Source of the DNA: Melioribacteraceae bacterium
Lineage (GTDB): Bacteria > Bacteroidota > Ignavibacteria > Ignavibacteriales > Melioribacteraceae
NCBI GenBank assembly: GCA_021739765.1
Contig: JAIPBD010000018.1
Location: 30,968 to 94,967, forward strand
Direction: 5' to 3'
Length of the DNA: 64,000 nt
This document shows, piece after piece, positions 1 through 64,000 of the stretch. Both the position numbers and the translations under genes were made by a program. Each line of letters begins with the position of its first letter. Position 1 is the first letter of the stretch. The notes beneath the pieces are model-generated. The model saw nothing but the letters and a program-made list of their open reading frames with translations, was not told the DNA's origin and searched no databases.

Positions 1-3000
1 TTTTCGAATGTGATTACATTTTCGATCAGGGCGATTCGGTTTTAGTTCGCGCGAAAATATTTGAAGATTATCCCGGCGGAAACTGTGATACGGAATTTGG
101 TCAACTGACAATTCGTAATAAAATTGGAGATGCAGAAGATGCTATTTTAGAATTTACAGATGGGCAAGCTGATTTTTATATTCAAATCGGTCAACCGAAT
201 ACACTCTCAGGCGGTGATTACCCTTACAAGAAACTGCTTCAGGTTACTGCCGAAGATTCGATCGGAAGAAAAACTACTGATGAAGTTTGGGCATACGTAA
301 CCGGAATAAAACAAGCGGAGAATACATTTACAACCGTCACCCCTGAAATCCCCACAATTGTTTTACGGGATCCTCCGGGTGATCAAAGCTATGCATATTT
401 GGAAGAGGGATATTCAACAACTTCCGGTGTGCAGATAGTCGCAAATACTGCTTATGGCACCAGTGATCAAGTTTACCTCGGAACTGAGAAAGGTATTCTT
501 ATCGGATTAGGTTACGCTGAAAAATTAGAATTCTTTGCAGTTGCCGGTCCCAGTGTTAGTTATGAAGGTGGAGACTCAAAAGAGACTCTCGAAATAAGAA
601 CCACGGTAACATCAGACGCTTATTCGACAAATAATCTTGATGGATTATTAGGCAACGACGGTGATATTTTCATCGGGGCGGCGTTTGTTCTGCAATTCGG
701 AACAGGTTTAAATCTTACCGTTAATAATGAAAATGGAAATTGTACAGTTGATCTGGATACGGTCACGACTGTTGTACCCGATACAATTTCTACTACCTTC
801 ATGTATTCTGAAAGCCATTTGAAAAATTCTGTTATTCCAAACCTCGAATTTTTACTGGGACAAACTCCAGCCGATTCGATTGAGGACTTGGCTTATTATG
901 CAACTCAAATTGGCTTATGGAATGATATCCTGGAAATGAATGATTCACTTAAGGATGCAGCAGAATTCGAAAAAAACATCTCATTCGATGCGGGAACGGT
1001 TTACGATTACACATATACCGCTCAAAATGATACCGCTGATAATGATGGGAAGAATTATTTTACCGAAGATGGATTAGTTCTTCAAATAGGTTGGAAGAAC
1101 ACCATTTCGGGTTATATAGAAGGTTATGTTTATGGAAGCTATACTTACGAAAAAGTAAACATTGATGAATCTTCAGGTTCGAGAACAATTGGTTATCATT
1201 TTGAGGATGATGATGCGGGTGATTTCTTCAGTGTAAATATTCTTAATGATGAAGTTTACAACACCCCGGTTTTTGAAACCGTTTCCGGACAAAGTTCATG
1301 TCCTTGGGAGCCTGGAACAAGGCCGAGAAATGGGGTTAGCCTTTCAATGGGAAGCTATGAAGCAACCGGAGTTCCTCCCGATGAAGCAGCAACTTTTTCT
1401 TTGTACCTGGGCAATACTTCCCAATCAGACGAAACTCAAACTTACGATTTGTTTGTAAATCAAGAGTCTAATCAAAATGGCGCAATCGTAAAAGTAAATG
1501 GAATTGCAGTCGAGGACCATCTTTCATTTACAATTCCTTCCGGCAAACAGTTCGAAAGTATTTTAACTGTTGAAAAAGGTCCCGGTTCATATTTTTCAGA
1601 CACACTCCAAATTACATTTCAATCCACATGTGATGCAGGTACGGAAATTCCTGATGATGTCGAACTTTCAACAGTATTTACTGAATCCGCGGAATTCGTA
1701 GTCAATTGGGCCGAGCCTTGCAGCAATGTTGAAATATTTACTCCCGATGATGAATGGTTGCTTACTTCGGCGGATAATGATTCGATGCAGATTGTTCTCA
1801 CAGGTTACGAAAAGGACAACGAAGATCTGGATTATATTTCCCTCCAATTCAGGAAGAAAATTATTATTCCCGGTTCGAGTGTAAACTTTGATTCACTTGG
1901 AAATATTATGCTCAAGTCAAAATCTTCGGTGGATGATAAATTAATTCCAAAAGCAAATGATTGGGTTAATATAGTTTCAATTTCTAGAGATTCCTTGACC
2001 AATGACGATCATGAATATATCTGGGATATTTCCGGATTAATACCTGAAGGTCAGGATGGAACATACGAACTTCGGGCAATTACTTTCTGTGTAGATCCTA
2101 ACGGATATTCGGGTGTCTCGGAAATCTTAAACGGATTGGTGGATCGAACAGGCCCGGCTCTTGTTGGTGAACCACGCCCGGTAGATAAAATTCTTCATGT
2201 TGATGATGAAGTCGCTTTCTATTTCGACGAGGATATTGATTGCAGTTTGATCGATCCTATCGAAGATATTTCATTTGTTTATTCTGATACGGATCAAGAC
2301 TTAAACTTCGAATATACTTGTGTTGATAACAAGATTGTTTTCACACCAACAGATAACAACTATTTTTTAGAACATGAATACCTAACCGCAACTATTAAAA
2401 ACATCTATGATATTTATGGCAACGGGGATTCCGAGACTGTTTACGAATGGGAATTTTTCGTAAATCGAAACCCAATGCATTGGGAAGGTCTTAGAATTGA
2501 GGAGTCAAAACTTGATGATGAATCAATTGAGATAATTAGAAGATTGAAAAATTCCGGCGGTGAAAATTATACATTTGAGATAATTGATATTCCCGAGTGG
2601 TTAGGTGTTTCACCAACCGAAGGAACAATTGGTGCGGATAAATTGGAAACAATTACTTTTACCGTCTCAAATGATGTGCCTCATGGCTATTATGCTGATA
2701 CTGTCTACGCGAAAACCACCGATGGAAACGAACCAATGGTTATCATGTTGGATAATCTTTGTAACCCACCAACTTGGGATGTAAATGAGGGCGATTATCA
2801 ATTCTCGATGACAATCATCGGGAACATTCAAGTTGATAGCGCTATTTCTGAAGACTTGTGTGATATTGTTTACGCTTTTGTCGGCGATGAAGTTAGAGGC
2901 GTTGCTGAGTTGCAATATTTCGGCGAAATTGAATCCTCTGCTTCACTTGAAGATGTTTCACCATATCAATTCTACATGACGGTTTACAGCAACAGTGAAA

Positions 3001-4385
3001 TTTTGAATTCTGAAATGTTGGTTTTACGTGTTTGGGATGCTTCGGAAAGAGTCGTAACTACTCAATCATCAGATTATTATTACTTTGATCCCGACGCGTT
3101 GGTTGGAAGCACACGTTCACCCGATACAATCAAAACTTCGAATTTGGCACTTCAAGAAACAGCTTTGGATAAAGGCTGGAATTGGATTTCAACCAACTTA
3201 GTTAATGATGATATGTCTCTTGATTATGTTCTTTCGTTTTTAACTACAACGCAAGATTACATCAAAGGACACAATTATTTTGCGAGTAATGAAACCGGCA
3301 GCTGGGTTGGTAGTCTTACCGAATTATCCGCAAATAACTCTTACATGATCCAAATGTCTATCGAGGATACGATTCAATATTTCGGTGAAGCGGTAAATCT
3401 TGATTCAGCGTTTATCCCTCTGGATTCCAACTGGAATTGGATCGGATATCATCCTACATCAGCTCAGGATCTCAACTCGGCGTTAATCTCCCTAAATCCG
3501 GCTGAAGGCGACTTGATCAAAAATCAATCTTACTTCTCAACTTACATTGAGGACGTCGGCTGGGTCGGAAGTCTCAAAGAAATGGTTCCAGGTGACGGAT
3601 ATAAGCTGCAAATCTCACAAAAAGATACTTTGATTTATCCGGAGCCGGTTTTGAGCAAATCACTTTCTAAAATTGCCGGAACCGCCAACAACAAAGGCGA
3701 AACCGATTTGGAAACTTCCGCTTCTGTTGATTGGCAGGTGAATCCGAGTCATTTCGAATTTAACATGAATTTGATCGGACATTTTGATCAATCCCAGTTT
3801 GCAAATCTGAACGCGAATGATTTGTTGGGAGCGTTTGTCGGGGATGAATGCCGCGGGCTGATTGCCCCGATTTATATTGAATCGCTTGACGAATATAGAA
3901 TATTCCTGACAGTCTTCAGCAACAACGCGGTTGGAGATACAGTTACATTCAAACTGTACGATTCAAAAAATGACGCGACTTTGGATATAAAAAATTCGGT
4001 CACATTCTCTTCCAATAAAATTATCGGAAGTACGAACGACCCGTTTCTGTTCACAATTTTCGTTACCGGAATTCACAGCACCGGTTTAATTCCTGAGGTG
4101 TTTAGTCTTAGTCAGAATTATCCGAATCCGTTCAATCCTGAAACGATTATTGAATTTGGATTACCCGAAGCGGCGAATGTACAAATTCAAGTCTTTAACA
4201 TACTCGGTGAATTGGTGAACACTGTGACATCAAGAGAATTTGATGCCGGGTATTATATGGTTCGATGGTTGGGCGAAGACAATTACGGATCGAAACTGTC
4301 ATCGGGAACATATATTTATCGGATTGTAGCTCGTTACAATAAAGATACTTTCTCAGAAACGAGGAAGATGATACTGCTGAAATAA
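1..4385 (+). CDS. Large modular T9SS-secreted surface protein, 5' end outside window
   Basis: The frame is open from the first full codon at position 3 to TAA at 4383-4385, so the TTG near 399 is internal and the true start lies left of the window. Visible modules: a long N-terminal part of unknown fold; a Big_5-like Ig segment (about 2146-2460); a BACON/ASH-like segment (about 2500-2755, motif WLGVSP); a domain at about 2765-3110 that recurs at 3728-4040 (shared AFVGDE-x-RG); between these copies, two tandem modules opening with GWNWIS (about 3172) and NWNWIG (about 3427). The end is a T9SS tail with NYPNPFNPE near 4118 and a final RKMILLK. By family knowledge such proteins are exported across the outer membrane and attached or released; no catalytic domain is visible. 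Substrate and function are unknown. Confidence 0.85.
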   Translation, partial: FECDYIFDQGDSVLVRAKIFEDYPGGNCDTEFGQLTIRNKIGDAEDAILEFTDGQADFYIQIGQPNTLSGGDYPYKKLLQVTAEDSIGRKTTDEVWAYVTGIKQAENTFTTVTPEIPTIVLRDPPGDQSYAYLEEGYSTTSGVQIVANTAYGTSDQVYLGTEKGILIGLGYAEKLEFFAVAGPSVSYEGGDSKETLEIRTTVTSDAYSTNNLDGLLGNDGDIFIGAAFVLQFGTGLNLTVNNENGNCTVDLDTVTTVVPDTISTTFMYSESHLKNSVIPNLEFLLGQTPADSIEDLAYYATQIGLWNDILEMNDSLKDAAEFEKNISFDAGTVYDYTYTAQNDTADNDGKNYFTEDGLVLQIGWKNTISGYIEGYVYGSYTYEKVNIDESSGSRTIGYHFEDDDAGDFFSVNILNDEVYNTPVFETVSGQSSCPWEPGTRPRNGVSLSMGSYEATGVPPDEAATFSLYLGNTSQSDETQTYDLFVNQESNQNGAIVKVNGIAVEDHLSFTIPSGKQFESILTVEKGPGSYFSDTLQITFQSTCDAGTEIPDDVELSTVFTESAEFVVNWAEPCSNVEIFTPDDEWLLTSADNDSMQIVLTGYEKDNEDLDYISLQFRKKIIIPGSSVNFDSLGNIMLKSKSSVDDKLIPKANDWVNIVSISRDSLTNDDHEYIWDISGLIPEGQDGTYELRAITFCVDPNGYSGVSEILNGLVDRTGPALVGEPRPVDKILHVDDEVAFYFDEDIDCSLIDPIEDISFVYSDTDQDLNFEYTCVDNKIVFTPTDNNYFLEHEYLTATIKNIYDIYGNGDSETVYEWEFFVNRNPMHWEGLRIEESKLDDESIEIIRRLKNSGGENYTFEIIDIPEWLGVSPTEGTIGADKLETITFTVSNDVPHGYYADTVYAKTTDGNEPMVIMLDNLCNPPTWDVNEGDYQFSMTIIGNIQVDSAISEDLCDIVYAFVGDEVRGVAELQYFGEIESSASLEDVSPYQFYMTVYSNSEILNSEMLVLRVWDASERVVTTQSSDYYYFDPDALVGSTRSPDTIKTSNLALQETALDKGWNWISTNLVNDDMSLDYVLSFLTTTQDYIKGHNYFASNETGSWVGSLTELSANNSYMIQMSIEDTIQYFGEAVNLDSAFIPLDSNWNWIGYHPTSAQDLNSALISLNPAEGDLIKNQSYFSTYIEDVGWVGSLKEMVPGDGYKLQISQKDTLIYPEPVLSKSLSKIAGTANNKGETDLETSASVDWQVNPSHFEFNMNLIGHFDQSQFANLNANDLLGAFVGDECRGLIAPIYIESLDEYRIFLTVFSNNAVGDTVTFKLYDSKNDATLDIKNSVTFSSNKIIGSTNDPFLFTIFVTGIHSTGLIPEVFSLSQNYPNPFNPETIIEFGLPEAANVQIQVFNILGELVNTVTSREFDAGYYMVRWLGEDNYGSKLSSGTYIYRIVARYNKDTFSETRKMILLK

Positions 4386-4399
4386 TCCCAAAAACAAAG

Positions 4400-4430
4400 C
4401 TGCCATTTCTTTAAGAAATGGCAGTTTTTA
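4400..4430 (+). terminator. Rho-independent terminator
   Basis: A perfect 11-bp stem (4400-4410 with 4414-4424) with a TTA loop is followed by TTTTTA. It lies 15 nt after the stop codon of the large T9SS protein and ahead of the convergent lyase gene. Confidence 0.9.
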
Positions 4431-4603
4431 TTAGGTACTCAATCCAAATAGAATCTTTCATGCGGCTAACTTAGAATTGTCATTCCCGACCTGATCCGGA
4501 ATCTTTAACCCTGAATTGAACTGAAATCGGGCATGTAACCGATGGATTATTTCGATTTTACATTTCCCTTTAACAGCAATTCCCTTTCCTGATTTACGCG
4601 GTT

Positions 4604-6925
4604 TTAATAAACCAATTTCTGCTTCAAAAATTGCTCGGTTCTAATTACTCCCGAATTTTTAATTTGATTTCCAATTTCAGTGTTATCCTTTTCGCCCCAC
4701 AACAAAGCGACTAACTTAACCGGATTATCAACAAAGGAATTATTCGAAATCTCAACATTTATGATTCCCCTCGTTTTTAAAAGTATTCCGCTCTTTTCGT
4801 TCATTCCGCAATTAGTAAATTCGCTTCCGGTAATTTCAAGAATTCCGCCGATAGTAGATTCATCATATCCGCCTCGATAATAATTAATTACGTCGCTATT
4901 TATTTTGCTAAAGCTAGAGCCGGAAATTTTTACTACCGCCGCGTTGTAATCGCCCTTATCATCCGTTTCGGCAGCCAAAACAATTCCTTTCTCGAAGTTT
5001 ACTAATTCTGAGTTCTCGAACATCAAAGTGTCGGCCATTGAACCCCGGTAAGATTTTAGAACTTGATCGAAATTTTTCAATTGCGAATTAACAACAAATA
5101 TTTTGTAGTTACTCGACATATTTTTTTCGAGAGTGGAAAATAAATTTCCGCTGCCCTGCCCGGAAATCAGCAAATGCGAAAGAGTAAGATTAGCAGCCGG
5201 ATTAATCTCAAAAGCTGATTCATTTCGTTCAATATTAAAATTGAGCGTTGGATTGTTTAATTCATCCTTTGATCGAATCGTCAATTTTTTATCGATTTTT
5301 AACGGAGAGTTTAAAGTATAATTTCCGGCTTCCAATTCAATAACATCACCCGAATTTGCGGAAGCGATTTGGGAGATTAAATCTTCAACATTTCCGACAG
5401 ATATCAATGCGGGTGTTGTAGCCGGTTGTCTGGATTCGAACCAAGAAGCACCAAATTTGTTGTAATCAATTTCAAAATCGCCTTTGTTGAAATTTCCGGA
5501 AACCGCACCTATTAAATTATTTTTCTTCCGTTTATTACCAAAAATATCTTTTTCGATTTTTCCAAAATCAAATCCCGAATATGTTTGATCTAAACTCTCA
5601 TTTTCCAATTTGGTAAACGTAAAAAGCCAATCGTTTATTTTTTGTGGTTCGATATCCGATTGCCTAACTCCATCAAATTTCATAAATGGGGAATCTTGAT
5701 TATTAATAATATTAGATTTGAATGTTATGCCGTCTACTTTGTCATAATTTTTAACAGGTGTTTCGTCGGCAACTGAGTTATAAATAATATTGTTTGCAAC
5801 AATTGTTCTTTCGGGTCGAGCCGAACGAATCTCGGATGGAGGAAGAACATCCACTTTATCGTTATTCGCACCAACGCTAAATTGCCAGGGCGATTTACAA
5901 TCAATCCAGGTATTATACGCCACCACAACATCAGTAACTTGATTATAGCGGTTGAGCGGCGATTTGGGGATTCCGTTCATTATTGCCAAAGGGCTTCTGA
6001 ACTCAGCTCCTTTAATTTTGTAGAAATAATTATTGGTAATCCAATGGCCGGTATTAATCACACGAATTCCTCCGGTGAAATTATTTTCATCTGAACCGAT
6101 AAAAAAATTGCCGTCAACCGTACAATAATTTCCGTGCCGCAAAACCAATGAACCTTCGCATCCGTAAAAAATATTATTTCGGAATTCGTTAAAATTTGAT
6201 TTACTTGAGATTACTTCAACTTCCCCGTTACATTTTTCGAATAAATTATCGGCAACCAGCAAATATGAAGGTGTCATCGAAGTTCCGCTGTCCCCGATTT
6301 GCAATGTTTCGGCTTTCGGTCCTCCTTTCCTCGGCCGCGGGCCAAAATGATTTTTAACAATCTTGTGATAATTATAGACGTGTTCGTTACCGCCTAAATT
6401 CACTCTTATGGTCGGACCTTGGTTTGATTTTCCCGCGATATAACAATTGCTGAGTTCATTATGCCTTCCCCAAAATTCCACCCAATGATCTGGATTGTAA
6501 CGATTCGGTTGGTTAAAATCTAATATCACACACTCCTTTACAACGCAATTATTAGCGATGTTGTCTGCATCAATTCTAAATTCGATAAGAGTTTCAGAGG
6601 ATGAATAACCGTTCCGGAAGAATAATCCCTCCACAATTAAAAATGAACCTCCGAGTTTTAAAGATGATTTACCTTCTATAAAAACTTTACCGTTCGTTTC
6701 AGCTTTTAGCGTAATTGGTTTTTTCTCGGTTCCGTTTGCTTCGAAACGAATTTCCAAATCTTTCCAAACTCCGTTCGCCAGAATTATTTCCTGTCCTGGT
6801 TCGGCAAGATCGATTGCATCTCTAAGTTCTTGATGGTTGTTTACTTTTACATTATTTGTATCGGGGAAATTCTGGCATGAAAAGCAGAGAAAGGTTGCGA
6901 ACAAAATGGTAACTACACGAATCAT
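4604..6925 (-). CDS. PL6-family polysaccharide lyase (alginate/chondroitin lyase-like), exported
   Basis: The product has about 773 residues. A hydrophobic N-terminus ends FLCFSC, giving either a signal peptide or a poor lipobox. A PL6 right-handed beta-helix follows, then a second C-terminal beta-helix-like region, giving the two-domain length of AlyGC-type enzymes. In numbering from the GTG one codon upstream, E236 and E238 (GEVEVI) match calcium ligands, K243 (SSKS) the Bronsted base and R264 (LRHGN) the acid. The E238-K243 and K243-R264 spacings equal those recalled for AlyGC (E215, K220, R241). PL6 enzymes cleave alginate or dermatan sulfate by beta-elimination; the substrate here cannot be fixed. 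ATG at 6925 is chosen because AGGAG lies 5 nt upstream. No other alginate-pathway gene is adjacent. Confidence 0.85.
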   Translation of the reverse strand: MIRVVTILFATFLCFSCQNFPDTNNVKVNNHQELRDAIDLAEPGQEIILANGVWKDLEIRFEANGTEKKPITLKAETNGKVFIEGKSSLKLGGSFLIVEGLFFRNGYSSSETLIEFRIDADNIANNCVVKECVILDFNQPNRYNPDHWVEFWGRHNELSNCYIAGKSNQGPTIRVNLGGNEHVYNYHKIVKNHFGPRPRKGGPKAETLQIGDSGTSMTPSYLLVADNLFEKCNGEVEVISSKSNFNEFRNNIFYGCEGSLVLRHGNYCTVDGNFFIGSDENNFTGGIRVINTGHWITNNYFYKIKGAEFRSPLAIMNGIPKSPLNRYNQVTDVVVAYNTWIDCKSPWQFSVGANNDKVDVLPPSEIRSARPERTIVANNIIYNSVADETPVKNYDKVDGITFKSNIINNQDSPFMKFDGVRQSDIEPQKINDWLFTFTKLENESLDQTYSGFDFGKIEKDIFGNKRKKNNLIGAVSGNFNKGDFEIDYNKFGASWFESRQPATTPALISVGNVEDLISQIASANSGDVIELEAGNYTLNSPLKIDKKLTIRSKDELNNPTLNFNIERNESAFEINPAANLTLSHLLISGQGSGNLFSTLEKNMSSNYKIFVVNSQLKNFDQVLKSYRGSMADTLMFENSELVNFEKGIVLAAETDDKGDYNAAVVKISGSSFSKINSDVINYYRGGYDESTIGGILEITGSEFTNCGMNEKSGILLKTRGIINVEISNNSFVDNPVKLVALLWGEKDNTEIGNQIKNSGVIRTEQFLKQKLVY

Positions 6926-6980
6926 CACATCTCCTAAAAAAATTTTAAAGGCGTAACAATCTAAAGAATTTCTACTTATT

Positions 6981-6995
6981 TGTCATCAGATGACA
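6981..6995. promoter_or_regulatory. Perfect 7-1-7 palindrome upstream of the PL6 gene
   Basis: TGTCATC-A-GATGACA is perfectly symmetric and centred about 63 nt before the lyase start. It lies in a 366-nt gap that otherwise holds only a short TGTGC/GCACA inverted repeat (7042-7057) and AT-rich sequence. The form and position suit a dimeric repressor or activator site; the regulator is unknown. Confidence 0.45.
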
Positions 6996-7291
6996 GACAT
7001 AATACAAGTTGATTTTATAGGTTTTTCGATGTTTTTACAAATGTGCCTAATTGCACAGACACAAATAGCAAATTTGTCCACTTTTTGTGATTTAGAATGA
7101 ATTTGCGGAGGGAGTAATTTTAAGATACCGTTTTGGGTAAATATCAAAATTTAGCGAAAAGTAGATGTTAAGTTGGAATGTAATTTGAAGTTTCGTTTTG
7201 GTGATGCTGTTTACTTTCAGTCCGTCCACATGACAAATCTCCCTTCTTGATTCTCTACCGTAACGGTTGAACTTTCAGAAATGAGAAAATT

Positions 7292-7639
7292 CTAAGCTTT
7301 TTTTCTTTTTGATGATTTAGCTTCGGGATTAAACTTGAGACACAATTTTACCCAATATTCCAGTTCTTTAGATTTATCGATCGCTTCGCCATTGACAAGC
7401 ACAAATCCCTTCATTGGTCTTCCGGTAAATTTCATTTCATGGCAGCCGTTTTTAGTTAATGCCGAATCATAATTATGCGGACCAATTCGAGCCATTAAAT
7501 CGTCTTTTATTATTCCGACACACATTTTATCATCTACCATAAAACAGAGACCGCCCATCATTTTTTTCTCTTCATAGCCCGTTTTATTTTCAGCAAGAAC
7601 TTGCCGGATTCGATCCGCCAAATATTCATTATACGCCAT
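7292..7639 (-). CDS. TfoX N-terminal domain protein
   Basis: The product has 115 residues. It matches the stand-alone TfoX-N (Sxy-like) family: an opening helix, then KMMGGLCFMVDDKMCVG near residues 26-42, RIGPHNYDSAL, and GRPMKGFVLV near 73-82, ending in a basic tail. Proteins of this size are widespread; full-length TfoX controls competence in gammaproteobacteria, but the single-domain form has no settled role. The start has a strong GGAGG 6 nt upstream. It lies 28 nt after the pentapeptide gene and is probably co-transcribed with it. Confidence 0.85.
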   Translation of the reverse strand: MAYNEYLADRIRQVLAENKTGYEEKKMMGGLCFMVDDKMCVGIIKDDLMARIGPHNYDSALTKNGCHEMKFTGRPMKGFVLVNGEAIDKSKELEYWVKLCLKFNPEAKSSKRKKA

Positions 7640-7667
7640 TCACACCTCCAATAATTCTTCTAAATTT

Positions 7668-8249
7668 TCACTCAATTGTTAAATCGAATTTCCTCAACAA
7701 ACCAATCAATTCCATTTGGGAAAACATCGTTTTTTTGATTCGATTAAGCTCGGGATCAATATTAAAGTTAAACGATGATCGAAAATCTGTTTTTTCAAGA
7801 TTCGTATTTTCGAAAATCGTGCCCTCCAGATTACATTTTGAGAATATAGCAGAGTTAAGATTTGTTTCTGTAAAATCAACTTCGTTTATCTCACATTCAG
7901 CGAACTCTGTTTTTTCTAAATTCATTTTGAAAAAAGTGGATAGAACTATTCGACATTTTTCGAATCTGACTGAAAACAGAAACTGGTTGCAGTTTTCGAA
8001 ATTGAGATCGAACAGTTTGGAATCGGTAAAGAAACAATTATTAAACGAAGTTTGATCCAATTTTACCGAGCTAAAATCGCACAACTCAAATACACAATCA
8101 ACGAAATTTATATCGGTCAAATCCGAGTTAGAAAAATTACAGTCAATAAATTTACAATCTTCGTATTCACCCAAAACGAGGGTGTTTTTAGAGAAATCCT
8201 TTTTATGAAATGATTTGTTTTCGAAGAATTCTTTTTCCAATATTTCCAC
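7668..8249 (-). CDS. Pentapeptide-repeat protein (Qnr/MfpA-like fold)
   Basis: The product has 193 residues and consists almost wholly of pentapeptide repeats of the A(D/N)LxF type, for example NFSNSDLTDINFVDC and NLNSAIFSKCNLEG, predicting a right-handed quadrilateral beta-helix. A short helical C-terminus (IDPELNRIKK... LIGLLRKFDL) resembles the dimerisation end of stand-alone pentapeptide proteins. Some relatives (Qnr, MfpA) mimic DNA and protect gyrase, but sequence alone does not show that here. The start is GTG without an obvious ribosome site. There is no signal peptide, so the protein is cytoplasmic. Confidence 0.85.
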   Translation of the reverse strand: MEILEKEFFENKSFHKKDFSKNTLVLGEYEDCKFIDCNFSNSDLTDINFVDCVFELCDFSSVKLDQTSFNNCFFTDSKLFDLNFENCNQFLFSVRFEKCRIVLSTFFKMNLEKTEFAECEINEVDFTETNLNSAIFSKCNLEGTIFENTNLEKTDFRSSFNFNIDPELNRIKKTMFSQMELIGLLRKFDLTIE

Positions 8250-8383
8250 CGATTATAAGTTATTAGTAAATCGGTGTAAAATAATACAATTTTACTAAAT
8301 CACTCGGCATAAGGAATACTAAAACAAATCGACAGATGAACAAAAAATTTTATCTACATCATCGGTCAATTTAGGCGAGAAAA

Positions 8384-10384
8384 TTATTTTGCGAGAATCA
8401 TTTTCCGAGATTGCACAAAATTATCGGCTTGGAGCTGCATGATATATGCTCCGGACGATAATCCTTTCGCGTTAAATTCAAATTCGTAATTGCCGGATTG
8501 TTGCAAACCTTTTTGATAAACAGCAACTGCTTTTCCGATAGAATCAAAAATGGAAATTGTGACTTCACTTGCTCTCGGAATTGAGTATTCTATAACTGTA
8601 GTTGGATTAAATGGATTTGGATAATTCTGTTTCAAATTAAATTCATTCGGCAGCTCCGAAATTTCAGAAACAGCACTTGCAAGATCTTCAGCAATTTCGA
8701 ATCTGTCAACATTAAAGCCTGAGCCGGAGAGCACAAAATATTTAAGCTCCCTTCTTCCCTCCGGAATTTCAAAACTTGTTGACACTTCCCGGAAAGTCAA
8801 CAAATCGCCTGTACCCGGAACTGTTACCGTTGGCGAAATATCATCGTCTACTTCATATCTAAATTTTGCTCCACCGTTAACAGATGATACACAAGCTTTA
8901 ATTACATAATTTGCGGTTTTAGGAACTTGAACCGTATATTCAAGCCATTCACCGGCCACAATATTCCCGACGTGAAATCCATTATCCGTTCGTCCTTCAA
9001 TATCAACTCCTTCAGATGGACGGTAAGCGCCCAATTTATTTTCCGCTTCAGAATCATGATAAGTCAAACCTTCGCCGCCAAAATCGAAATCTTCCGCTTC
9101 AATTGTTGCCGGTACGGAAAATGCCAGACCGTTAAATGGCAATCGATTCATTGAGATCAATTTGACTTGATGTGGATAAGAATACAATTCTTCTCCCGAA
9201 CCCAAAACCGAGACAACTCTATAATAATAAGTTTTGCCGCCCGATAAACCAATATCATCGTAGCTATCATCATTTGCAGGTATTGTCGCTATCGGATCAA
9301 AATTTTCGCCGTCCGCACTTCTGTGTATTTTTATAGATGTGTTAGTTGTGGAGCGATTATCCCAAGAAAGTTTTATGATACTTCCACCTTCTTGTTCGGT
9401 TGCTAAGTTTGTTGGCGCATCGTGATGAGATTTTGTAAGGATATCTCCTACAACCGGCCACGAACGAGAATCACGATTATAAATTCCAAAATTTCCGTTG
9501 TCATCCCACACCTGAAAAGCGATATTATATTTAAAAGAGGATTCAACGTAAGTAAAATAATGCCGCATTCGTGAATTATAATCGCATGCTTTTACCGCTC
9601 CAAATTCACTTACCATAACGGGGATGTTATTCTGCTCGGACCATTGTGCTATTCCGGCAAACATTGATTGCAAAGCATTTACGTCAGATTGCGTTCCCCA
9701 GGTTCCATTCGCTTCCCCGGCAAAATCCCATGGATCGTATGAATGAAAATATCCCATAATATAATCGTCTTCGGGAATGGTGGCTTCCATCAAATGTCCC
9801 GTGCTGCACCACTCTTTACCACCATAAATTACAATTCTGGTCGGATTCGATTGGCGAATAATCGATAAAACTCTTAGGTTAAGATCGCTAATCTGGGCTG
9901 TAGACATTCCAAACGGTTCATTTATCATTTCAAAAAGAAGTTTGTCCGATTTATCCTTAAACCTGTTAGCGACTTGCTCCCAAATACTATCAAATCTGGC
10001 TCGTCTTTCCGCATTTGTATAGTTTTGTTTAAGCCAGTCTTCGTGATGAGCGTTAAGAATAAGATAAAGATCTCTTTGTAAACCCCAGTCAATAACTTGT
10101 TCAACAGTTTCAAACCATGATTCATCTATGGTGTAAGGAGGAGCTTCAAGTGCATGCGACCCCCATTTAACCGGTATTCGGATACATGAATATCCGGCAT
10201 CTTTATAATCATCAAAATAGTATTCTTGAACCGGTCCGTTATACCCGTTCTCCATCGTATTTCCGATATTTATTCCCCTGATCATCTCGACGATTGCTTC
10301 CTGGGGTGTCAATTGAGCTTTCACATTCGATGAACTCATTATCGCAATAAAAGCTATTGTTATGATTTGTAAATATTTTGACAT
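8384..10384 (-). CDS. Secreted GH5 endoglucanase-like enzyme with CBM6 and T9SS tail
   Basis: The product has 666 codons from the ATG at 10384, chosen because CAGGA lies 7 nt upstream; the longer frame lacks this. A signal peptide ends near VKAQ. The GH5 TIM barrel spans about 30-345, with acid/base E156 in MINEP, nucleophile E260 in VSEFGA, and NAHHEDW on strand 3. A fibronectin-III-like module follows (about 350-430), then a CBM6-type module (about 440-565) opening with IEAEDFDFGGEG, and the T9SS tail (582-665, NYPNPFNPTT). GH5 enzymes hydrolyse beta-1,4-glucan, mannan or xylan; I did not assign the subfamily. The gene lies 90 nt downstream of the CBM6 lipoprotein gene, probably in one unit. 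Confidence 0.9.
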   Translation of the reverse strand: MSKYLQIITIAFIAIMSSSNVKAQLTPQEAIVEMIRGINIGNTMENGYNGPVQEYYFDDYKDAGYSCIRIPVKWGSHALEAPPYTIDESWFETVEQVIDWGLQRDLYLILNAHHEDWLKQNYTNAERRARFDSIWEQVANRFKDKSDKLLFEMINEPFGMSTAQISDLNLRVLSIIRQSNPTRIVIYGGKEWCSTGHLMEATIPEDDYIMGYFHSYDPWDFAGEANGTWGTQSDVNALQSMFAGIAQWSEQNNIPVMVSEFGAVKACDYNSRMRHYFTYVESSFKYNIAFQVWDDNGNFGIYNRDSRSWPVVGDILTKSHHDAPTNLATEQEGGSIIKLSWDNRSTTNTSIKIHRSADGENFDPIATIPANDDSYDDIGLSGGKTYYYRVVSVLGSGEELYSYPHQVKLISMNRLPFNGLAFSVPATIEAEDFDFGGEGLTYHDSEAENKLGAYRPSEGVDIEGRTDNGFHVGNIVAGEWLEYTVQVPKTANYVIKACVSSVNGGAKFRYEVDDDISPTVTVPGTGDLLTFREVSTSFEIPEGRRELKYFVLSGSGFNVDRFEIAEDLASAVSEISELPNEFNLKQNYPNPFNPTTVIEYSIPRASEVTISIFDSIGKAVAVYQKGLQQSGNYEFEFNAKGLSSGAYIMQLQADNFVQSRKMILAK

Positions 10385-10474
10385 GATTAAATCCTGCTTT
10401 CCTTTTTTTACAAAGTTCATCCGAAGTATCGGTTGCTGCAACTTTTTCTTTTCAAGTTAGAAATCCATTTCTCA

Positions 10475-11167
10475 TCATTTAATTAATTCGAAGTTAAGGT
10501 AGTCATAATTCATGTTACCGTTAACAGTTGTCGTTAATTTAAGAACTTGTTTTCCTTTGCTTAATTGAACCGTAGTTAATGAATCCACATAATTCCAATG
10601 ATGCCAATTCCTCCATTGAATAGAATCCTCAGCAACGAAAGTAGAAGGCACAAAAATGCTAGGCGCAATCACTTTATCATCAACAGACAAAGAAATATTA
10701 CCACTCCTGTTCGAAGTAAACATGAGTCCGACTTTATAGCTCCCGCTTTCCATAACATCAACTGAGTAGTTAACCCATTCGCCAGGTTCAGTCCAACCCA
10801 GATAGAGTTTTCCCATTTCGGGTTCAACAAAATTAAACGGATTATCATCCACACCATTTGATTTGGTATATGAGATATCAACACTCTCATTTATACGGAA
10901 TTCGTGAAGGTAAGAACCATCTGCCGGATTGAGAGCTCCGCTTCCTGAATTGGAAGAATCCGTATCATGATATGCGACACCTTCGCCGCCCAGGTCATAA
11001 AGTTCATTTTCAACTTTTCCGGGAATAATTTGAGGCGATTTTGGCTGCTTCGAATCGATATATGGTTTTCCTGCATAGTTATCATAATATTCATTGCTTG
11101 AGCAGGCAGTAAATAAAATGGCTGAGGCAAATAATATTGTGGTTAGAATTTTGCGAAATATTTTCAT
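10475..11167 (-). CDS. CBM6-type carbohydrate-binding lipoprotein
   Basis: The product has 230 residues. A lipoprotein signal peptide ends ILFTAC, with lipidated Cys22. The rest is one CBM6-like module, recognisable by ENELYDLGGEGVAYHD near 52-67, which parallels the opening of the CBM6 module in the adjacent GH5 enzyme, and by EPGEWVNYSVDV and an ending YDYLNFELI. No catalytic domain is present. It probably acts as a surface or periplasmic glycan-binding lipoprotein. It is the first gene of a CBM6/GH5 unit transcribed away from the regulator, with operator-like boxes upstream. Confidence 0.85.
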   Translation of the reverse strand: MKIFRKILTTILFASAILFTACSSNEYYDNYAGKPYIDSKQPKSPQIIPGKVENELYDLGGEGVAYHDTDSSNSGSGALNPADGSYLHEFRINESVDISYTKSNGVDDNPFNFVEPEMGKLYLGWTEPGEWVNYSVDVMESGSYKVGLMFTSNRSGNISLSVDDKVIAPSIFVPSTFVAEDSIQWRNWHHWNYVDSLTTVQLSKGKQVLKLTTTVNGNMNYDYLNFELIK

Positions 11168-11261
11168 TTTGTGGATCCGTTTAGATAGGATGTTTCTTAT
11201 TTATAATATAATTTGATTTAATAGATTATTCCGACAGTAATGTCTATTCAGAATAATAAAT

Positions 11262-11313
11262 TAACAGTTAACATGTTAAAAAATGAGTAAATAACTGTTA
11301 CAATTAACAGTAA
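11262..11313. promoter_or_regulatory. Paired TAAC-N-GTTA boxes in divergent regulator/CBM6 promoter region
   Basis: In this 328-nt intergenic region, TAACTGTTA (11292-11300) and TAACAGTAA (11305-11313) lie with a 4-nt spacer, centre to centre 13 bp. A third box, TAACAGTTA, sits at 11262-11270. The same pair geometry recurs at 26366-26387 and 41282-41303. The pair is about 125 nt before the lipoprotein start and 183 nt before the regulator start, so both divergent genes could be controlled. Confidence 0.65.
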
Positions 11314-11495
11314 CATCCATAATTATTTCGGTAATGTTTATTATTTTATTGACCACTACTCTCTAATAATTCCAGTGTGGAATATTAATTACTGCAGAAT
11401 TCTCTATCTTTAAAGGAATATTGAGTCTTAGTAAATCTGAAACCAAAACTGATTAAATATTTGCTCAACTTATTGGAAGAACTTTTTGGGAAAAT

Positions 11496-12761
11496 ATGTT
11501 AAGTAAAGAAGAAAAATTTCAATTATTAAATGATATTGTTGAGAATCCGGAATTCAAAACAACAAAAACATTTAATAAACTTCTAACATATCTGGTTGAA
11601 TCAACCATCAACGATGTAAAAATCAAAGAATATTCTATTGCCCAGGAAGTATTCGAGAAAGATCCCGATTTTAATCCGGCGGAAGATTCATCTGTCCGGG
11701 TTTATATCAGCAACCTTCGCAAGAAACTAGAAAACTACTACAATGACATCGGGAAGGACTCAAAATATCAAATTGTAATTCCGAAAGGTAAATATGAAGT
11801 CGAATTTCAAAATGCGAAACATTCTGAAAGAAGTACAAATTATGTTAAAATTGGTTATAAACATTTAATTACTTATTTATCTCTCGCCGTAATTATAGTA
11901 ATTCTCTCTGTCTTATTGTTGAAATCACATTTTTATGTTGCAGCCGGTGAACAAAGTATTAAAGAAAGCAAAATTTGGAGCGATATTTTAACTTCCGAAA
12001 ATCAGGTTGAAGTTGTTGTTGGCGATGATCTATTTTTTCTGGAAGAACCAATAGTTAAAGACACAACTCTCGAAAATATTAATGATAACGAGATAATTGT
12101 TAGAAGACATTATGTTAATACAAACGAAGAATTTGAGATATACAAAGAAAACCACAAATATAATGATCGAATAATAAAAAATCGGCTGACGTATACATTC
12201 TTCTCATTAATAAGCGTTACCTCGTTGCCGTCAATTTCTTTATTATTTGATTCTCGGGATGATTTTCACCTTCAGTATTCTTCAAATTTACATGTCAATG
12301 AAATTTTAAAAAACAATATCGTTTTTATCGGATCATTTAGAACATTATATTCTCTGGAGCAAGTTTTATCGGATGGCAAGATTAAATTTAAAGTTCGATA
12401 CGCAAAATCAACAATTGATGTTTTCGATAATGATTCTACTTATCATTTTGAAGTGGTTGGAGAACCCGATTTAGAACACGTTGATTATTGTCTCGTCAGA
12501 AAAATTCCCGGGCCAAATGATAATAAAATTATTTTATTCCTTTCGTTTTCGGAAGCCGCAATGGATGCAGCGATTTCTTCGATGTCAGACTTAGAAGGAT
12601 TGGAAAAAATCGAAAAATTATTCGAATCGCGTTATAATGAAATGCCCGAATATTTTGATATCATCTTTAAGAGTTCCGGTTTCGAAAGAACCGCATTCAA
12701 AACAAGCATCGCCTATTTTGACAAAATTGAACCGGACTCAATTTCACTTTGGGGGAATTAA
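11496..12761 (+). CDS. Membrane-anchored one-component transcriptional regulator (winged-helix-like N-terminus)
   Basis: The product has 421 residues. Residues 1-105 match the N-terminal domain seen in many acidobacterial and proteobacterial membrane regulators: a helical start, KEYSIAQEVFEKDPDFNPAEDSSVRVYISNLRKKL split over 45-78, then IVIPKGKYEVEF. This looks like a winged-helix DNA-binding unit. One membrane helix spans about 124-146. The remaining ~270 residues are extracytoplasmic, with IVFIGSFRT and a late GPNDNKIILFLSFSE segment, and may sense a ligand. It is the only plus-strand gene between 8 and 42 kb. It faces the CBM6 operon across a shared region with three operator-like boxes, which suggests it controls the locus and itself. 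Direct DNA binding is inferred. Confidence 0.7.
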   Translation: MLSKEEKFQLLNDIVENPEFKTTKTFNKLLTYLVESTINDVKIKEYSIAQEVFEKDPDFNPAEDSSVRVYISNLRKKLENYYNDIGKDSKYQIVIPKGKYEVEFQNAKHSERSTNYVKIGYKHLITYLSLAVIIVILSVLLLKSHFYVAAGEQSIKESKIWSDILTSENQVEVVVGDDLFFLEEPIVKDTTLENINDNEIIVRRHYVNTNEEFEIYKENHKYNDRIIKNRLTYTFFSLISVTSLPSISLLFDSRDDFHLQYSSNLHVNEILKNNIVFIGSFRTLYSLEQVLSDGKIKFKVRYAKSTIDVFDNDSTYHFEVVGEPDLEHVDYCLVRKIPGPNDNKIILFLSFSEAAMDAAISSMSDLEGLEKIEKLFESRYNEMPEYFDIIFKSSGFERTAFKTSIAYFDKIEPDSISLWGN

Positions 12762-12824
12762 TAATAGGTCGGTCCCCTATTCAAAAAACTCTCTAAATTT
12801 GATTTAACGAATAATCCTATTGAG

Positions 12825-13440
12825 TTAATTTTTGAATGAAAATGTTTTGGAAATTAGCGAATCTGAACTTCCCCCGACAAAAATCACAAACTCTCCATCT
12901 TCAACTTTTCTCTCCATATTAACATCATAAAACCATAATTTTTCGTAAGTAATTTTCAAATCTAGAAGGAAGTTTAAAATCAACTCCTGCGGAAATCACT
13001 AACTTTCCGGCTGGCCACGTACGGTAAAATGTTTAACACAACCAATAACATGTTTATCATCAATTTTATAGTTATGTCATTGTGAACCGCGGCAAGCTAC
13101 TCCATTAGAAATTGCTGGAATACCTTTTCGTGTTTCTTATTTCAAATACTTTTGAACTGCTTTATAAAACTTCGGATATTCGCCGGCATTAATTTGGGTA
13201 TCATATTGCAACGCGCCGATTCCATTTTGAACTTGCGTTAGTGTTAAAACGATTAAGTAATCTGTCGGCAAATCCATAATCTCTGACAGATTGGGCCATA
13301 AATTTAATTTGGCCATTTTTCCTTCGAGAGTCATCCGACCCAATAAATCACTAATTCTAATCTCTTTTGGATTACTGGAATTTTTGTAGGGAGGAATATC
13401 TTGAGACTTTACCCCAAGAATTGTGAATATTACAATTATT
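12825..13440 (-). pseudogene. Relic of a GH3 glycoside hydrolase, catalytic core deleted
   Basis: Reading the minus strand, an export-signal-like stretch without a usable start codon leads into ISDLLGRMTLEGKMAKLN, the GH3 N-terminus. It runs to QKYLK, where a stop (13137-13139) interrupts; the same frame then continues ETRKGIPAISNGVACRGS, a typical GH3 run after QKYL. After another stop comes HVIGCVKHFTVRGQPE. Sequence then jumps almost directly to a GH3 C-terminal FnIII end (KITYEKLWFYDVNMERKV, then EFVIFVGGSSDSL) finishing at 12825. Intact enzymes have several hundred residues between these last segments. At least two stops, one frame change and a large deletion mark it as dead. The short open stretch 13137-13343 is part of this relic. 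Confidence 0.8.
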
Positions 13441-13491
13441 GGTAATGTGTAAGAACTTTGTTATTTACTATTTTAAGACTATTTAATTTAT

Positions 13492-15960
13492 TTAGTTTTT
13501 ATTAAATAAATTTCTATAAGTAAGCTTTTGCACAACCTTCCCGTCGGGTATTGATATTGTTGCTTCACAGTTATTGTTCAATTCGTTTGATTCGGGTATA
13601 TAATCCTCAGGATCAACCACAGCTTCGATAGAATAAGTACCGTTCTTAGCGATCCATGGTTGGGAACCGATACCGTTCCCGGCTGCAATCGTACTCATTC
13701 CTCCTGGTTCAATCTGATCTTGAAACGATGTCGCGAATTGAACAGTCTCACCATCAATTTTGAATTCGATTTTATGCTTCGATTTTGGAGATACTTTTGT
13801 TCCCCGGTTAAGCACGGAAACAATATAAGTTACTTGATCACCTTCTTTTGGGAATGCCGGAATGGATCGAATGTTTCGCACAATTAAATCGGGTTTGCCT
13901 CCCGCGTATTTAACTGAGATTGCTTTTCTTAAAGGCAGATTATCCGAGGAACCACCGACCATTATTTCATATTTCCCGGGAAGGACTAAATAACTGCCGG
14001 ACAATGAATCATAAGTATACAATTCTTCCGATGTTAACTTGAAAGAAATTGTTTCTGATTCACCTGGTTCGAGATAAATTTTATCAAAACCTTTTAGGTC
14101 TTTTACCGCCATATCAATTCCATTATCAACGGAAAGATAGAGCTGCGCAACTTCTTCACCGGAAAGTCCGCCGGAATTTGTTAAATCAAAAGAAACATCA
14201 ATTTCGTCTTCGATTGTCGGATCGGACGGAGTGATCGACAAATTTGCGTATCGAAAAGTTGTGTATGATAAACCGAATCCAAACGCATATTCAGGTTTAA
14301 TATTCTTGCTGTCGAACCATCTATAACCGATTCCATCTTTTGTTAAAGTTCTAAAGTCCATATTAATCGGTCGAAGTTGTTCGTCGTTTTTAGGAATCGT
14401 GACAGGTAGTTTACCCGATGGATTATAATTTCCAAAGAGTACATCAGTAATTGCTTTTCCCCCTTCTTGACCAGGATAAAATGAATAAATGATTCCAGCT
14501 ACATTTTTTTCAACTTTATTAATTGCGCAAGGTCCGCCGCTAATTATCACCAAAACAAAATTTTCATTTATTTTAGAAATTTCATTTATCAATTCATTTT
14601 GCACGCCCGGTAAATCGACTGTTCCGTTTATTCTGTCTCCGCCAATAAAATATCCTTCACCTTCGATTGTGCTGTCAATTCCGGCCACGAAAAGAACTAA
14701 ATCGGAGTTCGCAGCAATTAATTTTGCATTTTCAAAATCACTTTTGTCGTTACTATTAATTTCACAGCCTTGGGTATAATTAATTTTTTCTTCACCGATA
14801 AAATTTTTCATTCCTTCAAGAACAGTGATTTGATAAGGGGGAATAACGGCTGAGCTGCTGTGTCCATCCAAAGGGAGGTTATTTGCGTTTGGCCCTATAA
14901 CGGCAACAGATTTGATATCTTTTGAAAGAGGGAGAATCTGATTTTCGTTTTTAAGTAAAACAATGCTTCGTAATCCGCTTTGATATACAAGCTTTTTGTG
15001 CTTTTCGCTGTTTCTTACCCCCTCCGCAACTTTTGGTTGGCCATCTATCATTCCGGAAACAATTTTGGTTCGAAGAATATTTCTAACGGCATTATTTACA
15101 TATTTTACATCAAGTCTTCCTTCGTCAAGAAGTCCCGGTAATTCTTTAATATATAAATCGTTTCCTTCACAAAAATCCAATTCAGATTTAATGGCTTTTT
15201 CGGTGCTCCAAAACCCTCCCCAATCACACATGGTATAGAATTTAAATCCCCACATATCTCTTAAAGCAGTTTTTATAAGCAGATAATTTTCCGCTGATTT
15301 CGAACCGTTTACCAAATTGTAAGCGCACATAATTGACATCGCGCCGCCATACTGGACTGCTCTTTTCCAATGTGGGCTCCAAAATTCGAACAGACTTCTT
15401 TTGTCGATCAAATAATTATTTTCCTCGCGGTTGGCTTCAAACGTATTCATATTGTAATGTTTTATACTTCCAAATACCGCAGTTTCATTTTGTCCGAGAA
15501 TAAACGCCTCGGAAACTCTGCCGCCAAGGAATGGATCTTCTCCAAAAGTTTCCGGAGCTCTTCCATTTCTCGGATCGTTTAGCAAATCTAATGTCGGCCC
15601 GGCAATTCGGTGGCGGCCTCTGGAGGCTTGCTCTAAACTTATTGCCTTTCCTACTCTCCGAATTAAGTCCAAATCCCATGTTGCGGCTAATGCGATTGTA
15701 ACGGGAAAACATGACCAACCCGGATCACCGTTGCCGATTCCATGCGGTCCGTCACTGCCGGTAAATTGTGGAATTGATAATCGTTCATTTCCATCTGTAT
15801 TATAATAGAGCTGTTCGATTTTTTCTTTTTGAGACATGTGGTTGAGCAGATCATCGATTCTTTGGTCAAGCGGGTCCGATAAATTTTTATCTTGGGCATA
15901 TCCTTTCGATATGAAAAGGAGAAAGAAGAGCAGGATGAGTGATTTATAGATTGGAATCAT
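13492..15960 (-). CDS. Exported GH3 beta-glucosidase-like enzyme with CARDB domain
   Basis: The product has 822 residues. A signal peptide ends YAQ. The GH3 N-terminal barrel carries D246 (MCDWGG) as predicted nucleophile; a GH3 C-terminal alpha/beta domain and an FnIII-like domain (PGESETISF, then VGGSSDNLPL) follow. Residues about 690-800 (LIVRNIRSIPAFPKEGDQVTY ... EPGGMS ... NELNNN, shown in parts) match a CARDB-type Ig domain, an unusual addition. There is no T9SS tail, so it is probably periplasmic. Members of this family remove terminal beta-linked glucose or xylose. It follows the AGE-epimerase gene after about 270 nt and directly precedes the GH3 relic, so the relic may be an older paralogue. 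Confidence 0.88.
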   Translation of the reverse strand: MIPIYKSLILLFFLLFISKGYAQDKNLSDPLDQRIDDLLNHMSQKEKIEQLYYNTDGNERLSIPQFTGSDGPHGIGNGDPGWSCFPVTIALAATWDLDLIRRVGKAISLEQASRGRHRIAGPTLDLLNDPRNGRAPETFGEDPFLGGRVSEAFILGQNETAVFGSIKHYNMNTFEANREENNYLIDKRSLFEFWSPHWKRAVQYGGAMSIMCAYNLVNGSKSAENYLLIKTALRDMWGFKFYTMCDWGGFWSTEKAIKSELDFCEGNDLYIKELPGLLDEGRLDVKYVNNAVRNILRTKIVSGMIDGQPKVAEGVRNSEKHKKLVYQSGLRSIVLLKNENQILPLSKDIKSVAVIGPNANNLPLDGHSSSAVIPPYQITVLEGMKNFIGEEKINYTQGCEINSNDKSDFENAKLIAANSDLVLFVAGIDSTIEGEGYFIGGDRINGTVDLPGVQNELINEISKINENFVLVIISGGPCAINKVEKNVAGIIYSFYPGQEGGKAITDVLFGNYNPSGKLPVTIPKNDEQLRPINMDFRTLTKDGIGYRWFDSKNIKPEYAFGFGLSYTTFRYANLSITPSDPTIEDEIDVSFDLTNSGGLSGEEVAQLYLSVDNGIDMAVKDLKGFDKIYLEPGESETISFKLTSEELYTYDSLSGSYLVLPGKYEIMVGGSSDNLPLRKAISVKYAGGKPDLIVRNIRSIPAFPKEGDQVTYIVSVLNRGTKVSPKSKHKIEFKIDGETVQFATSFQDQIEPGGMSTIAAGNGIGSQPWIAKNGTYSIEAVVDPEDYIPESNELNNNCEATISIPDGKVVQKLTYRNLFNKN

Positions 15961-16107
15961 TTTTGTTTAACCTTGATTTTTATTTATAATAAATTCACCA
16001 ATTTGTTATTCGAACTAAGAACTATATTTAATCAAAACCATCTAATTTATGCTAGAAATTAAGTTTCGAATTCTCGGTAATATTATTATTTTTCAAAAAT
16101 TAAAGAA

Positions 16108-16213
16108 GGATGTTTCTGAATTTGGTCGATGATTGAAACATCCCTCCTAAGGAGTCACACGAGGATCATCCGGGATATTAATTTAACCGATTATCAACAA
16201 CCGAATATCCCGG
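16108..16213. repeat. Two consecutive inverted repeats between AGE and GH3 genes
   Basis: GGATGTTTC (16108-16116) pairs with GAAACATCC (16135-16143), and CCGGGATATT (16170-16179) pairs with AATATCCCGG (16204-16213). They lie just downstream of the AGE gene on its strand. Neither has a clear T-tract, so they may stabilise or process RNA rather than act as classic terminators. Confidence 0.55.
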
Positions 16214-16232
16214 TCCAGGTTGACTAAAACAT

Positions 16233-18008
16233 CTATCTTAACAAAATCATCTTTTTTGAAGCTAAGAAATTGGCAGCTTCCAACCTATAAACATAAAGTC
16301 CACTAGTAAGAGTTGAAGCATCAAAATTAACGGTATAATTTCCCGCGTCTTTAAATTCATTTACTAAAGTGGCCACTTCCCGACCTAATACATCGAAGAT
16401 TTTAATACTAACATTACTACTTTGTGAAAGTGTGAATTTGATATAGGTATTTGGATTGAATGGATTCGGATAATTCTGCTCTAATTTGAAATCTGCCGGA
16501 ATGTTGTCATTCGCAATTGCAGTCGCATCGGTAGTTGTATAAATAACTTTAAAAATTCCATGTGTTCCGGCCGGAACATTAAGAATTCGATCGGCAGATG
16601 AAAAATCCGTATATAACTCTCCATCCAATTCAACATTTTTGATAATTAGTTTATCGTCTTCAATAGCAATTGGATAAAGGAAAATACTTCGTGCAGAATC
16701 GGCCGGTTCATATTTGTAAAATAATTCAACCGGTTTTTTGTGCAGATATAAATTGCCATACATGTATGTGTGAAAACCGAGCTCGATCGAATGATAACCG
16801 GCCTTCCAATAACCGGCTTTATCTTTATTATTAACCGAACCAAATCTGTTTGATGTATTATAAACTTCACCATAAACCGGATCGGCAAAATATGTCATAA
16901 AAAAATCTAAAATTTCATCAGCCATCTTTAAGAACTTCTCGTCTTTTGAGATATAGTAATTCATTACACTTGAATTAAAACCTTGTTGCAGCTCCCACCA
17001 CACTTTGTTTGTGTTGTGCAAATTTCCGGATAATCCATCCGCGGTAGAATAATTGCCTCCATTTTGGTGATCATAACCTTTATCTAATACCTCTTCAATT
17101 ATGTAAGTTGAGAATTCCATATACTCGGGTTTAGGATCAATCAAGTAAGCGCGTTCAGCACACCAGGCGGTTTTTAAGGAATGACCGGTAAAAACAAAAG
17201 TATCACTTAAATCCGGTTCCCAATTATCATTATAACTTTCGGGAAAACTGTAATTAAATAGATCCATTGCCGGCCAAATATGATCAATGATATTATCAGC
17301 GAGAATGATTAATCGCTCCTTATACTTTGATTCGCCTGTTAACAAATACATACTTAAAACGTGGGTTGTAACACCATCCATAGTTGGTGTAAATCCTTTT
17401 CCTCGCGGATTCGACCAATCAAGATCCGCTTCATCGTAATAGCCGTGATAATCCGGACGTGAGTCCCACAATTTTTCGTCAATAATTTTTCTGCCTTCCA
17501 ATAATTTCGCCCAATCTTTTGAGTTCCGAGTAGCGTCAACCATTGCTGAAATTCCAAGCAAAGCATAATGCTGGAAGAATGAATTTCTGTAGCTTGAATT
17601 AGCTCCACCGCTATTTAGACTTCCATCCCGGTTAAACTCATTAAACCATCCGCCGTGCACATCATCCCATGCGTTAGCATACATAAAGTCGAGAGCTCCT
17701 CTGGCATAACTTAGAAATGTAGTATCGCCGGTAAGCATAAATGCTCTTACCATCCCATAAGCGTTTCTGGATTGGCTCAACATGGTTTTACTGCTGCCGG
17801 TTGCGTTGCCTTCCCTTGAGACATTTTCATAAAATCCGCCGTAAGTTCTATCGTAACTATTAAACCAAAAAGTCGCACAACTGTCTACGAATCCTTTCAT
17901 AAGGTCCGGATTTTCTAAATAGCTGCTCTGATAATTATATTGTCCTGTCACCGATGAAACCGATAACAGAAGAAAAACGGCGAAAACGAAATATTTAGAT
18001 ATATTCAT
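16233..18008 (-). CDS. Secreted AGE-family epimerase/isomerase (cellobiose 2-epimerase-like) with T9SS tail
   Basis: The product has 591 residues. A signal peptide ends VTGQ. Residues about 30-430 match the N-acylglucosamine 2-epimerase (alpha/alpha)6 barrel: GGFYENVSREG, SQSRNAYGMVRAF, GGWFNEFNRDG, FTGHSLKTAWCAERA, KVWWELQQGFNS, and KAGYHSIELGFH supplying catalytic-type histidines. A small beta-rich module (about 435-500) and a T9SS tail (NYPNPFNPNT) follow. Known AGE enzymes epimerise or isomerise free sugars (GlcNAc, mannose, cellobiose) and are normally cytoplasmic, so outer-membrane export is odd. With GH94 and GH5 in the locus, cello-oligosaccharide or manno-oligosaccharide epimerisation is plausible but unproven; it could also be a non-enzymatic binding protein. 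Confidence 0.85.
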   Translation of the reverse strand: MNISKYFVFAVFLLLSVSSVTGQYNYQSSYLENPDLMKGFVDSCATFWFNSYDRTYGGFYENVSREGNATGSSKTMLSQSRNAYGMVRAFMLTGDTTFLSYARGALDFMYANAWDDVHGGWFNEFNRDGSLNSGGANSSYRNSFFQHYALLGISAMVDATRNSKDWAKLLEGRKIIDEKLWDSRPDYHGYYDEADLDWSNPRGKGFTPTMDGVTTHVLSMYLLTGESKYKERLIILADNIIDHIWPAMDLFNYSFPESYNDNWEPDLSDTFVFTGHSLKTAWCAERAYLIDPKPEYMEFSTYIIEEVLDKGYDHQNGGNYSTADGLSGNLHNTNKVWWELQQGFNSSVMNYYISKDEKFLKMADEILDFFMTYFADPVYGEVYNTSNRFGSVNNKDKAGYWKAGYHSIELGFHTYMYGNLYLHKKPVELFYKYEPADSARSIFLYPIAIEDDKLIIKNVELDGELYTDFSSADRILNVPAGTHGIFKVIYTTTDATAIANDNIPADFKLEQNYPNPFNPNTYIKFTLSQSSNVSIKIFDVLGREVATLVNEFKDAGNYTVNFDASTLTSGLYVYRLEAANFLASKKMILLR

Positions 18009-18200
18009 ATAATTTTATTCCTAATTATTCGAATGACTACCAACTAAATTGTGCAATGTTGATTGTTATTATTTTTTGCCATTACCCGACGAAGTCATTC
18101 TTTCGATTGATCTGTAATTCACAATTTTCCGTAAAATGAAATTATTTTCGGAATTAGATTCAAAATTTTCTACGGTATATAACTGAGCTGATATAAGATT

Positions 18201-18256
18201 TATGAAACACAACATCATATCACAATGAGTTGTGAATGTTGATATATTGTTTCATA
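18201..18256. repeat. Long imperfect hairpin between GH2 and AGE genes
   Basis: TATGAAACA (18201-18209) pairs with TGTTTCATA (18248-18256). Inside this, CAACAT...TCACAA pairs with TTGTGA...ATGTTG around a TGAG loop, leaving small bulges. It lies 47 nt downstream of the GH2 stop and about 190 nt before the AGE start, so it could be a processing stem or part of the AGE leader. Confidence 0.5.
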
Positions 18257-18302
18257 GCAGTCTTCCGATTTTTTATTTACAATTAAGCTTAGGAGGTTAG
18301 AA

Positions 18303-20090
18303 TCATTCATTGCTAATCGAGTCATAAAACTCTTTAAGTACATAGAATGCCTTCTTCTTGTCACCCTTATCCGTAACTAATCCCTTCACATTCCAAAAAT
18401 TTTGTATCCTGGGTTGATGTCTTCTTGGGGATTTAAAATCTTTTAAGATCCAAGGAGTCATACCTTTTATAAAATCAACTTTTTCGAACATTTTAATATT
18501 TTCGATATATAAATCTTCTTGATATTCCTCAGTCCATCTTTCAAGTTTATCGCCATGATTCCCAAACATCGCGCCACCACCGAATTCACTTATCACTACC
18601 GGTTTATTGTAAATAGTTTCCCATTTTATGTCAGCGCATTTTTCCGGTAAACCATCATACCATCCGATGTAAGCGTTGCAACCCAATACATCAACCAACT
18701 CGCCAAAAGGATCATCAATAAGAAGCGTTTTATCATCTGTATAATGCCTTTCCATCGCGGCAGTAATTAACCTGGAAGGATCCAGCTCACGTGCTGTTGA
18801 GACTAAATCGGAAAGGAAATGAAATCGAGGTTCTGATACGGGAGTTTCATTCGCCATCGACCATAATATAATCGAGGCTCGATTTTTATCCCTGTTAATC
18901 ATTGTCGCTAATTGATTTTCGGCATTTTTGTAAGTGGCCTCTTTCTCCCAAGAAATTGTCCAATAGACCGGAATCTCAGCCCAGACCAATAATCCAAGTT
19001 CATCTGCCATTTTTACCATTGCCTCATTATGAGTATAATGAGCTAATCTGACATAGTTGCAAGAGAGCTCCTTCGCCCAGCCTAGCAATACTTTTGCGTG
19101 GTCTTTGGAAAACGCCCGAGCACCATTTTGGTAAGCCGCCTCTTCGTGAATTGAAATTCCTTTCAAATAAATTGTTTTCCCGTTTAGCAGTATATCCGTT
19201 CCACGAGTTTCGATTGTTCGAAATCCGATTTTATCAGTAATCATATCCGTTTCTGATTCTATTTTTACTTGATACAATTTGGGAGAATTGGGAGACCATA
19301 AAACCAACTCTGCGTTTATTTCAAATTCAACAATTCCATTGTTATCAGTCTCTACTTCTTTGGTAATTGATGCCTCATCAATCGTTACGGTTATCTTTTG
19401 TTTTTTTGAGGAGCCATCTAATTTTATTTTACCTGCAATTGTTCCTTTATCCCCTTTTTTTAACTGAATAGAATATTCAGAGATGAAAGTTTTTTCAGTC
19501 TCGATCAGTGTAACCGGTCTTGTAATACCTCCATAGTTGTACCAATCTGTATTAACAGTAGGCACAGCGTCTTGCAATCTTTTATTATCAACTTTAACAA
19601 CAACAAAGTTACCTTTAGCTTTAATTTTATCGGTTATTTCATACTGGAAAGGAGTAAAACCGCCTTCATGATGTCCAAGCATTTCACCGTTGAGATATAC
19701 TTTAGCATCATAATTAACGGCTCCAAAATGTATAAAAAGCCTTTTCGCACTACTCAGGTCGTAATCAAATGAATTTTTATACCAAACCGTTCCTTCATAG
19801 AATAGAAGTTTTTCCATTTGTGAATTCCAATCACCCGGGACGTATAACATCTCATCGGTATCGAAACTGTACTCTAATAATTCTGATTCATTCTTTTCAA
19901 TTGCGTTCTTGAAGTAACCTTCTGCATGTGGTTCATATCGATAATCATAATATCCATTTTCATAAGGATCGATAATTATGTTCCATTTACCATTTAAACT
20001 TGTTGTCAATCTGTTTTCAATATTTATCATCGTTTGCGCAAAAGTATTAAGACTTACAAAAAATAGGAGATATGTTAAAATTTGTTTCAT
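18303..20090 (-). CDS. Exported GH2 glycosidase, beta-glucuronidase/galactosidase type
   Basis: The product has 595 residues. A signal peptide ends TFAQ. The three GH2 parts are present: sugar-binding domain (about 25-200, with YEGTVWYKN and YGGITRPVTL), Ig-like domain (about 205-295) and TIM barrel (about 296-595). Acid/base is E415 in MANET and the nucleophile is E502 in ISEFGG. Near the C-terminus, FWNVKGLVTD provides an N-x-K motif which in beta-glucuronidases contacts the substrate carboxylate, so beta-glucuronidase is the favoured guess. The compact length, without extra C-terminal domains, also fits. There is no T9SS tail, so it is probably periplasmic. Confidence 0.85.
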   Translation of the reverse strand: MKQILTYLLFFVSLNTFAQTMINIENRLTTSLNGKWNIIIDPYENGYYDYRYEPHAEGYFKNAIEKNESELLEYSFDTDEMLYVPGDWNSQMEKLLFYEGTVWYKNSFDYDLSSAKRLFIHFGAVNYDAKVYLNGEMLGHHEGGFTPFQYEITDKIKAKGNFVVVKVDNKRLQDAVPTVNTDWYNYGGITRPVTLIETEKTFISEYSIQLKKGDKGTIAGKIKLDGSSKKQKITVTIDEASITKEVETDNNGIVEFEINAELVLWSPNSPKLYQVKIESETDMITDKIGFRTIETRGTDILLNGKTIYLKGISIHEEAAYQNGARAFSKDHAKVLLGWAKELSCNYVRLAHYTHNEAMVKMADELGLLVWAEIPVYWTISWEKEATYKNAENQLATMINRDKNRASIILWSMANETPVSEPRFHFLSDLVSTARELDPSRLITAAMERHYTDDKTLLIDDPFGELVDVLGCNAYIGWYDGLPEKCADIKWETIYNKPVVISEFGGGAMFGNHGDKLERWTEEYQEDLYIENIKMFEKVDFIKGMTPWILKDFKSPRRHQPRIQNFWNVKGLVTDKGDKKKAFYVLKEFYDSISNE

Positions 20091-20201
20091 TGTGACTCAT
20101 TAAGTATTTGTTCGAGATTGAGTTAATCAAAAAAAAACTCCAAAATAAATTGATCAATAGAATTGTTTTATTGCTCGCTGATAATTCTGAAGCCAAAAAA
20201 C

Positions 20202-20285
20202 ATTGGGTTACTCATTAATCAAAAATTAATGATCAATAAATAACCCAATCGGAAAAGAACTGTGCAACTTTGAAAAAAGTTGCAC
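20202..20285 (-). terminator. Tandem hairpins ending the TonB-receptor/CBM9 operon
   Basis: Just past the minus-strand stop at 20299, GTGCAACTTT (20262-20271) pairs perfectly with AAAGTTGCAC (20276-20285). Further on, ATTGGGTTA (20202-20210) pairs with TAACCCAAT (20241-20249), with an inner CATTAAT/ATTAATG stem. Only short T-runs follow, so termination is likely but not certain. Confidence 0.6.
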
Positions 20286-20298
20286 GGTGTACATCAAA

Positions 20299-22935
20299 TT
20301 ACTTTAGCAACATCATTTTACGTGAACTTGTAAAACCATCAGCTTGAATTTGATAGATGTAAATACCACTACTCAATTTAGAAGCGTCAAAATCGACTTG
20401 ATATGTTCCAGCCTCTTTATATTCTTGAACTAAGGTTGTAACCGTTTGACCAAGAGCATTGAATATTTTCACTGTTACGTTGGATGATTTTGGTAACGCG
20501 AATTCAATATTAGTAGTTGGATTAAATGGATTAGGATAGTTTTGTCTTAAACTATATTCTGTTGGAAGTGTACCATCCATTCTTTCAACACTTGTAACAG
20601 CCGGTTCAGAGTATGATAGAGTATTTGTAACACCTGTCATGTTGTTGGTAGGGATAAATTTAACCTTGTTATCAGCTAAGAATTCAACTGTTCCAAGATA
20701 TTTTACAGTGTTCCAAATCGCGTCATCCATAACAGCCGACCATTGTACCGTAGCGTCTCGTGTTGTACCGTCATTATCATGGTTACCAATTCCGAGTCCA
20801 AATTTTCCGCCGACTTGTGCGTCAATTGTTTCGGATCCGCCCAAGGCAGACAATCGGATTGCCAATTCTAATATGTAACCGTTATCCATCGTATTTCGTG
20901 CGAATTTTTTATCGCCATCCGCGATATTGTTCATATTGTCAAATGTCACTTCTTCCAAAGCTGTAAGTCTGGTATCAAATGAAAGAGCGGCTTGTGTACT
21001 ATCATCAGGAATGCCATCAATTTTAAGCTCGATACAGTCAGTTTGATAAGAATTTGTAGCGGTTGTAGAAACGATATCATCAACTACTTCTTCATATAAA
21101 TAGAACCAATTTGCATCCCACGCAGCCCATAATTTTACTGATTTATCATTGTCATTATCCGGAGCACCATTATTGTTAAAATGGACAGCATTTATTTGAA
21201 GGAAACCATCATCGGGGCCACTCAATCCATCAAAGAATCCATCTCTCACACCATCTACGGTTATTACACCGGGAGTAGCGGCATCTGCATATGCAGATTT
21301 TACAGCAGACAAGGCAGCCTCACCATCGTATCCGGCTAATAAAGCGTCATCCCAAATCAATGATCCTATCGGAAGACCGTCAATTGTTGAAATGTGAGTT
21401 GATTGACTAAAGTTTTCTTGGAAGTCGGTAAATTTAGTAATTCCCAGTTGAATACCGGCTCCCTCAGCGGTTAATGCATCTGATTTTATACCATTGTCAA
21501 TACCCGGCACAGTATTAGGATCGTAATCGCCATAAATATAATCTGTAGCAAGAATGTCTACCGTCGGAACAATAAATCTGGCATCACCCCATTGTACTTG
21601 ATTCCATTCTGCCATACCGGTTACCATATCCGCTGTTAATGTCATCGGAGTAGTTGTACCCGGCGCGTCGGTTATTGTATTATCTTCAACAAAGTTCGGA
21701 TAAGTATCAAATAGGTTTTTGGTTCTGTCATTCATCCACAAACAAGGCAAATTTCCGATCGGATTAGGACCGGGAACACTCCATGTAAGATATGAAGGAA
21801 GAGCGCTTATGTCGGAGAGTAAATATGTTGCACTTTCGTAGTAACCACTAATTAGTTCAGGACTATAATAGTTAACATTATTTGAAACAAATATTATCAT
21901 GTTTTCGAAAGCGAGGTCATCCGTAAATTGAGTTGAATCGCCATTTAACCAATATTTTTTCTGAACTTCCAATCCGTTCGTAACATTATTTGTGTCAATG
22001 TTAATTGTGCTTAAAAATTCTTTATCAGGATCTTGACCACTGTTGGTTACGTTAATATCTTCACCAACCCAGTTTTGGTTTACAAAAATGTTGTTGGTGA
22101 TATACATTTCACGTCTGTAAGGAGATAACAACCAATATTTTTTGTTATTGATAAGAGTATTGTGGTTAATTATCATAACATCCGTTAATTGGTTTTGTTG
22201 GAGGAATGTTAATCCGCCCGTCGTAACCGTACAGTTTTCAACTAAAACAGTATCAGTTGGAACCTTACAATTGAAAACTCTCGAATCCCACCATTGAGCG
22301 TTGTTGAATAGATTACGGAAATAAGAATTGGTAATTTTAATTTTTGCTCCGTATGGCCATCCACCTATTGATTGAGCTTGATTTGTCGCACAGAAAAGAT
22401 CAATATTCGCAAATTCAAAAACACAATTATCAACTGTTAATGATTGAGGCAGTTGGTTTTGTGTTCCAAGAGTAAATGTTTGTTGAATATTTGTGCCATC
22501 GAGTTGTTGAGTTACATAATAAATATTTTCGAATTTTGCACTGCCATATATCTGATTCACTGCAAAATCAGTAATCTGAACAGGTGTTCCGCCGGATGGA
22601 GCGATTAATATCATCGGCTTGGTTTCTACACCAGGGTTATTCGGATCCGGCACACCAACGATTGTTAAAGTCCCCGTTGGGTTAACAACATCTATTGGTG
22701 CTAACTGAAAATAAAATTGACCCTGGTAGAGCGCATAAACTCTATTTGGGTTTATCCTATTATTACTACCATCGATATCCTCGTTGATAGTTGTTTCAAG
22801 TGATCCTGCATTTTCACCACCGGCAAAAGTTCCACCGTCTATATAAATGGTATCAACTGCCGCATCCACTTGTGCAAAAGTTAAGCTTGTAACTGCAAAT
22901 AAAACGAACAAGCTAAGTAAAATTTTCAATTTCAT
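20299..22935 (-). CDS. T9SS surface protein with beta-helix-like region and CBM9 domain
   Basis: The product has 878 residues. A signal peptide ends TFAQ. Residues about 100-340 look like a parallel beta-helix (repeated short strands: SLTVDNCVFEF, IKITNSYFRN, TVLVENCTVTT, MYITNNIFV). Residues about 556-753 match a CBM9-type module (GVRDGFFDG, WAAWDANWFYLYEEVVD, IELKID). The T9SS tail is 795-878. It follows the TonB-dependent receptor by 96 nt and is the only gene in a position where Bacteroidetes loci carry SusD, so it is the best candidate for the glycan-capturing partner. No lyase catalytic residues were recognised. AGGAG lies 6 nt before the start. Confidence 0.8.
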   Translation of the reverse strand: MKLKILLSLFVLFAVTSLTFAQVDAAVDTIYIDGGTFAGGENAGSLETTINEDIDGSNNRINPNRVYALYQGQFYFQLAPIDVVNPTGTLTIVGVPDPNNPGVETKPMILIAPSGGTPVQITDFAVNQIYGSAKFENIYYVTQQLDGTNIQQTFTLGTQNQLPQSLTVDNCVFEFANIDLFCATNQAQSIGGWPYGAKIKITNSYFRNLFNNAQWWDSRVFNCKVPTDTVLVENCTVTTGGLTFLQQNQLTDVMIINHNTLINNKKYWLLSPYRREMYITNNIFVNQNWVGEDINVTNSGQDPDKEFLSTINIDTNNVTNGLEVQKKYWLNGDSTQFTDDLAFENMIIFVSNNVNYYSPELISGYYESATYLLSDISALPSYLTWSVPGPNPIGNLPCLWMNDRTKNLFDTYPNFVEDNTITDAPGTTTPMTLTADMVTGMAEWNQVQWGDARFIVPTVDILATDYIYGDYDPNTVPGIDNGIKSDALTAEGAGIQLGITKFTDFQENFSQSTHISTIDGLPIGSLIWDDALLAGYDGEAALSAVKSAYADAATPGVITVDGVRDGFFDGLSGPDDGFLQINAVHFNNNGAPDNDNDKSVKLWAAWDANWFYLYEEVVDDIVSTTATNSYQTDCIELKIDGIPDDSTQAALSFDTRLTALEEVTFDNMNNIADGDKKFARNTMDNGYILELAIRLSALGGSETIDAQVGGKFGLGIGNHDNDGTTRDATVQWSAVMDDAIWNTVKYLGTVEFLADNKVKFIPTNNMTGVTNTLSYSEPAVTSVERMDGTLPTEYSLRQNYPNPFNPTTNIEFALPKSSNVTVKIFNALGQTVTTLVQEYKEAGTYQVDFDASKLSSGIYIYQIQADGFTSSRKMMLLK

Positions 22936-23031
22936 GTTGTGCTCCTATTGATTAAAAAATATTACGGTTAGAAAAATATTTTTTGGCCTCCTCCAAAATT
23001 ATATGGTTGTTGATAATTATTTATTAAACTC

Positions 23032-26000
23032 TTAGTATTTATAACTAATTCCCATCTGCATAGCCCATCCGTAGGTTTGACCACTCGTCGGTAAATCCCC
23101 GGCCTGATAAGTTTGAGAGGATGAGATATATTCGGGGTGGCTGTAATAATATTTGTCCACATGATTACCGATATTTGTCGCGTTCAGGAATACATCCAGA
23201 TTTGGCATTATTTCTTGCTTTACTGAAACATCGATCAGTAAGACATTGTCGTAATAACTGTTTCGAAGATTATATCGGGTATCAACGCTGGTAAGTGTTT
23301 TTTGTTGGTATCTGAATGAAACTCTAGAACTGAAATCTTTATAATCCCATCCTATGATTGCATTATAAATAGCTTCGGGTTGATCTTGCAATGCCGCTTC
23401 CGTAGTTCCATAAACAAGCGTATCAGGATCACGAAAGCTTTTTTTGTCCTGAAGAACAAAATATGGGAACTGCTGACTCGAACTCATAAAGGAGACATTT
23501 AGATCTAACACGAGTCCGCTTAATAAACCGGGTAAATAATACAGATTGGTTTGCCATGAAAGCTCGATTCCCCGAAGGAATGTCGGATCGGCAGAGTTTA
23601 TTGGAATTGATCCGCTTGTCAATAACCGGCTTCTGCTGTTTGCCCAAGTTGAATCATAATAATTTGTACCGGGCAAATTGTTTATAACTTCTTCGGGAAC
23701 ACCTTTAGTAGGTAGAGTGGTGTACGGGTAATAATTCGGTAAATAGAATATCAGGTCATCAATCTGCTTGTAAAATAAATTTACCGTAACTAAACCAATT
23801 TCATTATTAAATACCGAGGCTCCGAGATCCGCATTCCATGCGCGGGAAGTTCTGAGATTCGGATTTGCCGAAAAGAACCCACCATCTTGATATTGGACAT
23901 AAGGATTAATTTGGTTGTAATTGGGAAGTGAAGCACTTCTGTAAACCGCACCCATAATTTGAATTATTTCCGTCGGTTTATATTTAATATTAATTGAAGG
24001 ATACCAACCCGGATCATTCCTCTTAGAAGTGACTAAAACCGGTCTTCGACCGTCGAGACCATCCTGGTTGCTCGTGTTCACAAAAACATGATACGCTGAA
24101 ATTTCAGTTTTTTGTTCTTGGAAACGTACACCCGGAACCACGGTTAAAAACGAACCAATATTAAACTCTCCCATTATATATCCGGCATACGCATTTTCCT
24201 CATCGATATAAGTTTGATTATAATTAGCAACACCATTCGACCAGTATTTATCTGGATTGTTGGCCATATAATCATTTTGCATATAAACCAATCGGTTTGC
24301 ATTCCAATCAGGTCCAATAGGATAACCTAATATCTGAGTTCGGTTGTAATCGGGATCGACAAACGGGTAAGCAGGAAGACCCTGTTGTAAATTGGAATTT
24401 AACCCTTCAAGAAATGGATAAGTGGCAATTAAATCCTTTCTATTTCCCGCACCCGCTCCGTAAAGTATCATTAAGAATTGTTGACTTGCGGAACTTGAAC
24501 GTTTTACATGATTAAATTTAGCTCCTGCTGATATAATACCCGAGATATCGTCATTAATTTTAAAAGGTATTTTCCAATCTAATTTTGCGTCGTAACTTTC
24601 ATCTGTGAGTGAGGATGAGTTGATAGTAATATTTCTCAAGACCGTATTTGAATTGTAGGGATCTATCACTCCCATCGTATCAATTAAATCTGCCGGATGT
24701 GCGTATATTTTATCATTTGTTGGAATAGTCGGCAGTCCCGTTTGGTTAAACTCAAATCCAAGCGCATTAGGTCTTTCCCTTCTTCCTTTTGTATACGATA
24801 ATGATATTGGTAATTCAGTCTCCCAAAATTTAAATGAAGCCTGTAAGGAGTGAGTTTGTTGTTCAGTTTTAGTGTGGTTAACAGATAAATAGTCGGTGAA
24901 AGCATTACTACTGAAATTTGAAGTTTTTGATCTCGTTACAGTACTATCTACTTTTTGATCATAAATATTTAGAAATTTAACGTCAACGAAATCGGACTGG
25001 TAATCCAACATCAAACTCAAACCATAACGATTTCTTTCAGTACTAACATCCTCTAATTGTGCGCTGGAAGTCGATATTCTGAATTCATCCGCGTTGGAAT
25101 CAAATACAGGTGTGCCGTATGAGGCATTGAAACGATCAGATGGAAGCTGTTTTAATTCTATGCTCCCTTGAGCAAGAATCCCAATTTGATTATCTAAAAA
25201 TCTATCACTTACACTTCCTGAAAATTTATAGTTGTTATAAGAATCGCGAATATTAGTATATCCGCCGTTACCCTGAACGTTATATTTAAATCCGACCGGA
25301 GCGCTTTTCAAAGTCAGGTTTACTGTTCCGCCCAATGCGTTTGCATCCATATTTGGCATTAGGGTTTTTGATACTTCAACACCGCGAACGAGATCATTGC
25401 TCAATAAACTTAGGTCAATACTACGATCCCCGCTGTTTGTTGAACTCATTGAGACGCCTTCGATGGTTACTTTATTGTATTTTGGAGATAAACCTCTTAC
25501 AACAACGGCGTATGCTTCTCCACCGCTTCTTTGAAGAGATATTCCCGGTAAACGACCAATTGATTCAGCAATATTTGCATCCGGCAATTCTTGCATCTTT
25601 TCAGCAGAAACTACGTTTACAATTTTATTTGACGATAACTGTTCGTTTATTGCGGAGAGTTGACTTTTAGCTTGGCCATCTACAACAACAACTGCGCCTT
25701 CTATTATTTCGGCTTCCATTTCTACATCGATTTCCACGCTTCTGTTTGCGGTAACATTAACTGAAACGGTTTGCGCTTGATAGCCTAAGTATGAAACAAT
25801 CATTTCATGAACACCCTCGCTTACATTTGTAATCTTATATTTTCCGTCAAAATCGGAGGCTGCACCTAAACTTGTACCATTAATAATTAAGTTGGCACCA
25901 ATCATCGGCTCGCCGTTTGCTTTATCCGTTACGCTACCAACGATTGAACCTGTGCCTTGAGCTGAGATCAACGACGAGGCAAAGAATAATATTGCCATCA

Positions 26001-26046
26001 AAGTGTGATTCAGAAAAAGTCTATATCTAAAGTGGAGTTTGTGCAT
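23032..26046 (-). CDS. TonB-dependent outer-membrane receptor with carboxypeptidase-regulatory-like domain
   Basis: The product has 1004 residues. A signal peptide ends LISAQ. A CarboxypepD_reg-like domain (about 32-115, GSVTDKANGEPMIGANL) is followed by a plug (about 130-260, with ELPDANIAESIGRLPGISLQ in parts and VVRGLSPKYN) and a 22-strand-type barrel ending GISYKY with a terminal aromatic residue. It transports oligosaccharides or another ligand across the outer membrane using TonB energy. The plug resembles the TonB-receptor subgroup common outside Bacteroidetes rather than classic SusC, and no SusD follows. GGGAGGA lies 5 nt before the start. A 32-bp palindrome holding the locus operator lies about 320 nt upstream. 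Confidence 0.92.
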   Translation of the reverse strand: MHKLHFRYRLFLNHTLMAILFFASSLISAQGTGSIVGSVTDKANGEPMIGANLIINGTSLGAASDFDGKYKITNVSEGVHEMIVSYLGYQAQTVSVNVTANRSVEIDVEMEAEIIEGAVVVVDGQAKSQLSAINEQLSSNKIVNVVSAEKMQELPDANIAESIGRLPGISLQRSGGEAYAVVVRGLSPKYNKVTIEGVSMSSTNSGDRSIDLSLLSNDLVRGVEVSKTLMPNMDANALGGTVNLTLKSAPVGFKYNVQGNGGYTNIRDSYNNYKFSGSVSDRFLDNQIGILAQGSIELKQLPSDRFNASYGTPVFDSNADEFRISTSSAQLEDVSTERNRYGLSLMLDYQSDFVDVKFLNIYDQKVDSTVTRSKTSNFSSNAFTDYLSVNHTKTEQQTHSLQASFKFWETELPISLSYTKGRRERPNALGFEFNQTGLPTIPTNDKIYAHPADLIDTMGVIDPYNSNTVLRNITINSSSLTDESYDAKLDWKIPFKINDDISGIISAGAKFNHVKRSSSASQQFLMILYGAGAGNRKDLIATYPFLEGLNSNLQQGLPAYPFVDPDYNRTQILGYPIGPDWNANRLVYMQNDYMANNPDKYWSNGVANYNQTYIDEENAYAGYIMGEFNIGSFLTVVPGVRFQEQKTEISAYHVFVNTSNQDGLDGRRPVLVTSKRNDPGWYPSINIKYKPTEIIQIMGAVYRSASLPNYNQINPYVQYQDGGFFSANPNLRTSRAWNADLGASVFNNEIGLVTVNLFYKQIDDLIFYLPNYYPYTTLPTKGVPEEVINNLPGTNYYDSTWANSRSRLLTSGSIPINSADPTFLRGIELSWQTNLYYLPGLLSGLVLDLNVSFMSSSQQFPYFVLQDKKSFRDPDTLVYGTTEAALQDQPEAIYNAIIGWDYKDFSSRVSFRYQQKTLTSVDTRYNLRNSYYDNVLLIDVSVKQEIMPNLDVFLNATNIGNHVDKYYYSHPEYISSSQTYQAGDLPTSGQTYGWAMQMGISYKY

Positions 26047-26360
26047 ATAAATCCTCCCGATTTATTGCTGTTTTATAAATACAACTTCTATTTTCGTACT
26101 GTAATTTGATAAATGTATATTTTTATCTTCATTACATGATTTTCAATTAGTTCGAATATTTATGTTTTTGTTTGATTCGAGCTAATGAGAAATGAGAATC
26201 ACGTTTTTAGAATTTTTGAACAATTCATGTGATTAATCCATCTGCCAATAAGCGCTCAACGTCATTCAAATAGCATGAATATTTTCTTTTATAAGGCATT
26301 TGATTCTGCCCTCTGTTGAAAATCTGAGAGCAAAATACCAGATAGGGATTGCAAATAGTT

Positions 26361-26392
26361 GTTAATTACTGTTATTAATAACAGTAATTAAC
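26361..26392. promoter_or_regulatory. Perfect 32-bp palindrome containing the paired operator boxes
   Basis: The sequence is perfectly self-complementary over 26361-26392. It contains TTACTGTTA (26366-26374) and TAACAGTAA (26379-26387) with spacer TTAA, centres 13 bp apart, the same geometry as at 11292-11313 and 41282-41303. It sits in the 628-nt gap before the TonB receptor, which holds no other gene. The distance to the start codon implies a long leader or an activator acting from afar. Confidence 0.7.
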
Positions 26393-26625
26393 GCTTATTA
26401 ACAATTATTGACAGCAATTGACGGGGCAAAACAAAAAATGACAAATTTTAAAGTTGGGACGGAATAAAATGTGAAAGTGAATTCTTATAAGAACGATATG
26501 AGCATTTTCGAAGTACTTAACATCAATTCTAGCAGCTTTGTCTATATGTGGTAGAGTTTATATTTCCAGGCGAATTGAATATTCGAGACATCCTTTAGTT
26601 CTATAATTTATGATTTGTGAAAAAC

Positions 26626-26662
26626 TATAGGAATAGTTTTTAAACAGATTACTATTCCTATA
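26626..26662 (-). terminator. Rho-independent terminator of the symporter-to-bglX operon
   Basis: TATAGGAATAGT (26626-26637) and ACTATTCCTATA (26651-26662) form a perfect 12-bp stem. On the minus strand the stem is followed by GTTTTT. It lies 12 nt after the bglX stop. Confidence 0.85.
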
Positions 26663-26674
26663 ATATCTTACTTT

Positions 26675-28873
26675 TCAATCGATTAACTCGAAGTGAACTT
26701 TTTTATCCCCCACTTCTAAATAAAAATCTCCCGCTTCCAAGTATCGCTTTCCATCACCATCAACATAGCTAAGATCGCGCATGGGCTCGATAACAAATTT
26801 ATAAATCATTTCTTCGCCTTTTTGGATTTGCTTCTTCTCGAAAAATTTCAATTCTTTCGCCGGTCGTGAGATTGAAGCTATGGGATCAGCAACAAACCAA
26901 AGAACCGCTTCTTTTCCATCATACGAACCATTATTACCTACTGTTATCTCAGCAATTAATTGCTCATCTTTTTTGATTTTTTCTTTCGACAACGTTATTT
27001 CACCGTAATCAAAATCAGTGTAGCTTAGTCCATGACCGAACCCGAAAAGCGGTCCGACGGGAATATCCTGATAATGCCCAATTCCCGGTCTTGCTGATTT
27101 TCTTTGATTATAGTGCATAGGAATTTGACCTGTAGTTTGGGGGAAGGTAATAGCCAGTTTACCGGAAGGATTTATTTTTCCCGAAAGAATCTCCGCAAGC
27201 GCTGATCCACCCGCAGTTCCGGGTTGCCATATTTCAATTATCGCATCTGCCATTTTGTTCAATCGAATCAGTTCTAATGGCCGTCCGCTTGAAAGTATTA
27301 AAACAACCGGTTTACCGGTTTTATGTAAAATTTCAACTAACTGCTCTTGAATTTCCGGGAGTGCAATAGAAGCACGCGAAGCGTTTTCACCGCTCCAATT
27401 CTTTTTCTCACCCAGAAACAAAAGAACTATATCTGAGTTCTTGGATATTTCCCTAGCTTGCTTAAATCCTGACGTATCATTGCCATCAAAATCGCATCCT
27501 AATTCATAGCGCAAGTTGGCAATTTTTCCAAATTCATTTAACATTCCTTCATACAAACTTTCCGTATCGTTCGATCTTCCCATTCCATCCCACGAACCCA
27601 TGATGTGGACTGAATCTTTCAGCATCGGACCAATCATAGCAATATTCTTCATGCCGGGTTTTATGGGTAAAACATCATTTTCATTTTTTAGCAAAACCAT
27701 CGATTCTGCGGCTAGATTTTTTGCTACAGCGATATATTCCGGTCTTAGATATCTATCCGTTTCCTCAACGACATCAACATAAGGTTGATCGAATAAGCCA
27801 AGTTGAAATTTGACTCTTAAAATTCTACGCACCGCTTCATCTATTACTTCCATTGGCACTTTCCCCTCTTCAACAAGAGCGGGTAAATTTTCAACGTAGA
27901 CGTCATCAACCATATCCATTTCTACGCCCGCCATAATCGCTTTGTATCCGGCCTCTTTTCTATCCTTAGCAACACCCTGATCAACCAGATTTCGAATCGA
28001 ACCCCAATCAGAGATAACAAATCCATCATGCTTCCATCTGTTTTTAAGTATTTCGGTAAGAGTATAATAATTCGCGGTCACGGGAATACCACTCAGATCA
28101 TTGAATCCGCTCATCACTGTTGCCGCACCGGCTTTGATTCCGGCTTCATAGGGAGGAAGAAATGTTTCCCATAATGTTTGCGAAGAAACATCACTGTAAA
28201 CATAATCCCTTCCGCCTTCTGATAAACTATAACCGACATAATGTTTTAAACACGCCGCGATTGTAAACTTATCTGAAAGTTTTTCACCCTGGTATCCGTT
28301 AACAGTCGCAACACAAAACTCTGAATTGACATAAGGATCTTCGCCATATCCTTCAGAAACTCGCCCCCACCTTGGATCTCGTGCTACATCAATCATCGGT
28401 GAAAAAGTCCAATCAAGACCCGATAACCAGGACTCTTTCGCGGCAATCGCACTTGCTTTTTGAACAAGCGATGTATTCCAAGAACATGCTTGAGCAAGTG
28501 GAATTGGGAAAATTGTTCTGTAGCCATGAATAATATCAAATCCGAAAATTATTGGAATTCCTAATCGGGTATCTTCCACAGCTTTGCGTTGAATTTGATT
28601 ACGGTAGATTGGACTCGTACTGCGATATAATAAAGAACCTATTTCGGGCTCAACTTCCTTCTCCAAAAGATCGATATTATTCGGATTTGCATTTGTCCCG
28701 TAAACTCTCTGATTCATCTGCATCACTTTCTCTTCGAGAGTCATTTGTCCTAATAGATCATTAATCTTTTCCTCGATAGCCGAATCATCATTTTGGCAAT
28801 ATATAACAGATACAAATCCATTTGGTATGGCAGTTAAGACGAATATAACTACAAGAATCCGTTTAAATATCAT
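26675..28873 (-). CDS. bglX: Exported GH3 beta-glucosidase, BglX type
   Basis: The product has 732 residues and colinear BglX-like architecture. An N-terminal export signal (about 1-27) precedes the GH3 barrel starting INDLLGQMTLEEKVMQMNQ, with KHYVGY and nucleophile D289 in VISDWGS. The second domain carries E496 in SGENASR, the BglX-type acid/base motif, and an FnIII-like end follows. It hydrolyses terminal beta-glucosyl residues from cello- or other gluco-oligosaccharides in the periplasm. It is the last gene of a unit starting with the symporter: 38 nt separate it from the upstream GH5 gene and a terminator follows at once. AAGGA precedes the ATG by 8 nt. Confidence 0.92.
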   Translation of the reverse strand: MIFKRILVVIFVLTAIPNGFVSVIYCQNDDSAIEEKINDLLGQMTLEEKVMQMNQRVYGTNANPNNIDLLEKEVEPEIGSLLYRSTSPIYRNQIQRKAVEDTRLGIPIIFGFDIIHGYRTIFPIPLAQACSWNTSLVQKASAIAAKESWLSGLDWTFSPMIDVARDPRWGRVSEGYGEDPYVNSEFCVATVNGYQGEKLSDKFTIAACLKHYVGYSLSEGGRDYVYSDVSSQTLWETFLPPYEAGIKAGAATVMSGFNDLSGIPVTANYYTLTEILKNRWKHDGFVISDWGSIRNLVDQGVAKDRKEAGYKAIMAGVEMDMVDDVYVENLPALVEEGKVPMEVIDEAVRRILRVKFQLGLFDQPYVDVVEETDRYLRPEYIAVAKNLAAESMVLLKNENDVLPIKPGMKNIAMIGPMLKDSVHIMGSWDGMGRSNDTESLYEGMLNEFGKIANLRYELGCDFDGNDTSGFKQAREISKNSDIVLLFLGEKKNWSGENASRASIALPEIQEQLVEILHKTGKPVVLILSSGRPLELIRLNKMADAIIEIWQPGTAGGSALAEILSGKINPSGKLAITFPQTTGQIPMHYNQRKSARPGIGHYQDIPVGPLFGFGHGLSYTDFDYGEITLSKEKIKKDEQLIAEITVGNNGSYDGKEAVLWFVADPIASISRPAKELKFFEKKQIQKGEEMIYKFVIEPMRDLSYVDGDGKRYLEAGDFYLEVGDKKVHFELID

Positions 28874-28911
28874 TTTGTCTTTTTCCTTTCTGAATTATTG
28901 ATCTTCGTTTA

Positions 28912-29955
28912 TTAATTCTTCTTTGGTTTATTTTCTGGGATTAGCGCATTAAGTATCGGTTCAAACCACTCATCTTTGTCTATATCGTAAACGATAAAAT
29001 CTGAATCAAATTGCCAGTAGCTCCAACTCCAACCAAGAGATTCGGCATGCCTCGCAACAAAACTTGTCCATCGAATTCGGGAAGGCAGCTCAGCTTTTTC
29101 ATAAGCCCCGAATTCACCGAGAGTTATGGGTCTGTTATATTTCTTGGACCATTTTTGGGCAATATCAAAATCATCAATAATCGCTTGCTCTTCTTCAGGC
29201 AAATTGGTCCAAGTAATTCCACTTAAATCTTTAGTATTCGATGACCAAGGCGCGCCTTGATGAGTGAATTGAATCGGTGAGTAATAATGAACGGCAATAA
29301 TAAGATTTCTGTCATTTTCAGGTAACTCAAGATCTTTGAGGTGCTTAATTTGGTTTCCATAAATTGGACCGATAAGAATCGTACGATCGGGGTTACTTTC
29401 TCGAAGTAATGCCAGCGCTTCTTTATGTATTTCATTCCAGATTTCCGGGTTCATATTTGGTTCATTGGCGATTTCAAATAGAACTGAACTTGGCGAATCT
29501 TTGTAATGCTCGGCAATTTGTTTCCACATTGAAAGGAACATCGGTTTATTTCCGAGAGGATCTTCCTGCATAGCGTGATGTTCATGAAAATCTATTATCG
29601 CCATCAGATTGTTCTCCAAAGATTGCGTAACCGCCCAATCCAATGTTTTGAAGAATTTCTGATCAAGTTTAAAATCCACATCATTTAGAGAAAACTTAAA
29701 TGGCATAATTACGATTCTAACATTGTCGAATCCGGCATTTTTAATCAAACGAAAATGTTTGTCCTTCATTCTGGCTTTATCCGCAAAATGCCAGAGTGAA
29801 TCGTAGCCGATAATATTTACTCCACGACCCAGTTTCGTATTTTGTTCAAACGCAAAACCTTCGACCAATGAACCTTGAGCTGACAGGGTTGGATTAATCA
29901 ATCCAAAAACAGCGATTATAAAAATTGTAAATCCGTATCTCATATCATTCTTCAT
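28912..29955 (-). CDS. Exported GH5 cellulase/endoglucanase-like enzyme
   Basis: The product has 347 residues, nearly all one GH5 barrel after a signal peptide ending LSAQ. Acid/base is E165 in EIANEPN and nucleophile E281 in LGEFGAY; DFHEHH on strand 3, AVHYYSP and SWSYWQFD near the end also fit. There is no carbohydrate-binding module and no T9SS tail, so it probably acts in the periplasm on imported oligosaccharides, unlike the secreted GH5 at 8.4 kb. Family members cleave beta-1,4-glucan or related chains. It is 29 nt from the isomerase gene upstream and 38 nt from bglX downstream. Confidence 0.88.
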   Translation of the reverse strand: MKNDMRYGFTIFIIAVFGLINPTLSAQGSLVEGFAFEQNTKLGRGVNIIGYDSLWHFADKARMKDKHFRLIKNAGFDNVRIVIMPFKFSLNDVDFKLDQKFFKTLDWAVTQSLENNLMAIIDFHEHHAMQEDPLGNKPMFLSMWKQIAEHYKDSPSSVLFEIANEPNMNPEIWNEIHKEALALLRESNPDRTILIGPIYGNQIKHLKDLELPENDRNLIIAVHYYSPIQFTHQGAPWSSNTKDLSGITWTNLPEEEQAIIDDFDIAQKWSKKYNRPITLGEFGAYEKAELPSRIRWTSFVARHAESLGWSWSYWQFDSDFIVYDIDKDEWFEPILNALIPENKPKKN

Positions 29956-29984
29956 TTTATTTACACGATAATTTATTACTCGAA

Positions 29985-30926
29985 TTATTGATATACTTCA
30001 TCGATGGCTATGTTAAGTTCACGGATCATTTCAGGAACTAATTTAAATGGATCGTATGGAACACCTTTTACGAAAAGTGTTTCAACCGGTACATAGCCTG
30101 AATAACCGCCATCCTTTATAATTTGAACTACTTTTCGGAAATCGGTTCTAACATTATTTCCGATTCCAAATACACTTTCCTTCACTTGCCAGTTAATTGC
30201 ATAAGGCACAACTTTAGCAATATCTTTATAAGGATCTTCTGTTTTAAAATTACCGATGTCCACGATCAAGCCTGCCCATTTTGAGTCGACAGCGTCTAAA
30301 ACATAAATACATTGTTCCGCGGTTTGCAGCATTTCACCATGATTTTGAATTCCTATTTTCACACCGTATTGTTCTCCGAATGCAGCCAGTTCTTTGTAGC
30401 ATTCAATCATCCATCCTGCAACTTCTTCCCATTTATCCTCATATCCTTTTGGAATTGCTCCGGCGAAAACACGCACAATCGGGGCCCCCATTTTGGAAGC
30501 GGCAACAATCCAATCCTTCGCCAATTGAACTCCGGCTGCTCGAACTTCGGGATCAGGTGAAGCAAAATTGTTACGAATTCCTGTTCCGCTTATTACAATT
30601 CTTAAATCCGCTGCATAATTTTTAAATTTTTCGAGATACTCATCGGAGGGCACTTCCGGATAAGTAGGGAAAAAATATGCCGTAGGATCAAGTGCATGTA
30701 TGTTTTGTGTCGCGCACCAGTCCAAAAGATTAAATAAAGTATAAACTTGTTGATTATCACCATGCGAATCTCGCGCCATCATTAAATCGCTGAAGGAATA
30801 TGCATTCAATGACAATTTTATTGGGAGGTTTTTATTTTGCTGGGCACATAAACTAATTTGAATTAATGCAAATATGATTAAAACTATAATTCTAACATAA
30901 TTATTCATATTCTTTTTTATTTTCAT
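29985..30926 (-). CDS. Exported sugar isomerase/epimerase-like TIM-barrel protein
   Basis: The product has 313 residues. It belongs to the xylose-isomerase-like TIM barrel superfamily (IolE/hydroxypyruvate isomerase type): LSLNAYSFSDLM at the first strand, IVRVFAG, VKIGIQNHGEM, AGLIVDIGNF and a late YVPVETLF carrying metal-ligand-type Glu, His and Asp. An N-terminal signal (IFALIQISLCAQ) predicts export, which is less common than cytosolic relatives. The substrate is not predictable. GAGGAA lies 8 nt before the ATG at 30926. It sits in the operon between the TolB-like and GH5 genes. Confidence 0.8.
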   Translation of the reverse strand: MKIKKNMNNYVRIIVLIIFALIQISLCAQQNKNLPIKLSLNAYSFSDLMMARDSHGDNQQVYTLFNLLDWCATQNIHALDPTAYFFPTYPEVPSDEYLEKFKNYAADLRIVISGTGIRNNFASPDPEVRAAGVQLAKDWIVAASKMGAPIVRVFAGAIPKGYEDKWEEVAGWMIECYKELAAFGEQYGVKIGIQNHGEMLQTAEQCIYVLDAVDSKWAGLIVDIGNFKTEDPYKDIAKVVPYAINWQVKESVFGIGNNVRTDFRKVVQIIKDGGYSGYVPVETLFVKGVPYDPFKLVPEMIRELNIAIDEVYQ

Positions 30927-30941
30927 AATTTAAATTCCTCT

Positions 30942-32459
30942 TTATTCAAAATATCCATTGCTCACGAAAGCAATTTTTTTACCGTCAGGCGACCAGCTCG
31001 GAACATTTATGGTTCCTTGCCCACCATATAAATATCCAATTACTTTAACCTCTCCTCCTTCAATTGGCATCAAACGAATATACACTCTTTCATAGAAAGG
31101 GTGACTATCAGCCGGGACTTCTTTAGGGAAAGAAACAAAAACCAACCACTTATTATCGGGGGAAACATGGGGAAACCAATCGTTCAATTCATCGAATGTT
31201 AGTTGTGTCTGATTACCGCCATCGGCGTCCATTCTCCAAACTTGCATTGTACCGGTTCTTGTTGAATTGAAGTAAATATATTTGCCATCCGGAGAATATT
31301 CGGAACCGTCATCTAATCCTTTTGTATCGGTCAACTGTTCTTCTTCACCACCATCCACAGAAATTCTAAAAATGTTGTAAGCACCGTCTCTCTCCGCCGT
31401 ATAAATCAAAAACTTATTATCGGGAGACCACCCATGCAGGTAAGAAGGTCCAAAATCCGTAATTCTTTTGGGAACACCGCCTTCGACCGGTAAAGTATAA
31501 ATAATAGATTTTCCATCATCATCGGCACTATGATGACTTATCGCAATTTGTTTTCCATCGAACGTAAGAACGTGATCATTATTATTCCTATCCGCAAAAT
31601 CTGTATTTAGAACTGATGATACGCCAGTTTCGAGATCAAAATTATAAAGCAATCCATCATGATTATATATTAGCGTTCTGCCATCCGGAGTCCAGTTTGG
31701 CGCCTGCCAAGAACCGGTTGAACTACCCACAATTCTACGATGCCCGCTTTCAACTTCCATCACTTCCAAATTGCTGCCCAAATATTCTTGATATTGAACT
31801 AAAGTTTCAGGAGCTATATTGAATATTCTCGTATTACTGAATACAACTTCTTCGGAGAAATTATCGTTGTGCGAACAAATAAATAGACCGGCATATAATT
31901 CTTCACCAATATCAAAATTTTCAATTTTCTCCGTTACATATTCATTTCCAAATTGGGCAACCGACATAATAATCGAGCTTCCCTTTCGTTCTAGTTGAAG
32001 AACATCGGGACCATTTAATTCAAATTTAATCTCTTCAATATCCTCGCCATAATTCCTTCTGAATTGCAAAGCTGTCAAACCATCACCGTGAACCGTGCAA
32101 GAGATCATCGCAGAACTGCTATCCATTGAGGATCTAAACATAATTCCGGTTTTACGGTGTAGTTCGTGTCCTTCGCCAACGAATTGCACTTGTGATTGAA
32201 CTATAAAATCGCCATTCATTTTTTTTGACAAAAATGTAAAACTATCTTTTCCGAACCAGATATTCGCACCCGATCCGCTCAAATGATAAGTTTGATCCGG
32301 TTCATTATAGCTTGCCTTTCCGGGAATAGAAGGCGCGCCAACATCATTGAAATTCTCGAAAGCTCCCATTTTAGTTCCTATGATTTGTGCGTTTATATTC
32401 AAAAGTGTTATTGCCGTTATGGCAATCAATTTAAAAACCAACTTCATTCCAGTATTCAT
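30942..32459 (-). CDS. Exported DUF1349-like domain fused to TolB-type beta-propeller
   Basis: The product has 505 residues with a signal peptide ending NINAQ. Residues about 20-215 resemble the DUF1349 concanavalin-like jelly roll (IWFGKDSFTF, KTGIMFRSS, LYAGLFICSHN). Residues about 225-500 form PD40/TolB propeller repeats (NWTPDGRTLIY, GWSPDNKFLIYTAERDG, EYSPDGKYIYFNS, HVSPDNKWLVFVS, SWSPDGKKIAFVS). No catalytic residues are evident; a sugar-binding or scaffold role is inferred. Its first domain is visibly related to the next gene upstream (32506-33156), so the two are partial paralogues. AGAGGA precedes the ATG by 5 nt. Confidence 0.8.
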   Translation of the reverse strand: MNTGMKLVFKLIAITAITLLNINAQIIGTKMGAFENFNDVGAPSIPGKASYNEPDQTYHLSGSGANIWFGKDSFTFLSKKMNGDFIVQSQVQFVGEGHELHRKTGIMFRSSMDSSSAMISCTVHGDGLTALQFRRNYGEDIEEIKFELNGPDVLQLERKGSSIIMSVAQFGNEYVTEKIENFDIGEELYAGLFICSHNDNFSEEVVFSNTRIFNIAPETLVQYQEYLGSNLEVMEVESGHRRIVGSSTGSWQAPNWTPDGRTLIYNHDGLLYNFDLETGVSSVLNTDFADRNNNDHVLTFDGKQIAISHHSADDDGKSIIYTLPVEGGVPKRITDFGPSYLHGWSPDNKFLIYTAERDGAYNIFRISVDGGEEEQLTDTKGLDDGSEYSPDGKYIYFNSTRTGTMQVWRMDADGGNQTQLTFDELNDWFPHVSPDNKWLVFVSFPKEVPADSHPFYERVYIRLMPIEGGEVKVIGYLYGGQGTINVPSWSPDGKKIAFVSNGYFE

Positions 32460-32505
32460 TCTGTTCCTCTCAGCTTATTTATTTAATTAGTAACACGAAA
32501 AATCT

Positions 32506-33156
32506 TTATAGTTCAAAAATCGAACTGAAAGTTGCCGTTGTAGATTTATTAATATTGTGCGAAGTTACAGCCAATCCAACAAATAATTTAACCGGTAGCT
32601 TAAGTTCAAATTGAGTATATTTTTTCCAATTTTCACCATCCGTACCGGCAAAACCGGAAAAGACTTGACCGGTTCTTTTAAGTCGAATCCAAGTTTCGGG
32701 ATAATTTACCGGAAATTCGGGGAGACCTTCACAACTCTCGGGGTAAATGGCCTCCATTTCACCGCCCTTTGTAGCTCTAAACTGAAATTCGTATCCTCCA
32801 TTATTTTTATTTCGCGCGTTATTATCGGGAAATACTTGAAAAAAAATGTGTTTACTCTCTTCGGTTAGATCCTCTCTTGCCATTATGCCTGCTTTTGTAT
32901 AAAGATCGGTCGGGTCAAGATTTTCAATTTTAGTGCAAATATCAAAATTCCAATCATGCCCGAAATAGGAAAAATGAAATTCATCCTTTCTCCCCCATAT
33001 ATCTTCTCCACATGCGGTTATTTTAATTTGTTCATTTGAAGATTCAACGCTTCCAAGAACCAGAGGTGCGGGTTTGCCGATATCAATATGTTTAAAACTG
33101 TTCATTGGAATCCGAACTGTTTTAACAACTTTTAAATTTAATTTTTTGTCATTCAA
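32506..33156 (-). CDS. DUF1349 concanavalin-like protein, cytoplasmic
   Basis: The product has 216 residues and no signal peptide. Motifs GEDIWGRKDEFHF, YTKAGIMARED, WIRLKRTG and VGLAVTSHN place it in the DUF1349/YesU-like jelly-roll family, often coded in plant-polysaccharide loci. The start is TTG with GAGG 5 nt upstream. It lies 15 nt after the GH105-like gene and 46 nt before the TolB-fusion gene, whose first domain is its paralogue. YesU-like proteins have no established reaction; a lectin-like or hydrolase role would be a guess. Confidence 0.75.
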   Translation of the reverse strand: MNDKKLNLKVVKTVRIPMNSFKHIDIGKPAPLVLGSVESSNEQIKITACGEDIWGRKDEFHFSYFGHDWNFDICTKIENLDPTDLYTKAGIMAREDLTEESKHIFFQVFPDNNARNKNNGGYEFQFRATKGGEMEAIYPESCEGLPEFPVNYPETWIRLKRTGQVFSGFAGTDGENWKKYTQFELKLPVKLFVGLAVTSHNINKSTTATFSSIFEL

Positions 33157-33171
33157 TCCTACCTCGTTATT

Positions 33172-34251
33172 TTAATTCTCTTTGTTTCGGCTAAGTTCTT
33201 TAAGCTTATTTCTGGCAGATTCCATCATTATATAGAACGCTTGTCCTTCCGCAGCTCTTCCGGGCGAGTTGAAATAAGGAGCGCCACAAACACCCTGGAC
33301 AAATCCATTTTCATCTATTTTATTTCTTACCGCAGAACGCATTAATTCAGCTTTGGGCATAAATTGACTTTCCAGCCACCCACTCTTAATTCCACAATAT
33401 ATTGTGTAGGCGACCATCTGGGATAGATTAGTTTCAATAAAACTGTTTTTATCATCTATTATATTGTGAAATAATCCATCCTTTCTTAAAAACTTTAGAC
33501 AACCTTCCAAATTTTCAATTAGATAAATGATTAAAATTTCACGCTCTTTTTCATATTCGACCGGTAATAAATTTATAACTCGACAAATGCCAACCAGCGC
33601 CCAACCATTCCCGACACCCCAGAACTTCTCATTTATAAATTCTTTTTTATCATCGTGCCATCTATGTGAATACAATCTCGCATTGCTATTCCATAAAATT
33701 TCTCGCATTCCTACAATCTGTTTTATTGCTTCAGCAAAATTATTCGCCGCTGCCAAAAAAGGCGGAGCCATATACATTGAATCAATCCAAATCTCAGGTG
33801 AATTAATTGTGTGATAAAGAATTCCGTTGTTTGATCTTGGGGCAGATTCAACCAAATAATTCAACATTTTTTCGGCGGCAAATATCAAAACGTTATCACC
33901 CGTAATTTTCGCGGCGTGAAGTAAAGCTTCGCCTGAAGCGGCGGGATCAGTAACTCCGTTATCGGTATATAAAACTGAAAGCCTTCCATCCTCGGTTTGA
34001 CGAAGAACTGATTCATAAGCCATCAGAACAACTGTTTCAATATCGCCACACTCTAAGAAAGCTTGCGCGGAAACTCCTTGTTCCCAGGAAGCACGTTGCA
34101 TCGATAGAAGTGCATTTTTAACTTTGCGGAGAATTTGCACATCATCGGAAGGGTTTATGCTACCGTCAACCGCACAACCACCCAATAATGACGGGGAAAT
34201 AGTGGCACCTCCCATCAAGACAGCACCTTGTATAAATTTGCGCCTTCTCAT
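33172..34251 (-). CDS. GH105/GH88-like unsaturated uronyl hydrolase, Tat lipoprotein
   Basis: The product has about 359 residues from the ATG at 34251; an in-frame TTG at 34266 is less likely because the twin-arginine motif RRRKFIQG then lies right at the N-terminus. The signal ends SLLGGC, predicting a Tat-exported lipoprotein. The rest is an (alpha/alpha)6 barrel like GH105/YteR: MQRASWEQGV near the start, WIDSMYMAPPFLAAA, WGVGNGWALVGICRV, NLSQMVAYTIY and GRAAEGQAFYIMM. GH88/GH105 enzymes remove unsaturated uronic acid left by polysaccharide lyases, acting by hydration at a catalytic Asp. The match to YteR is partial, so the exact reaction is uncertain. Confidence 0.75.
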   Translation of the reverse strand: MRRRKFIQGAVLMGGATISPSLLGGCAVDGSINPSDDVQILRKVKNALLSMQRASWEQGVSAQAFLECGDIETVVLMAYESVLRQTEDGRLSVLYTDNGVTDPAASGEALLHAAKITGDNVLIFAAEKMLNYLVESAPRSNNGILYHTINSPEIWIDSMYMAPPFLAAANNFAEAIKQIVGMREILWNSNARLYSHRWHDDKKEFINEKFWGVGNGWALVGICRVINLLPVEYEKEREILIIYLIENLEGCLKFLRKDGLFHNIIDDKNSFIETNLSQMVAYTIYCGIKSGWLESQFMPKAELMRSAVRNKIDENGFVQGVCGAPYFNSPGRAAEGQAFYIMMESARNKLKELSRNKEN

Positions 34252-34419
34252 AAACGATTGATTCAATCTCCAATTTTTACAGAATTCTATTCGATGTTAC
34301 ATTCTTTCGGATAATTCTTTCATCATTTAACTCGAATAATTAAATTTTTTATTAATACATCCAAGTTTTTTAATCATTATGCGACATTTATCGAAGATCA
34401 ATTCTCGATTAACTTCTAT

Positions 34420-36795
34420 TTATTTCAGTATTATCATTTTCTTAACTTCCGTAAAATGATCCGTTTCTATCTGGTAGAAATAAACACCACTCGGTAAATT
34501 TGAACCATCGAACGAAAATTCATAAACTCCACTTTGTTTTTCTTCATTCACCGGAATGGAAATAACTTCTCCTAATGAATTAACTATCTTGAGTTTTACA
34601 AAACCCTTTTCGGCCAATGAATAAGAAATATTTGTCGAAGGATTAAACGGATTCGGATGATTTTGGAATAAGCGAAACTCAAAAACTTCCAGAATATCTT
34701 CGTCTTCAATATCCGTTGGAACGTTGGTTAAAGTTAAAGTATCTTCCGTAACAACAACTCCGCCAACCATTGCTTTTGCATATAAAATGTTATTTGTTAA
34801 ACTGATATCATCCCACTGAAAACGAGTGTTATTTAATGGTCCGGCATTTTTAGTTCTAACCCCAAATGAATTTTCGCCCAAACCATTAAAAAGTTCAACT
34901 TCTTCCGCGTTGCTGTAAACCCAAACATCTTTTGCTCCACCGTCTTCAAATCTATCCAACCAGGTTTCGGAAACAATGTATACCATCGGTGATTTTTCAG
35001 GGCTTGTGTAGTGTGATTTGTAAAAGTAAGCTACGTCTTTAGGGGTTTTTCTGTCGTGCATGAACAAACCTTTCTGATTCATATATGGAATAGGGTTTGT
35101 TGATCGGTCTCTTCTCGGTGAGGCAAAATCAAACGCGATCCAGCTCAGATGCCCGGGACAAATATTTTTATTTTGTTCTCCGCGTGCAGTTTTGTATTCG
35201 TGGTAAATTCCGGCATATTCTTGACTCCATTTGGGAGCGTCTTCATTATGATCCCATAATGTAATACTTGAACCGTATTCACCAATCAGTTTTAAGGGAT
35301 TATAACTGGTATAAACTCCCGAATACCAACCACTCCAATCTTGGGGTGAATAGACATCCACTAAACTCCAATTAGAAGAAAATCTAAGGTTACACGAAGT
35401 TGTCGGCCTCGTCGGATCCAATTCCTTTGCGAGAGAATTCAGTTCGGTAAAAAAAGTATTTGTATAAGCTTCGCTGGCTTCCGAGCTTTGATCTGATTCG
35501 TTACCCAATCCCCATAATATTACACTTGGGTGATTATAATGTTCGGTGATCATTTCCGTTAATTGCTGCTTAGCGTTATCAATAAATTCGGGTTGTTCAG
35601 AGATACAAGACGCAACCGGAATTTCGAGCCACACAAATATTCCCAAACTATCACAAGCATTAAGAATTGCTTCGTCTGCCGGATAATGCGCATGGCGCAA
35701 AAAGTTAATTCCCAAACTTTTAATTATCTCTACATCTTCTCTATGTTGAGCGTCAGTAAGAGCGTAGCCGAATCCTTCGCGATCTTGATGCCTGTTCGTT
35801 CCGCGTAAAAATAGTTTTTCCCCGTTTATTTGGAATGCGGCTACATTTCTCAATACAAACCATCTAAATCCAAGAGGATTTGTTACATGATCAAGAACGG
35901 TTGTTCCGATAGAAACTTTTGTCTCCGCCGTGTATAAATAAGGACTGTCGGGTGACCATAATTTTGGTGATGAAATATTATCGCTTAAATGTTCATATGA
36001 AGCCGTATCGTTTGCCGCAATTTCTACGGAAGCTGTAATTGTTTTTATTACCGCGTTCTTATCATCATAAATATTTGTTGTAATTGTAAATTGCTGAGTT
36101 GTGTTTGTAAAGTTTATAATTTCAGATATGACCTTTACATTTGCAGAACTTTCGGAAACTTCAGGAGTTGAAATAAGGACTTTCTTAATTTTTACATCAC
36201 CGGTTTTAATTAACCAGACGTCACGATAAATTCCACCATAAACCGCAAAGTCAAAAGAAGCCGGATAAGGATTAAAAGGAACTTGCATAAAAGGAGCAAC
36301 TTGAGAGTTGTTTGAGTTATCAACCTTTACGGAAATAATGTTTTGATCCGAACCGAAATTCGCGTAGTCAGTAATATCGAATGAAAACATAGTGTATCCG
36401 CCTCTATGCTGACCTAAATACTGCCCGTTAATCCAAACATCGGCAATTAAACATGCTGCATCAAATTGCAAAAAAATCTTTTTCCCAATATCTGTCGAAT
36501 CGATATTGAGCGATTTTCTGTACCAACCGATTCCTTTGTACATTGAGGGTCCCGTAAAAACATCGTCATGAACGCCATCTATACCACCATTGTAGTCATG
36601 AGGAATTGTAATATCATACCATTGAGAATCATCATAATTTACTTGTGAGGCTTCAGCAATATCTTCGCGAATGAATTTCCATCCGTCATTGTTAATATTA
36701 ACTTTTTCACGGCCTGATTGGGCGACCGAAATCGTAGACAAAAATGTGAAAAAAACAAATGCCGAGACTAAAGAATATTGTATTCGTTCTTTCAT
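34420..36795 (-). CDS. Secreted GH2 beta-galactosidase-type enzyme with T9SS tail
   Basis: The product has 791 residues. A signal peptide ends SVAQ. The sugar-binding domain (about 30-200, IPHDYNGG, YKGIGWYRKSL, GGIYRDVWL) is followed by an Ig-like domain (about 205-315) and TIM barrel (about 316-600) with acid/base E433 in LGNESD and nucleophile E506 in IGEYGSS. A further beta domain and a T9SS tail follow, here with the variant NHPNPFNPST. Family activities include beta-galactosidase, beta-mannosidase and beta-glucuronidase; no residue seen settles which. The outer-surface location implies trimming of polymer side groups. A 153-nt gap separates it from the GH105-like gene and may hold an internal promoter. 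Confidence 0.86.
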   Translation of the reverse strand: MKERIQYSLVSAFVFFTFLSTISVAQSGREKVNINNDGWKFIREDIAEASQVNYDDSQWYDITIPHDYNGGIDGVHDDVFTGPSMYKGIGWYRKSLNIDSTDIGKKIFLQFDAACLIADVWINGQYLGQHRGGYTMFSFDITDYANFGSDQNIISVKVDNSNNSQVAPFMQVPFNPYPASFDFAVYGGIYRDVWLIKTGDVKIKKVLISTPEVSESSANVKVISEIINFTNTTQQFTITTNIYDDKNAVIKTITASVEIAANDTASYEHLSDNISSPKLWSPDSPYLYTAETKVSIGTTVLDHVTNPLGFRWFVLRNVAAFQINGEKLFLRGTNRHQDREGFGYALTDAQHREDVEIIKSLGINFLRHAHYPADEAILNACDSLGIFVWLEIPVASCISEQPEFIDNAKQQLTEMITEHYNHPSVILWGLGNESDQSSEASEAYTNTFFTELNSLAKELDPTRPTTSCNLRFSSNWSLVDVYSPQDWSGWYSGVYTSYNPLKLIGEYGSSITLWDHNEDAPKWSQEYAGIYHEYKTARGEQNKNICPGHLSWIAFDFASPRRDRSTNPIPYMNQKGLFMHDRKTPKDVAYFYKSHYTSPEKSPMVYIVSETWLDRFEDGGAKDVWVYSNAEEVELFNGLGENSFGVRTKNAGPLNNTRFQWDDISLTNNILYAKAMVGGVVVTEDTLTLTNVPTDIEDEDILEVFEFRLFQNHPNPFNPSTNISYSLAEKGFVKLKIVNSLGEVISIPVNEEKQSGVYEFSFDGSNLPSGVYFYQIETDHFTEVKKMIILK

Positions 36796-36883
36796 AATAA
36801 TTTTCTCATTTGTGAATAAAAGATTCTATTATCTTAATAATTCATCTGGTTAGATAAAACTTCCGACCCTGCGGAGATCCATT

Positions 36884-39322
36884 CTAACCTAAAACCACTT
36901 GAACCGAATAATCCTTTTCAGGCTCACCAATCGGGATTAGGTTTCCCGGTTGCTCCACCGAATCAATCAGAAGTGATTTTACCCCTTTACTTACATGATT
37001 AGGATTTAGAATGGTGATATGATAAACTGAGCCCCGGAATCTTCGTGTAACTTTGAACTTATCCCATTCTTTTGGAATACACGGGTCAACTCGTAAACCA
37101 TTAAATTGAGGTTGAATACCTAAGATATTCTGGGATAATGTAATAAAAGACCACGCGGCTGTTCCCGTTAACCAAGAATTTTTTCCTTCTCCCATGGTTG
37201 GCGCATCTCTTCCCGCTGTCATTTGACTATAAACATAAGGCTCGGAACGGTACACATCAATTTCAGCTTCCTTTGTCGGCGGACAAATACTTTTATAATA
37301 TTCCATTGCCCTATCGCCATTTCCCACAATTGTTTCCGCAATTTGGATCCACGTGTTATTGTGGGTAAAAATTCCGGCATTCTCTTTATATCCGGGTGGA
37401 TATGAACTAACTTCACCTAACCTTGTGTGATAATTTTGAAAAGCCGGTTGTTGAAGAATTATACCTTTTTCGGTAAATAATTTTTCATTAACGCTATCCA
37501 GTGCTTTCTGAGCGAATCCATTCTTCAATCCGGCACCGCCGAGAATTGCCCAGCCCTGACTTTCAATAAAAATCTTCCCTTCTTCATTTTCGTTTGAACC
37601 AATTTTGGTTCCAAATGCGTCATAGGCACGTAAAAACCAATCACCATCCCAACCATGATCGTAAATTGTATTCCTCATATTTTCGGATACGGATGAATAC
37701 AATTCTTTTTTATCTTCCTCTCCGATAAAATCAAAAATACCGCTCAGTTCATCCGCCGCTTTACAGAACAACCCGGCGATCATCACAGATTCCGCGACTC
37801 GATCGTTTTCGATATGTCCGGCAAGTTGAAAACTTTCACCCGGTTCGGTAGAGAAACAGTTCAAATTCAAACAATCATTCCAATCGGCATGACCAATCAA
37901 AGGCAATCCATGCGGACCGAGATTATTCAAAGTATATTCAATTGAGATTATTAAATGATCGAGTAATGTTGCGTTTTTATCATCTTTATCCGCAAAACCG
38001 ATTTTTTCGTCGAGAATATCTTTTTTGCCGGTTTCTTTAATATACGCTGATGTGGAAAGTAACAGCCAAAGCGGATCATCATTAAAACCGCCCCCTATTT
38101 CAGAATTGCCCTTTTTAGTTAGAGGTTGATATTGATGATAACACGTTCCATCGGATAGTTGGGTTGAAGCAATATCCAAAATCCTTTGTCTGGCTCTTTC
38201 GGGAATCATATGAACGAATCCAAGAACATCCTGATTACTATCTCGATATCCCATTCCTCTTCCTATTCCGGATTCATAAAGCGAAGCAGAACGGGACATA
38301 TTAAAAGTGACCATACATTGGTACTGGTTCCAAATATTCGCCATTCTGGAAACTATCGGATCGGGAGTTTCTGTGTGATAATTGGATAATAATGCATCCC
38401 AGTTGGAATTATGTTCCGCAAATGCTTGCAATACTTTTGAATCATCAGAATACTTTTCACGAACTGCATGAAATTCATCTTTCCGAACTGTTCCGTCATC
38501 ATTAAATTTATTTTCAACCGGATTTTCAGCATAACCAAGAAAGAAGTTGATGGTTTTTTCTTCTCCGGGTTTCAGTGAAATATCGATTTGTTGAACACCA
38601 AGCGGCAACCAACCGTAAGCGGTTCCGTTTGAGCAACCATCACCCAAAATTGCTTTTGGATTATGAAACCCGTTATGCAAACCAATAAAATCATCTCTGC
38701 TTGTATCGAATCCGGATATCTTGGCATCAGAGGAAAAATATGCATAATGATTTCTCCTTTCACGGTATTCGGTTTTATGGAAAATTGTTCCATTTTCAAC
38801 TTCAACCTGTCCTGTGGAATAATTTCGCTGGAAATTCGTCATATCATCTTGGGCATCCCACAAGCACCATTCAACCAATCCCCACATTCTTAGTTCTTTG
38901 GTAACTTTGGAATTATTTTTGATTTTTACATGCCAGATTTCATTTCTCGCTCCGGGCGGAATAAAATATAGAACAGAAACTTCAACTCCGTTTTTTGATC
39001 CGAGGATTTTGGTATAACCCATTCCGTGTCTACATTCATATTTATCCAGAGCTGTACAAACCGGCTTCCACATCGGATTCCATAAGGTATCTCCATCTTT
39101 AATGTAGATGTATCTGCCATTGCTGTCCATCGGAATATTATTGTAACGATACCGGGTTAAACGGCGAAGTTTTGCATCTTTATAAAATGAATATCCGCCG
39201 GCGGTGTTTGAAATAATTCCGAAAAAATCATTTGTTCCAAGATAATTTATCCATGGAAGTGGTGTATCGGGTCGAGTAATTACATACTCTCTGTTTTTAT
39301 CATCAAAAAAACCGTAGCTCAT
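36884..39322 (-). CDS. GH94 cellobiose phosphorylase, cytosolic
   Basis: The product has 812 residues with no signal peptide, the usual length for cellobiose phosphorylase. Residues numbered with a one-residue upstream extension: GIGRGMGYRDSNQD (about 353-366) supplies the subsite -1 Arg and Asp, and GHADWNDCLN (about 479-487) contains the catalytic-acid Asp484. EGKIFIESQGWA, ENAGIFTHNNTW and RFRGSVYHITILNP are also typical. It converts cellobiose and phosphate to glucose-1-phosphate and glucose, saving an ATP. Chitobiose or laminaribiose phosphorylase is a less likely alternative. ATG at 39322 is chosen because AAAGGA lies 6 nt upstream. It lies only 28 nt after the symporter gene, pairing import with phosphorolysis. 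Confidence 0.92.
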   Translation of the reverse strand: MSYGFFDDKNREYVITRPDTPLPWINYLGTNDFFGIISNTAGGYSFYKDAKLRRLTRYRYNNIPMDSNGRYIYIKDGDTLWNPMWKPVCTALDKYECRHGMGYTKILGSKNGVEVSVLYFIPPGARNEIWHVKIKNNSKVTKELRMWGLVEWCLWDAQDDMTNFQRNYSTGQVEVENGTIFHKTEYRERRNHYAYFSSDAKISGFDTSRDDFIGLHNGFHNPKAILGDGCSNGTAYGWLPLGVQQIDISLKPGEEKTINFFLGYAENPVENKFNDDGTVRKDEFHAVREKYSDDSKVLQAFAEHNSNWDALLSNYHTETPDPIVSRMANIWNQYQCMVTFNMSRSASLYESGIGRGMGYRDSNQDVLGFVHMIPERARQRILDIASTQLSDGTCYHQYQPLTKKGNSEIGGGFNDDPLWLLLSTSAYIKETGKKDILDEKIGFADKDDKNATLLDHLIISIEYTLNNLGPHGLPLIGHADWNDCLNLNCFSTEPGESFQLAGHIENDRVAESVMIAGLFCKAADELSGIFDFIGEEDKKELYSSVSENMRNTIYDHGWDGDWFLRAYDAFGTKIGSNENEEGKIFIESQGWAILGGAGLKNGFAQKALDSVNEKLFTEKGIILQQPAFQNYHTRLGEVSSYPPGYKENAGIFTHNNTWIQIAETIVGNGDRAMEYYKSICPPTKEAEIDVYRSEPYVYSQMTAGRDAPTMGEGKNSWLTGTAAWSFITLSQNILGIQPQFNGLRVDPCIPKEWDKFKVTRRFRGSVYHITILNPNHVSKGVKSLLIDSVEQPGNLIPIGEPEKDYSVQVVLG

Positions 39323-39350
39323 CAAATTTCCTTTTGGAATTATTTACAAA

Positions 39351-41216
39351 TCAAACATCATATTCATGCAGGCGATCATACCATGTTTTCTTAAGCACAA
39401 ATGAAAGTATAACCGCAATCAGAAGGGTTACAAAAGTGGCTATGAATTCATGAAATACCAGGTACATCGGCAATGCGACCAGAGAGGTTTGCCATAAGAT
39501 TCCAATAAATATGTTAAACGCATCTCTTTTAAAATTATTATTCTTTGCAAATTCCGGATAATCTTTAACGACCAATTCATGAATTGGCTTCCAAAATCCC
39601 CAAGGCTTAACAGTTCGATAAAAATCTTTAAGCGTTTGTTCGTCGGTTGGAGGTGTAAGGTAAGTCGCAACAAAACATCCGATTAACGAACCGATTAGAA
39701 TAACCGGGAAATAATAAAGAATTCTTATATCGGGCGCGAAATCCGGAAACAAATAGGCCAGAACTTCAGGAGATACCATTGGAATTGCGGAAATAATAAT
39801 TCCGGAGAGCATTCCATAAAAATATCCGTGAGCATTAAATCTCCACCAATACCATTTTAATACGTTTGCCGCAGTATAACCGCCCCACAATGCTGATACC
39901 AGCAACTGAACCACCTGGTTTACGTTTTTCGCTTGAATACCCAGATAAATACTCACTATAACTACAATTGCACCGATGAGATAATTAGTTGTACGCAACT
40001 TATTCTTTGACGCGGTCGGGTTTATATATTTCAAATAAATATCGTTGGTAACGTACGCTTGGGCTGCATTTAATGTTCCGGAAAATGTTGACATAAAGGC
40101 AGCCAATAGTCCCGCAAGCAGCATTCCCAGCAATCCCGTTGGGACAAATTGATTAATAGTTGACGGTAATATTTGTTCGAAATCCAAGACTCCGGCAACA
40201 TTCAGATCAAGTTCTTGGTAAAAAATAATTCCGAGTGCCGCAAATCCGGCAATCATCAAATACCTGACAGGCATCAATATCGCGGAGACAAATCCACTCA
40301 TTTTCGCTGCCTCTGAAGGTGATTTTGTAGCAAGTATTTTTTGCATGTCATAATTTGGAGCCGGTCCGGCAAAACTCACAAGAACCCCTTTAAATACCAT
40401 CATCATAAACATAGCCGAGAATAGAGAATAACCATCTTCCGCTATTTTTGAATTAACCTCCGTGATTATTCCGGTCCAATCAATATCCAGCGAACTACCA
40501 AAAAACGGTGACATCCAACCATCAGGCACAACCAGTGAATGCGATCCAACCGCCATAAACGCTATAATTCCGATCGCAATTGATGCGATGGTCATTATCG
40601 TGTATTGTAAAACATCCGCCCAGACAATGCTTGTCATTCCTCCGAGCAATGTATAGAAAACGGCAAACATGGTAAAAACGATACCATACAAATGTGGAAC
40701 GTATTCCAACGGTAAATCGAGTTGAAGAAATTGATTTACATATTCCCAGGGAATAAAAATCTCCATAAATTTACCAAGACCGATAAAACCGTAAGCAAGA
40801 AATCCTAAACCGCCGATCAGGGCAAAAGCGACTACAATTGTGTGGGAAAGTGTGCTGCCTCCACCTTTGCCAAACCGAGTTTCAATCCACTGCGCACCGG
40901 TAGTTACATTACTTCTCCTTAACCATGCGGAAAGAAATACCATTAAAAATATTTGATTAAAAACCGGCCAAAGCCATGGGATCCAGATACTTTTTAGACC
41001 GTAAAGAAACGCCAGAGTAACAAGCCACATAGTTCCGGAAATATCGAACATTCCGGAGGCGTTCGATAAACCGAGCATATACCACGGAAGTTTATTTCCA
41101 CCGAGGAAATAACTTCCCATATTATTTGAAGCTCGTTTAGAAAGAAAAGAACCGATAAATATTGTGGCGGCGAGATAAACTAATATTATGAGTACATCAA
41201 TAAAGTGTAGTTGCAT
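39351..41216 (-). CDS. Sodium:solute symporter (SSS family), probable disaccharide importer
   Basis: The product has about 621 residues from the ATG at 41216; an in-frame TTG at 41225 adds three. It has about 13-15 membrane helices. Family marks include AATIFIGSFLSKRASNNMGSYF (in parts) near residue 20, YFLGGNKLPWYMLGLSN, and LLAGLLAAFMSTFSGTLNAAQAYVTND (in parts), where Ser/Thr residues coordinate sodium. Relatives import sugars, amino acids or carboxylates. Its position as first gene of the unit that includes GH94 suggests cellobiose or a related disaccharide. The operator pair at 41282-41303 lies about 66 nt upstream. Confidence 0.88.
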   Translation of the reverse strand: MQLHFIDVLIILVYLAATIFIGSFLSKRASNNMGSYFLGGNKLPWYMLGLSNASGMFDISGTMWLVTLAFLYGLKSIWIPWLWPVFNQIFLMVFLSAWLRRSNVTTGAQWIETRFGKGGGSTLSHTIVVAFALIGGLGFLAYGFIGLGKFMEIFIPWEYVNQFLQLDLPLEYVPHLYGIVFTMFAVFYTLLGGMTSIVWADVLQYTIMTIASIAIGIIAFMAVGSHSLVVPDGWMSPFFGSSLDIDWTGIITEVNSKIAEDGYSLFSAMFMMMVFKGVLVSFAGPAPNYDMQKILATKSPSEAAKMSGFVSAILMPVRYLMIAGFAALGIIFYQELDLNVAGVLDFEQILPSTINQFVPTGLLGMLLAGLLAAFMSTFSGTLNAAQAYVTNDIYLKYINPTASKNKLRTTNYLIGAIVVIVSIYLGIQAKNVNQVVQLLVSALWGGYTAANVLKWYWWRFNAHGYFYGMLSGIIISAIPMVSPEVLAYLFPDFAPDIRILYYFPVILIGSLIGCFVATYLTPPTDEQTLKDFYRTVKPWGFWKPIHELVVKDYPEFAKNNNFKRDAFNIFIGILWQTSLVALPMYLVFHEFIATFVTLLIAVILSFVLKKTWYDRLHEYDV

Positions 41217-41281
41217 TTGAGCCAATAATGATATAGAAAATTATTGAAAAATAAGGAAATAATACCTTTTTATTCTGTTTA

Positions 41282-41303
41282 TAACAGTTATTTATAACAG
41301 TTA
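41282..41303. promoter_or_regulatory. Paired TAACAGTTA operator boxes before the symporter operon
   Basis: TAACAGTTA occurs at 41282-41290 and 41295-41303 with spacer TTTA, as part of a 13-bp tandem repeat (41278-41303). Centres are 13 bp apart, as in the two other locus promoters. The pair lies about 66 nt before the symporter ATG, a position compatible with direct control of RNA polymerase. Confidence 0.7.
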
Positions 41304-41409
41304 TACAATGATTTTTATTGAACAATCAAATTCGATTTTCTGCTAATGAATTTATGCCCAAATATGGATATAAAACATATTCGCCGGACAAATACTCGTT
41401 TTTCGATGA

Positions 41410-42318
41410 TCAATCAATAACAAAAGAGTGAGTCAATTCATAATCTTTCCAATTTTCTAAAGAACGATATGCATCGACTGTTACACTATTTCCATCTATG
41501 TTAACTTTAAGAAAAGTGCTCCTCGCACCTTGGTCACCAATCCCTCGAGCATGACCGGCATCAATTTGCCAAATTCCGTTAAGTTTAGCGACTGAGAGAT
41601 TGTGTGTATGACCGCACAAGTACGCCCTCACATTATATTCCCGTAAAAGTTTTTGAAATTTGATGCTATTTTCAGGGTATTTATCCAGATTATCACCTTT
41701 GTGCCGATGCCTTCCGTTTTCTATATCAGGAAGTGAAACAATCGGTTCATGACCCAAAACAAAAGTTACAGGCTTTTTATTCTCCTCAAGATCTTCTTTA
41801 AGCCATGCAAGCGTTTGCTCACTTATGTCACCATCAAGCGTATCATCACAAACGCCATCGTAATACTGATTTATAACCGAAAAATGGACATTTTTAAAAT
41901 CGAAGGAATACATTGTTTCCGTTGCGTTCACCGGCCCGCGTTTTGTTAAATGCGGTATATCCTTCGAAAGATACTCCCTCAGATACTGCATATCTTCGAC
42001 GGTTTCAGCTTCATGATTACCAACAACCGGGTACCAATAATAATCTGAACCCAAAACCGAATCAATTGAATTCTTGATATGCCAGGGCGGGTCGATATCT
42101 CCCGGACTCACCATAAATTCTCCGAGACCGACTTTTTTTAATGCAATGAGCGAGCCCAGAAAATATGTTGAATCCTGGTATTCCGGTCCGGCGTATTGAC
42201 GCATATCGCAAGTTACGTCGAAAGTGAACTTATCATCGTCTTGGGTGAGTGTTGAACATCCAATAATCATGACAAGCATTAATAAAATTGTCGAAAAACT
42301 CAATATGGCCTTTTTCAA
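41410..42318 (-). CDS. Calcineurin-like metallophosphoesterase lipoprotein
   Basis: The product has 302 residues. The lipoprotein signal ends MIIGC (Cys21). Metallophosphoesterase blocks appear in order: FDVTCDMRQ (metal-binding Asp), SPGDIDPP, VGNHEAE, LGHEPIV and CGHTHN. Such enzymes hydrolyse phosphomonoesters or diesters using two metal ions; the substrate is unknown. The start is TTG with GAGG 7 nt upstream. The gene ends 91 nt before the symporter start on the same strand, so the operator at 41282-41303 lies between them and it is probably a separate transcript. Confidence 0.85.
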   Translation of the reverse strand: MKKAILSFSTILLMLVMIIGCSTLTQDDDKFTFDVTCDMRQYAGPEYQDSTYFLGSLIALKKVGLGEFMVSPGDIDPPWHIKNSIDSVLGSDYYWYPVVGNHEAETVEDMQYLREYLSKDIPHLTKRGPVNATETMYSFDFKNVHFSVINQYYDGVCDDTLDGDISEQTLAWLKEDLEENKKPVTFVLGHEPIVSLPDIENGRHRHKGDNLDKYPENSIKFQKLLREYNVRAYLCGHTHNLSVAKLNGIWQIDAGHARGIGDQGARSTFLKVNIDGNSVTVDAYRSLENWKDYELTHSFVID

Positions 42319-42655
42319 TATTCTGCCTCATTTTGAAAATTAAAGGAACTAAAACTTATTAATTTGTTAAACAATAAGTCAAACTGAAATGTATTGAGAC
42401 AAATTTTAATATTTCAGAAATAAAAATAAGCTTAGGTATTGCTTGGGAAAATCCCGAACTTATATGTCTGTAATTCTGTCAACTACGTGGTCATCCTGCT
42501 CAATTTAAATTGGGCCAATTCCCCATTAAGAAAGGACATTTAATTACCTGCCGCAAAATGACGGTAACCACATATCAGATTGCTTCACCGGAATTTCCGC
42601 AATAGTACTCTGTTTGGAATAAATAACTCAACAATAATAAATAGAGGAGCTTGCA
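42319..42655. other. Divergent intergenic region between metallophosphoesterase and RRM genes
   Basis: This 337-nt gap holds no convincing gene. It contains the 12-bp palindrome CAATTTAAATTG (42501-42512) and a probable untranslated leader for the RRM gene, which has GAGGAG 6 nt before its ATG. No riboswitch or other known RNA was recognised. Confidence 0.4.
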
Positions 42656-42979
42656 ATGAATATTTACATTGGCAATCTATCTTCAAATGTAACCGATGAA
42701 GATCTAAAAGATAATTTCGCTGAATATGGTAAAGTTAAAAGCGCAAAAGTTATTAAAGATATGTTTTCAGGGGTTTCAAAAGGATTCGGATTCGTTGAAA
42801 TGTTCAGCGATACGGAAGGTCAAAAAGCTATCGATGAACTTAATGCTGCAGATTTAGACGGTAAAAAAATTGTAGTAAATGAAGCCCGTCCGAAAACAGA
42901 TAAAGGAAGAGGTGGAAGATCTTCAGGTGGAAATAGTGGTGGTGGAAGACAAGGCGGTGGAAATCGTCGAGGTTGGTAA
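42656..42979 (+). CDS. Glycine-rich RRM RNA-binding protein
   Basis: The product has 107 residues. A single RRM (residues 1-78) carries RNP2 as IYIGNL (3-8) and RNP1 as KGFGFVEM (about 42-49). The C-terminal tail is rich in Gly, Arg and Ser (GGRSSGGNSGGGRQGGGNRRGW, shown in two runs in the gene). This matches the small cyanobacterial-type Rbp proteins also common in Bacteroidetes and relatives, which bind single-stranded RNA and are often cold-induced. No neighbour suggests a specific target. Confidence 0.93.
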   Translation: MNIYIGNLSSNVTDEDLKDNFAEYGKVKSAKVIKDMFSGVSKGFGFVEMFSDTEGQKAIDELNAADLDGKKIVVNEARPKTDKGRGGRSSGGNSGGGRQGGGNRRGW

Positions 42980-43000
42980 TCCATTTCTGATAGTTAGCTA

Positions 43001-43064
43001 AAATCCATATCCTATATGGATTTTTTCGAATGATATTTTAAGGGGCAGTTCGCCCCTTTTTTAT
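43001..43064 (+). terminator. Two consecutive terminator hairpins after the RRM gene
   Basis: AAATCCATAT (43001-43010) pairs with ATATGGATTT (43014-43023), followed by a short T-run. AAGGGGC (43040-43046) pairs with GCCCCTT (43052-43058), followed by TTTTTATTTT. The second is the stronger intrinsic terminator and also separates the convergent prfC. Confidence 0.88.
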
Positions 43065-43091
43065 TTTAAATAAATCATCTCACTTCGCTTA

Positions 43092-44702
43092 TTATACCGC
43101 TTCATCCAAACTGACAGTTTGATCATTATGTTCAACTGCGGATAAAAATTCGACCTTAGGATTTTTCTGCTTAGCCATTTGAAGTGAATATTGAGAATCT
43201 GCAACAAATACGAGATTTTTGTTCTTATCATAATAGAGCGAATTTGATCTGAGATTCATCATTTCCTCAATATCTTTAACAGAATCATATTTAATCCAAA
43301 AAGCCTTATACGCTTGCATGTGCAGAAAATCCACGCTGGCGCCATATTCATTCAGTAATCTATATTTCATAACATCAAATTGAAGTTCACCAACAACTCC
43401 GACTACTTTTTTATTTCCGAGCTCATGAGTAAATAGTTGTGCAAGACCTTCATCGGTCAGGTATTGTAATCCCTTTTCCAATTGCTTCGATTTAAATGGA
43501 TCAGTATTTCTTACAAGCCTGAACACTTCCGGCGAAAATCTCGGAATTCCTTTAAACATATAAGAATTACCTTCAGTGAGAGTGTCCCCGATGTTAAATG
43601 TTCCCGAATCATACAATCCGATCACATCTCCCGGGAAGGCTGTTTCGACTAAAGTTTTGCTTTGCGCCATAAATGAGGCGGGATTCGCAAATTTCATTTT
43701 TCGGTTAAGTCGAACATGATGGTAGAACTTATTCCTTTCAAATTTACCGGAACAGACACGAAGAAATGCGATTCTGTCTCTATGTTTCGGATCAAGGTTA
43801 GCATGAATCTTGAATACAAATCCACTAAATTCGTTATCCAACGGATTTTGTAATCCTCTGGTAGTTATTCGCTGAACAGGAATAGGAGCAATTTCGACAA
43901 AAGTCTCCAACAATTCTTTTATACCAAAATTATTAATTGCGCTGCCAAAAAAGACAGGCGCAAGATTTCCGTCAAGGTATTCCTCAACTTTAAAATCCTC
44001 ATAAACAGTATCGATTAATTCAACATCCTGCTTAAGTTTATCCGCTTCGCTGCCAAAAGTTTTTTTGAGTCCTTCATCATCAAGGCCGTTAAACACTTCT
44101 GTTTCTTCCTCGACCTTTAATTTGTCGGATTTAAAGAAATTAAATGTGTTTTTATAAATATTGTAAACACCTCTAAAATTATATCCCATTCCCAGAGGAT
44201 AAGTCAATGGTCGAACATTAATCCCGAGTTTTGCTTCCAATTCATCGAGCAGATCAATAGGGTCTCTGCCTTCACGATCAAGTTTATTGATAAAAATAAT
44301 AACCGGAGTTTTTCGCATCCGGCAGACTTCCATTAATCGTTCAGTCTGTTCCTCAACACCCTTTACACAATCAATTACCAGAATTACACTATCAACAGCC
44401 GTAAGTGTTCGATAAGTATCTTCGGCAAAATCTTTATGGCCCGGAGTATCGAGCAGGTTTATCTTTTTATTTTTGTAATTAAAAGAAATAACAGAAGTCG
44501 CGACGGAAATACCTCTCTGTTTTTCGATTTCCAAAAAATCTGAAGCTGCCGTTTTTTTAATTTTATTTGACTTAACCGCACCGGCTATTTGAATAGCTCC
44601 ACTGTAGAGCAATAATTTTTCAGTGAGTGTTGTTTTTCCGGCATCGGGATGACTGATAATCGCAAATGTTTTTCTTTTACTTATTTCGTTTTTAAGGCTC
44701 AT
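43092..44702 (-). CDS. prfC: Peptide chain release factor 3
   Basis: The product has 536 residues. The translational GTPase signature is complete: P-loop [24 protein letters not shown] (switch I), [10 protein letters not shown] (switch II) and [10 protein letters not shown] for guanine recognition. The domain II and C-terminal regions match RF3 ([35 protein letters not shown] in part). RF3 recycles RF1 and RF2 from the ribosome after termination. ATG at 44702 is chosen over an upstream in-frame TTG at 44747, since RF3 proteins begin close to this point. It has its own promoter region in a large non-coding gap and is convergent with the RRM gene. Confidence 0.95.
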
Positions 44703-45044
44703 TCTAACTCTTATAAATTTAAAGGTTTTTCTTGAAGTAAATCTCAAATTACACGTTTAAGAAAATTCTTAACGGTTATAATTTGTAGGAGTGATATAGG
44801 AAGATTCGATCAAAAAGCATTTATAAAAATACTAATATTCCGAGAGTATTTGAAGAGAAATTAGAAAACCAGATATAAAGTCGACTTATATGTCTGCTAT
44901 TGCGCTTATCGGAAAATATTCTTATCATATTTCAAAAGTACCTACGTGAAATAATTGGAGGGTTTGCACAAGTTCTTCAATTATTCCCGGGTCATCAAAT
45001 ATTTTATGTAGGGGATTTATAACTTATAATACCTGGAGTAAAAT

Positions 45045-45200
45045 ATGAAAAACAGAATCTACCTGGAACGTGACGACTTACTAATTCTCGGACTTCTATT
45101 AATTGGATTAGTAATCGCCATATTAGGCTTATATACCGGCATCAACGAAGTAATTGATTGGCTCTCGAAACTTATTTCGAGAATTGGTTTCAGAAACTAA
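45045..45200 (+). CDS. Small single-span membrane protein, 51 residues
   Basis: ATG at 45045 has GGAG 6 nt upstream. The 51-residue product starts MKNRIYLERDD, continues with one hydrophobic span (about residues 12-30, rich in Leu, Ile and Gly), and ends in an amphipathic helix VIDWLSKLISRIGFRN. I recognise no family. Good ribosome site, plausible topology and a 1.15-kb region otherwise without genes support a real gene, but conservation is untested. Confidence 0.55.
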   Translation: MKNRIYLERDDLLILGLLLIGLVIAILGLYTGINEVIDWLSKLISRIGFRN

Positions 45201-45311
45201 AAAGTCTTTCGTTAAATTGATTTAAGCAAAGTTAGCTTGTGCCAATCAGCACTTTTCGCCGATCAACAGGTATTCATAATTTATTTATGACCGAAAACTT
45301 TTGCTATTTTT

Positions 45312-45443
45312 TTATTTTATAAATAGAATAGAGCATGCCACAATTGCTGTTGCATTAATTAAGAAAAATGCAACGAGGAACCATGTGAATTTTTTCTTAT
45401 CCAATTCAGGTGAGAGGTGTTTTTTACCTTCAATGTGAATCAT
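45312..45443 (-). CDS. Small single-span membrane protein, 43 residues
   Basis: On the minus strand, ATG at 45443 has GGAG 9 nt upstream. The 43-residue product begins MIHIEGKKHLSPELDKKK, then has one hydrophobic helix (WFLVAFFLINATAIVACSIL) and ends FIK. The charge pattern predicts an N-in orientation. It is convergent with the other small membrane gene, their stops 111 nt apart. No family is recognised; similar short anchors occur beside respiratory or transport genes, but none is here. Confidence 0.5.
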   Translation of the reverse strand: MIHIEGKKHLSPELDKKKFTWFLVAFFLINATAIVACSILFIK

Positions 45444-45788
45444 CTAATATTACTCCCGAAAAAAACTACTAATACAAAGGACAACTTAATTAAGATACTA
45501 GATAGCAAAACGTTATTGGTATCTAATTTATCTTGATAATTCGGCTGGAATTGAGAGCAAATCTACTGTAATTCGTAAAAGATGTCAAGTATTATTATCC
45601 CTACAAGTAATTATTACCGAAACTGCATTGATATGCGTCACATTTCGTTCTATTTTTATGCTCGTTTGCTAAATAGTCGTGTCCAATGATCTTTAAACAA
45701 ATCAAAATTCCAAAATGCTATGCACGAGATACTTAATTATCAGTTCCCTGGACTTTTATTTCACGGCGGGCGGCGTAATTCAAAACAA
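45444..45788. other. Non-coding stretch before the Lrp operator
   Basis: AT-rich sequence with no open frame of interest on either strand and no recognised RNA. It probably contains the promoter of the 43-residue gene on the minus strand and upstream elements of the Lrp gene. Confidence 0.3.
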
Positions 45789-45819
45789 AATGTAAATCAA
45801 TGTTACATTAATTTACATT
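45789..45819. promoter_or_regulatory. Nested dyad operator upstream of Lrp/AsnC gene
   Basis: AATGTAAAT (45789-45797) and ATTTACATT (45811-45819) form an inverted repeat centred at 45804. The inner ATGT-T-ACAT (45800-45808) is centred at the same base. The compound symmetry and position, 78 nt before the gene, suit autoregulation by an Lrp/AsnC-type octamer. Confidence 0.6.
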
Positions 45820-45896
45820 TATTCTCTTGCTTATTCTAAGACCTTGCCTTATATTTTCAGTTAATTTTTACATTTTTCCTAAATAATTAAGTCTAT

Positions 45897-46382
45897 ATGC
45901 TAGATAAAATCGATTTGAAAGTACTTGATATGCTTCAGAGTAATAGCCGTACCAAACGGAGCACACTCGCAGAAGCGGTTGGACTATCTATTCCTTCATT
46001 AAGTGAACGGCTTAAAAAACTTGAAGATCATGGAGTAGTGGAAGGTTATTACACAAGATTAAATCCAAAGATATTTGGTTTTGATATTATCGCGATAATC
46101 CATGTTATTACTGAGTCCTCAAAATACTATGAAAAACTCATTCAAAATGTTAACGCTACCCCGGAAATAATTGAATGTTATTCAATTTTGGGTGATGGTT
46201 CTCATATTATGAAAGCCGTTGTAAAACGGACATCTGATCTGGAAAGTTTACTTGGACTTATACAATCATGGGCAGGTGTAAATAGAACTGTTACCAGTTT
46301 GGTATTATCAAAAATTAAAGAAACTACAGCACTAAATATTTATAATGAAACAGATGAAGAATTCGAAAAAAAGAAAAAATAA
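45897..46382 (+). CDS. Lrp/AsnC-family transcriptional regulator
   Basis: The product has 161 residues. The N-terminal helix-turn-helix (about 4-55: IDLKVLDMLQSNSRTKRSTLAEAVGLS in parts, then LSERLKKLEDHGVV) and the RAM ligand-binding domain (about 65-145: IIAIIHVIT, IECYSILGDGSHIMKAVV) are complete. These feast/famine regulators bind amino acids and form octamers on DNA. It is 42 nt upstream of glutamine synthetase on the same strand, and a dyad operator lies in front of it, so it may sense nitrogen status and control both genes. There is no clear ribosome site before the ATG. The tail is lysine-rich. Confidence 0.92.
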   Translation: MLDKIDLKVLDMLQSNSRTKRSTLAEAVGLSIPSLSERLKKLEDHGVVEGYYTRLNPKIFGFDIIAIIHVITESSKYYEKLIQNVNATPEIIECYSILGDGSHIMKAVVKRTSDLESLLGLIQSWAGVNRTVTSLVLSKIKETTALNIYNETDEEFEKKKK

Positions 46383-46424
46383 TTTTTAACCAATTTATCT
46401 ATAAACAAAATAATGGGAGAAATA

Positions 46425-47444
46425 ATGGCAAAGTCCAAATTAGAGTATATCTGGCTGGATGGTAATTTACCCACCCAACAAATGAGAAGTAAAACTAAAG
46501 TTGTTGATAATTTCAGTGGAAAAGTTGAAGATGCGCCGATCTGGAGCTTTGATGGTTCATCAACTATGCAGGCTGCAGGAAATTCATCCGACCTTTTGCT
46601 TAAACCGGTTAATATATTTCCTGATCCCGATAGATCAAATGGATACTTAGTTATGGCAGAGGTTTTAAATCCCGATGGTACTCCGCATGCAACAAACGCT
46701 CGAGCCACAATTCATGATGATGATAATGATTTCTGGTTCGGTTTTGAACAAGAATATGTATTGTGGGATCTTGATCACCATACACCTTACGGTTTCCCTG
46801 CTCCCGGTTATTATCCCCCGCCACAAGGACCATTTTACTGTTCTGTGGGTGCTGAATACAATGTCGGACGAAATATGATTGAAAAACATTTAGATCATTG
46901 TATCGAAGCCGGTATCAATATCGAAGGTATAAATTCGGAAGTAATGAAAGGACAATGGGAATATCAGATATTTGCCAAAGGAGCTAAAGAAGCCGGAGAT
47001 CAAATTTGGATCGGAAGATATTTGATGGAACGTGTCGGCGAAGAATTTAATGTTCGAATTAATCTTGATCCAAAACCGGTACTTGGCGACTGGAATGGAT
47101 CTGGAATGCATGCAAACTTCTCGAATAGTGTTTTGAGAACTTGTGGAGATAAAGCTATTTATGAGAAAATTTGTTCTGCTTTCGGAACCGAAGAAGCAAT
47201 CCAAAGACATATTGCTGTTTATGGTGAAAATAATGACATGAGATTAACCGGTCGACATGAAACCCAAGCGATCGATAAATTTAGTTTTGGTGTTTCAGAT
47301 CGTGGCGCTTCAATTAGAATTCCAATCGCCACTGTTGAAAATGGCTACAAAGGATGGTTGGAAGATAGACGTCCCGCATCAAATGCTGATCCTTATAAAG
47401 TTGCTGCCGCAATTGTTGATACTGTAAAAGGCGCTAAGATTTAA
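46425..47444 (+). CDS. glnII: Type II (eukaryotic-type) glutamine synthetase
   Basis: The product has 339 residues from the ATG at 46425, chosen over the ATG four codons upstream because GGGAG lies 6-7 nt before it. GSII marks: IWSFDGSST, GFEQEYVLW (metal ligands), YNVGRNMIEKHLDHC, GINSEVMKGQWEYQI, LGDWNGSGMHANFS and MRLTGRHET. The enzyme forms glutamine from glutamate, ammonia and ATP in the cytosol. GSII is scattered in bacteria and typical of many Bacteroidetes relatives as well as eukaryotes. It is paired with the Lrp gene and followed by a terminator. Confidence 0.94.
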   Translation: MAKSKLEYIWLDGNLPTQQMRSKTKVVDNFSGKVEDAPIWSFDGSSTMQAAGNSSDLLLKPVNIFPDPDRSNGYLVMAEVLNPDGTPHATNARATIHDDDNDFWFGFEQEYVLWDLDHHTPYGFPAPGYYPPPQGPFYCSVGAEYNVGRNMIEKHLDHCIEAGINIEGINSEVMKGQWEYQIFAKGAKEAGDQIWIGRYLMERVGEEFNVRINLDPKPVLGDWNGSGMHANFSNSVLRTCGDKAIYEKICSAFGTEEAIQRHIAVYGENNDMRLTGRHETQAIDKFSFGVSDRGASIRIPIATVENGYKGWLEDRRPASNADPYKVAAAIVDTVKGAKI

Positions 47445-47470
47445 TTAGAAGTCTTACAAAAGCAAATAAA

Positions 47471-47500
47471 AATGCCGCTTATTTTAAGCGGTATTTTTTT
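47471..47500 (+). terminator. Rho-independent terminator after glutamine synthetase
   Basis: An 11-bp stem (47471-47481 with 47485-47495, one G-T pair), loop TTT, is followed by a run of T. It starts 27 nt after the stop codon. Confidence 0.9.
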
Positions 47501-47649
47501 GCTCTTTACAGCAAATAACTTCTTACTCCTTCGAAAAGATGAAAATCTCCTAAGAGATATTCTTCAAATGATATTTAACAATAGTAAGCCACAAGCCGGT
47601 TGATGAGCAAAAAACATTTACGCTTCCAATTTGCGTTACGATGCTTTCA

Positions 47650-48741
47650 TTACTTGATTAAAACCATCTTTCTCGTATATCCTAGTCCATTGAAATTTAA
47701 CTTTAGGAGGTAAACACCACTGGATTTATTACCTCCATCAAATTGAAATTTCAATTCGGAATTAGCACGTACGAAACCTTCGAAAAGTGTCTCCACTTCA
47801 TTCCCTAACATGTCAAATACTTTAAGATTTGCCGTCCCGGAATGCTTCGAGATAAAAGTAATATTTGTGATTGGATTGAATGGATTCGGATAATTTTGTA
47901 AGAGCAATAAATTCTCAGGCAGCGATGGTTCTTGTATCTCAATGCCTGTTGTTACTCCTTCTTGAATTGAAAAACCGGCGAATTTAACGGCTTCGTCCCT
48001 TAAATGATCGGGGTGATTCAAACTTCTGTAAATCCCCCATTTTGGTCTTATAAAATCGTTGCTCTGCCTGATTGTCATTATTTTGCTGTTGCTGTAAGTG
48101 AGGATTGTCGAACCATCATTAATATTTTTGATTGTCATCGAATATGTTCCGTCTGTCGGATGAACGAGTATTTTCTCTGTGCATTCAACCCAGTTTCCTT
48201 CAAAAAGGGAGAGTGGAGCCGTAACAACATTGGTGGTGTTGTTATGAATTAATTCCATTCGATTCGGACTGCTCTTTCTTGGCGTCAGCGTTATCAGAGG
48301 CATTGAATCATCACCTCCGACGGCTTTAATTTGGTGAATATGTGTAAAACTGGTAGAAGGTTGGTAACCGGTTTCCAATCTGAATTTCCACTTATAAGTA
48401 ATTGTCTCTCCCACAACACCGAGCAAACTGTCAGGCGATTTATCGTAAGTTTTTATTTCAACCCGCTGACGGTCAAATTTAATACATCGATCATTATCCG
48501 GAGTCACATGCGAGTAGAATTCAAAAACAAATTGGCTTAAGTCTTCATCCCAAACTTCCGTAATGTGTCTACCAAATTGGGGATGAACACATTCGGGATG
48601 TTCAACCGGATTAAATCCGGGCGCAAGAACGCTCGATATTAACTCGTAAGTATCCCCGGGTCCATCCGCTTCAAGAATTGCCTGTGAGAAAATTACGTTG
48701 CTGAAGAATAGAATGATTAATAAACAATAATTTTTTTGCAT
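47650..48741 (-). CDS. T9SS-secreted polysaccharide-lyase-like jelly-roll protein
   Basis: The product has 363 residues. A signal peptide ends VIFSQ. Residues about 20-270 resemble the heparinase/alginate-lyase-like beta-jelly-roll group (Pfam Polysacc_lyase-like): HPQFGRHITEVWDED, HVTPDNDRCIKFDRQRVEI, ITYKWKFRL, FTHIHQIKAVGGDD and MPLITLTPRK, with conserved His, Arg and Gln typical of a lyase cleft. The T9SS tail begins NYPNPFNPIT. The family link is from recall and the substrate is unknown; a lectin-like function is possible. It is the last gene of the run descending from the metal transporter, 23 nt after rsmF, though functionally unrelated. Confidence 0.6.
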   Translation of the reverse strand: MQKNYCLLIILFFSNVIFSQAILEADGPGDTYELISSVLAPGFNPVEHPECVHPQFGRHITEVWDEDLSQFVFEFYSHVTPDNDRCIKFDRQRVEIKTYDKSPDSLLGVVGETITYKWKFRLETGYQPSTSFTHIHQIKAVGGDDSMPLITLTPRKSSPNRMELIHNNTTNVVTAPLSLFEGNWVECTEKILVHPTDGTYSMTIKNINDGSTILTYSNSKIMTIRQSNDFIRPKWGIYRSLNHPDHLRDEAVKFAGFSIQEGVTTGIEIQEPSLPENLLLLQNYPNPFNPITNITFISKHSGTANLKVFDMLGNEVETLFEGFVRANSELKFQFDGGNKSSGVYLLKLNFNGLGYTRKMVLIK

Positions 48742-48764
48742 CGGATTCTACTTTTTAGATTGAT

Positions 48765-50189
48765 TTATATTGTGAACTCTTGTGTCCTCATTGATCTTGG
48801 GAATTGGCTTTTTAAACCTTCTTCCAGACTTACTCCCGTTCCTACGAAAAAACCATTATACTTAACGATTTTTTGACCAAAACTTCCAAAATCACTTTTT
48901 ACGGTGCTTCCCCTAAAATAATTTTCAGCTTCTTGCTCATTCAAAATTTCTACAATATTTTTCGTTGCAAACTCACCAAAAATAGAAGCTACATTCGAAT
49001 TAAGAATAAAATTTCCTCTTTTATCAACCTTGCCCAATTTCACACCCATTCTTTGAAAGAGTGAGCTGTTTTCAACTTCGAATCCGGAGTTTACAAATGA
49101 TAACTCACCGTTAATATTCAGATATTTATAATTTTCCAATACACTTTTATCAATTCCAAAATGATGGATGAAAGAACCCAGTTCGGAAGAAACAGTTTTG
49201 TGGTTTTGAGGGACAAATTGGAGGCCGGGTTTGGCGGAAACATTTAAATCCTTTATTTCAGTCATTCCGGTTTTACGAAGCTTGCAGATAAAAAACCCTT
49301 CGGAATTAATTTCCCACGGGATAATTCTATGAGAATACTTTAGACTGTCATGGAATTTATAGTCATCAATATTTGTAAATCCTTCAACAGATTTTACCGG
49401 TAAATCTATCTTCTCAATTTCTACGGGATAGTTTTTTAGCGCTTTATTAATTACCAATTCATTTTCTTCGATAGTCATTGTGCATGTGGAATAAACAATT
49501 TCTCCACCGATTTTTGTCATTTTTATCGCGCTTACTAACAACCGCATTTGTAATTCGGCAATACTTGACATTTGATTTTCATTCCACCAATTACTCACTT
49601 CACCTTTTTTTTGAACAATTCCCAAACCGCTGCAAGGCGCGTCCAATAAAACCTTATCAAAATAATCGGGAAAGTATTTCGAAAGCAATTCACCCTTGCC
49701 TTTTATTACAGCACAATTTAAGGTGTTCATTTTATCCAGATTAAACATCAGCCCTTTAATTCGGTTGAGACTTAATTCATTCAAAACCAACGAGCCACGA
49801 TTATCCATAATTTCGGAAATCTGTGTCGATTTTGATCCCGGTGCGGCACACAAATCTAAGACCTTGTCCGAACTTTTAGCATCAAGAACTATTGGAGGAA
49901 TCATCGAGGAGAGACCCTGGATGTAATATTTGCCGAGAATAAATGGAAGCGTTTTCCCTATTGCTGATTTGCCGGATTGAACTTGGAAAGCGGTCTCAAC
50001 CCCATCCACTTTCTCAAGAATGATTCCATATTTTAAGAGCCTTTCGAATAAATCCGGGTTTTGGTTTTTTGTGGGAATTCTTAGATAGGGTATAAAATCG
50101 GAATAAATGAAGTCCTTGTATTTGCGAAGAAATTCGTCACCAAAGAGCTTAAGCAAATAATTCGATATGTTTTCGCTAAGCTCGATCAA
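48765..50189 (-). CDS. rsmF: RsmF-like rRNA/tRNA cytosine-C5 methyltransferase
   Basis: The product has 474 residues, the length of RsmF. The SAM-binding motif LDLCAAPGSKSTQ, the motif IV cysteine in LLDAPCSGLG and the motif VI catalytic cysteine in YSTCTMTIEENE identify the NOL1/NOP2/Sun family. The C-terminal ~180 residues resemble the RsmF RNA-binding extension. It methylates cytosine C5, in Escherichia coli at 16S C1407; the target here is inferred. The start is TTG, overlapping the region of the preceding stop (50194), which suggests translational coupling. Confidence 0.88.
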   Translation of the reverse strand: MIELSENISNYLLKLFGDEFLRKYKDFIYSDFIPYLRIPTKNQNPDLFERLLKYGIILEKVDGVETAFQVQSGKSAIGKTLPFILGKYYIQGLSSMIPPIVLDAKSSDKVLDLCAAPGSKSTQISEIMDNRGSLVLNELSLNRIKGLMFNLDKMNTLNCAVIKGKGELLSKYFPDYFDKVLLDAPCSGLGIVQKKGEVSNWWNENQMSSIAELQMRLLVSAIKMTKIGGEIVYSTCTMTIEENELVINKALKNYPVEIEKIDLPVKSVEGFTNIDDYKFHDSLKYSHRIIPWEINSEGFFICKLRKTGMTEIKDLNVSAKPGLQFVPQNHKTVSSELGSFIHHFGIDKSVLENYKYLNINGELSFVNSGFEVENSSLFQRMGVKLGKVDKRGNFILNSNVASIFGEFATKNIVEILNEQEAENYFRGSTVKSDFGSFGQKIVKYNGFFVGTGVSLEEGLKSQFPRSMRTQEFTI

Positions 50190-50193
50190 TTGT

Positions 50194-50622
50194 TTAGAAT
50201 CGGTTCAAATTAAGTGCGGTAAATATTTGATTTGAAACTTCGTGAAAGCGAGCAGATTGCGGAAAATGTGATTTGTAATCTTTAACAATCGCTCGTACAA
50301 GTTCATCAAGATGCTTTTCGTAGGCTTTGATTGTTGTTACAACATTTTCCGGCAATTCAGGCATTTTAATTTCTTTTGGCCTAGTTCTATTGGCGTATAA
50401 AATATATTTTGCCTTTTCATAGCTGTCCACCTGAAGAGCCGGATTACCTTCCACATCCGTCAATTCATATGATCCAAAAAGTTCTGAGCCGAAGACAAGT
50501 TGTTTGCCGGGAAGATCAATAAGTGATACATCACACTCCGGGAGAAAATCAATAGGGAAAGTCTTGAGCAATTTCATTTTGATTTCCGCGTGCCATTTTT
50601 CAAAAAATTCCCGCTCGCTCAT
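50194..50622 (-). CDS. Conserved hypothetical protein
   Basis: The product has 142 residues with no signal peptide or membrane span. It starts MSEREFFEKWHAEIKMKLL and is mixed alpha/beta, with SLIDLPGKQLVFGSELFG and a helical C-terminal half (VTTIKAYEKHLDELV). I do not recognise the family. A good GGGGA lies before the ATG. It is embedded between the TolB-like lipoprotein gene (18 nt) and rsmF (4 nt), so a role tied to RNA modification or simply operon membership is possible. Confidence 0.75.
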   Translation of the reverse strand: MSEREFFEKWHAEIKMKLLKTFPIDFLPECDVSLIDLPGKQLVFGSELFGSYELTDVEGNPALQVDSYEKAKYILYANRTRPKEIKMPELPENVVTTIKAYEKHLDELVRAIVKDYKSHFPQSARFHEVSNQIFTALNLNRF

Positions 50623-50640
50623 ATTATCCCCAGACTGTTA

Positions 50641-51771
50641 CTAAAAATCATTATCCACATCTTCGGGATTTTCCACCCAATCAGCCACGAATATATTTGT
50701 ATCCCTACTATCTTTTCCGTCAGTTCTGCGGTTGGATGCAAAAACAAGTTTTTTCCCATCGTAAGAAAACATCGGGAACGCGTCGAAAGTACCGCTGTGA
50801 GTAATTCGTTGAAGATCTGATCCGTCAAGGTTTATCATAAAAATATCAAATTCTCTTCCACCGGTATCCATAGAATGATGATTCGAACAGAACAATATTT
50901 TGTTATCGTCGGGGTGAAAGAATGGAGCCCAATTAGCTCCGGCTAAATCTGTAACTTGGATAACATTCTCACCATTGATATCAGAAACAAAAATGTTCAA
51001 TGCTTTTGGTTCGACCAGATTTTGTTCTAACAATTCTTTGTACAATTCAGCGACCTCACCGGTTGGTCGACTTGCTCTCCAAACAATTTTTTTAGAATCG
51101 TGCGAGAAAAATGCTCCGCCATCATAACCCAGGGTATTCGTTAATCGAATCTCGTCTCCCGTGGCAATTTCGTATCTGTATAATTCAAGATCACCCGATT
51201 TGGTCGATGTATAAATAATATATTTCCCATCAGGAGAAGCGGTTGGCTCGGCATCGTAACCTTCACCACCGATAAGTAATTTTGTGTTCTCACCATTTGG
51301 ATCGGTTATGTAAATATCATATGAATCGTAAATCGGCCAAACATATCTTCCCTCCTTAAACATTACTGTTTCAGGACAGTTTTCGTCGGCAGCGTGCGTA
51401 GATCCAAAAACTATTCTACCATCTGCCAGAAAATAACTGCAAGTTGTTCTACCGGTTCCGGTTGAGACTAACTGATATTGTTCGCCCGAAGCCAATCCGG
51501 AGCCGTCCGCGTTCATAACAAAAATTTGATCACATCCTTGAGAATTAATCTTGTCCCAATCGCTTTGGAAAACTAATTGTTTATTATCAAAACTCCAGTA
51601 TGCTTCAGCATTATTGCCGCCATAAGTTAACTGCTTAATGTTTCGCAAATGGACTTCACCCGAAAATCTCAGTTTATCATTTTCCGGATTGTACTGCTCC
51701 GAATTTTCGCATGAAGTTATTATTAGCAGAATAAAAACTATAGAAAAGGATTTATATAAAAACTTAAACAT
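50641..51771 (-). CDS. TolB-like beta-propeller lipoprotein
   Basis: The product has 376 residues from the ATG at 51771, whose A is the last base of the lgt stop codon. The lipoprotein signal ends IITSC. The rest is a PD40/TolB propeller: AYWSFDNKQLVFQSDWD, FVMNADGSG, TASPDGKYIIYTSTKSGD, FFSHDSKKIVWRASRP, FFHPDDNKILFCSNHH and MFSYDGKKLVFASNRR. No enzymatic domain is visible. Such proteins are often periplasmic scaffolds. It is coupled to lgt, the enzyme that would lipidate it, which is a neat but possibly accidental arrangement. Confidence 0.85.
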   Translation of the reverse strand: MFKFLYKSFSIVFILLIITSCENSEQYNPENDKLRFSGEVHLRNIKQLTYGGNNAEAYWSFDNKQLVFQSDWDKINSQGCDQIFVMNADGSGLASGEQYQLVSTGTGRTTCSYFLADGRIVFGSTHAADENCPETVMFKEGRYVWPIYDSYDIYITDPNGENTKLLIGGEGYDAEPTASPDGKYIIYTSTKSGDLELYRYEIATGDEIRLTNTLGYDGGAFFSHDSKKIVWRASRPTGEVAELYKELLEQNLVEPKALNIFVSDINGENVIQVTDLAGANWAPFFHPDDNKILFCSNHHSMDTGGREFDIFMINLDGSDLQRITHSGTFDAFPMFSYDGKKLVFASNRRTDGKDSRDTNIFVADWVENPEDVDNDF

Positions 51772-52568
51772 CAATTATCTCCATTAGAATTTTTATTTAG
51801 AAAATAAATATTATAAAGTAAATAGACTCCGTAGAGAATCAGCGGAATACTGAGCAGCTGACCCATATTCAAACTCATTCCTTCCTCAAAATAAGTTTGG
51901 TTCGCTTTATAAAATTCAACGAAAAATCTAAACCCGAATATTGAAATCAAAAATATGCCGAATAATTTTCCGGTTTCTATCGACGGCCCTTGTTTTTTAT
52001 AAAGGGAGTAAAGAATAACAAAAATTGCCAGGTATGCAAGTGCTTCATAAATTTGCGTCGGATGACGGGGTACGCTGTCAATTGATACAAAAACAAACGA
52101 CCACGCTACATCTGTTGCTCTTCCATATATTTCCGAATTAAAAAGATTTCCCATACGAATAAAGAATGCAGCTAATGCAACAGTTATTACGATTCTATCC
52201 ATCATCCAAATAAATGAAGGGATTTTGGGATGCTTTTTAACATAATATAAAATTGATAATATTATACCTACCGCCGCACCGTGACTGGCTAGACCGCCCT
52301 TCCATACTTTAATTATCTCTATCGGATTGCTTAAATAGTATTCAGGATTATAGAATAAACAATGTCCAATTCTGGCACCGGCAACAGTTCCGAGAATCAT
52401 GAACCAGACTAAATCATTAAGATCATTCTCGCTTTTCCCTTCTTTTTTAAATATCGATTCCATTATATAAAACCCGATAAAAAAAGAAGTTGCGAAAAGT
52501 AATCCGTACCATCTTATAGAAATAGGTCCCAATGAAAATATTTCTGGGCTAATATCCCAAATAACCAA
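51771..52568 (-). CDS. lgt: Prolipoprotein diacylglyceryl transferase
   Basis: The product has 265 residues with about seven membrane helices. Lgt motifs: GPISIRWYGLLFATSF, GARIGHCLFYNPEYY, KGGLASHGAAVG, the signature region FIRMGNLFNSEIYG with its essential Arg, and HPTQIYEA. The enzyme transfers diacylglycerol from phosphatidylglycerol to the lipobox cysteine of prolipoproteins in the inner membrane. The start is TTG with GGAG 7-8 nt upstream. It is 18 nt from the metal permease gene and touches the TolB-like lipoprotein gene. Confidence 0.95.
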   Translation of the reverse strand: MVIWDISPEIFSLGPISIRWYGLLFATSFFIGFYIMESIFKKEGKSENDLNDLVWFMILGTVAGARIGHCLFYNPEYYLSNPIEIIKVWKGGLASHGAAVGIILSILYYVKKHPKIPSFIWMMDRIVITVALAAFFIRMGNLFNSEIYGRATDVAWSFVFVSIDSVPRHPTQIYEALAYLAIFVILYSLYKKQGPSIETGKLFGIFLISIFGFRFFVEFYKANQTYFEEGMSLNMGQLLSIPLILYGVYLLYNIYFLNKNSNGDN

Positions 52569-52586
52569 AGTTAATCTCCGTCTGTA

Positions 52587-53399
52587 TTAATTTGTTGCGC
52601 CTCGTAATCTATCAATACCAAGATAAATTAGATATCCTAAAACGGCACATATAATGATTATCGATCCCGAGGGCAAATTTAAGTAATATGAGATCAACAA
52701 TCCTAATAGAGTAAACACCAATCCAATCGCGATAGAACTAAATATCATTTTTTTTAAATTTTTTGAAAATCCCAAACTGATTGAAGATGGGATTGTTAAT
52801 AACGCGATAACCAAAATTATGCCCACAATTTTAATCAGCAAAACACTTGTGACCGCGACGAGGGAAAACAACAACGCATTGTACCCAATTGTATTTATGC
52901 CGAGCACTTTCGCGTATTCTTCATCAAATGAAACAACTTCCAGTTTTTTAAAAAAGACAAATACAAGAGCGATGATTATGAGATCAAGAACCAATGCGAT
53001 ATAAATTTCTGTAATCGGAATGGTTAATATATTGCCGAATAAGAAACTCATCAGATTTGGAGTGTATGAATCAGACAAACTGATAAATAGTGTTCCGATC
53101 GCAAATCCGGTAGACCACAAAATACTTATCAACATATCTTCATTGCTCCTGTTAGATGTACGAAAGTAAGTGATAATAAGTGCGGCAAGTAAACTAAAAA
53201 TGAGGGCACCCAAAATCGGATTCATCCCGATCAAAAATGCGATTCCGATCCCTCCATACGCGGAATGCGAAATTCCGCCGGCGATATACCCTAATTTTCT
53301 TACAACAACGAATGAGCCGATAATTCCGGTCGCAATGCTTGCCAACAAACCGGCGAGCAGGGCATTAATCATAAAATCATATTGGAACAATTCAGTCAT
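52587..53399 (-). CDS. Metal ABC transporter permease (ZnuB/MntB type)
   Basis: The product has 270 residues with about eight membrane helices. ABC-3 family motifs are clear: GIIGSFVVVRKLGYIAGGISHSAYGGIG (in parts) near residue 25-52, SILWSTGFAIG, and LLTIPSSISLGFSKNLKKMIFSS (in parts) including the coupling region. It would form the channel for zinc, manganese or iron with the ATPase coded just upstream; the two genes overlap by ATGA. No metal-binding periplasmic protein gene is in the window, so it must come from elsewhere. Confidence 0.92.
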   Translation of the reverse strand: MTELFQYDFMINALLAGLLASIATGIIGSFVVVRKLGYIAGGISHSAYGGIGIAFLIGMNPILGALIFSLLAALIITYFRTSNRSNEDMLISILWSTGFAIGTLFISLSDSYTPNLMSFLFGNILTIPITEIYIALVLDLIIIALVFVFFKKLEVVSFDEEYAKVLGINTIGYNALLFSLVAVTSVLLIKIVGIILVIALLTIPSSISLGFSKNLKKMIFSSIAIGLVFTLLGLLISYYLNLPSGSIIIICAVLGYLIYLGIDRLRGATN

Positions 53400-54133
53400 A
53401 AATTTTTGTGTTGATGATCTTGAAGGACTCGATGAGGCACACCGTGCGCGATTAAATCAACAGCGCAATGATAAGTTTGCTCAATCATTTCAGCAGTGAT
53501 TTCTTTTGAATCGTGGAAAATCATTTTTTTATTTAAACATCCTATCTTCTTAACATATTTTGAAATAACGCCAATATCATGAGAAACTAAAATTATTGTT
53601 TTTTGCTCGTTCAACTCCTGCAGAAGTTGATAAAAATCTTTCCCCGACTTTGTATCCACACTGGCGGTCGGTTCGTCTAAAATTAAGATTTTTGGATTTG
53701 AATAAAGAGATCGCGCGATTAATACTCTTTGTAGCTCACCGCCTGAAAGTTCGCCGATTTTTCGATCAAGCAAATGTTCGATCATTAATTCCGAAGTTAC
53801 TTTGTAAAGATCACCGTGTTTAACGTTCTTTTTTAAACCACCCATTTTTATCACTTCCGAAACGGTTATCGGGAAATTCCGATCAAATGACGAAAACTGT
53901 GGGACATACCCGATTAGCCTTTTGTAATGCGGCAAATATTCGTCATAAACTTTTATTGAGCCTGATGTAATTTCAACCAACCCTAATATTGCTTTTATAA
54001 GAGTGGTTTTTCCGCCTCCGTTAGGACCGATAATTCCGAGGAACTCATTTTCTGCCAGGGTAAGATCAATATTTTCCAGTACAACGTTTTTACCGTACTG
54101 AACATTTAGGTTATTAATTTCGAGAGCTTTTAT
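53396..54133 (-). CDS. Metal ABC transporter ATPase (ZnuC/MntA type), start codon unclear
   Basis: The frame encodes a complete ABC ATPase of about 245 residues: Walker A GPNGGGKTT, Q-loop YVPQFSSFDRNFP, signature LSGGELQRV, Walker B ILILDEPTASVD and H-loop LVSHD. Walker A lies upstream of the first usual start codon (TTG at 53980), so that shorter reading cannot be right. Upstream the frame runs to a TAG at 54134-54136 with only ATA, ATT or an internal CTG available as starts. A GTG at 54139-54141 lies in another frame, and a one-base change there would join it. The gene either uses a rare start or carries a 5' lesion or assembly error. Confidence 0.85.
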   Translation of the reverse strand: MKALEINNLNVQYGKNVVLENIDLTLAENEFLGIIGPNGGGKTTLIKAILGLVEITSGSIKVYDEYLPHYKRLIGYVPQFSSFDRNFPITVSEVIKMGGLKKNVKHGDLYKVTSELMIEHLLDRKIGELSGGELQRVLIARSLYSNPKILILDEPTASVDTKSGKDFYQLLQELNEQKTIILVSHDIGVISKYVKKIGCLNKKMIFHDSKEITAEMIEQTYHCAVDLIAHGVPHRVLQDHQHKNL

Positions 54134-54202
54134 CTAATCACCGTACAAATAATTAAAAACACACGCTAAAATAATAATTGTAAACATAAATAAGTGTGCA
54201 AA

Positions 54203-54235
54203 TAAAAAAAGGGCGCTTCCAGCCTAAGCGCCCTT
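54203..54235 (-). terminator. Rho-independent terminator after the T9SS propeller gene
   Basis: AAGGGCGCTT (54209-54218) and AAGCGCCCTT (54226-54235) form a perfect 10-bp stem. On the minus strand it is followed by a run of T. It separates the propeller gene from the metal-transporter operon. Confidence 0.92.
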
Positions 54236-54271
54236 CGTATAGTAGAGGAGGTATTGAGGTAGGTAGAAAAT

Positions 54272-56647
54272 TTATTTGATCAATACCATCTTACGTGTTT
54301 GAAATTTATTCCCGGCTTTCAAAGTATAAATATAAACGCCGGTTGGTAATTCATTCGCATCAAAATTTATATTATAAATACCATTTGTCCGATATCCATT
54401 TATAAGCTCGGCAACTTCTCTTCCCAAAGTATCATAAACTTTCAGAACAACCTTCGAAGGTAAACTAAGATTAAAAGATATCAAAGTAGTTGGATTAAAG
54501 GGATTTGGATAATTCTGATAAAGCGTAAATTGATCTGGCTTAATATTATCAGATTTGCTTTTAGTCCCCGTTACACTGCTTCTACTATCAAAATGAGCAA
54601 ATAACCCTAAAGATGTTCCAACAAGTAAATCGTCAAAATAAAGAAAATTTATTCTGGTTCCGACCGGATAACTAAAACCTAATTGCCATGAACTTGATGT
54701 ACCTTTGCGAAGATAATATACTTCATGATTAACCGCAATATATAAAGTATCATTTCCTTCAGTAAATGCACTCGCTTCAACATTTGTTCCGTTGGGGAGA
54801 TTCGATGTTGTGATCGGAGTCCATAAATTGGTTGAGTTAACAGGTTTATAATAAATTGTGGGATGATTTATACCCGCATCCGTGCCGACGGCGTATATCG
54901 TATCACGAGTTTCATTCACCTCAACATCCCACAATGTTACAACTATTACCGAGCCTGTGCTTGTTCCGCTTGAATTCATATCTTGCGAAGCAGTCCAACT
55001 TAAACTACTTTTTACAACTCGATACACTGATCTTCCTTGGGGAGCCGATAAATCATAGATTGCGGAAACATAAGCGACTGTATCGGTTCCTTCAATGTTA
55101 AAAACAATATCGGTTACATCGACATCTTGCCCGAAGGATGCAGCTTCAAGTAGAATTTGATCCCAGGTTGCTCCGGCATCGGTGGAAAAGAAAAGTCCGC
55201 CCTTATCTGCTTCAGAGATTTCATATCCGGCAAAAATGATGTTTTCATCAAAATATGCTTCTTCGATAGCTAAACATTTCGTACCGATTTGCGAAAAATT
55301 ATATGGTGCGTTTTCAGGAGAAAAGATCTGTTGCCAGGAGCTGCCATCATCCGATGTTTTATAAACTCGCACATTTCCAACGTATGCGATAGTTGAATCA
55401 GAATGGTTCATTTCCGCAGAATAATAGGGCGAACCGTCACCATTCGGAAAGATTGCATTCGTCCATGATGGAGAAGATGATCTATAGTTTCGTACTCTTC
55501 TGATTCCGGATTTTGAGGCAAGCCACGCAGTATTTTTGGAATCGGTCATTGAAATATCATTAACTTGAACGGCTTCAACGCCTTCATCAATTTCAAAAAT
55601 CGTCATTCCCGAATCGTAAGATGAACCAATACCTTGATCGGTCGTCATGTAAACTACGTCGTTATTAACAGGATCGACAAACACCGATCCATCGTTGGGA
55701 TGAGTTTCCAATCCACCGGGATTCCCGAACTGCTCCCAGCTTCCGCCGATACCATTTGAATGATTATATCCTTTCGCAAAGTATACTTTGTAAGAAGTTG
55801 AGTCACCGGAAAACGCGAAATTACGACCGGAAACTCCATTCATTTCAGAATATGTTGTCCATGAACTTTCATCATCGGAGTAGGCAAAATGTTTGTTGAA
55901 TCCATCGGTGCCACCTAAGAATAATCTTCCCGAAGGCGAAATTCCAAAGGCAGTCCACTGAACCGAACTTGAAAGAGAGGATGGTGAGATATCGGTCCAA
56001 GAAGTAGAGCTTCCGTCCAATTCAAAGAATTTATCTGAAGTTTTATAAATTCCAACCGAAGCACCCGATTCAAAACCGTAAAGAATGCTATCAACCGGGT
56101 TATATATTAAAGAAGGCAATCCTCCCGAAAAACCGGTTGCGAGAGGCGAGTTAGAGTCCTCCGCAAAATTCCCATTAGAATCCAACATACCAAATCTGAG
56201 ATCAGAATTATTTAGAAATACTAATCCCGAATCAACCAGCATAAACTCAAAAATTGGTCCGGCGAAAACAGTATCAACGATTGAATTATTGGGATGACTT
56301 GAGAGCAAGCCGTCCTGATGAATAAAAAATACTTTTCCTGATTGTGGATGAGCAGCAATTCTTTGAATTGATTCCCCGAAACCGGCAGAAGCATTTAGAC
56401 CGGGCATCACGGTAAATGTGGAATAGACAGGTGTTGAACTTGAGTGATCAACATCAGCATAAAATATCGAGTTTGCGCTCTCGGTCGAAATAAATATTCG
56501 AGAGGTATCCGCTGTTTTCGCGTATCCAGTAATGGCATTTATTCTTCCCCCGTAAACTGCTTCGACTTCAGGGATTGCCAATTGTGAGTATACATTTGTT
56601 GCAATAACCAATAGTATAATTACGAATTGTATAAATTTGCGTTTCAT
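54272..56647 (-). CDS. T9SS-secreted sortilin/BNR-type beta-propeller protein
   Basis: The product has 791 residues from ATG at 56647, preceded by AAGGAG at 6 nt; an upstream in-frame start would place the signal peptide internally. A signal ends NVYSQ. The body is a series of Asp-box/BNR-like blades (YKTSDDGSSWQQI, FFSTDAGATWDQI, AYSDDESSWTTY) as in VPS10/sortilin and photosystem-assembly-type propellers. The T9SS tail starts NYPNPFNPTT. No glycosidase catalytic residues were found. It is probably a surface adhesin or binding scaffold. It has its own terminator. Confidence 0.8.
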   Translation of the reverse strand: MKRKFIQFVIILLVIATNVYSQLAIPEVEAVYGGRINAITGYAKTADTSRIFISTESANSIFYADVDHSSSTPVYSTFTVMPGLNASAGFGESIQRIAAHPQSGKVFFIHQDGLLSSHPNNSIVDTVFAGPIFEFMLVDSGLVFLNNSDLRFGMLDSNGNFAEDSNSPLATGFSGGLPSLIYNPVDSILYGFESGASVGIYKTSDKFFELDGSSTSWTDISPSSLSSSVQWTAFGISPSGRLFLGGTDGFNKHFAYSDDESSWTTYSEMNGVSGRNFAFSGDSTSYKVYFAKGYNHSNGIGGSWEQFGNPGGLETHPNDGSVFVDPVNNDVVYMTTDQGIGSSYDSGMTIFEIDEGVEAVQVNDISMTDSKNTAWLASKSGIRRVRNYRSSSPSWTNAIFPNGDGSPYYSAEMNHSDSTIAYVGNVRVYKTSDDGSSWQQIFSPENAPYNFSQIGTKCLAIEEAYFDENIIFAGYEISEADKGGLFFSTDAGATWDQILLEAASFGQDVDVTDIVFNIEGTDTVAYVSAIYDLSAPQGRSVYRVVKSSLSWTASQDMNSSGTSTGSVIVVTLWDVEVNETRDTIYAVGTDAGINHPTIYYKPVNSTNLWTPITTSNLPNGTNVEASAFTEGNDTLYIAVNHEVYYLRKGTSSSWQLGFSYPVGTRINFLYFDDLLVGTSLGLFAHFDSRSSVTGTKSKSDNIKPDQFTLYQNYPNPFNPTTLISFNLSLPSKVVLKVYDTLGREVAELINGYRTNGIYNINFDANELPTGVYIYTLKAGNKFQTRKMVLIK

Positions 56648-56721
56648 ATTTGTCTCCTTTCTTATATCAAAAGCTTTGAGACAAATGAACAACAATATCA
56701 ACAAACATGCGATGATATGAG

Positions 56722-56741
56722 ACAATAGGTCCTACTATTGT
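56722..56741. repeat. Short inverted repeat upstream of propeller gene
   Basis: ACAATAG (56722-56728) pairs with CTATTGT (56735-56741) across 6 nt. It lies between the unknown lipoprotein gene stop and the propeller start, so it could be a weak terminator or an operator. Confidence 0.35.
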
Positions 56742-56805
56742 TAATTTAATCACATATTTTGCAATTGTGATATCGAATACATACGGCTATTAAAACTTCA
56801 CTGAA

Positions 56806-57516
56806 TTAATTTGTAACCGTAATTTTCTCGTAATTATATCTGTGAATTGAGAATTCGTTTTTAATATTAATTCTGAATCTTTCGCTGACGGCTTCCATCG
56901 GGAGATATATTAATCCACCGTAATCTTCATCAGGAGCTAAAGTTTTTCTTCTAAATACTTCATTTCTCCAATACATTTTTCTTTGATGAATAATTTCGAG
57001 TTCCTCCTCTAACTCTTCTTCCCTCATTCCGTACTCCTCTAAATCGTCGAAAACAGCTCCAATTTTTCCTTCTTTATCATTATCAGAAATAAAAATTCCA
57101 ATAATATTCGCGCCGGTTGAAATGCAACAAAGCGTTTTATTTATATCCTTCTCACCCTTAACGTTTTCCGTAGCTTTATCCAGATTTTCGAGTTCATACT
57201 CGGGATTAATAATATGAAAAGAATTTACCGCAGTTAATTGACTGTCCGTTTCAACAACATTTTCAAAAAACATTTTTTCGGGATCCAATGTGATATAATC
57301 GTCGGAAAGATTTTTTACATACAAGAAAAACACGAATCCGATATCATCATAAAATTCATAGCTGAGAGAAGTTTCAAGAACTTCATCCTGCTTAATTACA
57401 ACTTGTTTTCCCTCGTAAACTTCAATTTCACTATCTAAACTTCTGACTTCAAAAGTTGTAACAGCTGAACATGCAGAAATTAACACCGACATCACCATTA
57501 AATAAACTTTTTTCAT
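56806..57516 (-). CDS. Lipoprotein of unknown function
   Basis: The product has 236 residues. The signal ends LISAC (Cys16). The mature part contains an acidic, glutamate-rich coiled segment (REEELEEELEIIHQRK near 170-185), a possible single hydrophobic segment (CCISTGANIIGIFIS near 130) and a closing beta-rich part (GGLIYLPMEAVSERFRI). The general plan resembles outer-membrane-associated lipoproteins of Bacteroidetes relatives, but no family is recognised. A good GGGAG lies 6-7 nt before the ATG. Confidence 0.7.
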   Translation of the reverse strand: MKKVYLMVMSVLISACSAVTTFEVRSLDSEIEVYEGKQVVIKQDEVLETSLSYEFYDDIGFVFFLYVKNLSDDYITLDPEKMFFENVVETDSQLTAVNSFHIINPEYELENLDKATENVKGEKDINKTLCCISTGANIIGIFISDNDKEGKIGAVFDDLEEYGMREEELEEELEIIHQRKMYWRNEVFRRKTLAPDEDYGGLIYLPMEAVSERFRINIKNEFSIHRYNYEKITVTN

Positions 57517-57720
57517 TTTCTCTCCCTTTTAGAAATAATGACTTCAATTGGTGTGCCGATATTTTGATAAGTTTTTTGATGAAAAACGAAGCATTGGAAG
57601 CAGGAGTGTATATTATATTTGTCGCCGTGTAGCATTATTTGGAATAAATTGATAAAAATGAAAATAGGCCGCTTTAACAGCTTGTTGCATAACTAATTGT
57701 TAGTACAAATTACAGTTGAC
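57517..57720. other. Non-coding part of the 410-nt gap before DPP IV
   Basis: No gene is visible. The stretch holds the upstream region of the minus-strand lipoprotein gene and leads into the inverted-repeat element at 57721-57783. Confidence 0.3.
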
Positions 57721-57783
57721 TGAGCTTGTCGAAGTCAAAATAATCCTCGATTCAGTGCATTTCGACAAGTTCAATGCACTGAA
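57721..57783. repeat. Nested inverted-repeat intergenic element
   Basis: TGAGCTTGTCGAA (57721-57733) can pair with TTCGACAAGTTCA (57761-57773), one mismatch. The latter is itself the loop of a second perfect stem, TTCAGTGCAT (57751-57760) with ATGCACTGAA (57774-57783). The two pairings exclude each other. The CTGAGCTTGTCGAAG core resembles a motif frequent in extragenic repeats of many bacterial genomes, so this is probably a mobile or REP-like element. Confidence 0.6.
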
Positions 57784-57926
57784 TTTTTGAGTTCTGCAAC
57801 ACGCTCTTAGATCTGCCTTTCCGACTCTAAACCGGAATTTAAAACTGTGAGTTTAAGCTTAAATCAGATGCTGAAAGAATTCAACAAAAGAACTACAGAT
57901 TACTAAAACAGCCCTAAAATATAATT

Positions 57927-60089
57927 TCAAGGAATTTCTCTATTCAGGAAATATTTAAACCAAAATTGATTCGCTTCACGAGTTGAATGAAATCTTTTTT
58001 GAGATCGCCATCCGTGTCGTTCACCAGGATAGAGCATCATTTCAAAATCCTTATTAAGATCAATAAATTTATCTACAAGTTGAATTGTATTTTGAACATG
58101 CACATTATCATCCATTGTTCCGTGAACAAGCAGTAATTTTCCTTTATAATTTTCTGCGTGTGTCATAATCGATCCATATTCATAGCCCTCCGGGTTTTCC
58201 TCGGGAGTATCCATATAGCGTTCGGTGTACACATTATCATATAATTGCCAATCGGTAACCGGGAAACTCGCAATTCCGTGCGTGAAATAATCGGCGCCTA
58301 AAGTCAGAGCCAAAGCGGTAAAATATCCGCCGTAACTTCCACCCGTCATTCCAATTTTAGTAGAATCAATAAACGGTTTTTGTTTTAACCATTTCACGGC
58401 TTCGATTATATCGTGCATTTCCCATTTACCGAGCGAGCGATGCATTTCTGAAACACCTTTTTTGCCAAAGTGACCGGATGCCCGATGGTCTACAGAAATT
58501 ACGATTATTCCTTCTTGCGCATAATAAAAATTATTCATTGACCAAGGGAATGAATTCCGAACAGTTCCGGCATTCGGACCACCGTAAATCGAGAAAAGTA
58601 TTGGATATTTTTTATTCTCATCAAAATTCGGCGGCAAAAACCAATAAGCCGGTAAATCATATCCTTGAATAGGAATCCGGAATAGTTCTGTTTTCCCGAG
58701 ATCATATTCATCAAAAACTTCAGATTTTGCATCCCCTAATTCTTTTATTAAATCGCCATTCGTGTTAAAAATTCTAAGTTTCGTGGGGGTTTGCAAATTA
58801 CTGAATGACGAATAAAAATATTTTCCTCCGGGAGAAATTGTTACTCTATGAGTTCCTTCTTCCTTCGTCAATTTTTCAAAATTGCCGCCGTCGAAATTTA
58901 CTTTATACAAATGGCTGCCGGTCGATTCGTCCGTCCAACCGGAGAAATAAATCATATTATTTTCTTCATCAACTAATTCAATTGATTTTACTTCCCACTC
59001 TCCGTCTGTAATTTGGTTTATTAATTCTCCATCCATAGTATATCTGTATAAATGTCTGTAACCGCTTTTATCCGACCGAAGCATAAATCCACTTCCATCT
59101 TCGAAAAAATAGATGTCTTCAAAAAACTCAACCCATGAAGGTTGTTTCTCATCGTAAATTTCCTTTTTTGCTCCGGTTTTCGCGTCAGCGGCAAATATTT
59201 TCAAATTATCCTGTCCACGATTCAACCATTGGAAATAAAGTTGTTTGTTATCCGGAGTCCAAAACGGCCAAGCAACCATATGATCGGCATTTTCTTCCAA
59301 ATCAACCCAGGTAGTTTTTCCGTTGTCAAGATGCGCGATTCCCAGTTTTATAAATGGAAGAGGATCACCAGCCTTCGGGTAACGGGTTTTTTCCAACTCT
59401 CCGTGTTTTCCGGCTATGTGTCTAAAAATTGGAAACTCAGGCACCGGCGAATCATCAAATCTTAGGTAAGCGAGCATTTCACTATTTGGAGCCCACCAAA
59501 AAGCCGCGTAACGGCTTGACCTTCCAAGAATTTCTTCATAATAAACCCAAGAAGCATAACCATTCATTATCAGCTCAGTTCCATCAAAAGTCAATTGAGT
59601 TTCTACCGCTTCGATGCAATCCGCTGCAAAAAGGTTATTCTCCTTTGTGTAAGCAATTTTTTTCGTGTCGGGAGAAAGCCTGACATTTTTTTTCTCGATT
59701 CCGTCATCAGTTACCCTCACAAATAATTCTTCATCTGGTTTGAAATAGTAGATGTCATTCTCTTTTTCGAAAACAAAAACAGAAAAATCGTCGGTATTTG
59801 TAATTGCGGTGGAAGTCGAAAAACCCTCGGGTAAATTTTCATCCAGTGCTGAAAAATCAACCAATTCGGAAGAAGATCCGTCATCAACACTCACTTTAAC
59901 GGTTTTTCGTTGACCTTTTTCAATAGTCATTTCAAGGTAAAAATTATCATCGAACCAACCTTGCAGCATTGGGAGTCGGTTTGTTAATCTTTCTCCTTTA
60001 TTTAAGTAAACTTGTTCATAAGAAAGTTTTTTCTGTGCAAGGATTGTAATTGAGGCTATAAGCAAAATAATTAATGTGATTTTTTTCAT
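57927..60089 (-). CDS. Dipeptidyl peptidase IV (S9B serine peptidase)
   Basis: The product has 720 residues from ATG at 60089, preceded by AGAGAGGA; an upstream in-frame TTG is less likely. A signal peptide ends TILAQ. The N-terminal propeller includes the S9B double-Glu motif in WVYYEEILGRSSRYAAFWW, which anchors the substrate N-terminus. The alpha/beta hydrolase domain has nucleophile Ser in GGSYGGY, Asp in HGTMDDNVH and His in ERHGW. It releases X-Pro or X-Ala dipeptides from peptides in the periplasm. The gene stands alone between the repeat element and the divergent plus-strand unit. Confidence 0.93.
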   Translation of the reverse strand: MKKITLIILLIASITILAQKKLSYEQVYLNKGERLTNRLPMLQGWFDDNFYLEMTIEKGQRKTVKVSVDDGSSSELVDFSALDENLPEGFSTSTAITNTDDFSVFVFEKENDIYYFKPDEELFVRVTDDGIEKKNVRLSPDTKKIAYTKENNLFAADCIEAVETQLTFDGTELIMNGYASWVYYEEILGRSSRYAAFWWAPNSEMLAYLRFDDSPVPEFPIFRHIAGKHGELEKTRYPKAGDPLPFIKLGIAHLDNGKTTWVDLEENADHMVAWPFWTPDNKQLYFQWLNRGQDNLKIFAADAKTGAKKEIYDEKQPSWVEFFEDIYFFEDGSGFMLRSDKSGYRHLYRYTMDGELINQITDGEWEVKSIELVDEENNMIYFSGWTDESTGSHLYKVNFDGGNFEKLTKEEGTHRVTISPGGKYFYSSFSNLQTPTKLRIFNTNGDLIKELGDAKSEVFDEYDLGKTELFRIPIQGYDLPAYWFLPPNFDENKKYPILFSIYGGPNAGTVRNSFPWSMNNFYYAQEGIIVISVDHRASGHFGKKGVSEMHRSLGKWEMHDIIEAVKWLKQKPFIDSTKIGMTGGSYGGYFTALALTLGADYFTHGIASFPVTDWQLYDNVYTERYMDTPEENPEGYEYGSIMTHAENYKGKLLLVHGTMDDNVHVQNTIQLVDKFIDLNKDFEMMLYPGERHGWRSQKRFHSTREANQFWFKYFLNREIP

Positions 60090-60181
60090 ATTTCCTCTCT
60101 GTTTCAAAATTTATTTATGAAAATAAATAAAAACATTATCATAAGTTATCGCGAATTCTTGATTTGTCGTTAGGAGTTTTA

Positions 60182-60511
60182 TTGAACATTATTTTTGTTT
60201 ATGGAACACTTTGTAACCCAAAGATTCAGAAATGTGTTATCGGTCGTGTGATTGAATCAAGTTTTGATAGATTATCCGGTTTCAAATTGGGCAATATCAC
60301 GCTTGGCTTAAATGATTATCCGATTATCGAGAAAAGTGAAAAATCGGATGCAATTATTGACGGGATCGTCTTGCACGTAACTGATTCAGAGCTGATCAAA
60401 ATGGATAAATATGAAACCGATGCTTATAAAAGAGTGAAAGTATTATTAGAAAGTGGCATCGAATCTTGGGTATATTTGGCGAATAAAAAATATGAATTAG
60501 GTAGAATTTGA
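60182..60511 (+). CDS. Gamma-glutamylcyclotransferase/AIG2-like protein
   Basis: The product has 109 residues from TTG at 60182, chosen because AGGAG lies 5 nt upstream; an earlier TTG at 60164 lacks this. IIFVYGTLCNP is the substrate-loop motif of the family and VTDSELIKMDKYETDAYKRV contains the conserved Asp/Tyr-Glu region with the likely catalytic Glu. Members cleave gamma-glutamyl bonds with formation of 5-oxoproline or act on related amides; the exact substrate is open. It overlaps the next gene by 4 nt, opening a tight four-gene unit. Confidence 0.85.
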   Translation: MNIIFVYGTLCNPKIQKCVIGRVIESSFDRLSGFKLGNITLGLNDYPIIEKSEKSDAIIDGIVLHVTDSELIKMDKYETDAYKRVKVLLESGIESWVYLANKKYELGRI

Positions 60512-61404
60512 AAGTAAAAAATTACATCTCGGCTCTTGTAAAAACATCACCTTCACTTATTTTGATCTTTTTAGCAATAATTTGGGGAAGTTCGTTCATT
60601 CTTATCAAAAAAGGATTAGTGGCTTTTTCTCCCGGGCAGGTTGGCACTCTTCGGGTCGTTTTTGCATTTCTGATTTTATCACCAATCGCTTTCAAACATT
60701 TCAAAACACACTTCAAAAAGCATTGGAAAGAGATGCTAGCTTTAGGGTTGCTGTCAAATTTAATACCGGCCATTCTATTTTCTGCAGCCGAAGTTGGCCT
60801 GAGCAGTTCGCTTGCCGGAATTTTAAATGCGCTAACGCCTATAATGACAATGATAATTGGCGCGCTCTTTTTTACTACAGCCGTTCGAGGTAATCAAATT
60901 TTAGGAATCACCGTCGGATTTATAGGTTCTTTGATGATCAGTTTTGTTGGCAACGGTGGTGAACTCGGCACTTTTAATTTTTACGCGCTATTTGTAATCA
61001 TTGCTACAATCTGTTACGGAATAAGCGCAAATATGGTTAAAAAATTCTTCTCCGGAATGAGCGCAAATGTATTTTCATCCCTTGCGTTTTTCTCTATTAC
61101 ACCAATCGCTTTAATTTATCTTGTTAGCACAGACTTTATTTTGATTTTGACAACACATCCCGATGCTTTCAGTTCGTTATTCTACATATTTATTTTAGGA
61201 ACAATCGGAACTGCTTTAGCACTTCTACTTTTCTATCGGATCATCCAAAATACTAACGCGGTTTTTGCGACAACGGTTACTTATTTAATTCCAATTGTGG
61301 CAGTTTTGTGGGGATTCGTTGACGGAGAAAATCTTTATCCGTTGCATTTTGTGGGAATGTTACTAATTATCGTCGGAGTATATTTTTCTAATAAACACAA
61401 GTAA
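60508..61404 (+). CDS. EamA-family (DMT superfamily) permease
   Basis: The product has 298 residues with ten membrane helices in two EamA repeats: first AIIWGSSFILIKKGL and LGLLSNLIPAILFSAAEVGL (in parts), second ATICYGISANMVKKF and VTYLIPIVAVLWGF. DMT transporters export amino acids, nucleosides or other metabolites; the substrate is not predictable. The start is TTG within TTGA, overlapping the upstream stop, so translation is probably coupled. Confidence 0.9.
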   Translation: MKVKNYISALVKTSPSLILIFLAIIWGSSFILIKKGLVAFSPGQVGTLRVVFAFLILSPIAFKHFKTHFKKHWKEMLALGLLSNLIPAILFSAAEVGLSSSLAGILNALTPIMTMIIGALFFTTAVRGNQILGITVGFIGSLMISFVGNGGELGTFNFYALFVIIATICYGISANMVKKFFSGMSANVFSSLAFFSITPIALIYLVSTDFILILTTHPDAFSSLFYIFILGTIGTALALLLFYRIIQNTNAVFATTVTYLIPIVAVLWGFVDGENLYPLHFVGMLLIIVGVYFSNKHK

Positions 61405-61406
61405 AA

Positions 61407-62399
61407 ATGAAAAATAAAGCAGGATTAAAATATTTATTAATTCTTTTCTTTGGAATTTTTGCCGGAATTCTGATCCACAAATATCAATTACCACCGTATG
61501 TAAATATCAAAAATTTGTACAATCGTGAAATCTTACAAACCAAACATCACATTCCGTCAAATTGGTCAATCGGTTTATTTGAAGGAGAATCACCGCTTGC
61601 GGTCTTCGATCAAAAATCAAATTCAAATCCAATAATTACAGGGGAAATAGTAAAGGATCGGGATTCATCCGAAGTTGCCGATCCATTTTTAATTGTTGAA
61701 AATAATAAATATTATCTGTTTTTTGAGGTTTACAGTAAATCAATCAAACAAGCGGATATTGGATTGGCTATTAGCAAAGATTTGGAGAATTGGGAATATC
61801 AGAAAATAATTTTGGATGAAGATTTCCATTTATCGTATCCGAATGTATTTAAATACCAAAATGAATGGTACATGATACCTGAATCGTCAAACGATTTTTC
61901 CGTTCGACTTTACAAAGCAATCAATTTCCCGTTTGAATGGAAGTTCGAAAAACGACTTTTGAGTGGATACAGATTCGGCGACCCCACAATTTTTCAGTAT
62001 GAAAATAAATGGTGGATGTTCGTTGCCACAACCGGAAATGATGCGCTGAATCTTTATTATTCGAACGAATTAGAAGGACCATGGACCGCACACGCGATGA
62101 ATCCATTAATTAAAAATGATCCCGATAATTCAAGGTCCGCCGGGAAAATATTCACTTATGAAAACAAAATTTATCGTTTTGCTCAGGATGATTTTCCGGA
62201 ATATGGTAATCAAGTTTGGGCATTCGAAATAACCCAGTTATCTGCCGAGATCTATTCCGAAAAAATATTTTCTGAGAACCCGATCATCAAAAAATCCGGG
62301 AAGGGTTGGAACGCTCTCGGAATGCACCATTTCGATCCACATTTTGTCAACGGCAAATGGATAGCGTTTGTTGATGGATTCGGCTATCCGGAGGAGTAA
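61407..62399 (+). CDS. GINT1-like five-bladed beta-propeller protein
   Basis: The product has 330 residues. An N-terminal membrane anchor or signal (about 8-25) is followed by repeats of the type found in the N-terminal propeller of plant glucosamine inositolphosphorylceramide transferase and in GH43-like folds: SEVADPFLIVENNKYYLFFEV (in parts), HLSYPNVFKYQNEWYMIPES (in parts), FGDPTIFQYENKWWMFVAT and GRIFTYENKIYRFAQD-like. No glycosyltransferase domain is attached. The usual GH43 catalytic triad is not obvious. A role in surface-glycan synthesis is a possibility from the family name only. It starts 2 nt after the EamA stop. Confidence 0.7.
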   Translation: MKNKAGLKYLLILFFGIFAGILIHKYQLPPYVNIKNLYNREILQTKHHIPSNWSIGLFEGESPLAVFDQKSNSNPIITGEIVKDRDSSEVADPFLIVENNKYYLFFEVYSKSIKQADIGLAISKDLENWEYQKIILDEDFHLSYPNVFKYQNEWYMIPESSNDFSVRLYKAINFPFEWKFEKRLLSGYRFGDPTIFQYENKWWMFVATTGNDALNLYYSNELEGPWTAHAMNPLIKNDPDNSRSAGKIFTYENKIYRFAQDDFPEYGNQVWAFEITQLSAEIYSEKIFSENPIIKKSGKGWNALGMHHFDPHFVNGKWIAFVDGFGYPEE

Positions 62400-62404
62400 T
62401 AATT

Positions 62405-62785
62405 ATGGATGAAAGAATTCGCAAGTTATTTCACAAACACCCTCAATGGGACACAATTCTTGTTCGATTGCGCAAAATCATTTTGGAGACCGGGCTTGAA
62501 GAAACAGTAAAATGGGGCTTGCCCACTTACACGTACGATAATAAAAATATTTGCGGAATTGGCGCGTTTAAGTCTTACGCGGGAATTTGGTTTTTTAACG
62601 GTGCTTTGTTAAAGGACAAACACCAAAAACTTATTAATGCCCAGGAAGGAAAAACGGTGGCAATGCGACAATGGCGATTTAGTTCAATACAGGAACTGGA
62701 TGAGAAACTAATAACCGAATACATAATTGAAGCAATTGAAAATCAGAAGGCAGGTCGGAAAATAAACCCCGTGAAGAAACCTTGA
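62405..62785 (+). CDS. DUF1801/YdeI-like protein
   Basis: The product has 126 residues: LRKIILETGLEETVKWGLPTYTYDNKNICGIGAFK (in parts) and AGIWFFNGALL match the DUF1801 (YdhG/YjbR-like fold) group, with EAIENQKAGRK near the end. Function in this family is not established. GGAGG lies about 10 nt before the ATG, 5 nt after the previous stop, closing the four-gene unit. Confidence 0.85.
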   Translation: MDERIRKLFHKHPQWDTILVRLRKIILETGLEETVKWGLPTYTYDNKNICGIGAFKSYAGIWFFNGALLKDKHQKLINAQEGKTVAMRQWRFSSIQELDEKLITEYIIEAIENQKAGRKINPVKKP

Positions 62786-62900
62786 GAAAATCCCAATGAA
62801 TTAAAAATCTTATTCGAAAACGATCTGTAACTAAAAAACAGATTCAATCAATTTTCGCTCGGCAATCAAAAGTAACCGGCTTGGAATCAAGAATTATTTC

Positions 62901-63068
62901 TTAGTGAAGAATATCCATCACTTAGTAATGATAGTTGACCGTTTAGCAATCGATAATCACCACCCAGCAATGATAGATGACCATTTAGCAATCGATAATC
63001 ATCACTTAGCAATGATAGATGATCATTTAGCAATCGATAATCACCGCTTAGCAATGAACGATTACCTT
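62901..63068. repeat. Eight-unit 21-bp tandem repeat with alternating A/B units
   Basis: Units start at 62901, 62922, 62943, 62964, 62985, 63006, 63027 and 63048, with a partial ninth at 63069. Type A (62943, 62985, 63027) starts TTAGCAATCGATAATCA; type B (62964, 63006, and more diverged 62922, 63048) follows the pattern (T/C)(T/C)AGCAATGATAGATGA. The higher-order period is 42 bp. Both strands are open across the array, but no ribosome site or family supports translation. Confidence 0.85.
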
Positions 63069-63149
63069 TTGGCAATCCCGGAAGTATGACATTTTTGTAG
63101 AAAATTACAAAACCCGACAGTACAAACCGCAGCGGTATTTTTGACCGCA

Positions 63150-63202
63150 AAAAAGTTCAACTTTTGGAGGATAAGAACCGGATTGGAAAAGTTGTACTTT
63201 TT
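63150..63202. repeat. 16-bp-arm inverted repeat upstream of the right-edge lipoprotein
   Basis: The arm at 63150-63165 (five A, GTTCAAC, four T) pairs with 63187-63202 with one mismatch across a 21-nt spacer. It lies about 125 nt before the lipoprotein start in a 539-nt gap. It could be an operator pair, a terminator-like stem or an insertion scar. Confidence 0.5.
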
Positions 63203-63324
63203 AGAAATGGTCATATTAATTTGGAGAATTCTTTGTGTTTAGAGAAAGTTAATTATACAGAACTTTAAGAATGGAATTGGTAGTTTGAACTATATAATTA
63301 ATTATACAATTCAGATCAAAAATT

Positions 63325-64000
<676 letters not shown>

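Follow-up and report, generated by a model that had tools for sequence, protein, structure and literature searches.

The window, that is the whole stretch of 64,000 nucleotides of Melioribacteraceae DNA analysed here, harbors a carbohydrate locus in which genes for binding, uptake and breakdown proteins are found together with three two-box sites and the gene of a candidate regulator (Table 1). The four genes following the TonB-dependent receptor are presumably co-transcribed with it, the gaps being approximately 96 to 294 bp, and co-transcription is likewise presumed for the nine genes following operator 3.

Table 1. Genes and candidate regulatory features of the carbohydrate locus (positions in the window).
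Feature	Position	Strand	Remarks
GH5 protein	8384-10441	-	GH5 + CBM6 + T9SS tail; closest solved structures named endoglucanase H
CBM6 protein	10475-11167	-	first gene of putative target unit
Single exact box	11262-11270	.	TAACAGTTA; upstream of regulator and CBM6/GH5 unit, position -234
Operator 1	11292-11313	.	TAACTGTTA-CAAT-TAACAGTAA; between divergent CBM6/GH5 unit and regulator
Candidate regulator	11496-12761	+	N-terminal winged-helix-like domain (~1-105), hydrophobic segment 124-142, C-terminal domain without Pfam match
Receptor-downstream genes	13492-22935	-	CBM9 protein, GH2, AGE-type epimerase with T9SS tail, GH3
TonB-dependent receptor	23032-26046	-	putative target; TIGR01782 above cut-off
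Operator 2	26361-26392	.	TTACTGTTA-TTAA-TAACAGTAA at 26366-26387, inside palindrome; ~319 bp before TonB receptor
GTNAA direct repeats	26379-26422	-	10-bp period, contiguous with operator 2; 0 in shuffles
Nine same-strand genes after operator 3	26675-41225	-	SSF symporter, GH94 (cellobiose phosphorylase-like), GH2, GH88, sub-threshold DUF1349 protein, PD40 protein, sugar isomerase-like, GH5, GH3
Operator 3	41282-41303	.	TAACAGTTA-TTTA-TAACAGTTA; before symporter gene

A preliminary description of this DNA had proposed three two-box sites with box centers 13 bp apart, all placed between genes. A rescan of the window with the pattern TWACWGTTA-N4-TAACAGTWA recovered all three without a mismatch, and no ORF of at least 100 aa covers any of them. 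The perfect 32-bp palindrome described around the second site was confirmed by reading. With up to three mismatches, nine matches were obtained in the window when both strands were counted, compared to 0.40 expected and a maximum of four in 100 shuffles. Each operator 9-mer by itself nearly fits the palindrome TAAC-N-GTTA, and therefore an inverted and a direct reading of the operators are indistinguishable. Operator 1 is separated from the CBM6 gene by approximately 124 bp and from the regulator gene by 182 bp, and operator 3 is located approximately 56–64 bp before the symporter start, depending on the choice of the start codon. The distance from operator 2 to the TonB receptor gene is long, which counts against the reading of the sites as operators of the candidate regulator. 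Among 188 loci compared, an array of three GTNAA repeats is present at operator 2 and otherwise solely upstream of homologous regulators.

Within the genome of the organism, four perfect sites and one single-mismatch site were detected, all of them intergenic and preceding genes that belong to two carbohydrate loci. The sites outside the window, C5:38351 and C5:46408, belong to a second locus encoding GH5-CBM6 and a GDSL esterase. Pairs scattered over unrelated intergenic DNA, which the preliminary description had named as evidence against a common operator, were not found: at up to one mismatch, these five sites compare to none in a backwards control. At up to two mismatches, 11 sites compare to 11 in this control; five of the six two-mismatch sites lie inside ORFs, and as a class they do not exceed the control. 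A weaker two-mismatch site, C4:378456, marks a possible third locus with esterases, an alpha-galactosidase and GH26, where two LacI-family genes are present as well. The stricter pattern TAACNGTWA-N-TAACNGTWA with a free spacer of 0–8, which does not include the site at 26366, occurs at four places in the genome, every time with a spacer of 4, and once in the control. In 76 other genomes of the family only background and no perfect site was found.

The N-terminal domain of the candidate regulator resembles the Pfam family Trans_reg_C with an E value of 1.4e-4 and 22.3 bits, which is under the Pfam cut-off of 26.2; 10 of 30 aligned proteins match this family at E ≤0.01. Profile matches of the DNA-binding domain to solved structures are weak (ArlR and DrrD, E 0.04–0.09), and the whole protein has no sequence-level match among solved structures at E ≤1. 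The hydropathy of the protein peaks at 2.92 in its hydrophobic segment, and a membrane segment above threshold is present in 92 of 95 homologs of at least 350 aa; a second one was seen in four. No kinase, receiver or other cytoplasmic signaling domain was matched by Pfam in the regulator or in the 30 aligned proteins. In the regulator, Pfam likewise matched neither the histidine kinase, receiver and AraC domains of hybrid two-component systems, nor sigma-70-like domains of ECF sigma/anti-sigma systems, nor a LacI HTH with a periplasmic-binding-like domain. A search of its own genome at E ≤0.01 returned only the regulator itself and one paralog on C28, which carries a different recognition helix, RSHMYS.

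By its predicted domains, the regulator is ToxR/CadC-like in layout. As in the proteins of a CadC study (PMC5430869) and of a survey (PMC10269533), a winged-helix domain is predicted at the N terminus, with a single membrane helix and a putative extracytoplasmic C-terminal domain. The regulator further resembles them in lacking a kinase or receiver domain and in its candidate AT-rich paired sites; CadC of E. coli has two TTAxxxxT sites in Cad1 (PMC5430869). In contrast to ToxR/CadC-like proteins, the outer domain here has no Pfam family, the box of the regulator family is longer with a spacing of 11–13 bp, and the family is associated with TonB receptors and glycan enzymes. The weak profile matches (Trans_reg_C, ArlR, DrrD) and the arrangement of the sites in tandem, at a distance of roughly one helical turn, are reminiscent of OmpR/PhoB-type winged-helix domains, whereas the regulator stays under the curated cut-off, has no receiver domain and is membrane-anchored. 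With the hybrid two-component and ECF-sigma/anti-sigma systems of polysaccharide loci, as covered by a review (PMC10766802), it would share membrane-spanning sensing and the control of receptor and enzyme genes, both predicted here. Unlike these systems, the regulator consists of one protein, in which Pfam recognises no histidine kinase, receiver, AraC or sigma domain. The words CadC and winged do not occur in the main text of this review.

The upstream regions of homologous regulators were compared in two sets. The discovery set was drawn from 80 sources among the matches listed (window, L016, L044-L068, L083-L135), in which 63 regulators matched over more than 800 bases; loci with shorter matches, mostly alphaproteobacterial, were left out. 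Removal of three duplicates and of four regulators with less than 150 bp upstream left 56, including the close copies L112 and L114 from one genome as well as three rows (L047, L110 and the second gene of L114) whose upstream windows are off for want of a proper start codon. The later set comprises 41 homologs, partly from clades already in the discovery set, after 13 had been dropped (11 duplicates, one short upstream region, one short match); one of its source searches gave loci for 30 of 46 matches.

The top-enriched 9-mer upstream of the 56 homologs, window included, was TAACAGTTA, found in 14 regions versus 0.4 expected. The exact box TAACNGTTA is present upstream of 24 of the 55 homologs other than that of the window (0.66 in shuffles) and of 19 of the 41 later ones (0.41 in shuffles), while 31/56 and 22/41, respectively, have no exact box. 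Window included, its density reaches 14.3 per 10 kb in the DNA upstream of regulators, compared to 1.44 in the remaining intergenic DNA and 0.28 within ORFs of the same loci. A partner lies 12 bp away for 29 of 50 boxes, compared to 0.8 expected; of the regions compared, only the window shows a spacing of 13 bp, and relatives mostly show 12 or 11 bp. The spectrum of direct-repeat lags upstream of the 56 homologs is weak, with lag 10 the strongest (5/56 above z 2.5) and none at lag 11. A divergent neighbor gene is present in 50 of the 56 homologs. Among the 45 neighbors scanned (four of less than 200 aa and one of L114 were left out), 21 matched CarboxypepD_reg, 18 TonB plug and 4 GH88.

A lack of conservation before orthologous genes, the other refuting result named in the preliminary description, was not seen for the regulator genes: the box is enriched upstream of regulator homologs, and this was repeated in the later ones. 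This conservation refers to regulator genes, often with a divergent TonB gene opposite, and the loci of the five closest homologs have no intergenic pair. In the DNA examined of these loci (L044, L045, L046, L047 and L061; 38–49% identity over their pieces), the paired box was found in none of five. Here, L044 contains only single boxes with one mismatch, L046 starts at a contig edge, so that the upstream DNA of its regulator is absent from the comparison, and the genes in L047 and L061 are broken or incomplete. The 22-bp pattern with up to three mismatches was absent from L044, L046, L047 and L061 and occurs once in L045, within an ORF. Each locus was also searched for another copy of its homolog's operator, with rows of at least 20/28 reported. 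L101 scored 28/28, the match of L053 (27/28) is the operator itself, and rows other than these and L044 resemble shuffled controls. The copy in L044 (26/28) was rejected, containing only TAACAGTGA.

The box is also absent from all 12 homologs with the recognition helix IRSYISN, 11 of which have a different motif of the GCAATYNAC type, defined after the sequences were inspected. Recognition helix and operator type apparently co-vary across the homologs compared.

Very probably, at roughly 85%, a single membrane-anchored one-component regulator, the 11496-12761 protein, uses the two-box sites as its operators. The earlier proposal of a single regulator governing uptake, binding and breakdown genes gains support from the rarity of the sites, from their placement at carbohydrate loci and from the box being found again upstream of homologous regulators. 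Against this reading stand the missing pair in the loci of the closest homologs, the absence of an exact box from more than half of the homologs and the weak profile matches of the DNA-binding domain. With this recurring box, the window sites and the two or three elsewhere are most likely switches for plant-polysaccharide use. Mechanistically, a membrane-held dimer would place two DNA-binding domains on one TAACNGTTA box each, the boxes being separated by roughly one turn of the helix (13 bp here). An oligosaccharide or a partner signal would be sensed outside the cytoplasm, and in response the regulator would alter, most likely activate, transcription of its own gene together with those for the receptor, the binding proteins, the symporter and the glycosidases.

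Less probably than activation, the protein may act as a repressor freed by sugar. The box start in Flavobacteriaceae, often 34–50 bp ahead of the regulator start codon, could block a promoter; on the contrary, the well-studied CadC of the same layout is an activator (PMC5430869), and the long distance at operator 2 does not suit repression. That the sites are true operators of another direct binder, with the 11496-12761 protein a neighbor or acting through that regulator, is unlikely. The missing pair in the closest homologs' loci and the weakly recognised DNA-binding domain would fit such a binder, but among the matches listed the box recurs before homologs of Melioribacteraceae, Flavobacteriaceae, KSB1 and Catenovulum, the divergent neighbors of the homologs as a whole are varied, and its absence accompanies a different recognition helix. 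Chance or low-complexity palindromes without regulatory role, as the AT-richness of the sites and the parity with the control at two mismatches could suggest, are hardly credible given the five carbohydrate-locus sites at up to one mismatch, with none in the control; the four perfect sites, with none in the 76 other genomes searched, and the enrichment before homologous regulators speak strongly against them.

For the regulator presumed to operate these switches, the substrate can be guessed from the enzymes encoded. The endoglucanase-type GH5, GH94, beta-glucosidase-type GH3 and AGE epimerase, together with the enzymes of the second and possible third locus, point to the breakdown of beta-1,4-glucan or acetylated galactoglucomannan.

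In the titles and beginnings of abstracts listed, no description of this regulator family or of its operator was found. One of the papers, on a Zur regulon (PMC2823685), contains a string of this kind; those listed with it mostly dealt with unrelated subjects. We lean toward an undescribed membrane-anchored one-component family as a further class of glycan-locus regulators beside hybrid two-component and ECF systems, present in Melioribacteraceae, other Bacteroidota, KSB1, Neomarinimicrobiota and some Gammaproteobacteria. It would have its own operator code, with TAACNGTTA pairs for one helix, the GCAATYNAC type for another and a spacing of 11, 12 or 13 bp by lineage.

An anonymous gene thereby becomes a testable regulator with a defined candidate operator, and the regulon predicted for it comprises five or six promoters distributed over two or three loci. 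Within this widespread and apparently undescribed family, the box may be used to read which genes related regulators control in uncultured polysaccharide degraders. Furthermore, the apparent co-variation of the recognition helix with the operator and the differences in spacing between lineages would represent a natural experiment on the choice of DNA by membrane-tethered winged-helix proteins.

The three two-box sites of the window are most probably operators of the putative membrane-anchored regulator encoded at 11496-12761, a sequence-based reading for which we estimate a probability of about 0.85. As claimed in the preliminary description, the three paired sites, with a spacer of 4 bases and centres 13 bp apart, are present exactly, showing 0 mismatches to the 22-bp pattern, and all of them are intergenic. 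On both strands of the window 9 matches with ≤3 mismatches were found versus 0.40 expected. A scan of the own genome (4.54 Mb, 37 contigs) for scattered pairs, suggested in the same description, revealed only five sites with ≤1 mismatch, four of them perfect, whereas a control using the reversed pattern yielded 0 at that level. When the spacer was left free (0–8 bases) and the box made slightly stricter, a form that the site at 26366 does not fit, this genome gave 4 pairs, every one with a spacer of 4, versus 1 in the control. In 76 other genomes of the same family no perfect match was found, and the one-mismatch matches numbered 16 versus 13 in the control.

The proposal that one regulator governs these sites is supported by the enrichment of the box before homologous regulators. 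Here, all 7-9-mers in the 300 bp preceding each of 56 homologous regulator genes, one of them from the window, were counted without a predefined motif and compared to dinucleotide shuffles. Among 9-mers, TAACAGTTA ranked first with 14 regions versus 0.4 expected; AACGGTTAA and similar words came next, and TAACCGTTA ranked fifth (11 regions, 0.3 expected). The exact box TAACNGTTA is present in 25 of the 56 upstream regions of 350 bp and, with the window omitted, in 24/55 versus 0.66 in shuffles (maximum 3). Homologs gathered later, which are new sequences partly from already sampled clades, contain it in 19/41 cases versus 0.41 (maximum 2, 200 rounds). More than half of the homologs lack the exact box (31/56 and 22/41, respectively). 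Upstream of regulators the box is about 10-fold denser than elsewhere between the genes of these loci and about 50-fold denser than in ORFs; among the 11 other intergenic boxes are window site 3, counted twice, a repeat copy from the upstream region of the L059 regulator, and the second operator of locus L053. This second copy lies before a neighbouring gene and agrees in 27/28 bases. The loci of the five closest homologs (L044, L045, L046, L047, L061) displayed no intergenic paired box in the DNA covered, which for L046 does not extend upstream of the gene; L047 and L061 contain broken or partial genes. By eye, a further form of operator, 11-bp direct repeats of the type TTWTTAACATG, was seen upstream of the regulator in L052, L053, L055, L058, L060 and L068; these repeats were not significant in a lag test.

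Around the 50 exact boxes, a second box with at least 5 of the 6 letters of AACNGTT is located at 12 bp in 29 cases (0.8 expected), at 11 bp in five, at 10 bp in two, at 19 bp in six, mostly Flavobacteriaceae with three boxes, and at 13 bp only once, in the window itself. These counts argue for a two-box plan common to the family, of which 13 bp is the variant of the window species in this sample. Furthermore, GTNAA repeats with a 10-bp period adjoin site 2. Among 188 loci, all three-repeat matches lie before a homologous regulator or at site 2; as several of these matches duplicate a single place, they amount to seven regulators and site 2. By its sequence, this array represents a second feature by which the promoter of the TonB gene is tied to this family of regulators.

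The operator type appears to track the recognition helix. In 12 homologs the helix is IRSYISNLRKKL or closely resembles it; 0/12 have TAACNGTTA, and 11 have a GCAATYNAC-type site. The four homologs with an RSHxYS helix lack the exact box as well (0/4), and of the remaining 81 homologs 44 contain TAACNGTTA and 2 the GCAATYNAC-type motif. Since motif and helix grouping were set after reading the sequences, and shared ancestry and recognition are not separated, this is a strong hint rather than a blind test. Homologs with an IRSYISN helix (L142, L145, L182, L185, L092, L094, L065) display GCAATYMAC..GT..ATTGC near-palindromes before the regulator, in some cases with GTRAA-type repeats ahead of them.

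The 11496-12761 protein has an N-terminal Trans_reg_C match below threshold (Pfam), a single hydrophobic segment (residues 124-142) and a C-terminal domain without Pfam match; the whole protein has no relative among solved structures at E ≤1. As judged from the sequence, this is the layout of a ToxR/CadC-type regulator. CadC binds two AT-rich sites of consensus TTAxxxxT head to head via its winged-helix domain (PMC5430869). The system described here would work like one of the ToxR/CadC type, full membership being unproven because the DNA-binding fold is only weakly recognized. Transmembrane regulators are enriched in Bacteroidota according to a survey, in whose main text the words "motif" and "binding site" are absent (PMC10269533). 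Among the open-access matches listed, no title or abstract opening dealt with this regulator family or operator.

Relatives occur in 17/80 genomes of the family, the own genome included, and, among the matches listed, in records labelled Melioribacteraceae, KSB1, Neomarinimicrobiota, Flavobacteriaceae, Cellvibrionaceae, Catenovulum and others. The own genome encodes one further member at E ≤0.01, on contig C28, with a different recognition helix. This paralog (L016:5990-10590, G000) is divergent from a 991-aa ORF of TonB-receptor size and is preceded by an element of its own, the 10-mer TAACATGTTATAACATTGTTA, which is a variant of the box. The promoter of the paralog would be well suited as a control for specificity. 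Homologs in three draft genomes (G076:C365, G038:C108, G073:C117) have internal stops or split frames, possibly due to decay or sequencing errors. In the genome of Flavobacterium sp. 7A (L105, L112, L114; the L105 protein recurs identically in G220) six matches to the family were found, which suggests an expansion within the lineage similar to that of hybrid two-component systems. The latter, together with ECF and catabolite control, are named as the canonical hemicellulase regulation in a review (PMC10766802).

Paired sites and the genes behind them
Site	Position	Genes
Window site 1	11292-11313	CBM6 and GH5-CBM6 gene pair
Window site 2	26366-26387	TonB receptor gene (TIGR01782)
Window site 3	41282-41303	nine-gene run, SSF symporter to GH3, with GH94
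Extra site	C5:38351	aldo/keto reductase gene heading five same-strand genes, the last a GDSL-type esterase
Extra site	C5:46408	GH5-CBM6 gene
Two-mismatch site	C4:378456	two genes with SASA-type esterase matches, 96 bp downstream

The site at C4:378456 is the sole intergenic one of six two-mismatch sites in the own genome, and alpha-galactosidase (Melibiase_2), CotH, GDSL and GH26 genes lie downstream of its SASA-type genes. As the genome has no more sites with ≤2 mismatches than the control (11 each), it is only a possible to probable sixth operator. The GH5 domain behind C5:46408 best matches structures of endoglucanase H, as does that of the 8384-10441 protein of the window, and the closest solved structures of the GH94 are cellobiose phosphorylases. 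A chondroitinase B-type protein (Pfam; 4604-6928) adjoins the locus, with no paired site before its gene. The enzyme families at the sites point to beta-1,4-glucan or acetylated galactoglucomannan as putative substrate. With less confidence than the operator assignment, though still as the favoured mode of action, the candidate regulator would confer activation induced by sugar.
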